47,093 nt of DNA from Jaenimonas drosophilae. Lineage: Eukaryota; Euglenozoa; Kinetoplastea; Trypanosomatida; Trypanosomatidae. The stretch spans positions 1 to 47,093 of the forward strand of contig JASAON010001525.1 of the NCBI GenBank assembly GCA_030849065.1, given 5' to 3'. The notes beneath the pieces were generated by a model. It saw only the letters and a list, made by a program, of their open reading frames with translations. It had not been told where the DNA came from and did no database searches. Position numbers and translations under genes: made by a program. Positions 1 through 47,093 of the stretch are shown here, piece after piece. How positions within the stretch are numbered: position 1 is the first letter of the stretch; each line of letters starts with the position of its first letter.

Positions 1-2118
1 AAGATCCATGCGCAGCGCCTCCTCATCGGATCGCGCAAGCTCCACAGCGGGTCGTAGCCGCAGCACCTCCCTACGCAACTCTGGCAACGTCAGCGGCTGC
101 ACCTCACACGCGGAGGTGGTCGGGGAGGATGTGTTCTGCTGCACACCACTCATGGCGTCCATGGTGGCACCATCATCACCGCCACTGTTGTTGGTGTGCT
201 TGCGTGCCAGCTTGGCGCGCAACATCTCCGTCGTGGCGCGCTGGCGGTGAAGTTGGCGCTCCATCGCCACAAGACGCTCCTGCGCGGAGATCAACGCCGC
301 GCTTTGTTGCGCCACATCCTCGGCGCACTGCCGCTGATCGCTCAAAACGCTGCTTAAACGCTCCTCCGCCGAGGTCATGCGCGCCTGCACCTCGCGGAGA
401 TCTCGACGCAGCTGCTCCTGCACATCCTGACGTCGTGCAGAGATGCTGTTGTTGTTGTTGTTGTTGTTGCTGAGAAGGAGTGCGGCTGCCTCACCCCGTC
501 GCTCCATCTCCACGATGCGTTGATGTGCCACACTCAGCTGCTCCTCGAGCTCCTCCACGATGCCCGACGGTCTTCCCGGTGAGTACGAGGTTGAACGGCT
601 CGGTGGCTCCGTCGTCGTCGTTGTGTGGCGCACATGACGACGTACACGGCGCTCCAACAACAACCGATCGCGCTCATCATGCACACGCTGGAGCTCAGAC
701 AAGCACGTTGCCAATTCCTCCCGCAACAACACCAACTCTGCGTGATCTGGCACAGTGGTGGAGGGATTGCCCGTTGAGATCCCCGCTCGTGGAGTACGTA
801 GACGTGGGGTGGCGTGAAGCTTCTGCAGCTTGCTTGCAAGAACGTCTGTGCTGTTGTTGTTGTTGTTGTTGTGTGTGGGGAGGGCCAGGGCCGGGATGCG
901 AACGCTGCCACTCTGTGCCGAGCCAACAACCACGTGGGCTGACTTTGGCATCTCAACCAACTTCATCTGGAGGAGATGATCCCACAACAACGTGGCCATC
1001 TCGTGCATAAATGATGATGATGATGATGATGATGATTTTGATGCGGATGAGAGTTGCATCCAGTCGGCATCGCTGAGGAGTTTCGCGGGTAGGATGGCCA
1101 ACACGTCGTTACACATCATGCGGTCATCACTGGCGCGACGTGCCTTGTGTTGTGCCACCACCTCCTCCGCTAGACCATCCAGCTCCCGCAACTCCTCCAT
1201 CGCCATCTCCAGGAATTCACGATGCTCCAGCACCTCATCCGCCATCACATGGGGAAGAAGAGGTGCGCCACGCAGTCGGCCAACAAGACGTTCATGGCGA
1301 TGATGTGCGGCCAATCCACGCAAGGTGGATTGCAGCCAACGAAGCACGGCAAGACCAACACGTAGTGTGTTGGCGGGCTCGGGCATCTCGTACATGAGCT
1401 CCTCCTCCTTCAGTGTTTGGAGAGAGGTCCATACCACGTCTTCCTCCATCTCCGCCCACGGCACGGCCGACGTGAGGTGATGAAGTTGTGCGTGTGGCAG
1501 CAACAAGGCCAAGCTGGGCGACGTCGTGGCCAGAGATGATGATGATGATGATGTTGTTGTTGTTGTGCATGAAGATACCTCGGCAGCCCATCCTGCCAAG
1601 CGTCGCACACCATCGAGGATGCGCGCCGCACACGACTGTTCGTGCTTCTCCGCCCACACTTCAAAGTTGGACCACGCCTCCGCCTCACACGTTGTGACAA
1701 GTGCGGCAGCGATGCGCTGATCATGCGCAGCAACATCCACGCTCTTTGTGTGCTCCGCCAACTGTCGCGCGCGACGTTCTTCTTCATCGCGTTCGCTTCG
1801 CTGGAGCTCGGCGATGCGCCTTTCGCTCTCGACGACATCTTCCTGCAGGGCGTGGCGTCGCTGGAAGAGCTCGTGAAGATCCTCGGAGGTGATGCGGGGG
1901 GAGGTGTGCGCGCCATCATCATCATCATCATCGTCATCTGCACGAACACGTGTCAAGGTGCAGGTGCCGCTTGCTGAACGCGTGAGACGGAGGTGCCCAT
2001 CGTGTAGCACCACGGCATCATGATCAAGATGCTTCACTTCTGCCAACACCACATCTGCCACATTTGGCCTGCGGAAGATGATGCGATTGCCAGGGCGTGG
2101 ACGATGCTGTACGCCCAT
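1..2118 (-). CDS. Coiled-coil protein of unknown function, 3' end outside window
   Basis: An open frame runs from the ATG at 2118-2116 to the window edge without a stop, giving 706 visible residues; the C-terminus is missing. The first ~60 residues (start MGVQHRPRPGNRIIFRRP) look like a small compact domain and are followed by an Asp run. Heptad-like charged helices occur at about residues 75-125. A Trp-containing, probably helical middle follows (about 150-350), and long coiled coil resumes from about 450 to the edge. Homopeptides interrupt it: Ser runs near 195 and 360, six Asn near 415, and seven Asn at plus-strand 448-468. There is no signal peptide or membrane segment. The composition suggests a cytoskeletal or scaffold protein, but I recognise no family. 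It lacks the two motifs of the eleven upstream genes, so I treat it as a flanking gene. The start is supported by an AG after TTTGTGTTTC at 2148-2147, 28 bases upstream. Confidence 0.85.
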   Translation of the reverse strand, partial: MGVQHRPRPGNRIIFRRPNVADVVLAEVKHLDHDAVVLHDGHLRLTRSASGTCTLTRVRADDDDDDDDGAHTSPRITSEDLHELFQRRHALQEDVVESERRIAELQRSERDEEERRARQLAEHTKSVDVAAHDQRIAAALVTTCEAEAWSNFEVWAEKHEQSCAARILDGVRRLAGWAAEVSSCTTTTTSSSSSSLATTSPSLALLLPHAQLHHLTSAVPWAEMEEDVVWTSLQTLKEEELMYEMPEPANTLRVGLAVLRWLQSTLRGLAAHHRHERLVGRLRGAPLLPHVMADEVLEHREFLEMAMEELRELDGLAEEVVAQHKARRASDDRMMCNDVLAILPAKLLSDADWMQLSSASKSSSSSSSSFMHEMATLLWDHLLQMKLVEMPKSAHVVVGSAQSGSVRIPALALPTHNNNNNNSTDVLASKLQKLHATPRLRTPRAGISTGNPSTTVPDHAELVLLREELATCLSELQRVHDERDRLLLERRVRRHVRHTTTTTEPPSRSTSYSPGRPSGIVEELEEQLSVAHQRIVEMERRGEAAALLLSNNNNNNNSISARRQDVQEQLRRDLREVQARMTSAEERLSSVLSDQRQCAEDVAQQSAALISAQERLVAMERQLHRQRATTEMLRAKLARKHTNNSGGDDGATMDAMSGVQQNTSSPTTSACEVQPLTLPELRREVLRLRPAVELARSDEEALRMDL

Positions 2119-2148
2119 CTTGTATGTGTGTGTGTGTGTGCTGATGCT
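2119..2148 (-). promoter_or_regulatory. Probable splice acceptor and short (CA)n leader of coiled-coil gene
   Basis: On the minus strand a T-rich stretch ends in TTTCAG at 2148-2147, followed by a CA-dinucleotide leader that runs to within a few bases of the ATG. The pyrimidine tract is weaker than at the other genes. The assignment is inference from the kinetoplastid rule of using the first AG after a pyrimidine tract. Confidence 0.4.
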
Positions 2149-3477
2149 GAAACACAAACAGCTCTAACCTTATGAATGATGATGTAGTGAAGATGATGGT
2201 GCTGAGTGAATGAAACACATGCATGGATGTTGTTCGTGGTACGATGTGTGCGTATCATGAAGATTGTGGAGGACGTGGTTGATGTACGTTGGCTTCTCCT
2301 ACATGAGATAAGAGGCTGATGCGGCTGACGTCGTCGCAATACAAAAGGTTGCAACAGCATCTCTGACGCACGTCAACGCCGATGCTCGAAGATGGGCTGG
2401 CGTGTGTGTGTCGGAGCAAGCTCATCCACAGACACAATCATGGTGAAAAAGCAGTCATGATCATGGAAGAGCACCCAGAACAAGAAAAATATTGAAGAAA
2501 CAAAAACAAAAAAAAACATCTTGATTCATCCATATACGTATGGCCATATGTGTGCGTAGGCATGCGTTGGTGGCGATGAGAGTGGGTGGGGGGGGGGTCG
2601 TTGGACGACGCCAACAACACCAACACCGCTACATCTGCAACCACAACAGCAAGAGAAGGAAAACAAAACAGAAGAGGAGAGCATGCCAGCGTGATGCAAG
2701 AGGGATGAAAAGTATAGCGTTGCAATCTGTGCGTGTTTTCATACATGGAGCATTATTGCCACAAACATCGATGCGCGTACATCTGCACACGCGCACGTGT
2801 ATGTAGATGATGAATGTGGCAAGTGCATGGCACAGATTCAGGCCTACACAACAACAGAAACAAAGAAACAAGCAAAAAAAGAAACAACAACAACAGCACG
2901 GTTGTGAGGTGGAGATGGCCAAGAATGAGTCGGCGTCGTTGTCAATCACATAAGTGTGGTTTTCATTTATTATCAGACATCATTCATGCAAAATACTTGT
3001 GCTCCACACACATGAAGGATGCAGTTGTTGTGGTTGTTGTATGACGTCACCGGTGTGGCTCCTCACGCACACTCCGCCCGCCACCACTAAAAGAAAAGAG
3101 AGGAGATCAACGAAGCAGAGATGATGCGGATGAGGGAACTTGAATCGAAGTAACAACAAAAAAATATGAAGAAGAAGCCATACTACATGTGCGCGCGTGA
3201 TGTATCTGATATGCTGCATCTCCACTTCTGTTGGTGCGCGCACGTACGTTTTGGTGGTATTGAATGAGCAATAACGAAAAAAAGTGAAAAAACATGAATA
3301 AAACTGAAAAAAAAATGAAAAATAATGATGAATGAGGCGTGCGATTGAGTACGATGCCACTTCAGACAATCTACTCTACCAAGAACACATGCCTACGAAG
3401 TAGGATGTGAAGCAACAAGCCAACACATGAGCACCAATGTTGGTGTGTTGTCATGTGAATGTGTGTGTGTGTATGTA
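2119..3477. other. Spacer between coiled-coil gene and A2
   Basis: No gene is supported. It contains a (TG)n run at 2125-2140, a nine-G run near 2588-2596, many A-rich stretches, a TTG-like repeat at 3023-3039 and a (GT)n run at 3461-3472 just after the A2 stop. On the sense (minus) strand the spacer is rich in T and C, as expected around trans-splice acceptors. Confidence 0.6.
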
Positions 3478-5688
3478 TCATAAACACGAACCATCCCCAG
3501 TGGCAAGGAAGTCTGTGTCGTTGGGATGTTGTTGTTGCATCAATGGCCGACGGAGATGATCGCGCTCAAGCTGGGGCGAGGTTGGCAGGAGTGGCGAGAG
3601 CACATCCTCCATCTCCATCTCCGACGCGGGCTGGCCCATCAATGGCGGCGTAGGCATCGCCAATTGCACCATCGGGCGGTTCGTTTGATCGAGCAGCCAC
3701 ATGGAGCTCGCGGTGCTATCCATCGTCAAGGTATCGAGGCTCCTACGATGTTGTTGTTGTTGTTGTTGTTGCTGATGAAGAAGATGATCTTTGCCGTGGC
3801 GGAGCTGCTCGGAGAGGTTGGCAGGGAGTGTGTATGTTGGGCTCCGCTGACGTCGCAAAAAGACGTCTACGTCGTTGCGTGATGCGCAACAACCGCGACG
3901 GTGTGCGGGTGAAGAAGTACCAAAGCTGCTGGCAGAGCTACACACACTCATGGCTCGGTGATGAGCATGAGATGTGGCGGATGAGGTGGCTGTGGATGGT
4001 GGTGCGTGCATCAAGCGTGGTGGCAAACGTGTTGGGGAGGCAATGCGCTGCTCCGGCGATGGCATCAGATCCTCCATCACGAGGTGCTCCATGCTCAAGT
4101 TGAGGCTGCCATCATCAACGGAAGAATGCCGGCTGCTCTCTCTCTCCTCCACGGGCACCTCCACCACCGCGGCGGGCGTTGATACCAACGACATGGCCGG
4201 CGGCATGGGCAACGGTGTGGGGTGGCCTGCACGTACGTGGCGCTGATCAACCAACCACGCCTGACTGAGCTCTGCCACACCACCACCAACCACAACAACA
4301 CCGCCAACAACATCAACCTCATCATCATCATCCTCTTCACCAAAAGCGGGAAGAGGGCCCATCGCCTTGCGTAGATTGGCGAGCGCGCTACTTTCCACGG
4401 GTGCTGAATCAGATGTGCCAGTGATGTCGGTGCTCTCTCCGGGCAGCATCGCCTCCACGGCGGTGATGGACTCAAAGTGCATCGCGTAGATGCTGCGCTG
4501 AATAAAAGATGATGGCGCATGCGCATCATCAACGCTCAGCGCACCGCCACCAACGCCACTGAAGATGTTGCGGCTATCATTTTGTGAGTCGGTGCGTGCG
4601 AGCCAACAACCACGCTCGAGGGTCAGGCTGGAATCGATGCGCGACATGGTGCCATCGTGATCGTGTTGGGTGGCGAGGCTGCCACGGCTGCTGGTGCTGG
4701 CGGAGTAGAGGTCGGCAGAGTTGAGGTGGCTCTCACCCATCACAACCATGGCGGTGTTGTTGTTGTTGGATATGTTGCGGAAGGGCGTCAGGGAGGAGAT
4801 GCGGTGCGACGCAGAATGATGATGATGATGATGATGATGGCGATGGTGATGATGTTGATGATGTGTGTGGCGTGTGTGGGGTTGTGTGCTGGAGGAGCTC
4901 AACAGGGTGAGGTGGCCGAGCTCCTCGTTGGGGAGATCATCCGCCTCCTCGGCGACCCCACGTCGCTGCACCTGTGGCGCGTGAGATGACGTGGATGGCA
5001 GTGGTGAGCTGTTGCTGTTGTTGAGGTGGTTGGTTGTGGCGGGTGTCCCTTCAAATGGTGTGCTGTCGTGGAGGGCGGAGAGGTTGCTGGCCACGGATGG
5101 GATCATCAGTGATGAGTGAAATGGCACGAGCACCGGTGAGAGGAGCGCGAGACGCGGTGGCGTTGTTGGCGTGGAGGCATCGCCCGACGATGTCGGCGGT
5201 GCGCGCACGCCGCAATCACGATGTTGGGAGCGATGCAGCTCACGCAGTTGATCCTCTTGTACCTCAATGGGCTGACCCATCATCACACGCTCGCCATCCA
5301 TCTTGTTGTTGTTGTTGTTGTTGTTGTGAGTGGCGATGGAAAACGATGGAGGTGCGGCCACGGAAGGACCCCACAAACGCGCAGATCCCAGCGCACCACG
5401 CGTTGATTGCGGAGGTGGCGGCAGCCGGCTCATGTTGGCGCTGGAGCTCACGCGACGCATCGAGGCGGCAGATGAATGAAGCGAGGTGGCCAACGCACAT
5501 GTCGAGGTGGTGTTGATGGGGTGTGGCGTGGTGGTGGAAGAGGAGGGGCTCATCTTCATGCTCCTTCGCGGGTGCGCGTGCGGTGTTGGGGCGGCGGAGA
5601 GCGGCAGCGCAAAGAGCGGCAACGTTGACGGTATTGGTGCCTCGCCACGTGCAGAGGTGTTGGCGGTGTTGCCAGATCTGGGCAGCAT
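3478..5688 (-). CDS. A2: tandem-family protein with motifs 1 and 2, 736 aa
   Basis: Function is unknown. From the ATG at 5688 the protein has 736 residues (start MLPRSGNTAN). It is Ser/Pro/Thr-rich with no signal peptide or membrane segment. Seven Asn lie near 122-128, a His-rich run near 275-291, an Asp/Glu patch near 451-456 and eight Gln near 640-647. Motif 1 is MHFESITAVEAML at about 403-415; motif 2 is LANLRKAMGPLPAF about 20 residues later. Both match A3 best (motif 1 RFDSLTQVENVL; motif 2 RHAMG), and A3 is the adjacent gene. The frame stays open upstream to an ATG at 5940, but that extension is encoded by CA-repeat and pyrimidine-rich DNA that looks like a leader. I prefer 5688; 5940 is the alternative if splicing occurs further upstream. 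Confidence 0.8.
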   Translation of the reverse strand: MLPRSGNTANTSARGEAPIPSTLPLFALPLSAAPTPHAHPRRSMKMSPSSSTTTPHPINTTSTCALATSLHSSAASMRRVSSSANMSRLPPPPQSTRGALGSARLWGPSVAAPPSFSIATHNNNNNNNKMDGERVMMGQPIEVQEDQLRELHRSQHRDCGVRAPPTSSGDASTPTTPPRLALLSPVLVPFHSSLMIPSVASNLSALHDSTPFEGTPATTNHLNNSNSSPLPSTSSHAPQVQRRGVAEEADDLPNEELGHLTLLSSSSTQPHTRHTHHQHHHHRHHHHHHHHSASHRISSLTPFRNISNNNNTAMVVMGESHLNSADLYSASTSSRGSLATQHDHDGTMSRIDSSLTLERGCWLARTDSQNDSRNIFSGVGGGALSVDDAHAPSSFIQRSIYAMHFESITAVEAMLPGESTDITGTSDSAPVESSALANLRKAMGPLPAFGEEDDDDEVDVVGGVVVVGGGVAELSQAWLVDQRHVRAGHPTPLPMPPAMSLVSTPAAVVEVPVEERESSRHSSVDDGSLNLSMEHLVMEDLMPSPEQRIASPTRLPPRLMHAPPSTATSSATSHAHHRAMSVCSSASSFGTSSPAHRRGCCASRNDVDVFLRRQRSPTYTLPANLSEQLRHGKDHLLHQQQQQQQQHRRSLDTLTMDSTASSMWLLDQTNRPMVQLAMPTPPLMGQPASEMEMEDVLSPLLPTSPQLERDHLRRPLMQQQHPNDTDFLATGDGSCL

Positions 5689-5791
5689 CGGCCAATGAAG
5701 GACGCGTGCGTCGTGATGATGATGTGCGTGTGTGTGAGGGTGGATGGATATATGCGGAGGAGTGGAGCCACACACACACACATGTGCTACT
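5689..5791 (-). promoter_or_regulatory. Probable leader and splice acceptor of A2
   Basis: A pyrimidine tract at about 5840-5822 (minus strand CCTTCATCTTTGTTTCTC) is followed by AG at 5791-5790 and again at 5788-5787. The leader then holds CA/TG repeats and a short upstream ATG at 5783-5781 in another frame. A second candidate is the (CT)n tract at 6100-6082 with its first AG at 6014-6013, which would make the in-frame ATG at 5940 the first one available. Confidence 0.35.
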
Positions 5792-6081
5792 TCATGAAGA
5801 TTAATAATGAGAGTGTTGGCGAGAAACAAAGATGAAGGGCTCAGTGAAGTACGTGAGTGTGGCAAACACACGGCAGCAACACATGTGCATGACATGAATA
5901 CCAGGGTGATGATAGAAAAGGTGCCACACTGGGGCAGCATGTTAGCTCCATCGTTGCGTCATTCGTTTTGAGGGGGGCAATGGAAGAGCAGATGGCATCG
6001 TACATCCGCACGCTTGCACATCAACACATGCCACCCCAGAACACACACACACAGACGCATAGATAGGAAAAGATATTAAGT

Positions 6082-6100
6082 GAGAGAGAGAGAGAGAGAG
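6082..6100 (+). repeat. (GA)n run, sense-strand CT tract
   Basis: A 19-base GA dinucleotide run, reading CT on the sense strand. It could serve as an alternative pyrimidine tract for A2 trans-splicing. Confidence 0.8.
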
Positions 6101-6900
6101 TGATAGTCATGGATCATCGATTATCATGCGGGAGCTCACGAATCAGTCGTTCTTGCGCACAGCATCACCCAAACAAACAACGTTTGCCTGGAGCACACAC
6201 AAAAAAAGTTCTGCTGACGTTTTTTTTCTCCTTTAGAACTCATAAGAGGGCTTAAATACTGCGTATGTGCGGTCCTGCGCACCGCTTGGAGGAGGTACTC
6301 GTCATCAACAACAAAAAAAACCGCAACAACAGCAACGAGTTACATCCACCAGCGAACATGCATAAAGAAGAAGTGCAGCAGCCACAAAACAACAACAACA
6401 AAAAAAATCAGGAAGAACATACACATAAACACACATGCCAGGAAGTGATGTTGTTTGGAGAGATCGCTGGCCCAACCATGGAAAGTGAAGAAGATGAAAG
6501 CGGAACAGAGCAACAATCAGGAGCACATGTACTCTCATCATTCATCACGTCGTCATGATCATCCTTGTTTCTGTGTGCGCGTGTGTGCGTGTATGTGTGT
6601 GGTGTTGTCGGGTGCGTGAGCTCATCATACCCTCTTCCAGCAACGCACACGTGAAGCGCGTCGTGTGAGTGCCTTGAGAGAAGAAGAGGGAGATGAGCTG
6701 CTCCCCGCATACACCACATACCAACCAACGCAACAGAAACAACGTGGTCGTACAAGGTGATTGAATCAATACGAGTACGAAGAAAGAAGAAGAGGATTGG
6801 CAATCCATGTGGACCGTGATGATGGCGCACGTGCGTGCATGAATGGCGGCCACCAACACGCATCTCTCCTTGGGAGAGTGCGCATCATCCGTCGCTTACG

Positions 6901-6936
6901 CTGCATTTTTTTTTTTGGGGGGGGGGGGGGATGCAG
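6901..6936. repeat. T11-G14 block flanked by 6-bp inverted repeat
   Basis: CTGCAT at 6901-6906 and ATGCAG at 6931-6936 are reverse complements and enclose a run of T (6906-6916) followed by a run of G (6917-6930). It lies in the spacer beyond the A3 stop. Confidence 0.75.
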
Positions 6937-8086
6937 AGCCCGTGCGAGGTATACAATGTGTGCCGCGTAGCCACCAACACACACAAAAAAACAGAAGAAG
7001 CATGTGGAGGGAATACGCGCGCACACACACATCGCAGCTTTGTAGGGCAGAACATCTCTGGCGAAAAGAGAAGAACATCAATCACAAACGTACAAAAAAA
7101 AACAAGAAGAGAAAAATAAAACGGAAGGCACGCGTTCATCCAAACACAACCGCCGATTGCGTGGTGCGGAGTCAGCATGGTTGGCTCCATCACCAACAAC
7201 ACTGCAGGGAGATGATGATGATGATGATGATGATGGCAGGAAACGCTGCCAGACCTCACTTTGGCACGCATGGAACAGCAACAACAACGACAACGAAGGA
7301 AAACCATGGGAAACATAATACGCGCATCCACGAACACAACCACTCCAACACCCAAGAGCTTGCGGTGTGCTTAGCAACATCTCCATGATTGTATGTACGT
7401 GTGTGAGGTGGCTAAGAATGTAGTCGCAATATTGCCGCCATCTTGTAAGTTGAGATGAAGTTGGCGGCGGGAGAGTCAATGTGGCCCATTATTGGCATGA
7501 AACATCACCTCCACCAACAACACACTCGCAAGAAACAAACAGAAAAAAAAAACAAAAAAAAAAGAAGCAAGCGCCACGCGCGAGGAGGATGGAGGATGCG
7601 GCGAAGTAGATATACGAAAACGTACGGGAAGAAGAAAGGCCGAACGAAACGAGAAAAAAAAAGCGCCACAAACACCCCTGTTTTGAGAGGAGGTGGAGGA
7701 GCATCATCACTGGAGAGCGCAACCTGTTCGATGCCATCGCGCACAACATCATTCATTGCTGGTTGGCGAGGAGGAGGAGGAGGAGGGAGGGGGAGGAAGA
7801 AGAGGGGAGGAGGAGGAGGAGGAGGAAGAGAATCGCCAGCCATCGCCACCAACACAACGCGCGCTGTTGCACGTGGGAAAAAGATGTACGGCATCATTGA
7901 TTGAATGATGGATGCAGCTCACGGAGGAAATAGCAGTCACACCATCACAAAAGAAGAAGAAGAGGAAGCAGGAGGTTCGCATTGGTCTATGTACCGGCGT
8001 AGAACATATCCCACACACGAAGGAAGTACGCACAATAAAGAGAAGATAAATGAACCCTTACAACACCAGCTACCCTGCTGGCTGAG

Positions 8087-8112
8087 CAACAACAACAACA
8101 ACAACAACAACA
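8087..8112 (+). repeat. (CAA)n microsatellite in A3 3' flank
   Basis: About eight CAA units on the plus strand, reading TTG on the sense strand, start 10 bases downstream of the A3 stop. The orientation is opposite to repeats inside the coding regions. Confidence 0.85.
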
Positions 8113-8122
8113 CGAAGGCTCT

Positions 8123-9526
8123 CTATCGAGCGGAGAGCTCACTCAGCTCATCTCCCGGATCATCAGGACCTCCACGTGAGTGAATGGAAGAGCGCGAGGG
8201 AAAACACCGTCGCTGCGGTGATGGAGCGGGCGAAGTAGAGCTACCGCCGGTACCACAACGCGAGCTGAAAGAGCTGGCGTTGCTGCTCTTCCCCGGAAAG
8301 CGCGAGGAGTGCAGCGATACACTCACGCTGGGCAGCAACAAACGGCCATCGACGCGCGCACTGTTGCTGACGGGCGAGCGATGCACCAAATTAAGAAAAT
8401 GTTTGCATGTGTGGTCATGATCTTCATGTACTGCCTGCATCGAGAGGCTCTCCTCGCGCACAATGGCGGGGAGCGAGCTGCGCCCGCTGTATGCGCCACT
8501 TCCATCTTTTCTTTCTGAGAAGCCCATGTGGCCCATGGCGTGGCGCACTTGTTGTAGTGAATCGCTAATCGGCACGGCACCGACCAGTGAGTAGTCCGCG
8601 GAGCTCCCGCCATCTTCTTGCTCCATCTCCTCCAACACGTTTTCCACCTGCGTGAGGGAGTCAAAGCGGAGGTCGTGGCTGGTGTTGGTGCTCGTGAGTG
8701 CCACACGTTGCAAACCATCTCCCCCGCCGCCCACACTGCTGTACGCGTGTGGGGCCCACCAACGCAACACCGCGGCGTGAGTCTTGTGCGTCGCGACGGG
8801 AGGCAGTGTCAGTCGCAGGCTCACATCTAGCTCGGCGGCTGATTCTACACGATGTGTGTGTGGCGCTCTCTCCGCCAACGTCGCCTCGCGTTTGCCCGAG
8901 GAGGAGCTCCGGCGGCGGTGATGGCGGCGTCGCGGCTCACTGTGCGGGTCAGGCGAGCGCTGCATCGCCATGGCACGCGCACTGCCGCTGTTGTGCCGTG
9001 CGAGCGGGCGGAGGTGCGGCACCCCGCCACTTCCGCACGATGGCCGCGAGGCGGATGAGTTCAGCCCCGAGCCGAGAGATCCCGAGCGCCGCCACGACCC
9101 GCCGTTGCTGCCGCTCGCGAGGCTGGGGCAGTCCATGAATGTAACAACGCTCCCCGACGCACTGCGAAGTGTGGTGGCGGGCAGCAACTCCTGCCCTGGT
9201 GTGTTGCTGCCAACCACAGCCCCAACACCTCCGCGTGTTGTGCCATCCAGCTTCGGGGGCATCTTGGCCCACCACTGTTGTAGATGCGTGCTGCTGAGCT
9301 GTGGTGGTGGCGGCGAAGGTGGTGTTGGGGTGTGCGCGCGATGATGTGGCGGGTAGTGGAGCTGCGATAGCGTGCCAACGAGACTGACGTTGGAGCTGGT
9401 GAGATCAGAGTCGCTGCGGTGCAGCACCGAATTGCCGAAATGTGGGTGGCGGCCTGACGCGTGTGCGCCACAGTCTGGGCGTGTTGTTGAGGCCTCGGCC
9501 AATGAAGTAGGTGGTGAGGAGGCCAT
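8123..9526 (-). CDS. A3: tandem-family protein with motifs 1 and 2, 467 aa
   Basis: Function is unknown. The protein starts MASSPPTSLAEAS and is rich in Ser, Gly, Pro and His. It has a basic patch near 199-213 (RRRHHRRRSSSS type) and no membrane segment. Motif 1 is LRFDSLTQVENVL at 286-298; motif 2 is LQQVRHAMGHMGF at 324-336. The order and roughly 25-residue spacing resemble A2. The motif-1 core SLTQV is also in A10. An S-P-Q-R-R site lies near 436-440. The tail S-I-H-S-R-G-G-P at 447-454 resembles S-R-G-S-P near the end of A9. The start is the first ATG after an AG at 9604-9603 and is well supported. The conserved blocks make it very unlikely to be a chance frame, although most of the length is low complexity. 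Confidence 0.85.
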   Translation of the reverse strand: MASSPPTSLAEASTTRPDCGAHASGRHPHFGNSVLHRSDSDLTSSNVSLVGTLSQLHYPPHHRAHTPTPPSPPPPQLSSTHLQQWWAKMPPKLDGTTRGGVGAVVGSNTPGQELLPATTLRSASGSVVTFMDCPSLASGSNGGSWRRSGSLGSGLNSSASRPSCGSGGVPHLRPLARHNSGSARAMAMQRSPDPHSEPRRRHHRRRSSSSGKREATLAERAPHTHRVESAAELDVSLRLTLPPVATHKTHAAVLRWWAPHAYSSVGGGGDGLQRVALTSTNTSHDLRFDSLTQVENVLEEMEQEDGGSSADYSLVGAVPISDSLQQVRHAMGHMGFSERKDGSGAYSGRSSLPAIVREESLSMQAVHEDHDHTCKHFLNLVHRSPVSNSARVDGRLLLPSVSVSLHSSRFPGKSSNASSFSSRCGTGGSSTSPAPSPQRRCFPSRSSIHSRGGPDDPGDELSELSAR

Positions 9527-9616
9527 GAGGTATGATTGTGCGTGTGTGTGTGTGTAAGAACAAAATAAATAAAAAACGTTTGGCGTGGATATTGTTAAGT
9601 TGCTCAGAGAGAGAGT
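9527..9616 (-). promoter_or_regulatory. Probable splice acceptor and (CA)n leader of A3
   Basis: Minus-strand CCTCACTCTCTCTCTGAG places an acceptor AG at 9604-9603, giving a 76-base leader. The leader contains a second T-rich tract and a CA-dinucleotide run at 9555-9542 close to the ATG. This is inference from sequence layout. Confidence 0.5.
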
Positions 9617-12174
9617 GAGGCAGGGAGGGATGCCACGCGCGAATCAAAGGAGGGGACGGCGCTAGAAAAAAAAATCAGGAAAATTGCGCGCGCGGTGCCT
9701 CACGATTGATGGACGGTACGCAGTGGCTCGCTCGTGTATATGGCAACACAAACACAAAGATGAGGAAGAAACGTTCGGAAGAAGAAAAAACAAAAGAAAA
9801 ACAGAAAATAAATAAAATGAGGAGTAAATGGAAAGAGGCACGACAACCGCAACGGCGGCACCTGTTTCTGGAGATTGATGATGAGCGGGTCTGGTTAGAA
9901 GCAGAACCCAGCACCCCACAACCTTAAAACTAAGTGAGTACAGCGAATGAAGATGCGTATGTGTGTGTTGTTGATGGGTGGGCAACAGCCAACCCACTGC
10001 AACACTGACGCTGTGACGGTAATGGCACACGTGGATGGAGCTGAAGATGTGCTGCACCGCGAGGGCGGATGATACGCACACTATTTTGTGTTTCAGGAAT
10101 CCCGAAAACAATTCTTAAAAAGATGGCGCGCAACCTTGCTCGATGCAAACAACTCAGACGTGTGAGAGCGTAGCCCTAATGTAGATGATGCATCAACGCA
10201 AAAAGAGAGGGTGAAGAAGAGGAGATGATGATGGCGAGTACAGCTCACGTGTGCATGTGTGTGTAGCATGTTGGTTGTCATACATAGACATAGAGGAGGT
10301 GTGTTTGTTAGTGGGTATAAACAGCACAGTCAGTTGCATATAGTGAAGCACAAAAATGTAAGTACGAATGAGGAAGGAAAAATGTGTTTTTCGGTGACTG
10401 TGTTTTTGAGGAGAGAGAGAAGGAGAGAGGAGTGGCAATCGCCGACCAAATAAAAAAAAATGGATAAAAAAAAGAAGGAAGCATCCACGGATATCCCCAG
10501 AACACAGCGCAGGAGAAAAAGAGGAGCCAAAAGAGGCTGAAGTTGATGTGGCGCCAACACACACACACACATGCAAACAACACGCCAACGTCGATCATAC
10601 ATAAAAATGCAACAGAGCAAAACCAAAGTGATGTGCGTGCGTGTGCGTGTGCGTGTGTGGGATCTATTCTTCTCTCACGGGCTGGGGAGGGTGTGAAGCA
10701 CGTTTTCTCTGGCACTGCCGCCAATGACGGTGGAGCTGCGTGAGCGATACTCACAAGGCAGATTCATCAAAAAAGCGTCATGAGAAGATGGGGGAGGGAG
10801 AGAGAGAGAGGTTCCGTGGAGTGCCCGCTTCACTGCGTGAATGTGTGCGTGTGTGTGTTTGTTGTGTTTAAATATGCCGGAATGAGTCTGAAGGCCACAC
10901 ACACACATACACACTTCCGTGGATGTAGGAGATACACCAGCAACATAGGGGTATCAGCAAGATCCCACGCAAACAATCAGTATTCCGCCACGGATGCAGT
11001 AGAGGAGGGGAGTGGCTGGCAAGACTGCGTCGCGCGCCGACCTCATTGCCGCCATTCCGTCTTTTAGAATGAGCGCGTGGGGCATCTCAGCCGATGTGTT
11101 CTGTGCAGATTCATCAGAATAAGCTGTGCGGTGATGATGATGATCGTACAGAGTTTAAATGGGGCGTTGGAGCTCCTCCACATACACACATACACACGAG
11201 ATTCATCGCCACATGAATGAGTACGTGTGAAAGCGGTAGGCCATCAACCCATGATTGTATGCGCACCACAAAAACAAAACTGCGCTGGACTCGTATCATC
11301 AACATCCATACTCAGGGGCTCATCCTGCAGATGTAGGGGGGAGCATTGTTGGCATCAAAACGAAGAACACAAAAGAAACAAAAAAAAGAAAAGAAACGAG
11401 TCGGTGTGTGATGGCATCTGCCATCCCCACCAACTCTATCCAGCATAACCGTGTTAGTGTGTGTTTCTTCTTTAGATATAAATAATGAGCATCTCAGCCT
11501 GAGTATACGTGATGCCTGTGCGCCCACTGCAATCGGCAGCACAACTCCGCGCAACACAAAAATCCTCTTCCCAACCTGGAAGTGTGGGAGAGGAATATGA
11601 AGATCATGTTAAGCATTCACTTCAAGTATATGTGCGTAGTAGGTATGAGTCTTGTCGCTGTTGTTGCTTGCTTTGTGTGTTTGGAGTAACAGATGCCCGC
11701 ATGCGTTGAAAGTTCTGCTTCAGCCGCACAACACATCAAAAAATAACAGCAACAAGAACGTGGTAAATCAGCAGAAGTACTGCCCACCCTCTCTACAGGC
11801 ATAAACGTGAGGGGGGGGGGCAAAAATAAAAACAACAACAACATCAGAAAAAACTGTTTAAAACATCTTTAAAGAATAAAAAACACAAAAACAACAACAG
11901 CCATGATGCATCCACAGATACCTCCTTACTGTGTGTGCAGAATAAGGCTGCGTAGGCTCCACGAGATGGCCTCCATCTCCACCAATTCACGCAAAAAAAA
12001 AAAAGAACCACCAACAAGACTTTGAATACATGTCTGAGTGAGGAGCAGAAGTGAAGTAGCACAGCATCATCATCATCAACAACAATGTGATGAGGTGCGA
12101 TGCCATTTGCTAGGCTCACTTTTTTTTCTTTTTTCGTTGATATAAAAAAAAAAAAAATTCGTGTGCTTGACGAA
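9527..12174. other. Spacer between A3 and A4
   Basis: No gene is supported over 2.6 kb. It is a mix of GT/CA dinucleotide runs (about 10255-10262, 10558-10570, 10635-10659), a GA run near 10797-10810, a G run near 11812-11820, A-rich runs and a CAT repeat near 12066-12077. A T-rich block at 12120-12134 and an A13 run at about 12147-12159 sit just beyond the A4 stop. Confidence 0.6.
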
Positions 12175-14481
12175 CTAAATCGACGACGCCTGATCTACAT
12201 TTATGAGCTCACCTCCGCCAACACACTCGCCAATGATGATGCTTGCCGGGCAGTGAAGTCTGGAGGAGGTCAAGCACTCCAGCGACGACGTTGAGGATGA
12301 GATGGCGGCGGTTGCAACGGAATACACCGTCGATGGCACCATCACATCCGCCGCAGCTGATGGTGATGTGCTGGTGCAGCTCGCTGCTCGCAGCAGCCAC
12401 GATGCGCGTGGAATGTGCTCCTGCAGACATGTTGATGGGGCATCCATGTGAATCGAGAGAGATGTTGCGAGATCCGTTGAGGAGTCATCTTGAGCGGGAT
12501 GGGTTGGGGGAGAAGATGGCGGCAGTGGCAGAACCGGCGCCATGGCAAAGATGGAGGTGGAAATGGATGATGATGCACGCATGTTGTTGTTGTTGTTGGC
12601 AACGCCACCCTCGTACTGTGCCGTAGAATTGCGTCGAAGTCGCGGCTGTGGTAGTTGTGGTTGATCCTCATCGATGCACGTGGCGCCAGTGACGAAGGAG
12701 GAGGAGATGCTGTACTCCTGTGATACGCACACAGGGTGGTGGTGGCGCACACCAGCCAGCGGAGGTTCCAGCGGGGTTTCCCAAGACATGGCCGCCATGG
12801 TGCGATTGAGTTCCGCCGTGCCCGCCGATGATGTGGATGCCGCCGGCATCAACGGAGGAGGACTTGCGGCACTCCTCACAGCTACATCACTTGTGGCAAC
12901 GTGGGGTACGACAGCCTCATCCTCATCCTCATCATCTACATCATTTACATCCACATCATTTACAGCTTCGTCGTTCAGATTCTCTCCCTCCTCCACGCCC
13001 TCATCCTTGTGCTCCTCGTCGGGCTCTGCGCCAAAGGAGCCAAAACCGCCGAAAAGTGAGAAGAGTCCCGCGCTGTCGCGCATCTTTTCTTGCATCAAAC
13101 GCAGCGACGGGCTAATCTCTTCCGGCTGCAGCACGAACTGCGCCAACACCTCCGCACTCGGTGAGCCAGGCTCCTCCGCCGTGGCACCTTCACCCCAGTG
13201 TTGTTGTGTGCGTGAGCTGTTGCCCGCTCGAAAGCTGTGGTAGCTGCCGTCCTGCTTCAGTGGCGATGAGCGTGCAACAGCCGCCATCTCGCTGTTGGTC
13301 GTTGATTCTGCCTCCTCGCCATCGCCAATCAATACAGAAACGGTCGGGCAGAAGGAGACGCACACACGTCGAGGGCTGCGTTGATGGCTTGGATGGTTGC
13401 TGTGGCTGAAGCCCAAGCTCACGCTGGAGTTGTTGGCATCGTGGATGGAGGTGAGGGAATCATCGGAGATGGTGCGGCGTCCAACCACGTCCGAAGTGAA
13501 TGAGCGGCGATGCACAATACGCTCAAGTGAAACTAAACTCTCAGATTCTTCTTCCTCATCACGTTGCGCACCATCATCATCATCATCATCGTCGTTCTCT
13601 TCTTCTTCATCTCCATCACCTTCGTCTTCTTCTACTTCCTCCTCCTCGGTGATACCATGAACCACAATATCCTCCACCTCGTCTTCCTCCAACACATCAT
13701 CGTGCAAAATACCGTCGAGCACCACAAGTGTTGGCAACAGCGGTGATTGGCAGCTGCGCAACACCTCATCCTCCGCCCCAACCGCCTCCTCCAAGATGCG
13801 CCGTTGGGGGCGCAGCGAAACCAGCGCCGACGACGCCGATCGCGCCGCGATGATGGGCGATGGCAGAGCAGATATGGTGATGGTGGCAGAAGAGATACTC
13901 ACGTCAACGGGCGAGGCTGGGTTCGACGACTGCAGGAGCACGTCATCTTCATGTTTCGGGCTGTTGCGTCGGCGGTTGCGCTGAGAGTGTGTCTGTGGTG
14001 GTTGTGGGAAGAAGGCGCCATCATCTGCGGGAGCACTACAGCGCAAACGTGGAAGATGGCCCGTTGAGCTCGTTGATGATGCAACAACCATTTCTGAATG
14101 CATCTTGTTGATGGAGGGGGCCGAAAAGGATGGACCAACGAGGTGCGCAGATGGCGCGTTGGAGAGTATCATCGGGAAGGTGAAGGTGGTCGGGCTGTGC
14201 TCAATGGGGCTCGCTGGGCGACGGGGCAGGCTTGGATAAACTGGTCGGAGCAACATCGTCCCGCCAGCATGTTCCTCCTCCTCTTCCTCCATCTCATCAT
14301 AACAGACGATGTTTGGATTAGATTTAGATTTGCTCGGGCGGCATTCTTCACGTGGCAAACACTTTGGTGGCAGCTCCATCATCGAAGCCACTTGCCGGCG
14401 TATACGGTTGTGATAAATTGGCCGCGAGAGGCTGCTCGCGCTAAAGCTCTTCTCCATCTCTGGAGATGCACGATGATGCAT
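12175..14481 (-). CDS. A4: probable tandem-family protein, acidic, 768 aa
   Basis: Function is unknown. This is the largest member, starting MHHRASPEMEKSFSA. It has six Glu near 70, a very acidic region near 272-312 ending in seven Asp, and a second acidic stretch near 497-524. It has no signal peptide or membrane segment. A S-P-R-R site directly precedes CVSFCPTVSVLIG (about 370-382), a weak motif-1 relative closest to CVSFLSLTQV in A10. SLRLMQEKMRDSAGLFSLF near 458-476 resembles motif 2 with a Phe/Gly-rich tail. Membership therefore rests on motif 2, position, size and composition. The start is well supported: it is the first ATG after a classic CCCCCTGCAG acceptor 47 bases upstream. Confidence 0.8.
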   Translation of the reverse strand: MHHRASPEMEKSFSASSLSRPIYHNRIRRQVASMMELPPKCLPREECRPSKSKSNPNIVCYDEMEEEEEEHAGGTMLLRPVYPSLPRRPASPIEHSPTTFTFPMILSNAPSAHLVGPSFSAPSINKMHSEMVVASSTSSTGHLPRLRCSAPADDGAFFPQPPQTHSQRNRRRNSPKHEDDVLLQSSNPASPVDVSISSATITISALPSPIIAARSASSALVSLRPQRRILEEAVGAEDEVLRSCQSPLLPTLVVLDGILHDDVLEEDEVEDIVVHGITEEEEVEEDEGDGDEEEENDDDDDDDGAQRDEEEESESLVSLERIVHRRSFTSDVVGRRTISDDSLTSIHDANNSSVSLGFSHSNHPSHQRSPRRVCVSFCPTVSVLIGDGEEAESTTNSEMAAVARSSPLKQDGSYHSFRAGNSSRTQQHWGEGATAEEPGSPSAEVLAQFVLQPEEISPSLRLMQEKMRDSAGLFSLFGGFGSFGAEPDEEHKDEGVEEGENLNDEAVNDVDVNDVDDEDEDEAVVPHVATSDVAVRSAASPPPLMPAASTSSAGTAELNRTMAAMSWETPLEPPLAGVRHHHPVCVSQEYSISSSFVTGATCIDEDQPQLPQPRLRRNSTAQYEGGVANNNNNMRASSSISTSIFAMAPVLPLPPSSPPTHPAQDDSSTDLATSLSIHMDAPSTCLQEHIPRASWLLRAASCTSTSPSAAADVMVPSTVYSVATAAISSSTSSLECLTSSRLHCPASIIIGECVGGGELINVDQASSI

Positions 14482-14560
14482 GGCAAACAAGGATGATTGT
14501 TGTTGCTGCAGATGTGTTCGTGGATGTCCTGCAGGGGGCAGTAGCACAAGAAAAATAAGA
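14482..14560 (-). promoter_or_regulatory. Probable splice acceptor of A4
   Basis: The minus strand reads TTATTTTTCTTG, then a C run and CTGCAG with AG at 14530-14529, leaving a 47-base leader with no upstream ATG. It is among the clearest acceptor-like sites in the window. Confidence 0.55.
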
Positions 14561-15767
14561 TGGCTGTGTTCGGTGTATGAAAATATTGGAATGACCAACC
14601 ACAGGAGAGAGCACACGTGTGTCTGTGTGTGTGTGTGAGAATCAGCAAGAAACGTGAAGGAGCTTGATGGAAGGATTCGTTGTGCGTTGATACTATGCAA
14701 CACCCTCGCACCTCCAACAAGATAATCTGTGCTCTTCACAGCTACTCTCAGCAATGAGTGGCCAACAACAACAGCAACAACAAAAAAAAGAGAACGAAAT
14801 AAAACTGCGAAGATAAGAAAACTAAAGTGGCCTATCAAGTGAAACGAACAGCGCGGTGTTTGTGAGGGCGAGCCTCCACACGCGGCAAACTACTTTGAAA
14901 CAACAACAACAACAACACAAGAGGAAGAAGAAGAAGATGATAGTGATGAAGATCATGTTGCTCACATCAGCATGAAGAGTGTGATGGCCATGAATGTGTA
15001 TGTTGGTGTATTTGGGAAAAAGAGAGCCCACTCACGTAGTCGCGGCGGGCACATGAATGAGTGGGCGTGGCCCATCCAACAATCATCCTAAACCTCTGAC
15101 AGTAACCCATGCTCCATCACAATCAGCACACGGCGGAGCGCAACAACACGCAACAACAACAACCAAAAAAACAACAACTCAAAAAGGAATAATCCTTCAC
15201 CTCCGCACATCACCCAAACCACATTTTGGAATGTCGGTGCAACACGTTGGCGTGTGGCCGCCCCTCCCGCGGCATGTGTCAGAAGGCTGCTTCATCATGC
15301 GTTTTTTTTTCATCACTACCATCAAAGCACCAAAATACGAAGTAGATGAGAATAAAAAAAAGCATTGATGCTCGTGACAACAACTCAGACTCAGAAGAAA
15401 AAAAAAAGAAGAGGAAAAACCAAGAGAGGAAGGAAGAAGATACGTTTGTTTTGTGGTGGCCCTTCAAAACTACACCACGTGTAGATGCCGCCGAATCATC
15501 ACCTCCTCCATCTACATGTGCGCCAACGAAACAAAAAAAAAACTGATACAAACAAAAAACGTTGAAAAAAAAAAGCGTCGGCCAGATCAACAAGGGAAGA
15601 GGGAGGTGACGATGGCACCGCGCATCTGTGTGTGCTGGTGTGGTGCAGAAGAAAGAGGAAGGAGGAGGTGGGCCACTAGGGAAGAAGAAACAACAACGCT
15701 CCACGCCGGGCAATCATCACCCCATCTGGAGCTCGCCGACATCAACATCGACTTATTAGCAACGTTT

Positions 15768-15793
15768 GCAGGTCAGGCACACACCTGACCTGC
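15768..15793. repeat. Perfect 10-bp hairpin, 6-base loop
   Basis: GCAGGTCAGG at 15768-15777 is followed by the loop CACACA and the exact reverse complement CCTGACCTGC at 15784-15793. It lies about 570 bases beyond the A5 stop, in the 3' flank of A5. No T-run or other terminator feature accompanies it. Confidence 0.85.
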
Positions 15794-16359
15794 CTTGAGA
15801 ATACAAAACTCAGGGAAAACAAAAGTTGGCGTACTAGTTGTGTTGTTGCACTCACTGTTGCCTCCGCTAGAGGATACTTCTTCGTACATGCAGCAACACA
15901 AGAGTGTGCTGCTCTTCTTCACATCAAGAGAACTGACATACATGGACTGAGTGGGCACAAATTAACACATACAAACACACACACACACACAAAAAGAGAA
16001 AGAGAAGCATCTGAAGAGGTATGAGATGGCAGTAAATCTTATGCTGTGCCCATCAATCCTGCTTCTTCTCCTGACGAAGTGGTTGTTGTTGTTTTGAGGT
16101 GTGTGTGCACGTGTGTGTGTGTGTGTGAGGAAGAAGAGGAGGAGGAGGCAGAACCCAGAAAAAAAAACAAAGATAAACAGAACTCAACCATCCATCATCA
16201 ACAACAACAACACGTGAATACAAGATCATGAGTACCAACACACAACGTCAGCGGCAGCCAACAAAGAGTCATTGCCACGAGCGACGAGGGGGCAGTGAGA
16301 TGCGATAGAGTTGTGTGATTGGCTCTGGAGAGGGTTAAGGAGTGGATGCCACAACAACA

Positions 16360-17490
16360 CTAATGATCATCATCATCACCATCATCCTTCTCATCCTCTC
16401 CGTCTTGTGCCTTGGGTGAAAAGAAGAGTGCGCCCCACGACTTCTTCATTTGCCGCATCGCCATGAATTTATCACTGTGCCGTGTTGTGTTGTTTTCCAT
16501 CAGCGGCACAACGTCGGGCGTACCTTGTTCAGGTGAGTTTGGCTCCGTCAAGGCAATGGAAGATACGTGAAGGCCATCATCTGCATCCACGCCCAGATTG
16601 CATGTATTGGTTGGCACATCAACATTGGTGCGATGGCGGGTGTTGCTACTCGAGACAAGAATCGAAGGCCCAGCGTGCGGAGCTACAACCGTGGGCAGTG
16701 CCTCACTCATCTCACGCACACACGCACCACCTCGTTCTCTTACACGTTCATCATCATCATCATCAACATCATTCTCATCCTCATCAGAAGAGGAGGAGAA
16801 GGAGGGTATGTTATCCACGAGGGGAGGCCCCTCCAGGCCACCAACGCTCGGCAGACGGCGGCTGTGTCGCGGAGTGGCAGAAACTTTCACCTCCTCCGAC
16901 TCATTCTCAGTTTCCACGGAGTTGTTTGAGTTGGTGGTGGAGTCCAAGAGACGAAAGCTGCCATGCTCCAGATGGCGGCCAACCTCGTGAGATGCTTCGG
17001 TTGGGACACGAATGAGGCACGAACGTGGCTGACGTCGATGCCCAAGTGGGTGCGGACGTACATCCTCCACCATGCTCATCTTCACCACCTCCGTCACGAT
17101 GGCCTCGTCCGTGCCAACCTCCAACAACTCAATCGGTGTGGTGGTTAGCGTCTCGTCAATGGAGCGGCGCTGCTCAGAGCTACCTGCACTTGCCGCACGC
17201 ACACATGTACGTGTGCCACTCGATGTAGTGGCATTCACGATGGATGCATCAAATGCCGTGGTTGGTTGTGGAGGTGGGGTAGCTACTACGCCATGTTGTC
17301 CGCGTGGTGAGGTGCGACGAAATGACGATGATAATCGGCATTGATGTGCATCAACGCCATCCATCTTCGGCCGCAACACCTTTGATGGCCGCTCCTTCAC
17401 ACCAATGCGGCCAACGCTCATGATGGAGCAATACCTGGCCGAGTTAGTTCCTCCACCGTTGTAGGGCACATGGCTTCCTACACAGCTCAT
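16360..17490 (-). CDS. A5: probable tandem-family protein, 376 aa
   Basis: Function is unknown. The protein starts MSCVGSHVPYNGGG and has an acidic Ser/Asp/Glu region at 231-248 and an Asp-rich C-terminus at 365-376. It has no membrane segment once the upstream pyrimidine-derived hydrophobic extension is excluded. Motif 2 is clear near the C-terminus: MAMRQMKKSWGALFF at 343-357, with Trp five residues before Phe as in A6, A9 and A10. Motif 1 is degenerate: either LHVSSIALTE at 307-316 or IPSFSSSSDED at 228-238. R-H-S-R-R and R-T-S-P-R basic/proline sites occur. The ATG at 17490 is the first after an acceptor AG at 17533-17532. Its coding-like start and poly-pyrimidine flank fit the other genes. 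Confidence 0.78.
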   Translation of the reverse strand: MSCVGSHVPYNGGGTNSARYCSIMSVGRIGVKERPSKVLRPKMDGVDAHQCRLSSSFRRTSPRGQHGVVATPPPQPTTAFDASIVNATTSSGTRTCVRAASAGSSEQRRSIDETLTTTPIELLEVGTDEAIVTEVVKMSMVEDVRPHPLGHRRQPRSCLIRVPTEASHEVGRHLEHGSFRLLDSTTNSNNSVETENESEEVKVSATPRHSRRLPSVGGLEGPPLVDNIPSFSSSSDEDENDVDDDDDERVRERGGACVREMSEALPTVVAPHAGPSILVSSSNTRHRTNVDVPTNTCNLGVDADDGLHVSSIALTEPNSPEQGTPDVVPLMENNTTRHSDKFMAMRQMKKSWGALFFSPKAQDGEDEKDDGDDDDH

Positions 17491-17606
17491 GATACGATGA
17501 GTGCCGGTTGAATATGTTGTGGGGAATTGATCTTTGCGTTGTCCGTGGGAGGGTGGGAGGGGGGGGAGTACCGAATTGGGTTGTGGGAAGAGTGAAAAAA
17601 AAAAAG
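17491..17606 (-). promoter_or_regulatory. Probable splice acceptor of A5
   Basis: The minus strand has a T11 run at about 17605-17595 followed by C-rich tracts, with the first AG at 17533-17532, 41 bases before the ATG. The frame continues open through this tract, but translating it gives only pyrimidine-encoded Phe/Leu/Pro runs, which argues it is leader. Confidence 0.5.
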
Positions 17607-19586
17607 ATGCGGCAGCACTCTGTGTGAGGACCCAAAGTTGGTGCGCTAAGAATCCTGCAACGCAGCAAATCGATGGATCTGTGCGTTGTGGAGCAGGTGG
17701 GAGGAGCAAAACACACCGCCGTTGTGTGGCTGATTGATGGTGATGGAGATAGCAATCAGCGCTGACTCTTTTTCTGGGTGAATACACCACAGTAACAACA
17801 ACAAACAACAAAAAAAGCACAACAGGAAATGAAACAAAGTGGTATATCTGATGAAATGATTTATACTTTCGTGAAAAAAAAGATGGAAACACTACGCACG
17901 CCCTTAGAAGCCAAGGAAGTGCTTCTGTGTGGCTTGACTCTCACTCACTCTCTCTCTGGGTGTATGGATAGTAGCTGGATGATGGAGGGGAGATTGCTTA
18001 TCGCTCCTCCTCTTTCAGTGTGGTGCTACTACTACTCCGCCTAACTACAACAAGAAGATGAATGATGTGTGTGAAGGGAGATAAAGGGAGGTGTAGGAGA
18101 GTCACTACGAGAAGCATGTTGATGCACGAATAACCGGCACAGTATAATGAGGGAAAAGATGTGTTTGGAGTGAAAAAAAAAGCAAAAAAAAAAGCACAAA
18201 CGCACGTACTCTCAGATGATGATGGAATCGTGGGGGTTAAGGATCAAATATGCTGGGGATAGGTGGGAGAGGAGCGAGTTACTTGGAGTGATCCTCAATG
18301 AAACAAAAAAAAAAACGTCGCGCATTGCACGTGATGATGTGGATGGCCCTCTGTAGCAACAGTTGGCATCCACTTCACCATCATATGATCTCAGCATGAT
18401 GAGGTGCATATACGAACGGAGATGGAAACACATCTTCATACACGCATCTTCGTAGCGAGTTGGTAAAGCCCCATTCCCACGTAGGCATGATGTTCCAGCA
18501 AACAAACAAAAGAAAAAAAAACCAACAGTTTAGGGCTGCAGCAATTTACATACTCAATGAGGTGCCATCATCAAAAAGCTGTGTAGTCCTGAGTGTGTGC
18601 GCGCGTGTATGTGCGTGTGTGAGTACGCCCCAATAGCGTCAAGGCCGTTGTGCCAAACGGCGATGAACCAACAACGACGGTAAAATATGAAAGAAAAAGA
18701 AAAAAAAAAGCTAGACATGCCATGCATGCCCCTGATGGGTACCATACATGTATGAAGGAATTTAGTGCATCGTCTTCACCAACTTGGTTTGTGTGGCAAT
18801 GAATGCGGTGTAGCCGCAAACACGAACCAAACCATGGGCGAGTCCCTCAACGTGCACGTCAGCATATCATCCGCTTCCAACAACAACAAACGACAACAAC
18901 ATATAAAATCAAACAACAACATCAAGAGTACATAGTGGTGGGAGCAAGAAACATCACGCAGATGTGGACGAAGAGATCCCAATGGAGGAGAAAAGATGAG
19001 AGAGAGAGAGGAGGAGGTGAAGAGTAGCTTCACGCCCCAACCGCGTGCAAGACGGCGGAGTAGTTGGCACCCACAAGCAAAAAAACGAACAAACAAAAAC
19101 AAAGGGCAAGTGCCGGCAACACCATGTAGGGCCAAGAGAAATAGCTCATGGATCATGTGTACGATGAGGTTGTTGTTGTCCGTGCTAGAGGGAAAAAAGA
19201 AAGAAACATCATCATCTACCGAGCATAACTGGCAGATTGAGGAGCGGGAATTCTTCGCCATCAGCATCGTCACCACCCCCCTCTCATCGCACTCCTCACG
19301 ATGAGAACGATATGCAGCGTACTGTGAAAAACAAACAACAACTTTCATGTATAGCACATGGAAAGTCAGGCAGAGGAACAGAATTGGCAGATATATGGTG
19401 GTAGAGAAAAGAGGCCAACGAGTCCAAGACACGAAGAGAAGCGAGCACCGCTACAACATTATGAGGGCAAAAAAAAAAACAGCGCCCGCACGATCTTGGC
19501 CAAAATTTGGTGTGGTGAATCCCCTTCCCCTTCCTCCTCCATGCATCCCCGGATGATGAATGCGTGGCGCTGCTTCCCAACGTTTA
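17491..19586. other. Spacer between A5 and A6
   Basis: No gene is supported over 2.1 kb. A-rich runs are scattered throughout (for example around 18173-18192 and 18305-18317), with GT repeats near 18596-18621 and CAA-rich sequence near 18870-18920. I see no conserved element. Confidence 0.6.
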
Positions 19587-20150
19587 CTACTCCTCTGTGG
19601 TGGTTTCTACTACAGCACCAGCTCCACACGCACTGTGTGGGGATGTCGGATCCATCACCTCATTCATGGTTGTTGTGGCACCTCCACCACCGTTGGAGAA
19701 GCGATTCATATTCATGTTGGCCGCTGATTTTCCCATCTCGATACCGTTAAAGCGTACAAAGTTCCAGTTTGCCAAGTTGGCCTGCATATCGTGCAACACG
19801 GGGCTGTGAAGCATCTGGCTCGCTGTGCTCAGGACGGAGATGTCTCCACCTCCCACACTTCCACGACGTTCAGGAAGCGCCAACGGGTGCTCTGCAGCTG
19901 CTTCAGCAGCATCGGCACCATGACGTGTTTGTGTGGAGCGCTGCGGGCTTTGAGGGCGCAGTTGATCTACGGAGATGAAAGAGAGGAATGCTGGTACACT
20001 TCCATGATCCATGGTTGTATCGCTTGTGCGTCTGCTTGGGGTGGCGGTGGTTGGTGGCAAGGGGCCGGCGAGAGGGTCCAGAGACATACACGTCATGGAA
20101 AGTTGTGTTTCAGCATCCAACTCCAGTGGCTTGCTACGACTGAGCTCCAT
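19587..20150 (-). CDS. A6: smallest tandem-family protein, 187 aa, both motifs
   Basis: Function is unknown. This is the minimal member and so the most informative. It starts MELSRSKPLELDAETQ. Motif 1 is SVPAFLSFISVDQL at 51-64; motif 2 is VLHDMQANLANWNFVRF at 118-134, so the two lie about 53 residues apart. The core N-W-x-F-x-x-F matches A10 exactly. The linker is Ser/Arg/Gln-rich with an Ala/Glu stretch. P-S-R-R-T-S sits at 38-43 in place of the usual S/T-P-R-R. The tail has Gly/Thr/Asn runs (150-187). There is no signal peptide or membrane segment. The ATG at 20150 follows a GTG codon, so this is the only reasonable start. Because the protein is almost only the two motifs plus linker, it argues that these are the functional core. 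Confidence 0.82.
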   Translation of the reverse strand: MELSRSKPLELDAETQLSMTCMSLDPLAGPLPPTTATPSRRTSDTTMDHGSVPAFLSFISVDQLRPQSPQRSTQTRHGADAAEAAAEHPLALPERRGSVGGGDISVLSTASQMLHSPVLHDMQANLANWNFVRFNGIEMGKSAANMNMNRFSNGGGGATTTMNEVMDPTSPHSACGAGAVVETTTEE

Positions 20151-20390
20151 CACTCACAGCAGTATAGGGTGTGTGTGGGTGTGTTAGGAACAGGAGGTGT
20201 GAAGTGTGTTGAAGGAGAACACACAACACACAAAAGGAAATGATATGAGTAGGTGTACGTTGATCTCTCTCTAAGCACCAGAGCTACTGCGGCTGATGTC
20301 TGTGGTGGATCGTTGTGTTTAAACAACGCCAACAATAACTCCTTCCATGTGTTGATGGGTGAAGAACGAAGAAGAAGAGGAAGAAGTGAA
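20151..20390 (-). promoter_or_regulatory. Possible splice acceptor and leader of A6
   Basis: A CTTCTTCC-type pyrimidine tract at about 20390-20358 on the minus strand is followed by its first AG at 20343-20342, giving a leader of about 190 bases. The leader contains a CA-rich stretch near 20181-20166. Several later AGs make the exact site uncertain. Confidence 0.35.
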
Positions 20391-23051
20391 GTTGCGCACA
20401 TTCATGATGTGTGGCTGTTGCGAGTACCTCCACAGCACACAGTCTATCCCTGCTGCAACAACAGGAAACAAAGAAGTCTGGACTTCTTCTCAAGGGCGTG
20501 CCTGGGCAACACACGAAAGAAACACACGAAATGTTGGGGTGTAGGGTAGTCTTCTTCAAGCAACTCACTAGTGGTATGTTGTGTGTTTGTTTTTGTGTGT
20601 TTTGTTGGTTTGTTATCCTGCAAGGATGATGATGATACATGGTGCAGATGAGCTCCACGCATCACTGCTGCCAAGAATCATGTTCTGTCGTACAGGGCGC
20701 GCATGGTGTTGATGAATCCTCCCGCTACATAGCAGAAGGAAAGGTAAAGAGCCTTTTGACGTGCGAGTGTGTCTGTGTGTGAAGGGAGAAGAACTCCACG
20801 GAAACATCACGGGCACATAACCAAAAAGCAGCGAGCAACGTGCAGAGACGAGAAGAATGCGCTCACGGATGGCACATCTGAAGAAGGGAGTTATCGCAGC
20901 AACAATGGTTTTTTTTTGGTGATGAAATTATATTCCCCCACCATCGCAACACGTTGGGTGCTGCAGCAGATGCTCAGGTGGATCTGCTGCGACACATGAG
21001 CAACAAGAAAGAAGAAAACTCTCCAAAAAAAGAAACAGAAACAACGAAAAATAAATAAAAAACAAATGAGCGAAGAACGGTTGAGCAGAGGTGGCACATT
21101 GACATCGTAGCCTTGAAAAGGGTTCGCGCAGCGCGCATCCCACGTGCAAACATGCGTTGATACATGAATGTGCCAGAGGATGCACCTATTATTTCCCTTG
21201 CGTGTGTGTATTCATTCAATGACTATGAGGTCTAATGAGCACCCATGAAACATGCGCAGCAGTGTTGCTGGCCCCATCATCTCCCCCCCCTCGAACCCAC
21301 AATGCACCACCGTGGCGCATAACAAAACAACGTGAGATGCACGATGCGTATAGCGTGGGTGATGGAGGCAGCGCAAACGAGATGGATCATGGCCTTATAG
21401 GATGATCCTCCCCTCATAAAAAAAAAAAGATACAAAAATAATCATCGATCTTCTATCATCGCGTCAATCAAGTTGTTTGGGGTAGGGAGTAGAATAGTGG
21501 GAATATTCATGAGCAGGGGGTACATACACAAGCACGAAAATCAACAAGGTTGGTGTGCTGCACATACACACACAAACGTACGTACTCACACACAATCACA
21601 CCTACAAACACCGAGTGCGTACCGCCTGCGTCATTCTCTCATGAGGGTCTTGCTCCTGGGGGCATCCTGTGAGAGTTAAGCATGGGCGTGTGTGGCAGGC
21701 GTAAACACAATCAAACGGCGCGTGCATATCCATTTTTTGTTTTGCTTTTTTTCCCCCCACATGCCATCACAAATAACCAAGAAAAAAAAAGAAACCGAAT
21801 CATAAGTGAAGTGCGTACCAACATACAACAAAGAATTGTGGCAAACATCAACACAAGATAGGGGGAGACGACGACTGATACGGCAACAAAAAGAAGCAAC
21901 AGCAACAACAACAAAAAAGAAACGAACAGAAGGAGCCCACGAACTTTTGATGCCTCGTTTCATGAAGATTTGTGGGTTGAGTGCAAAGCACTCGCAAGAA
22001 TACAGAGGGGCATCCATTCTTCGTGAAGCACATACACACATTGCAGTATCAAATACAAACGGAGGTGGGAGGGCGGGAGGAGGTCGTGGCCGACCAAAGA
22101 GAAACATCTCAGCATGAATCCGTACAACCTTGCGCGTGCAACATGAGCAGAAAGTATCGAGCTCCTTCATTCGTTCTGATTTTTTTTTCTTTCCTGAGAT
22201 AAAATTCATCATTGTTGTTTGTTGATTGCCGGTGTCTTCTTCTCAGACACAAGCACACACATCCTGTACGAGCAGTGAATAAGTTAGTACCTTGTCAGGA
22301 TTGCATCGTCCATTCAAACACAAAAGAAAAAAAATGCACCCCAAAAGCAGATGAAATAGAGTGATGGGGAGAGAGAGAGAGAGAGAAAGATGGACTGCGC
22401 ACCTCTTCCACAGGCACTCACGCCATCACAACAACACATCACGTACAAAGAACAACCAACGTTGCCGAGGATGTTTCTTTTCGTCTTGTGTTGCGCACAA
22501 ACAAAGGGGGGAGATAAAAAAAAGCTACACAACATCGACGCACCGGAACAGAGAAAAAAAAAAATACACCGCAGGAGCATCCATATGACCCACTTAAAGT
22601 TTTGGAGGATGGCAGCACGCACACCACTTACAAGTACGCACACTCGCCACCTGGTGTGGGAAAGGCAACGTATCTGCATCACGCATCAACAGCAACAGAA
22701 AACTAAAAGAACGAACTAACAACACATCATCAGAGCATCAAAAAAAAAGGGGGCAAGCAACGAAACAAAACAAACAATAAACAAGATAAGTATCTCCATG
22801 ACGTTCTACTCAAATGCTCCTTCTTGTATGTGTTGCAACAACCCCACCAACACCAACAAACAGCTTGTAGTGTACGTCGCGTGTTGCAGTCATGCAGCTG
22901 AAGAAAAGAAGAAGAAGAAACGCGCACGTTAAGAATTAGTCCATCCGTCGCCATGTACGTGCACGAGCACCACCATCCTTGATGGGCTTCTACATACATG
23001 GGCGGCTGAGTGCGTGCGCGTTGAGTAGTGGTGTGGAGGTTGTAGTACGAG
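20151..23051. other. Spacer between A6 and A7
   Basis: No gene is supported over 2.9 kb. It holds A-rich runs, a C run near 21286-21293, (GA)n at about 22367-22387, and scattered CA/GT dinucleotide repeats near 21545-21600. Confidence 0.6.
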
Positions 23052-24221
23052 CTACTCAGGTGGTGGCCCACCAAAGCAGGCAAGACCCCAATCATGACAG
23101 TTGGCTGGCAGAAACTCAGGTTGGCCAGAGAGTGAGGTGCCGCGCACGAATCCATCTTGTTGTTGTTGCTCCTCCTCCCTCTGCACCCGCTCGAGGCACT
23201 CCTGCCTCATCTCCGCCTCCCCAATCGCGGTGGCTCGACGCTTCGCCGGGCAGCAATCGAGGGTCCAATCAACGTCTCCGGCCCACGTCACCGCGGATTG
23301 TGCCATGCGCGTTGGTGAGCGCAGTGACGCCTCCATGGGGCTCAGAAGGCTGGAGTTGGGGCCCCATCTCGCCTTTGTGGGGCGGCGCGCACTCGTGGGG
23401 AGACTCCGGCCTGCCACAAGAATGGATCCGTTCGGCGAGCGCAATGCTCCCAGCTCGCACATCATCATGCTTGTTGGCATCTCCATCCCTTCACTCGATA
23501 TGCCCATGGGTGAGTGCGGGTGTTGGTTGAGGTGTTCCTCATCCAGGTGCATCACTTGTTCTTCCAGCACCACCAGCTCAATGGTCCCGGAAACATGCTT
23601 CGAGCGTCGCGGCGACGATGGTGATGGCGCGTGTTCGCGTGTAGAAGGTTGAAGGAGCGGCTCCTTTGCATCTACGGAGGTGGGAATGGCGAGATCAATC
23701 ATTCTCCGCCACGTCGGTGAAGCGTCTTCACCGCTATCCATGGAGATGCTCACCGCATCCTCCTGATTATCACCATCCACATGTGCAGCAGCAAAGATGG
23801 GGTGCTGAATGTGTTGTTGTTGTGGTGGTGGCGGTGGTTGTTGTTGCTGGCGTTGGCCTATGCAATCCGAAAGATGAGATGCAGGTAACTTAAACACGTC
23901 GGGCATGCCGTAGGCGGCAGGAGGCATGGGAAATGGCAGACATGTGCTGCTGTTCTCCCAGCTCCCGCTGCTGCCGCTGAAGATAAGCGGCCCCGTACCC
24001 TTGTTGGCGTTGGAGAGGCGGTATTGTGTGGTGGCAGCATGAAAGGGCTGTGATTGTGTAGGCGTCTGTGGGGCGTGTGCCACAATGGGCAGCAATGGAA
24101 CGAGAGGCTCACTTGGTGTGGCGGCGCTGTTAATATCCATGGCAAAGACGGTGTTGGCCGTTGCGGGAACGGCACGAACGAGGGGAGATGGTGGGATGGG
24201 AGGAAGCGGGGCCATGATCAT
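23052..24221 (-). CDS. A7: tentative tandem-family member, 389 aa
   Basis: Function is unknown. The protein starts MIMAPLPPIPPSPLV (ATG also at 24215). It has a Gln/Pro run near 124-136, a Ser-Pro-Arg-Arg site near 203-206 and a Gln-rich segment at 351-355. No membrane segment is visible. Motif 1 is not clear: the nearest matches are VSISMDSGEDASP near 157-168, which resembles the post-motif sequence S-G-D-A-S-P of A8, and TIELVVLEEQVMHL near 213-226. A motif-2-like stretch is CLERVQREEEQQQQDGF at 342-358. Location, size, composition and acceptor site match the array, so I place it there tentatively; it may be an unrelated gene or the most diverged copy. Confidence 0.72.
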   Translation of the reverse strand: MIMAPLPPIPPSPLVRAVPATANTVFAMDINSAATPSEPLVPLLPIVAHAPQTPTQSQPFHAATTQYRLSNANKGTGPLIFSGSSGSWENSSTCLPFPMPPAAYGMPDVFKLPASHLSDCIGQRQQQQPPPPPQQQHIQHPIFAAAHVDGDNQEDAVSISMDSGEDASPTWRRMIDLAIPTSVDAKEPLLQPSTREHAPSPSSPRRSKHVSGTIELVVLEEQVMHLDEEHLNQHPHSPMGISSEGMEMPTSMMMCELGALRSPNGSILVAGRSLPTSARRPTKARWGPNSSLLSPMEASLRSPTRMAQSAVTWAGDVDWTLDCCPAKRRATAIGEAEMRQECLERVQREEEQQQQDGFVRGTSLSGQPEFLPANCHDWGLACFGGPPPE

Positions 24222-24330
24222 TATGCCACACAACACAACACAAAGTGGTGTGCGTACGAGTAAGAGTGGGAGTGGGAGTGGGAGCTAGCCCCAACACGGT
24301 AGGACGCAGGAGGGGGAGGGGGGAACGGGG
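24222..24330 (-). promoter_or_regulatory. Probable splice acceptor of A7
   Basis: A strong C/T tract (minus strand CCCCCTCCCCCTCC region, about 24330-24305) leads to GGGGCTAG with AG at 24286-24285, 63 bases before the ATG at 24221. Confidence 0.5.
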
Positions 24331-26360
24331 GCGGCGGCGGTTGTGCTGAGAATCTACGAGGGCAGCAACACGTGAGGAGGCGTGCACCGCGTCAGGAGCA
24401 ACTGAGCTCAGCAGTTAATGAAGGATGGAATATGTGCGGGTGTTTCTTGTGTGAGGCTCCGCGCCACGGCTTACATTCAGGAAAGGAGAAGAGAACGAAG
24501 TTGATGGCGACGTGCACAACAAGCAATGCCATTAATTCAATGGTAGGAGCATGATCACGATGGGAAGCAACACATTGATACTGAAGAGGAAGCGCATCAT
24601 CATCATCATCATCATTATCACACACACACAACAATGGAATAGAGAAGGAAGAAGATAAAAAAAGAAGGAAAAAACGGAGCAATCACACCGACCAAATTCA
24701 CCATCTCCACATACATCCAAAAGATCAGCAGCACCTCCCCAAAGAGGGTGGCGAGAGACGGCCATCGGAGCCATCACATATCTGTTTAGCGTTGCCGCAC
24801 ACAACAAACATTTGATGTTGCCGCACAACTCCAATCAAGAGAGTGGGCATCCATCACTGAGCACGCATGTGTTGTTTTCGCTGCACTCCTCCTCACAGCA
24901 GCAGCTGGAAACCTTGGGCATCCATCTGCTCAAGCTCCTTCTATAGTCAGATATACTTGATATGCTGCAAACACAAACACACACATTAATCTTTTTTTTT
25001 CCTCTGTTGTCTGAGACACAAAAATTTTTTTTTCTCTTCTTCCGAAATAATTGTTTGGAGATTGGGGATGGAGGTGGCGTGAATTGATGTAGGATGGTGG
25101 GCGGAAGCCGATAGGAAACAGGCAAACAATCGTTATAAGGTGGTGCAATGATGAGGCAATCACAACAAGAAAACGTATAAGCACATAACAATAGAAGAGA
25201 TGGTGGCGCGCACGCCCACCAAACAGAGGGCGGAAGTACATGATGATGAGGTGTGTGTGTGTGTGTGTGTGTTTGGTGCATCATAAAATTCATCACCCAT
25301 TCACGCAACCGCTTCCTCGGTGAGCCGATACTCAAATCGGTGGTGGCGAGTGAGATTGAGATGGATGCACACAACGCCCTCATCATCATCATCATCATCA
25401 TCATTCTATTCTTTTTGCGCTCAGCAGCGCACCACTCAGCGTGCAGAGCCACAAGTATCTGAGTGAGCGCCACCGAGCCAAACAACAATGGAATCACTGA
25501 AGAAACAGAGCACTGCACCAGCAATGCCCTATATGTGAGAGAGCACAGTCATGAGATGGGATGTGGGGTGCGCATCGAGCTAGCACCACTGCACCTCACC
25601 ACACATGCAGGTTCTCGCACGTTGAAGCAGAGTACTGGGTGGCTGCAGCATCCACACGAACACACATGGAAAACTATATAGGATGCGGATATATTCCAAC
25701 ACAAGAAAACAACAACCACGACCATGAGAAAGGTCTTTCTTCAAGGATGGATCTTCAGCATCCACAGCAACAACAACAACAACAACAACAGCAACAGCGA
25801 CTATCACAACAACTATCACAACACATGAGGCAGATATGATGAAGTAGAGATGCCGGTGAAGAGAGAAGTGAAGCGTGTTTGTATGTGCGTATATGGCCTC
25901 GCAATGGAGAGCGAGAACTCATCAGAAAAAAAAAACAAGAACGGGTAAAGTGCTTCCTTAGTTGTTGCGTCGCAGAACACCAGCACATACAGGAACACCA
26001 ACTGGTATCTCCACACCGTCATACTGGCCACCATGATGGACGAGTTAAGTGTTGGAAGAAGAAGAAAACAGTGAAGTGTGCGTATGTGCAGAGCACATCA
26101 ACATCAAGCAACGACAAAAAAACAAACATGTATGTACGTATGTATGTATGTGTGTGTGTGTGTGCTTATGTAGGAGCGGTAGTGAGGAACGTGTCATGAT
26201 GCTGTTTGGTTGCTACACGTTCTCTCAGCTACCTCCTCCTCCAAACCGCGGAGGCATCATCATCTTTTTGTTTTGCGTTGGAGATGGCCATCAATAACGA
26301 AAAGAAACAGAGAAAAAAAGGGGAAAAAAAGAAAGCAGCATCAACAACAACAACGTGTTG
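24222..26360. other. Spacer between A7 and A8
   Basis: No gene is supported. Contents include (CAT)n at about 24595-24614, (GT)n at 25254-25272, (ATC)8 at about 25381-25404, a CAA/CAG run at about 25767-25799, and a TATG/TG run at about 26128-26165. Confidence 0.6.
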
Positions 26361-27647
26361 TTAGTTGCACGATTTCGCGCGTGTTGTGGAGTAGTGCAGG
26401 CCCTCATCACTCCCGCAGGAGCTGTGCCGCATGTGCTGCCGCGCCGCACGTGGGAGGAGCGCCTGCCAATCTCCGGTTGATGTGATGGAGGCTACGGCAA
26501 TGGGAACGAAGGTGCCATCGCTCGCGCTATCTGCCCCTGTTGAGTGCATGGAGGCGGCGGTGAGGTTGGTGAAGGATACACAAGACTTACTACGTTGATG
26601 CGTCGCGAGCCCAACAACCTCGTGGAGGCCGCGGTGAGGTGGGGCCCGCACCAGAGATGCCGCCTCAATCACGTAGTTGCTATCGGAAGGCTGTAGCACC
26701 ATCATGCCCGTCGCTCTCCGCAGCTCTGACCCGTCCCGAACGTGATGCACGCCACTACCTTCCACATCAACACTTCGTTGCGGGTTGCGATAGCGCCAAC
26801 GTGGTGTATGTATTGGTATCGGAGAAGCATCCCCGCTCGGAACTTCCTCACAGTGCAGATCATCCACCATTGGGAAAGAGATAAAGTCTGGCACGGAATG
26901 ATTCTCTTCCTCCTCCAACGTGCAACAGCTGGAGTTGGCCGCCAGGGAGCCGTACGCCACGAGATCATCTTCATCCTCCGTCATCGCCTCCGCCACCCCA
27001 TCGCCCATGGATCGATGGCGGCGCGGAGAAAACCGCAGCTGTGAAAGAACAGGACGAGTGAGTAGGGCCATGGATTCACGACGGCTGTTGGCCCATCCTC
27101 CGCCACTCCCGCCCACGCCAACAACACCGCTACTCACGGGCAGAGGCGAGGCCATCACGGGAGAGCCGTTGGTGGAGAGGCCCACACTCTCCTCAAGCCA
27201 CGGAAGGCCACCCTGCTTCGCACCATCCATCATCATCATCACCTCTGCGTTGATGTTGTTGTTGGGGGCGGCTGAACGGCTCCACCCAGCGAGGAGTGAG
27301 GAGGCCTGCTGCCCGCGCCGCGGCACAATCATTCGTCGCGGAGAGGCCGTGGTGGTGGAGGCGGGATTCACTCGTGGGCGTGGCGCCAACCTCCAACCAT
27401 CCATCCCAGGTGTGCTGTTGTTGCTGTTGCTGTTGTTGTTGGCGTTGGTGGTATTCAGGAAGTTGCTCGCACTCACCCGCGACTCCCGTCGTGGTGTGCG
27501 TGGGAGGCACATTGGCAGGCTCATCGCGTGCGCCTCGGCGAGATTTACGCCGCTCCCCACGTTGGGAAACATCGCCGCCGTCGGCAGCGGCATGTTGCGC
27601 GGGCTGAGAGGGGTGGCCAGTGATGTGGGAGGGGGCTGCGGTAGCAT
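26361..27647 (-). CDS. A8: tandem-family protein with motif 1, 428 aa
   Basis: Function is unknown. It starts MLPQPPPTSLATP. Three proline-directed basic sites are present: T-P-R-R at 51-54, S-P-R-R at 102-105 and S-P-R-R at 207-210. Asn runs lie near 68-78 and four Met at 137-140. Motif 1 is SVPDFISFPMVDDL at 251-264, nearly the same as A6 and A11. Motif 2 is weaker: SELRRATGMMVLQ at 307-319. A second CVSF-type sequence, SCVSFTNLTAASM at 355-367, resembles motif 1 of A10. There is no signal peptide or membrane segment. The start is supported by an acceptor at 27789-27788 and a CA-repeat leader. Confidence 0.83.
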   Translation of the reverse strand: MLPQPPPTSLATPLSPRNMPLPTAAMFPNVGSGVNLAEAHAMSLPMCLPRTPRRESRVSASNFLNTTNANNNSNSNNSTPGMDGWRLAPRPRVNPASTTTASPRRMIVPRRGQQASSLLAGWSRSAAPNNNINAEVMMMMDGAKQGGLPWLEESVGLSTNGSPVMASPLPVSSGVVGVGGSGGGWANSRRESMALLTRPVLSQLRFSPRRHRSMGDGVAEAMTEDEDDLVAYGSLAANSSCCTLEEEENHSVPDFISFPMVDDLHCEEVPSGDASPIPIHTPRWRYRNPQRSVDVEGSGVHHVRDGSELRRATGMMVLQPSDSNYVIEAASLVRAPPHRGLHEVVGLATHQRSKSCVSFTNLTAASMHSTGADSASDGTFVPIAVASITSTGDWQALLPRAARQHMRHSSCGSDEGLHYSTTRAKSCN

Positions 27648-27830
27648 GGCTGTGTTGTGCGTGTGTGTGTGTGTGTGTGGCAGTTGTGCTACGTGCTCGG
27701 GTATCTCCGAGAGTGTTGCGATCGGGGAGGTGAATGAAAGTGGGGTACGGCAGCTGCTCACGGGTGAGCCAGAGATGAAGTACGGAGCTACGAATCGCGG
27801 ACAGGCCAGTAAAGAAGGGGGGGAAAAGGA
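27648..27830 (-). promoter_or_regulatory. Probable splice acceptor and (CA)n leader of A8
   Basis: A T/C tract on the minus strand (TTTTCCCCCCCTTC region, about 27825-27808) is followed by its first AG at 27789-27788. The 140-base leader ends in a CA-dinucleotide run (plus-strand GT at 27661-27679). Confidence 0.45.
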
Positions 27831-30097
27831 AGAGAAAACAACTGACTGGCAAATAACAACAAAAACAACAACAACAAAACAAAGAAAAACTAGTTTGGTA
27901 AGTGGTAGGTACGCACGCGCACAACAAGAGAGAGGAGGGGGAAGGAAAACAAAAAGAAGAGAGAAGAGTGAGTGTGGGCCGATGTGGGTGTCAATGGAAG
28001 TACGCGACCCACCACCTCAATCCACTGTATGTTGGAGGGCAATGAGAGCTAAGTGTGAAGTTGCTGTGAGCGTATAGCAGTGCCTCGTCAACGAGCACAA
28101 AGAAAGATACCGAGAAGAGTACTAGAGGATTCATGTATGTACGGTGAAGAGGAAGAGAGGGGGGAAACAGGTGCAATGTGCGTGTGATGAGTAAGATGAC
28201 CAACATCCAACATCATGTAGAGGCTTTCTGAGGGGCTACACAGTAGGTTTGCGCTTCGTCGCTGCATAACGTCGTGAAGATCCAAGTGAGCACAGCTCTC
28301 AGGAGCTCTTTCAGGGAGGAACGCTCCATCATCGATGAAAGACATCCGCCTACCCACACAGGTGCATCACCAGGTGAAATTCACGTCAACAACGAAAAAA
28401 AAGGAAAACACAAACAATGAAAGAAACGGGGTCAGTGGATGAAGCCATCCACATGTGCGAGCGAGAAACTTACGTACAACAACGAGCGTAAAAGAAGTGG
28501 GCCGTGGTACAAGAAAAAAAAAAAGCGCGAAACAAGAGTGTGGGGCCAACAACAAAGAAACGAGCAATTCATACAAGAAGAACAAAGAAAAGCAAGACGC
28601 GGCAATATGCACCAATGGACGACTCAACCTCATTTCCCTCACTGACCAGCAATAGGCACAGGAACAGATATATGTGTATATATATATACAGTGATAGGGT
28701 GGGGGTGGGGGTACGGCACAGAGGGGTGATGAAGTGAAGAGGAGGGAGGTCCCCAAGACATAGGTAGGAGCAAGGCACCACATCACTGCACTCACGCACT
28801 CACACATACACAAAGTTTGGAATGACACCAAAAAAAATACAGAAGCATGGTGTGAATGGTGTGAAGTTGGATGAGTGAGGTTGATGATGATGATGATGCA
28901 CTCACATCACTTCATGCGACTGAAGTCAGGAGAAGAGGGGAGATGCTGGCAGATGTGGCGCGTTGCCGTGGTGGCTATTGGTAGGTGGTGGCACCACTGC
29001 ATGCGGAGAGTCTTGCTGAGCTACACAGCAACGAACATGAAAACAAAAAAAAGAAGAAGAAGAAACAACGCCATCGATCCGAAAAACATCAAGGTACACA
29101 AAAAACGGTTAGCGCTTGAAGAGAAAGAGAGAAAGGAAGATGATGTCAGCTGCACATGTGGCATCAGCGTGAGCTCCCATAAAAAGGAAAAAAAAACAGC
29201 AACGACAACAGCAATCCGCATCAACCATCACGAAGAATTATATTGAAATGATATGTTGTTACTCATACTTTGTTTGGTGTCGGGATGTACTCCGCGCCGT
29301 GTACCTGAGCTCTCCCCCTACACCTTGCAACAAAGAAGGGCTTGATTGAGGAGCTACACGCATCATGTGATGGATCAGTGAGATCATCGAGCCACACCAC
29401 CCTGCTCTCTCAGAATGGATGGATGCAGCGGAAAGGAGGAAAATAACAAGAACAAGCATAGATGCTCTGCCACCCTCTTGCGTAGCTCCGTGTAGGATGG
29501 GTGAGCATCCTCCATCAAGAAGACGAGAGAAAGAGCAAGGGAGAACAGTACATTTGGCAGCAGGAGGTCTTAAATCGCATACACACAAAAGAGTTTTTTT
29601 GGTATTATAATGAAGAAAACGAAAAAAAGAAACCGACGAAAACAAACAAGGTCGTGTGTCAGCTGAGGATAGCTACGAGATAGATAAACAGCAAACAACG
29701 GATAGCGTTCGAAGAGAGCACTCGTTTTTTCTTCTGGCATTCATATATCTTTTTAGCAAACAGCACATCAATTCACAGAGAAGCACATCACAGAGGGGAA
29801 CAAGGAAAGAGAGAGAAAAAAAAGAAAGCGACAGAAGAAGTGAATTGGCTGATGGGTTTTAATAAGAAGCCAACAACAAAACACAGCCCACCACGAGGTG
29901 CTCGAGTGCAAATGTGTAGTGAGGGTACGGTAGTCATATATACGTACATGCACATATATGCATATATACTGACGCAGTCACCCAAATTCGTTAGGATTTT
30001 TTCACAACACACAGGAACTTAGAAGCATGAGCAACAGCAACAACAACAAGCAGAAACGAAAAAAAAAAAGAGAACAACGTCAGGGTGGGTCAGCTGC
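27648..30097. other. Spacer between A8 and A9
   Basis: No gene is supported over 2.4 kb. It contains a TATA-type alternating run near 28670-28690, GAT repeats near 28880-28896, alternating TATA/CATA sequence near 29935-29970, A-rich runs, and CAA repeats near 30034-30048. Confidence 0.6.
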
Positions 30098-31975
30098 TTA
30101 ATGCCAGCTGCCGCTTGTGTTTGGTGAGCCACGTGAGTTGATAATCTGCAGTGACGATCGCAGTGATTGGGCGGAGGAGAGTGCGCCAACGGGCCGGCGC
30201 ATGTGGTGCGACTGAAGGCTTACTCCAGAAGATACGGTATTGGTTGTTGTTGTTGTTGTTGTAGTGGTGCGTGTGGCTCCTCCAAGGCTGCGATGCTCTG
30301 CGTGTTGTGGTCCTACAGCAGCATCGATGTCCCACGGAGCTCCATCCAGAATAGTGGATTGCATGCTCAACGGGCTTGGAATATCCCTCGACGCGATGGC
30401 AGAGCTGCGCATGGAGCCCGCATCGTGAGCCACGAGATGCGAGCTGTTCGTGTGCTGCTGCTGCTGGTGATGATGAGGTTGGTGGTGGCTGCCACTATCG
30501 GCGAAGTGAGGCAGCAGCCATGCAGCTTTATCCTTCTCCAGATCCTTCCATTGCGGGCTGCGCTCACTACTTGGCCTGAAGTATGAAACAACCCCACTGA
30601 CATCTACAAACATATCCATGCTGTCGTTGCTCACCTCCATGAGGGAGTGTGATGGCCGATGAGCCTGGCGATGCAGAGCCGCATCGAGCTGCGACACCGA
30701 CATGAAGCTCGGAATCATGGATGAGCTAATGAAGGGGTTAGAGCGTGGGCTCGGCACCTCGTTGTTGCTGTTGATGTGGTCGAGCTGTAGGTGGTGGTTG
30801 TGTGCGTGGTTGTGGGCCCGTGAAAGTGCTTGATGGGGAAGATTCACGACGGAGAGGGTGTCGGAGTAGTCAGTCATGCGCGTCTCGAGCTCATGGGCAT
30901 CACTACTGCCAACTGTGGATGGATTGGATGAGGTGCGGAGGTGCTCCATCCCAGAACAAATGAGTGGATGCTCGCAACCTCCCAAACGTGCGCTCATGTG
31001 GTTTACCTCTGCCGCCCCTTCGTTATGCTCCGCCGCCAAGAAGCTGGAGGAGCGGCCTGCATGGATGAGCGGGTGCGTCATGGGCCGCTCCCCCACAGGC
31101 ACGAGGAGGCGATGTACGTGCGCCTCTGCCTCACCACCACCCGTCGTCTCACCGAGGCTGGAGGCATCTGGGTATCGGTTGTGTGGCAAGGTGGTTGGGC
31201 TGCCGCCATGGCTGGATAAGATGCTACAGCCACAGCCGCTGCTCAGCTCGCCAAACTCTCCACCACCTTTGCAGTGGTTGGGGTTGTGAAGGAGGGTCGT
31301 GGGGCGAGCGGAGCTCATCACCTCCACACGCTCACCAAGACGTGCTTGAGCATGTGGCGAGAGCACAGAGGCACGTGCCGTGTCGTGCGAATCTTCCAGG
31401 AAGGGGGTGGGTGTGTGGCATGTTGGTGCCGCCTCCACCCCTGGAAGTATGAGGCGAGCAGGTGATTGTGGCTGGTGCTGCGGGAGGGATGCATGTGGTG
31501 GCCGGGCTGTTGCTGGTCGCGGGCAGGTCGTATGTGGCCAGTGTGGCGGGTCTCGCATGATGATGGCCGTTTGTGGTGGTGCAGTGGTGGCGCTGTCGTA
31601 GGCCAGCGTGGCACCAAACACATCGTCCACCGAAGAGGATGTGCTGCTCGCGCAAGATTCATCCGCCGCCTCCACGACAGTTGCGTCGTGTTGGGCGATG
31701 GTGATGGGCGCTGGACGTGGTCGGCGCAGTACCCACACAAAAGGTTGTGTGTTGGCGTCTTTGCGTGTGGTGGCTGGTGATGGCCCCTTCCCCCGTGGCG
31801 AAGGAGGTACGTTGATGCTCACCTTCATTGGTGAACGTCGTGGAGTAGTGCGTGCTCCCCACACCGGAGATGATGCGGGGGAAACACCACCACGACGTGG
31901 CGTACTCGGTGATGAGGGCGGGGTACGAGAGGGTTGGCGATTGCCGTTCGTCGTGTTTGTTGTTTGCCCGGTCAT
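30098..31975 (-). CDS. A9: tandem-family protein with motifs 1 and 2, 625 aa
   Basis: Function is unknown. It starts MTGQTTNTTNGNRQPS. The first ~70 residues hold repeated proline-directed sites (T-P-R-R twice, S-P-M-K). Motif 1 is IPSFMSVSQLDAAL at 421-434; motif 2 is WKDLEKDKAAWLLPHF at about 476-491, matching A10 with Trp five residues before Phe and Phe-Ala following. His/Gln-rich and nine-Thr tracts follow. The C-terminus carries S-A-Q-S-L-R-S-S-L, then S-R-G-S-P. No membrane segment occurs in this frame. The hydrophobic upstream extension is encoded by the pyrimidine tract and is excluded. The start is very well supported: a long T/C tract, AG at 32010-32009, then a 33-base leader. Confidence 0.87.
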   Translation of the reverse strand: MTGQTTNTTNGNRQPSRTPPSSPSTPRRGGVSPASSPVWGARTTPRRSPMKVSINVPPSPRGKGPSPATTRKDANTQPFVWVLRRPRPAPITIAQHDATVVEAADESCASSTSSSVDDVFGATLAYDSATTAPPQTAIIMRDPPHWPHTTCPRPATARPPHASLPQHQPQSPARLILPGVEAAPTCHTPTPFLEDSHDTARASVLSPHAQARLGERVEVMSSARPTTLLHNPNHCKGGGEFGELSSGCGCSILSSHGGSPTTLPHNRYPDASSLGETTGGGEAEAHVHRLLVPVGERPMTHPLIHAGRSSSFLAAEHNEGAAEVNHMSARLGGCEHPLICSGMEHLRTSSNPSTVGSSDAHELETRMTDYSDTLSVVNLPHQALSRAHNHAHNHHLQLDHINSNNEVPSPRSNPFISSSMIPSFMSVSQLDAALHRQAHRPSHSLMEVSNDSMDMFVDVSGVVSYFRPSSERSPQWKDLEKDKAAWLLPHFADSGSHHQPHHHQQQQHTNSSHLVAHDAGSMRSSAIASRDIPSPLSMQSTILDGAPWDIDAAVGPQHAEHRSLGGATRTTTTTTTTTNTVSSGVSLQSHHMRRPVGALSSAQSLRSSLQIINSRGSPNTSGSWH

Positions 31976-32050
31976 GGGTACAAAGAAAGGAGAGGGAGAG
32001 GAGTTAATCTGCACCAAAACAAAAGAAAAAAGAAAAAAAAGAACAACAAC
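31976..32050 (-). promoter_or_regulatory. Strong splice acceptor of A9
   Basis: The minus strand carries about 30 nearly uninterrupted pyrimidines (T8-C-T6-C-T4 pattern), then GGTGCAG with AG at 32010-32009, and a 33-base leader free of ATG. This is the best acceptor-like site in the window. Confidence 0.6.
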
Positions 32051-32914
32051 CGAGTATTCACAGAGAGCGCGAACGGTTTTCTTTTGTGTGTGCGCACGAA
32101 AAAGGTAGATGAGGGTGAGTTGTCGTATCCGCAAACAATAAATAGAGGATGGAGGATAGCAACGTGTGGTGGGAAAAAAAATGAAAAAAAAAGAAGAAAA
32201 GCGGCAATATTTGATGATGTGAAGTGTTTTCGTTTTTCTCTTGAGATTGTGTTCAGGGAGCGAGCAAACGGCGTGCGGAGATGCGCGACTTCCCTGAGCA
32301 AGATCCACGCCAGGTTGCTGGCAAAGAGATGGAGAGGCACGGTACGTGTTGTGTTGTTTAAAGCAAGAAGACGCCGTGTGGGGGTTGTATGTGTATGTAT
32401 GTACGTGCGTGTGTGTTGCGGAAGCCGTGGGTCGGGCTGTTGCGACCAAAACGAATAAACACAGAACCCAGCACACACACACACACTCACACAACAACAA
32501 CAAACAGAAGGAGAGGTGAGAAAGAAAGTGGGCACCAAACAGTGAAGGCTAGAGGAGGTAGGTATAAATCAGCTCTCCTACACAACAAAAAAAATGATCC
32601 ACTGCACAGTAGTCGTTGGTGCCGTGATGAGAGAGAGAGAGAGAGGGGCCGACGTGCAATGACTTGAACGTACCTACGCCGACAGCGTCAAACGTGCACA
32701 CAAACTTTTGTGGGGGTAAAAAGAAACACAACAACAACAACAACAACAACGACAGAAAGAAAAAAGACGTAAGATAAATAACGAAGGAAGAAGTCCGTAG
32801 GCTCAGGCAGCTACCAGCACGATAGCCAATGGCCCAACACGTAGATGTGGCGCGGGAGTCCCACGAACACAACAGCAACAGCGACGGAAAGTGAGCGAGA
32901 AGATAAGAGTAAGA

Positions 32915-32938
32915 ACAACAACAACAACAACAACAACA
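32915..32938 (+). repeat. (AAC)n microsatellite in spacer
   Basis: About eight AAC units on the plus strand, reading GTT on the sense strand. The orientation is again opposite to the poly-Asn-coding repeats inside the genes. Confidence 0.85.
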
Positions 32939-34419
32939 GCGGAAGCTTGCTTAATGGCGAAGATACCTCCTTCCTCTTCACTAGCGCGCTGAATGGGTTG
33001 TTTCTCGCTGGGGGGCAACGAGTCCCAGTGGCCCAGCAAGGTGTGTGTTGTGCGTGTGCGAGAGAGTAGTGCAATCGTGGGCAAACGAAGAGCAAGCGTT
33101 TAATCTAGGTTGGTGTGGTCCTTCTTCACCAGCAAAACATCCATATACAAAACACGCACACACACGGCGAACGGTGGATGCCGAGCACGACGCAACAGGA
33201 ATAGCCTAGTGATGTGAGGTCTTCGTGTACGTGAGAAGAGGGGGAGTTGTGTAGGTGGAGATGGCAACGCATGGAAGTGTTGTGTTTGTAGCAACAGGAG
33301 ATGAAGTGTTGTGAATATGATGTGTGTGTGTGGTTGTGGAGGGTCGATATATAAGATTTGTTGGGAAATGTGTGAGGTAGGAGCGACAAGACGAGAGGAG
33401 AGGTTGGATGGTGAGTGTGCCTCCATCCGCACATTGTTGGCCAACATCATCATCGCCATCTCACCAACTAAAGGCGCGCGCGCACATACCTACACACGGA
33501 GGACGAAGGCATCGCCCTAATACGTGAGTTGGGGTGGCACAAAGCAAACAAACCACGCAAATGCGTTGGCATCATATATGTTTATGAACGAAGATAGACA
33601 TATACGGATCGTAGATCGCCGAAACAACAACAAAAACAAAAAAAAACAAAAAAAAAGAACGGCCGGAGATTGGCAGTGGGAAAGTCGCGTGAAGAGTTGT
33701 TCTTCATATAAGTGTTTGTGTGTGTATGTGTGTGCGTGTTGCAAGAGGGTGAAGCCAAAGGTTCCATGAGCAGAAGAATCTGCACACGACGTGTGTGTCT
33801 ACGTTATGCATCCATGATACAACATAACACGATCCACTCAGATAAAAAGGAGGGTAGAGCACGTGGAGGTGGTGGGAGCTTGTTTGCGACGAAAATCGAT
33901 GCACAACAAATCAGCTTCAGCACAGGACGTCATCGCCACGCTCACTAACAAGAAAAAAAAAGGAGGAAGAGAACGGGCCAACAACAGCAACCACCACAAA
34001 GCAACTGCGCACCACTGCAGCAGCCGGAAGAAGAAGAGAAAAAAAAAGAAGCTTGGCAACAATGGGGGGATAGTGGTATAAGGTGCATCCGCCAGCATCG
34101 TTGTCACTTCGTCCTGACAGTGGGGCCATACACACATACACACACGTTGGATGGGGTGACGGGTGCTGAATCCTGCAAACGTACAACATCAAGCCATGCA
34201 TACCCAGCAAGTACCACAACATATCGATCAGAGCTACTCTACATCATCTTCATCCGTGAGCGGCCTACACGCCACTCTCGTGCAGCATCAAACGCAACCA
34301 AAAAAAAGCAGCTGCAAAAACAAAAGAAAAGAAGCTTCACAAAGCTACTACATCATCATTTACAGAAACATCATCCAGCAACGTCCTCGTCCCGTGGAGA
34401 GGGACGCGCTATGTGCTTC

Positions 34420-36255
34420 CTATGCCCACTCTGCGCTATCATCCGCGGCGTTTTGTTGCTCCATCGACTGCAGCGACATGGAGGACGGAGATGCGCACAC
34501 ACGCATACCAAAACTTCCATGTGAGAGAGATGGGCTGTGCCGCTCCGCCTTGCACGCGCTGCTGACGCTGTTGGTTGTTCGTGGCGCAGCAGCCGCGGCG
34601 TTCTGCCTCCGTCGTCGTACGCCAACCTTGCTCATCCACACCTGCTGCTCGCTCTCTTCCATGCTACGCACACGGCTGTGGCTGCTGGGTTGTTGTCGTG
34701 AGGTGCTGGGGCTGCGTATGGACCCCACACCACAACCACAACTCCCGCGGAAGTGCTCCAGACTTCGATTCCCTGTGGTTGTTGGTGATGATGGCGTGGA
34801 GGATGGGTTGGATCTTAGCCTGCCGCTCGCGAAGGGTGCGAAGGCCCAGTTTCGTTTTTCCTCGCGCAACTTATTAAAAGCGGAGGAACGCGTCCACGGA
34901 GGGCGCCCACCCATGGCGGAGGCAGCGTTGGGTGAGGGGCAACAGGCACTGCCATCCACGGCAAGCAGATGCGGAAGATGCGCATGCCCATGCTGTTGTT
35001 GTGGCGGCGTTGGGCTGTTTCGCGCCAGCCTACCTCCACACAATTCACACTCCCCGCCACCTATACTGAGCTCCATCCCCGCACACACACAACGTGACTG
35101 ACGAAGTTGCGGGAGTTGTGTGGTGGTGCCGTAACTCGTGCTGTCGCTCTCCAAACGTGGCGAGTGCAACAACAGATCAACCTGAGTGAGAGAGAGGAAG
35201 CTCACGCAGAGATGTGTGTTGCTGCTCGCTGGGTTGTTGTTGGTGGAGATGGGGGATGATAGGAGCGAGGTGGCCTGCATGTTCTCAGCGGCCTCATCCT
35301 CCATGCCCTGCACGGAGAGCGAAACAAGCTGATCCACGATGGAAGATGATGCTGCTGCCGCACCACCTGCTGATGCCGTTGTTGTTGTTGTTGTTGTTGC
35401 ATGTGGCACACATGCAACAAGAGGGCTTGTGGGGCTGGATGATGTTGGTGTGGCCACGATTGCCTGAGGTGGCGCATGCTCCATTGGCACATTTATCTCC
35501 TCCTCCATGAGCCGGTTGCGTGGAGGTGATGGGAGGAGGTCCGTCGTGGGCACCATGGGTGCATTGTAACAAGAATGAGATGGTGCGCGCAGTGGTTGAA
35601 TGGCTCGACGTAGGCCCATAGGGCTCCTTGGATCCTCAACGTACACATGTGTGGTGCTCAAGAACCGTGAGTGGCCCCACGACGGGCTCGCCGGCGATTC
35701 GCTTTCTTCCGTCGATGGCACGTCATCCATCCCGCTGAAGGTACCAACGGAGGTTGGGCGCCCCGCAACAACACCGCTGAGCGACGGATGCAACGCGTTG
35801 GCACGAAGACTGCCGTGGTAGCTCCACATGGAGGAGCCCTCCACCTCCTTGGCATCGTTGTGCGTCAGTGGTGCTTGATAGTCTCCGCTGTGCAAACTAA
35901 ACGAGCCGCCATCTACACGTGATAAGCGCGGGCCCATCCGCAATGAGCACGCATCATTACATCCTGAGGTGGCACTGCTGCTGCTGCCCACACGTTGGCT
36001 CCTCGCGTCTTCGCCACGGCTGCCGCTGGTGATGGAGGTTGTGTGGGAGTCATCATGAACCCACGCACTTCCAATGGGCTCCAGGCTATCAACCCAAGGT
36101 GCTGCCGCTGCATCTGCGCACGATTGCGATGCACGCAACTCTGAACTGACGCCGTTCTCCTGTGGCGGTGTGGCTGATGGCGATGCATCCACAAAATGTG
36201 TGCGTGCACCCATTGGTGGTAGGCTTGCCCACCGTCGCTTGCGCTCCAGCTGCAT
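34420..36255 (-). CDS. A10: tandem-family protein with motifs 1 and 2 plus a Cys cluster, 611 aa
   Basis: Function is unknown. It starts MQLERKRRWASLPPMG. Motif 1 is SFLSLTQVDLLL at about 352-363 (the SLTQV core is identical to A3). Motif 2 is FNKLREEKRNWAFAPF at about 460-475 (N-W-x-F-x-x-F as in A6; Phe-Ala follows as in A9). Between them, near 389-407, is C-V-C then C-E-L-C-G-G, a C-x-C...C-x-x-C arrangement that could bind zinc but matches no family I know. Ala and Thr tracts occur, with five Ala near 552-556, and the C-terminus has M-S-L-Q-S. There is no signal peptide or membrane segment. The ATG at 36255 lies only 7 bases after the predicted acceptor, so the true start could be the in-frame Met at residue 15. 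Confidence 0.84.
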   Translation of the reverse strand: MQLERKRRWASLPPMGARTHFVDASPSATPPQENGVSSELRASQSCADAAAAPWVDSLEPIGSAWVHDDSHTTSITSGSRGEDARSQRVGSSSSATSGCNDACSLRMGPRLSRVDGGSFSLHSGDYQAPLTHNDAKEVEGSSMWSYHGSLRANALHPSLSGVVAGRPTSVGTFSGMDDVPSTEESESPASPSWGHSRFLSTTHVYVEDPRSPMGLRRAIQPLRAPSHSCYNAPMVPTTDLLPSPPRNRLMEEEINVPMEHAPPQAIVATPTSSSPTSPLVACVPHATTTTTTTASAGGAAAASSSIVDQLVSLSVQGMEDEAAENMQATSLLSSPISTNNNPASSNTHLCVSFLSLTQVDLLLHSPRLESDSTSYGTTTQLPQLRQSRCVCAGMELSIGGGECELCGGRLARNSPTPPQQQHGHAHLPHLLAVDGSACCPSPNAASAMGGRPPWTRSSAFNKLREEKRNWAFAPFASGRLRSNPSSTPSSPTTTGNRSLEHFRGSCGCGVGSIRSPSTSRQQPSSHSRVRSMEESEQQVWMSKVGVRRRRQNAAAAAPRTTNSVSSACKAERHSPSLSHGSFGMRVCASPSSMSLQSMEQQNAADDSAEWA

Positions 36256-36315
36256 CTACGAACTCAGAGACAGATAGAAAAAAAAACAGGAAAAGAAAAC
36301 AAAAGAAAAAAAAAC
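36256..36315 (-). promoter_or_regulatory. Splice acceptor of A10 with very short leader
   Basis: A long T-rich tract (two T9 runs, about 36312-36276, minus strand) is followed by CTGAG with AG at 36264-36263, seven bases before the ATG. A second AG directly abuts the ATG. Confidence 0.5.
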
Positions 36316-37873
36316 CAATGTTGATCTTGGTTGTGTACGGATCTACGCGGCGTCGTTCGCCTCTGAGCGAGCAAACAGCCACCAAGTTAATACAGAAAAA
36401 TGAACGCAGACCTGAAAAAAGAATGAAGAAGTGGAGTGAAGGTGAATGTATGTATGTATGTATGGATGGATGTCGTTGGCACGTGGTACCAATGGGCACT
36501 AACAGCAGTACTTGTATATCATCCTTCCATGAAGATCAATGCACACGCCTCAATCCTCGTAGGAAAACATATTCAGTCGGATAAAATATATAAAAAAAGA
36601 ACATGTGTGGAGCTATTGCCTCTCCGTTGCGGTCTTCCGCTTCTCCATCCTCGCCTGTGGAGATGGACGCCCAAGCCATGAAGTTGATGCAGCTTCGAGC
36701 TTCTAGCTCAGATACGTGCAAGAAAAAAAAGAAAGCGCAAGAATTAGGTGAGGAGGATGTTTATAATCTTCCATCATACACGAAGATTCATCGTCTTTTC
36801 TCTGTTTTTCCCACGGTGGCCATCGAACACGTACGAAACAACGTTAAATGCTGCTCGCGCAGCTGCATGGGTATTGGCGGGTACTCCAACAACACATCGC
36901 AGATAAAAGTGGGAAGCATCGAGGAAGAGGAAAAGAGAGTATCATCGCTTTGTCTGGGGAGGAGATGTGTGGATGAGGAGTTTGTACCTGCACAAACACA
37001 CACAAAGCACGAATATATATGTACGGGGAGATCTATCCCAGTGAAGGATTGCAGTATGCAAGTGCGGGTGCGTAGACCTGCTTGCACCTCACCAACACGT
37101 ACACATGCACGTGAAAGCGAGGTGGTGCTGCGCAATAACAATAAGCGTATGTGCTCGAAGAAAAAAAACAAAGCAACTTCATTGCCAATCGCGTTGCAGT
37201 GGTCGCTGTGGGGAGAGGTGGGCGTGGAGGTGAGCCTGTGTTCGGTGGCATCCATTTTTTTTAAAAGAAAAACATCAACGGTGAATACAACAGAGAGTGC
37301 AGCAAAAAGGGAAAATAGAATGATGAAGACACAATGTGTTGCTGAAGCTTCATGTAGATGGACGTGAAACAAATGTGTTATGATGTGAATTTGGCCGTCA
37401 ACCAAACCTGACCACCACAATATATGTTTTTTTCTATCCTACAGCACCCAAGAGAAGTGCGTGTGTGTGTGGCAGAGGAGTAACCAGAATAGCAAACTAC
37501 TCAGCCAGCTCACACTCGTCCATAAATGGCGTCAAAATGTTCATCAGACGGATAAACCACATGAAGAGCTGCAAAAATAAAAATACAAAATAAAAACCAA
37601 AATAAAAAACCATGACGAGCACTCCGAACAAACAAAAAAAAGGAAGAAGAAAANGTTGCTCGTTGCCGCAAACACGTCTTCTTGGCAAACCTCCTCTGGT
37701 GGCTCATTGGCCACAAACACCGAAAAAAAAAACATGTAAAAAAAATGCACACGCAAAGAAGATATTCAGGGTCAAGGCACATTCACAAAACCATGAAGAA
37801 GATCATGATGCACATTCACATCAATGTTTCCACGTCTTGTAGCGAGGAGGGTAGGTCCGCACGCCCACGTCCT
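36256..37873. other. Spacer between A10 and A11
   Basis: No gene is supported. A TGTA-type repeat lies at about 36447-36470, A runs are common, and a single ambiguous base sits at 37654. A 254-codon plus-strand frame at 36603-37367 is not credible as a gene (it is antisense to the cluster and has no recognisable domain). Confidence 0.55.
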
Positions 37874-39298
37874 TCAGGCCCATGAGCTCAGCACCGACAT
37901 GGGTGAGCTGTTGCTGCTGCTACTGACGAAGGAGAAGCTTCCCAGAGCTTGGCGCTGTGTGCGAGTCCCGTAGCGCCGTTCATGCGCGCTGGGTGGCAGC
38001 GCACCCTCGCCAACATGTCTTGTGGTTTGTGAGAAGAGGATTGGTGAGTTGTGCATCTGCTGAATGGAGCTCGCCATGGTGGGCGGAGATGGTGTTCTGA
38101 CCTCCACCATCAAACCTTGAAGCTCGTCGTGCATCAGCATCTCACCCTGATCTTCCTCATCTTCGGCATCTTCGGAGCTGTTGTATGGGATAGATTGCAG
38201 TGAAACAGCACTTTCCGCGCTACCAACACGCAGCCATGCATCCAACACTGTCGTTGGCTGCCACTCCGCTGATGGTGATGTGGGGCGTGCCATCGCATCT
38301 TCATCTGCCGCGCACCCACGCCACGCATACACATCACTGCGCATCTTCTCTTGTGACTGTGAAGGTTCCACATCGCCAACATGAAGTGAGGGAAGAAGTT
38401 GCTCCTGAGAAAGTTGGCGATGGTAGTGCGTGGCGTGTACCACCACAGCACTTCCATCATCGTGTGAGCTCTTGGTGTTGGTGTTGGTGTTGCTGCTTGT
38501 GTGGGTTGATGCTGCATCAAGATCCCCACGTGAAACGAAGGTAGGCAGCATCAAGCACATAGGCGTGGGTGTGAAGGGAGAGCACACGCCATTAGCCTCA
38601 TCATCATCATCATCAAAACCATCCACAGCAGCGCGGCGCTGGCCGACGTTCTGTTTCATGCTACTGCTGCTACGACTACTCCGTACGTAGTTGCTGCGGC
38701 TTGTTTCACGTCGAATACGTTGCAGGATGGATTCTACGCGTGAGAAGGAAAGGAAGTGTGGCACCGAAGGTGTGTTGGTGAGGGTTGAAGCATCCTCACA
38801 GCTTGGGCTACGTGAGGTGGCGTTGGTGTTGACGTGGAGATGGCGCAGCTCACGTAGGGGCCCCTTGGTGTTGTTGCGGCTCATCCAGCAACGTGAGCGG
38901 CTGCCATCACGTCGGAGTGCTGGGAACGCTTCCTTCGTGCGCAGTGGTGAAGACGGAACCTCCACAACGCGTGGGCGCGTCGATGTTGGTGTGGGTGGTG
39001 AAGGTGAAGAATGTTGCGTCGCAGGCGGAGATGGGGCCACACCACGTCTGTCAGCTGCTGCAGTGCGTCCGAGGGTGGTGCCCGCTGCCGGCTCACCTGA
39101 TGCTCGTCGTGGTGTGCTCATGCGTGCCGAGGCCTCCTCCTCCCCCATCATACTTGCATCGTGGCTGTGGTAGCTCCCGCTGCTGCACACAGAGAGATGT
39201 AGGCTCCTCTCTTCAGAATTGATGGGTATGCTGTGTGAGTAGCACAACACCAGCAAGCCGTCGTCCACCGCACCTCTCCCCTCACAACTTGACAACAT
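37874..39298 (-). CDS. A11: tandem-family protein with motifs 1 and 2, 474 aa
   Basis: Function is unknown. It starts MLSSCEGRGAVDDG. T-P-R-R-A-S lies at 62-67, followed by a Pro/Ser/Thr-rich region. Motif 1 is SVPHFLSFSRVESIL at 178-192, nearly identical in its first half to A6 and A8. A second motif-1-like copy, LPTFVSRGDLDAA at 251-263, resembles A9. Acidic patches lie at 229-234 and 376-386. Motif 2 is SSIQQMHNSPILF at 410-422. The protein ends M-S-V-L-S-S-W-A, matching H-S-V-L-S-S-F-V of the adjacent A12. No signal peptide or membrane segment is visible. The start follows an acceptor AG at 39364-39363 by 64 bases. Confidence 0.85.
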   Translation of the reverse strand: MLSSCEGRGAVDDGLLVLCYSHSIPINSEERSLHLSVCSSGSYHSHDASMMGEEEASARMSTPRRASGEPAAGTTLGRTAAADRRGVAPSPPATQHSSPSPPTPTSTRPRVVEVPSSPLRTKEAFPALRRDGSRSRCWMSRNNTKGPLRELRHLHVNTNATSRSPSCEDASTLTNTPSVPHFLSFSRVESILQRIRRETSRSNYVRSSRSSSSMKQNVGQRRAAVDGFDDDDDEANGVCSPFTPTPMCLMLPTFVSRGDLDAASTHTSSNTNTNTKSSHDDGSAVVVHATHYHRQLSQEQLLPSLHVGDVEPSQSQEKMRSDVYAWRGCAADEDAMARPTSPSAEWQPTTVLDAWLRVGSAESAVSLQSIPYNSSEDAEDEEDQGEMLMHDELQGLMVEVRTPSPPTMASSIQQMHNSPILFSQTTRHVGEGALPPSAHERRYGTRTQRQALGSFSFVSSSSNSSPMSVLSSWA

Positions 39299-39390
39299 TG
39301 ATGATAATTCAAACAGTGATGATGTTGGTGTTGTTGTCGGCGTGAATGAAGAAAGGTGAGGTCTATTTGGATCAAAAAAAAAAGAAGATA
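39299..39390 (-). promoter_or_regulatory. Probable splice acceptor of A11
   Basis: A CTTCTTTTTTTTTT tract on the minus strand (about 39388-39374) is followed by AAATAG with AG at 39364-39363, giving a 64-base leader. Confidence 0.5.
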
Positions 39391-41651
39391 GTGTGCGTAT
39401 CAGGTTGATATTGCGTACCTTACGTGAGAGGTTGCTTGAATTCTGGGCCAACGAACGAAAAAAAAACACACAAAACACACACAAAAAAATTGAAATTAGA
39501 TTCTGTTTGACTCACGATGATAAAATGACGCCTGACGCACGACACGTTGAATCTGACCCAACGCTATATCTCTCTAATTTGTTGTTCTTGTTGTGGGGGC
39601 ACAACGCAGCCACACCAGGGGCCAGAAAGAATCTGAGCGGGTTGCTGAAGTTGGTGTTGGTGGAAAGGTCCTGGCTCTGTCAGGTGGAGGAAAGGGGGTG
39701 AGAGGGAGAGGAGAGTACAGAGCTCTTCGCGGATGTTGCCGGTGACGACGAGAGCCAGGGCGGCAATGACTCCTTCCACTTTGGTGGTAACAAAGGTGGT
39801 TGTGTGTCCCAAACAGAGCCTGAAACAGTGGTACTGAACACACACCAAAAAAAACAAGAAGGGTGATATATGAATGGTTAGATTCTTGAGGTGATGCTGG
39901 CAACTGTGTCTGTGTGTGTAGGAGGTTGGTGGGCGAGGAACGCACACCTCTACAATTGCTGAAGTACCTTCAAGAAAAAAAAACTGAAAAACAACAACGA
40001 CGATCTCAATGAGACTTCGAGTAGAGAGGAAGATGTAGCAGAAGAGAGAAGACGTAGCACATAGATCATCATTGGCAGGCATCAGCAAGGGTAGGTGCTC
40101 CAAATTGCGGAGGTGTTGTATATCCCCCGTCTTCCCACAAGAAGGAAGAGAGCTCTGGCAAGTATTTTTGGGTGTTTTGTAATGAGTTGGGAGGTGATGA
40201 ACACCTCCACGAACAATAAAGATCTTCTGGGGCATATTTGTGTGCGCTACGGGTTCTTCAACATCAATCACTGATATTCCGGAAAGCGCACATGCATGAA
40301 GCATGTTTGTGTATGGTGTTTCACTACAAACACTCATACACACGTGTCATTGGATGAACGTTGGCAGCTGCTTTGGACTCATCCATAAGCGCCGTCAAAC
40401 ACAGCCAAAAGGCAAAAGAAAAAAAGGGAGAGGGGAAAATGTGCTTCTGGCCATGATCTTGCGACTCACTTCAACTCGGAACATCTTTCATCCACGCGCT
40501 ACGCACGAAGATGTGGCCCACACAGACACACACAAACACATGCCTCTCCACGCAGAATTCATCACATAAATACACCAACAACAGCGATAGAGCAATTAAG
40601 AACAGAAGAAGGTGGGCGGTGTATATTCGTATTTTCCTCGACCGAGCCACGATTATGCGTGTGGTGATGAGGGAGGTGCCGCACACACTCAGTGGCGGCA
40701 TCCATCATAACCCAGGCATCACTATGCGCGACAGGAGGAAAACAAAAGAAAAGATCTCGATGGAGAAGAGGGAGGGAGAGGGAGATGAACCTGCTCTGAG
40801 GCACCGCTACACTCACAGACAAACATCCATCATCACATTAACGACGAGAAAAAAACAAGTAACAAGTAAAGATAGAAAAGAGCAAGAAGAAGAAGAGAGA
40901 GAGAAAATAAAGATGGAGATTTGATGTAGAAGAGGGTTGGTCTAGATGCCTCAAGAAGGCTTGCGCACCTGCCAGCATTTAATACACTTTTCTTGCTCTC
41001 ATCACCACATAGAACCTAGGCAGACTGCTCCACCACAATCCTATCACTGGTATGGGTTGTGGGCTGCGGTGTTGCAGTATCACCTCATCAATCAAGCAAA
41101 CAACGTTTCTAGAGAAGAATAAACATGGCGCATTATGTTGTATGTGTGTGTGTGTGTATGTTCGTGGATGTTGTGTTGGGGAAGCACACACACAAAAACA
41201 ACGCCGCCATCAATGCACATCGCTGTTTCCTGTCTTGAGGGAAGAAAGTGAGAGAGCACACAAAGAGCAAACAACAATAAAGAGAAAAAAAACAAAAAGA
41301 AGAAATCAGGTCACACGTGATGATGACGGCCACGTCGACGTGGAGAGTGGTGAATCGAGGTCCTGCAAGCTGATGAGCACTACCTGACCCACACTCACCA
41401 CCACACCATCATACAAAAAAAAAGAAAAGAGTTTGAACATAACAAGCACTACACAAAAAAAAAACGAAAGCCACCAAAACAAAAGGACGAAGGCTTGCGT
41501 ATAACCACAATAGATAATGCAAAGCAGGAGAACATACATCAACGCACTACTCGAGCCACGTCATTTCTACAGACGAGCTCAGCACACACTCATCACTCAC
41601 CAACACACACACACAAGCAAAGCTGGTGAGGCGGGGAAGAGTTCAGTGCGC

Positions 41652-41690
41652 ATGCTCCCCCAAACAATCACTTCGTTTGGGAGGGAGCAT
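41652..41690. repeat. Imperfect inverted repeat
   Basis: ATGCTCCCCCAAAC at 41652-41665 and GTTTGGGAGGGAGCAT at 41675-41690 pair along their whole length with a two-base bulge around a nine-base loop. Confidence 0.75.
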
Positions 41691-43103
41691 CGTGTTATGC
41701 CTCCTTCTGCTGTTTCGTTCCAAGGTCAGCACCATTCATCTCATCATCGTCCTGTGTTTCTCATGACGAGTGCGCAGCGCCAAATCGTGAGTATGGGAGA
41801 GAGAGAGAGAGAATGGCTGAGTGGGGGTGAGGTGAGGTGCCACGAATCACTGCGCGTTGATCATCACCATAAGCCCATCCACTGTAGAAGTAACAACAAG
41901 GGTGGAAAAAAATATAGAGTAGGAGAGCATACACAAAAAGAAAAAAAAACGAAGAAGAGGCGCACTGTTCTGCAGCTGGGAGTTGTGCAGGGGAGCAAAC
42001 AGAGCGATGATCTGTCATTGCACAGCGACCTCATCCATCCACGCTCTCAAACACAGCACCAACGGAGGTGAGCATCAGCAAAAAAAAAAAAAAGAAGTTG
42101 CGCACGTAGCATTGATACTTTGCGTGGCGGGTATTGAGGGGAGGGGAAGGTGGGCGAATCACCAGTGCTGGTGTGGAGCGAAAATTGAGTTCCAACACGT
42201 ACGTGTTTGCGGACGTTCTTTGCAATGGTTCACGCAGGAGTAACAGAGAAAGAAGTAACAACGACAACAACAACAACAACAAAGCACAGTGAGTGCTGTG
42301 CCATGTGTAGATGAAGTAGTGGTTCAGAAAGGGGGCTCGTTCAGTGGGCAAAACACGCATGGGCTGGATATCCTGGATGCGGTCCTGCACCCAGAAAGAA
42401 AAATAACAATGCTAGCCATCCACATGCACACAGAGATAAAAGGAATTGAGCACACAACCATCACCATGCGTTGTTGTTCTTGCAATCAACCGTCCACGAA
42501 GGAGCCAGCAGTCAAGGTTTTTTGCGCGCACCAACACACACCAGATACGAGCATCGCTCTCCATCAACAACCAAAAAAAAACACAAGCAAAGCAGCAGCA
42601 AAGAAAAAAGAAAACATGTTCGCCTTGAAGAATAGTGATGAGGGAATCGTCACGTGAGGAGCAGCCGCACATGCCCCACCACAGACATCCTCCAGCCTCA
42701 GAGACTTCATGTGCGTGCATATTGCCGCAATCATCATGAGCTGGGGCGTGTTTCTGCTGAAAGTGGGAGGAGGACGAGCAACACAGACCAATGTACGTCT
42801 TGGAAACATCACACGAACACATGAGCCTAGCTCAAACGTGGTGCGGGGAAGTTTTGTGGCTCGTTGAAGGGGAGGTGGAGCTGATCAGCTCCATCACCAG
42901 CAACATCTCCGCCATAACGGAAGATGACGTGGGTGGAGTGAGAAGGATGCCGCTCTCAGAGAGAAACAAACAATAAAGAACAAAAGAACAGCAACAATGG
43001 CTAATGACGGACAACAACAGCACCCCTCACATCCCACTCACACACACACACACATACATACACATCATATATATATGCATACATGTATAGAGGTGTGTTG
43101 CTT

Positions 43104-44390
43104 CTAAACAAATGATGAGAGCACTGAGTGGAAGGCCGTCCCTTGTGATGAGTCCGGCGCGTAGTTTGGCGCGGCGTGCAACATCAGGTCGCTGAGTGAG
43201 CGCGCAGGAGAGGCGATGGAGAGCGGCCGGGATGGCTCTCCGGAGCGATGGCAATCTTGTGTGGAGCATGCTGGGTTAAACTGCACGAGGCCGAGCTCCT
43301 TCATTTGCTCTCTGGCCTGGGTGAGCTCGTTCGTCATGATGCGCGCACGACGTGAAGATGGCCGTCGCATCGGTCGAGGCCCCCCGGCGGTGCGCCACTG
43401 CGGCATGACTGTGCGGCCCACATTGAGAGGGGCGGGGCTAGTTGGCGAGGTCGGCGCACTAACCTCCTCACGTGCGCGCTGGGCAGAGAAGGAGCTCATG
43501 CCGCTGCTGGAGCAGGCGATGAGCTCTTCATCATCAGCCTCACGTCGCAGTTCTGCCTCTAGCCGTGAGATAGACATGAATTGTGGGATGGATTGCGTGG
43601 AGAGGTCGCGGCCGTTGACGTCAGGGCGTGGGGCAACGTAGCTGGGTTCCCCACCACTGTTGTAGCTGCTGTTGTTGGTGGTGGTAGTGATGGTGGTATT
43701 GCACCCGACACTCACAACGCTAGACTGTAGCGTACTTGCGTTGGTGTGTGGGCGGGAGTGGGAGGTAGCTAGGGGATTATCCTCCGGTCGTCGAAAGGAT
43801 GAGGTGCGTCCTGCACCACCGGTGGAGAGGCTGTACTGCGATGTGCCTCCATCACCATGGACGATCGTCCGTGTTGTTGTGGCAGATCGCGCGCTACTTT
43901 TGCGATGCCACGAATTGGTGGAAGCAAGCCGACGAGGAGGTATATAGGTGAGAGGTGCCGCACCATCACAATCACCGGGAAGCGCACCGCTCCAGATGGA
44001 GAGGTCCTCCATGGGAAGGAGCTCCTCTCCTACATGAAACTGACCCACGCTACCGTTGGCGGAGCTCCGTGGAGGCTGACTAAGCTCACAGATCTCCTTG
44101 GCGCAGCAGCCCAGAACGGAGCTCCCCCGTGAGTGGCTGTGCGCCTCAGCCATTGCCGTCGGCGCACTCGTGTCGAGCGACGGGCAGAGAATAGAAACGA
44201 GGGTCTGTGGCTGACCTAGTGGAGGTGCGGTGTGGTGGGGAGGGTGTGCATGCCGTGCCGTGTATGTACTTCCATGGCGGTAGCACAAGGGTGATGAAGG
44301 CGGTGGGGCATCATTCAACGGGGACGAGACGGCTGTGGAGCTCAGTGAGAGCATGCCAGCATCGTCCTCCAGCCAACTGCTGCTGGGCAT
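43104..44390 (-). CDS. A12: tandem-family protein with motifs 1 and 2, 428 aa
   Basis: Function is unknown. It starts MPSSSWLEDDAGMLS. Thr/Asn-rich sequence lies at 231-245 and an Arg-rich patch at 342-350 (R-R-P-S-S-R-R). Motif 1 is SIPQFMSISRLEAEL at 268-282, continuing into a charged helix-like stretch. Motif 2 is LTQAREQMKELGLVQF at 356-371, with the hydrophobic spacing of A6 and A10 but Leu in place of Trp. The protein ends H-S-V-L-S-S-F-V, like A11. There is no signal peptide or membrane segment; the upstream hydrophobic frame extension is leader DNA. It is the first family gene after the DUF1935 gene in transcription order. The start follows an acceptor at 44525-44524, and the 133-base leader contains a perfect 7-bp hairpin. 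Confidence 0.85.
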   Translation of the reverse strand: MPSSSWLEDDAGMLSLSSTAVSSPLNDAPPPSSPLCYRHGSTYTARHAHPPHHTAPPLGQPQTLVSILCPSLDTSAPTAMAEAHSHSRGSSVLGCCAKEICELSQPPRSSANGSVGQFHVGEELLPMEDLSIWSGALPGDCDGAAPLTYIPPRRLASTNSWHRKSSARSATTTRTIVHGDGGTSQYSLSTGGAGRTSSFRRPEDNPLATSHSRPHTNASTLQSSVVSVGCNTTITTTTNNSSYNSGGEPSYVAPRPDVNGRDLSTQSIPQFMSISRLEAELRREADDEELIACSSSGMSSFSAQRAREEVSAPTSPTSPAPLNVGRTVMPQWRTAGGPRPMRRPSSRRARIMTNELTQAREQMKELGLVQFNPACSTQDCHRSGEPSRPLSIASPARSLSDLMLHAAPNYAPDSSQGTAFHSVLSSFV

Positions 44391-44565
44391 CTGTGCCCCA
44401 CCCTCGCACCACACAACGGGTGATGTGATTGAGTATATGAGCGAGCGCGTATATGAGGAAGAATGCGTGGGCCGGGTGGTAAACCCGGCAACTGCTCGAT
44501 GTTTGTGGAGCAGAGGAAACGACCTAAGTACAACCAAACACGGAGGAAAAAAAGGGGGAAGATAT
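44391..44565 (-). promoter_or_regulatory. Probable splice acceptor and leader of A12
   Basis: The minus strand has CTTCCCCCTTTTTTTCC (about 44560-44542), then TTGTACTTAG with AG at 44525-44524. The leader of about 133 bases contains the hairpin described separately. Confidence 0.5.
44471..44489. repeat. Perfect 7-bp GC-rich hairpin in A12 leader
   Basis: GCCGGGT at 44471-44477, a five-base loop, then ACCCGGC at 44483-44489. It lies about 80 bases upstream of the A12 start, inside the predicted 5' leader, where a stable stem could affect translation. Confidence 0.8.
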
Positions 44566-46063
44566 GTACAACAACACACGCAGCAACAAAAAATGAGCAG
44601 ACAACACGAATACTACAAGAGGAGAGGTCCTTGGTAGGCCGTGAAGCGCAGCAGGTGGTGTGTTTGGCTGGCGCACCACCCGTCATGCCTTTTACAACGT
44701 GCCAATACTCCACCAACACAGACGTTGGAGGGGAGAGAGAGAGAGAGGCTCTTGTCTCTTGCTTGAGTTCTGTTGCGAACGCACGAAGAGTCCAAAGAAC
44801 CCAGTCAAAGTGCAGAATCGCTACATACAACAAAAACAACAACAACAACAAAAAGGGAAACGTGGTCGAAAACTGGCTCCGTCTGCATAACAACATGAAC
44901 AACAACCACAACTATCGGAAACGCTTCGCATGAAGAAGTGGCATGGAGCTCCACGTCCCTCTTTTCCCGCCACATTCGTGTCTAGGTGGCACAACAACAA
45001 CAGCAACAACAAGAAAAAAAACAGAAGATAACGTTTAGTGAAACATGTAGTGACCGTATACCTGCCAAGAAATAGTCTGAAGAATGAAAATAACCTCAGG
45101 GTTGGTGTCGCTGTTGGCCGCCATGGCAACAAACAACCATTGAAGGAGCTGGGGATGATCGTGGAACACGTGAAAAATGGTGAGCTGACAAAAGAAGAGG
45201 AAAATGGGAAAGTTGCGTGGCAAATGTTACGTTGATAAGTACATGAATGGGATGCAATGCCTGTGAATCCAAATCGGAGAGGATCCGGAACACATGGCGG
45301 GATGAATTTGCTCCCAAGACAACGCGTCTCTCTCAGCGATTATGCCTGTGTGTGGTATCAATCACTCCAGTGGGCTTAGATAGAGTACGTTGGTGCCTTG
45401 AGAAGGAAAAGGACCTTTTTACCAACACTCAAGAACGAGCCGGCCGAAAAAGTCCAGCTGCTGTCAGCAACGCACGGAATCATTGCACATTAACCCTGGA
45501 GGAAGCCTCAGACACACAGACACACACACAAAAAAAGAGAAACAATCAGAACATACAATGAACTAGATAGGTACCCCTCAACGAACTGAGCCAAACAAAA
45601 AAAAAGAAAAAAAAAGGAATGCGCGGCCACCATTGGCAGTGGAGTGGAGTACGTTGACGTTCGGCGATTGGTTTGCTTCATTATAACCTCTAAGCAACTT
45701 TACAGATCATCGCGCGGTGTGGCAGCTGCCACAATCTGAAGACGACTCATGCACTCCTACTACACCCCTGTGTAGCTCAGCAGCTGCAACGGGGGTTCAC
45801 TCAACCTCAGGCTACTGAGGGGCAACAGAAGTGTCCTATTTGCCAAAAACAACAATCAGTGCCACAACAACACAAATGACGTACAACTGGAAGAACAAAC
45901 ATACCAGCATGAAGGTAGGATGCAGTAAGCATGAAGTATGAGCGTCGTCGCACCAAACTTCCCCAAACAAGAGCTGCGCATCGAATGGAGAATGGGCACA
46001 ACAAAAAAGAATCGAAAGAACGTACGTCCGTGCGATGCTCACTTTCTTCTCGCATAGGTACCT

Positions 46064-46078
46064 GGGGGGGGGGGGGGG
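46064..46078 (+). repeat. G15 homopolymer
   Basis: Fifteen consecutive G on the plus strand (C15 on the sense strand) lie 75 bases beyond the stop of the DUF1935 gene, in its 3' flank. The exact length may be affected by sequencing error. Confidence 0.8.
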
Positions 46079-46153
46079 CAGTTACGTTCCAAAAGGAAGT
46101 CATGACAACAAAAACAAAAAACGATCAGCGACAGAAGAACTCCAAAATTGCTT

Positions 46154-47093
46154 CTATCGACTGACCATGGCACCATTGTAGCGCATGCTATAGCCATTCA
46201 CGGAGCCGGCAAAGAGCATCTCCGTCGCGAGAGGTGCAATGACAAGCTCACCATCGTAGCGATGGGTGCTTGGGTCCTCCAGCATCTGCGTCCTGCCCAG
46301 GGGCGTCACGCGGCTACGCTTCCCCAGTGAGAAGTGCACCGTCATGTGGTAGTTGGTTGTATCGTTGTAAAAGGCCCAGGTACCAGTACGTGTGTCCTGC
46401 AGGCGAAACAGCAAACCATTTCCTGTGCTGAAGCAGCTCACGACCTTATCCCCACTAAATGTTGGCTGACCGTTACGAAACAGCGAGCTCCCTGGAAGCG
46501 TCTCACGCCGCTGGTTCAACATCTCATCCGTCCGTGGAGGTGTTGCCTCTTCAATTTCATCCTCCGCCACCGCCGGGTTCGATAGGTTGCTCACGGAGAG
46601 ATCATTCCATACTGGGTTCCCCAACGGGTCCTCCACCACAGAGCCCGAGCCACTGCGCGGTGGGGCCGTACCAACACGACGTGGCAGCACACGTGACTTC
46701 TGTACACTACCGCCCGTCACAAACTCCGGCTCTGACGTTGGACTTGACGCCAACGGGCTCACACCAGAGCGCAGGCCACTGCTCTCCAAGGGGAAGTCGC
46801 CAATGGCCAAGGAGGAGAGCTGCTCCTCATCCGCCGTGTTGTTGGATGAGCTACTCCACTTCTTGGGGCCCGTTACGGTTTGCGTTTCACCCCACGACGT
46901 CGATGGCATGGCAATGGGAGACGTAGCACGATCGAGAGAGTCTGGCTCAGGATTGCGATAGGCCAGCACCGAGGCCGTGCGCTCGGCCAACAGCTGCAGC
47001 AACGCCTCTGCATGTTCACGATCGGAATCATAGATGTCAGGGTTGATCACAGACAGACCAAACTGCCTGCACGCACGCTCCAGAAGCTTCTTG
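46154..47093 (-). CDS. Calpain-like (DUF1935 / domain I-K) protein, 5' end outside window
   Basis: The frame is open to the right edge and ends at 46154, giving 312 visible residues; the N-terminus is missing (the GTG at 47050 is internal). About residues 15-45 look helical (DSDREHAEALLQLLAERT). A Ser/Pro/Thr-rich linker follows to about 200. The last ~107 residues form a beta-rich domain with GNGLLFRLQDTRTGTWAFYN at its core, then an HMTVHF strand, a PLG turn, a YDGEL strand, TEMLFAGSVNGY and the end. This pattern (LLFR...WAFYNDT...G..NGY) is how I recall DUF1935, the kinetoplastid domain that precedes the protease domain in calpain-like proteins and stands alone in small calpain-related proteins. 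No Cys/His/Asn protease domain is visible here, so this copy is probably non-catalytic and perhaps cytoskeleton- or membrane-associated. Confidence 0.85.
   Translation of the reverse strand, partial: KKLLERACRQFGLSVINPDIYDSDREHAEALLQLLAERTASVLAYRNPEPDSLDRATSPIAMPSTSWGETQTVTGPKKWSSSSNNTADEEQLSSLAIGDFPLESSGLRSGVSPLASSPTSEPEFVTGGSVQKSRVLPRRVGTAPPRSGSGSVVEDPLGNPVWNDLSVSNLSNPAVAEDEIEEATPPRTDEMLNQRRETLPGSSLFRNGQPTFSGDKVVSCFSTGNGLLFRLQDTRTGTWAFYNDTTNYHMTVHFSLGKRSRVTPLGRTQMLEDPSTHRYDGELVIAPLATEMLFAGSVNGYSMRYNGAMVSR

What the first reader, a model, noticed from the sequence alone, without database searches (positions are those of the whole stretch)
3478..44390. Tandem array of eleven diverged paralogues with two shared short motifs
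Eleven consecutive same-strand genes encode disordered-looking proteins of 187-768 aa that differ almost everywhere. Eight of them (A2, A3, A6, A8, A9, A10, A11, A12) carry a clear motif 1, about [VIL]-P-x-F-[LIM]-S-x-x-x-[VL]-[DE]-x-x-L. Most carry motif 2 downstream of it. The same order in independent low-complexity backgrounds is hard to explain by chance. I know of no described family with this signature.
Basis: partly seen in the sequence, partly recalled or inferred. Interest (0 to 1): 0.88.

Follow-up and report, generated by a model that had tools for sequence, protein, structure and literature searches.

The report
Twin arrays of disordered two-motif proteins
A single-celled flagellate carries a row of fast-changing, probably unstructured protein genes, many of which share two short conserved peptides, and the row is found a second time in the same genome assembly in the same order, which points to an undescribed family of docking proteins.

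Summary
Unguided motif discovery on A2-A12 returned motif 1 in exactly the eight named proteins and, at another width, motif 2, each above all 30 shuffles. The genome is a kinetoplastid's. The same assembly holds a second, co-linear array on contigs C131, C107 and C160, with partners of A1-A12 and four further genes, B1-B4, that also stand on C201. Paired A genes are 35-52% identical over aligned residues; motif 1 is 82.5% and motif 2 77% identical, the rest 33%. Synonymous sites differ more than nonsynonymous ones in all 12 pairs (pS 0.64-0.83, pN 0.34-0.48), so these are real proteins. Models of A6 and A12 are disordered; their only helices of four or more residues lie on the motifs, at low confidence. 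Single TCP1 genes argue against two species in one assembly. No known family or relative was found. Most likely: an undescribed family of disordered adaptors whose two peptides dock on a shared, unidentified partner. Motif 1 fits the published kinetoplastid LIR rule in 2 of 19 instances.

The parts
1..2118 (-). A1: left-edge gene (cut by the contig end), without the motifs; has a partner on C160
   Evidence: partner 42% identical over the matched part
3478..5688 (-). A2: disordered member with motif 1 and motif 2 (the open frame reaches up to 5940)
4444..4485 (-). A2 motif 1
4342..4383 (-). A2 motif 2
   Evidence: only the second-best site in leave-one-out; kept in the partner
8123..9526 (-). 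A3: disordered member with motif 1 and motif 2
   Evidence: partner on C160
8633..8674 (-). A3 motif 1
8519..8557 (-). A3 motif 2
   Evidence: 63 of 300 shuffles in leave-one-out; kept in the partner
12175..14481 (-). A4: disordered member, no motif 1, weak motif 2
13060..13104 (-). A4 motif-2-like stretch (weak), conserved in its partner
   Evidence: not found by the profile
16360..17490 (-). A5: disordered member, motif 2 only
16420..16467 (-). A5 motif 2
   Evidence: (4 of 300)
19587..20150 (-). A6: shortest member (187 aa), motif 1 and motif 2
   Evidence: low-confidence disordered model with one helix, 117-135
19956..19997 (-). A6 motif 1
19749..19796 (-). A6 motif 2
23052..24221 (-). A7: disordered member, no motif 1, motif-2-like C-terminus
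23073..23114 (-). A7 motif-2-like stretch (weak)
   Evidence: not the best site in leave-one-out
26361..27647 (-). A8: disordered member with motif 1
26853..26894 (-). A8 motif 1
30098..31975 (-). A9: disordered member with motif 1 and motif 2
30674..30715 (-). A9 motif 1
30503..30550 (-). A9 motif 2
34420..36255 (-). A10: disordered member with motif 1 and motif 2
   Evidence: partner on C107
35167..35208 (-). A10 motif 1
34831..34878 (-). A10 motif 2
37874..39298 (-). A11: disordered member with motif 1
   Evidence: related to B2b
38723..38764 (-). A11 motif 1
43104..44390 (-). A12: disordered member with motif 1 and motif 2
   Evidence: partner on C131; related to B1
43548..43589 (-). A12 motif 1
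   Evidence: helix 274-292 in the low-confidence model
43278..43325 (-). A12 motif 2
   Evidence: helix 346-365 in the low-confidence model
46154..47092 (-). Probable C-terminal part of a receptor-type adenylate cyclase fused to DUF1935 (cut by the contig end); flanking gene, not a family member
   Evidence: DUF1935 E 1.6e-32; 125 of 355 aligned places identical to the end of a cyclase-DUF1935 frame on C201

Best explanation
An undescribed kinetoplastid family of intrinsically disordered, probably cytosolic adaptor proteins. Shown: the genes encode fast-changing chains in which short peptides are better kept than the rest, above all motif 1 (P-x-F-x-S core, then a predicted helix) and motif 2 (predicted helix, then a hydrophobic-x-x-F end), in that order where both occur. 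Shown: the set stands as a one-strand array of which a second, co-linear, strongly diverged copy exists in the same assembly. Inferred: the two peptides fold on binding and dock on one shared partner (or two), while the variable chains set spacing, regulation and further contacts, so that the array is a set of isoforms of one adaptor. Not known: the partner, the place in the cell, the trigger.
For: Unguided motif discovery and leave-one-out. A window-only profile finds motif 1 in the partners of all 8 carriers (0 of 300 shuffles each) and in 3 of 8 B proteins not used to build it (B1 1, B1b 0, B2b 0 of 300); motif 2 in the partners of all 7 training genes and in 2 of 8 B proteins (B1, B1b, 0 of 300). 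Identity between copies: motif 1 104 of 126, motif 2 113 of 147, elsewhere 1906 of 5792. Whole genes: pS 0.64-0.83, pN 0.34-0.48; dN/dS 0.25-0.41 in the 7 of 12 pairs where dS could be corrected. AlphaFold2 models with mean pLDDT 43 (A6) and 41 (A12) have helices of four or more residues only at motif 2 in A6 and at motif 1 and motif 2 in A12. A2 (from 5688) to A12 have no membrane span by hydropathy (19-residue maximum 1.45). [RK]R-x-[ST] sites: 48 in 28 proteins against 19.6 in shuffles, a weak sign of phosphorylation.
Against: No partner was identified. Both models have low confidence (A6: no residue at 70 or more; A12: 12 of 428). A4, A5, A7, A8 and A11 lack one motif or carry it weakly; B3 and B4 carry neither clearly, so one partner cannot serve all in the same way. 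Other blocks are as well kept as the motifs in several pairs (A3, A4, A5, A9, A12), so the motifs are not the only working parts. S/T in RRxS context is hardly better kept (27 of 51) than S/T overall (1470 of 3041; each pair read both ways). The best motif-2 score in unrelated control frames, 16.4 bits, is close to B1's 18.7.
Confidence: 0.55

Rival explanations
1. Structural parts of the flagellate cytoskeleton or membrane periphery: the motifs are amphipathic anchors into a lattice or membrane, not docking peptides for one partner.
For: Both motifs include predicted helices in the A12 model; hydrophobic moments of the motif-1 helix reach 0.65 in A11 and A12. DUF1935 in the flanking genes belongs to calpain-like proteins, one of which (H49 of T. 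cruzi) is at the flagellum attachment zone according to a title in a reference list.
Against: Motif-1 moments fall to 0.05-0.25 in A2, A6, A8 and A10 and motif-2 moments to 0.06-0.16 in A6, A9 and A12, so no common amphipathic face; single residues (F and S in 19 of 19 chosen instances) are kept instead.
Confidence: 0.2
2. Autophagy receptors or adaptors: motif 1 is an F-type ATG8-binding (LIR) peptide with a C-terminal helix.
For: 10 of 19 motif-1 instances fit F-x-x-[LIV] at the invariant F; a helix begins just after it in the A12 model; LIR networks of Leishmania relatives are described as fast-evolving (PMC10903960, section 8 read).
Against: The strict kinetoplastid LIR rule printed in that paper fits 2 of 19, the loose one 6 of 19; strict matches over all 30 proteins are 13 against a mean of 12.1 in shuffles. 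Nine of 19 have F at the last core place.
Confidence: 0.06
3. The genes are not all related: disordered proteins of different origin gained the same two peptides separately because they serve one partner.
For: Outside the paired copies, protein comparison at E 0.01 lists only A11-B2b, A6p-B2b and A11p-B2b among members, all at motif 1; A4, A5 and A7 lack motif 1.
Against: Same strand, neighbouring, same motif order in 6 of 6; neighbours B1-B2b match neighbours A12-A11 in the same order, as an older block duplication would leave.
Confidence: 0.12
4. The second array is not a separate locus but the other haplotype of the same locus, or DNA of a second species in the assembly.
For: Gene-for-gene co-linearity with similar spacer lengths; gene X beyond A1' on C160 has no second copy, as expected where haplotypes merge, though equally where a duplication ends. 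No read depth was available. Two HSP60-like genes are 43% identical, much like the array pairs, though such paralogues are known in the group (recalled).
Against: Second species: the seven TCP1-like genes are at most 35% identical to one another, so none is a close pair, and polymerase largest subunits give 4 matches, two of them near-identical contig ends. Haplotypes: synonymous differences are at or near saturation; a cyclase stands between B4b and the DUF1935 gene on C201 and none at that place on C131.
Confidence: 0.09
5. The reading frames are spurious, open only because of base composition.
For: Low-complexity runs and long antisense ORFs in the window.
Against: pS exceeds pN in 12 of 12 pairs over whole genes; of 16 other ORFs tested (of 19 listed besides A1-A12 and the right-edge gene), 15 have no match in the second array and the one match is antisense to a conserved block of A4.
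Confidence: 0.01

Closest known systems
Trypanosoma brucei partial duplicons of chromosomes 4 and 8 (Jackson 2007, PMC2212663; abstract read)
   Same: A block of trypanosomatid genes duplicated with gene order kept, paralogues mostly under negative selection, non-coding sequence either conserved or entirely remodelled.
   Different: There 0.5 Mb with 47% of duplicated genes kept on both; here 17 genes seen (A1-A12, B1-B4, one DUF1935 gene; B2 paired by position only), all twelve A genes kept as pairs, spacers wholly remodelled, and mostly one disordered set.
Kinetoplastid linear-motif systems, LIR/ATG8 (PMC10903960; abstract and section 8 read)
   Same: Short linear peptides with shallow ancestry, some in disordered proteins.
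   Different: Motif 1 fails the published strict rule in 17 of 19 instances; motif 2 was not tested as a LIR.
Small kinetoplastid calpain-related proteins, DUF1935 (PMC7912814; passages)
   Same: DUF1935 genes stand beside both arrays.
   Different: Array members have no DUF1935 and no Pfam match over cut-off.
Kinetoplastid receptor-type adenylate cyclases (Pfam PF25493 with PF00211)
   Same: Flank or interrupt both arrays.
   Different: Folded receptor and catalytic domains; array members have neither. 94 PF25493 matches, some of them fragments, exist in the assembly, so closeness may be chance.

Membership tests
Any described Pfam or NCBIfam family | Match over the curated cut-off | tested here: not met
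   A2-A12 none; B1-B4, X and A1' none; NCBIfam scanned for 6 proteins only (A4, A6, A9, A10, A12, B1): none
Kinetoplastid LIR (ATG8-binding) proteins | Strict kinetoplastid LIR rule of PMC10903960 at motif 1 | tested here: not met
   2 of 19 strict, 6 of 19 loose, 10 of 19 bare core
Kinetoplastid LIR (ATG8-binding) proteins | Binding to ATG8 | not testable with these tools
   Needs an experiment
Surface or secreted multigene families of kinetoplastids | Signal peptide and/or membrane span | tested here: inconclusive
   No membrane span in A2 (from 5688) to A12 by hydropathy (maximum 1.45); no signal-peptide predictor was run; the frame of A2 above 5688 and that of A12' upstream begin with hydrophobic stretches that are probably untranslated leader
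Small calpain-related proteins (DUF1935) | DUF1935 domain | tested here: not met
   None in A2-A12 or B1-B4; present in flanking genes
Co-linear duplicon, as in T. brucei chromosomes 4/8 | Second locus with the same gene order in one genome | tested here: inconclusive
   Same order met: reciprocal best matches for A1-A10, A12, B1, B3, B4 (B4 weak), not for A11 and B2; order. That it is a second locus and not a haplotype is not settled
One paralogous family (common descent of all eleven) | Similarity beyond the two motifs or significant profile match | tested here: inconclusive
   A12-B1 and A11-B2b significant; most pairs match at the motifs only

The most novel reading that the evidence does not exclude
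A dedicated two-peptide docking system new to biology: some thirty disordered proteins, kept as two complete parallel sets in one genome, present the same ordered pair of peptides to one unknown kinetoplastid hub, possibly in the receptor-cyclase pathway whose genes flank the arrays; the two sets may even be ancient, non-recombining versions of one supergene.
Probability: 0.18. Interest if true: 0.82.

Novelty: new variant of a known kind. Interest (0 to 1): 0.6.

Why it matters
Disordered proteins without annotation are hard to group by ordinary similarity searches. Here a diverged second copy in the same assembly works as a comparative footprint: it shows which few residues are kept and so gives two short peptides that can be tested directly for their partner. 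If one hub binds them, up to thirty orphan genes would get a function at once.

Tried and rejected
Homologues outside this genome: residues 250-400 of A12 against 5.8 billion proteins, 684 candidates, none at E 1; A4 pair, 7999 candidates, none at E 1. Control: the flanking DUF1935 protein found 3 (one Strigomonas, one Phytomonas, one unnamed), so kinetoplastid proteins are held, but the search needs shared 5-residue words and the control was thin; absence is suggestive only, and the other members were not searched. Viral contigs with the A12 pair, 81 pattern matches, and prokaryote genomes with the A4 pair, 53, none confirmed, as expected for a eukaryotic family. PDB by sequence: nothing for A12, chance matches for the A12 pair and the two motifs (best E 0.64, 2.3, 0.85). 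Foldseek was not run because both models are of low confidence.

Shared spacer elements: only low-complexity matches. Extra conserved genes in the spacers: none among the 16 ORFs tested. A co-linear older duplication of B3-A5 and B4-A4, suspected by eye, was not supported. Phosphorylation code: weak. PP1-type or PIF-type docking peptides came to mind from memory and were not tested. Rfam and tRNA scans of the window: nothing. Matches at runs of D (A1-A4, B4-X) were discounted as low complexity. I first read conserved blocks alone as proof of selection; they are picked by amino-acid identity, so the whole-gene figures are used instead. Papers: the listings showed no description of such a family in the open-licence library; TriTrypDB and closed journals were not searched.
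Full report
Setting. The window is contig C234 of an 18.8 Mb assembly of 370 contigs. The assembly has 52 matches to DUF1935 and 94 to the receptor-cyclase domain PF25493, neither of which rings in the 14 control genomes, and the window's DUF1935 protein matches Strigomonas and Phytomonas proteins; so it is a kinetoplastid. The species is not known. All array genes are on the minus strand, with spacers of 1.4-3.8 kb.

Observation. Eleven ORFs, A2 to A12, stand in order. None has a Pfam match over cut-off. Leave-one-out profiles find motif 1 in A2, A3, A6, A8, A9, A10, A11 and A12, with 0, 3, 0, 3, 0, 0, 0, 0 of 300 block-shuffled versions scoring as well; A4 and A7 have nothing (260 and 217), and the A5 match (6) is not kept in its partner. 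Motif 2 held out in turn: 0 in A10 and A12, 1 in A9, 4 in A6, 63 in A3; in A2 another site scored higher (35 of 300). Genes not in that training set: A5 4; A7 8, but at a different stretch from the conserved one; A4 208, A8 245, A11 144. An unguided search that keeps the best 8 of 11 sequences returned motif 1 at width 20 in precisely the eight named genes (297.9; 30 shuffles mean 273.9, sd 4.4, max 286.2) and motif 2 at width 14 (216.1; max 197.7). An earlier, cruder run that kept all 11 sequences scored 106.0 at width 16 against at most 81.1 in 8 shuffles, with several sites off the motif; at width 14, without shuffles, it landed on motif 1.

A second array. A10 as query found a second gene on C107, A12 one on C131, A3 one on C160, and A1', the C160 copy, found A1 of the window. 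Reading these contigs gave A6' to A11' on C107, A5' to A1' on C160 and, on C131, B1, B2, B3, B4, a DUF1935 gene and A12', in the same order and orientation as in the window. B1 has a second copy on C201, followed there by B2b, B3b and the start of B4b, a receptor cyclase fused to DUF1935, and a DUF1935 gene. So array 1 is probably C201 plus the window, and array 2 C131, C107 and C160; the joins between contigs are inferred from order and were not seen. The searches with A3, A10, A12, B1 and A1' each gave two genes at E 1; the other members were not searched genome-wide. Gene X, next to A1' on C160, has no second copy.

Pairs. Identities over aligned residues are 39, 39, 47, 48, 35, 51, 37, 42, 41, 36, 35 and 52% for A1 to A12, and 38, 27 and 38% for B1, B2 and B3. 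Reciprocal best matches hold for A1-A10, A12, B1, B3 and B4 (B4 weak, E 0.005-0.017; B4b is cut at the fetched end). A11' matches B2b better than A11, and B2 has no significant match, so B2 is paired by position only. Motif 1 is identical at 104 of 126 places, motif 2 (A4 and A7 counted in) at 113 of 147, all other residues at 1906 of 5792, over A2-A12 and B1. Over whole genes pS is 0.64-0.83 and pN 0.34-0.48; corrected dS is 1.46 or more in 7 of 12 pairs and beyond correction in 5; dN/dS in those 7 is 0.25-0.41. Inside blocks with at least 9 of 12 identical residues pS is still 0.51-0.84; their low pN (0.12-0.22) follows in part from how they were picked. The genes are therefore protein-coding. 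Besides the motifs other blocks are kept, for example in A3, A4, A9 and A12. Spacers share only low-complexity sequence.

Not a mixed assembly. The Cpn60/TCP1 family gives 9 matches: seven TCP1-like genes at most 35% identical to one another, as distinct subunits are, and two HSP60-like ones 43% identical. The N-terminus of the largest RNA polymerase subunit gives 4 matches (one below cut-off), two of them contig ends 96.2% identical over 579 bases. Two species would be expected to show close pairs throughout. An allelic origin is not excluded without read depth.

Profile from the window run elsewhere. Motif 1: partners of all 8 carriers 0 of 300; B1 1, B1b 0, B2b 0, B2 4; B3, B3b, B4 and B4b nothing (58-288). 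Motif 2: partners of the 7 training genes 0 of 300; B1 and B1b 0, B4 2, X 6, A7' 14, A4' 35; B2, B2b, B3, B3b and B4b nothing (72-283). In 58,549 aa of frames from 27 other loci the best scores were 18.4 bits for motif 1 and 16.4 for motif 2. Motif-1 carriers score 18.9 (B1) to 32.8, motif-2 carriers 18.7 (B1) to 35.2, so the margin is narrow for B1 and wide for most; B2 at motif 1 (12.4) and B4 (15.5) and X (7.2) at motif 2 lie below the control.

Kinship inside the array. With profiles, B1 matches A12 (51.7) and B2b matches A11 (52.1), against a best of 24.7 in 88 shuffled comparisons; B1-A11 (38.6), B2b-A6 (37.2), B2b-A9 (35.2, outside the motifs) and B2b-A2 (32.7) also exceed it. B3 reaches 21.0. 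The 260-residue B4 pair reaches 25.4 and whole B4, not in the null, 30.0, both at a D-rich stretch of A2; whole B4 reaches 27.8 with A4. B1-B2 and A12-A11 are neighbours in the same order, as an older block duplication would leave. The best cross-matches between A genes fall on motif 1: A9-A12 41.0, A11-A12 33.5, A3-A10 33.1.

Anatomy. A2 (from 5688) to A12 are 16-25% S+T with 22-27% order-promoting residues and no membrane span by hydropathy. AlphaFold2 on two-sequence alignments: A6 mean pLDDT 43.4, its only helix of four or more residues at 117-135, over motif 2 at 119-134; A12 mean 40.5, helices at 274-292, which begins inside motif 1 (268-281), and 346-365, which covers the first 10 of 16 residues of motif 2 (356-371); its pLDDT peaks, 53-54 and 68-69 as means of ten residues, are on or next to those stretches. 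Motif 1 thus looks like an extended P-x-F-x-S piece followed by a helix, motif 2 like a helix followed by an extended end. The confidence is low, and the reading as peptides that fold on binding is inference.

Function. Two peptides in one order, 34-110 residues apart, in chains that otherwise change much more, are what docking peptides of adaptor proteins look like. I commit to that at 0.55. The nearest concrete candidate, ATG8 binding, was tested with the rule printed in PMC10903960 and fails: 2 of 19 strict, 6 of 19 loose. Basic phosphorylation contexts are more common than in shuffles (48 against 19.6 in 28 proteins), but S/T is raised at both +2 and +3 after the basic pair (48 and 46 of 157) and is hardly better kept than other S/T. 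Receptor cyclases stand beside or inside both arrays: at the window's right edge, on C201 between B4b and the DUF1935 gene, before B1 on C131 and after X on C160. With 94 domain matches in the assembly this may be chance and is offered only as a lead.

Known or new. Searches of Pfam (motif 2 alone), NCBIfam (6 proteins), PDB sequences, proteins, contigs and papers (listings) gave no relative or description. A block duplication with order kept is known from T. brucei (PMC2212663, abstract). The kind, a tandem multigene family with linear motifs, is known; this family and its two peptides were not described in anything I could search.

Noticed in passing
L052:1-3102 (C201) and, by coordinates, C188, C212, C274, C368: Receptor-type adenylate cyclases with a C-terminal DUF1935 domain in the same frame: one confirmed by Pfam; from matching frame lengths eight such frames (1520, 1541, 1465, 1271, 1145, 1819, 1663 and 1614 aa, the first being the confirmed one). 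The paper search for cyclase, DUF1935 and kinetoplastid gave one paper, whose passages name them apart.
   Followed up: partly
G000, whole assembly: 94 matches to the receptor-cyclase domain PF25493, some of them fragments and four with stops inside (on C160, C302 and C230): a large expanded family.
   Followed up: no
L038 and L039 (C43 and C52 contig ends): Two copies of the N-terminus of an RNA polymerase largest subunit, 96.2% identical over 579 bases.
   Followed up: no
C131 4146-9345 and C201 copies, against window 37874-44390: Neighbouring pair B1-B2 (B2b on C201) matches neighbouring pair A12-A11 in order, which suggests an older block duplication inside the array.
   Followed up: partly
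L034:7347-8636 (C160), gene X: A disordered-looking gene without a second copy that marks one edge of the co-linear block.
   Followed up: yes
A11 at residue 251; B2 and B2b; A5; end of B4: A second P-x-F-like stretch downstream of motif 1 in A11 and B2b and a like one in B2; IPSFSS in A5 and IPDFSS at the end of B4 look like motif-1 starts without the helix. Seen by eye only.
   Followed up: no
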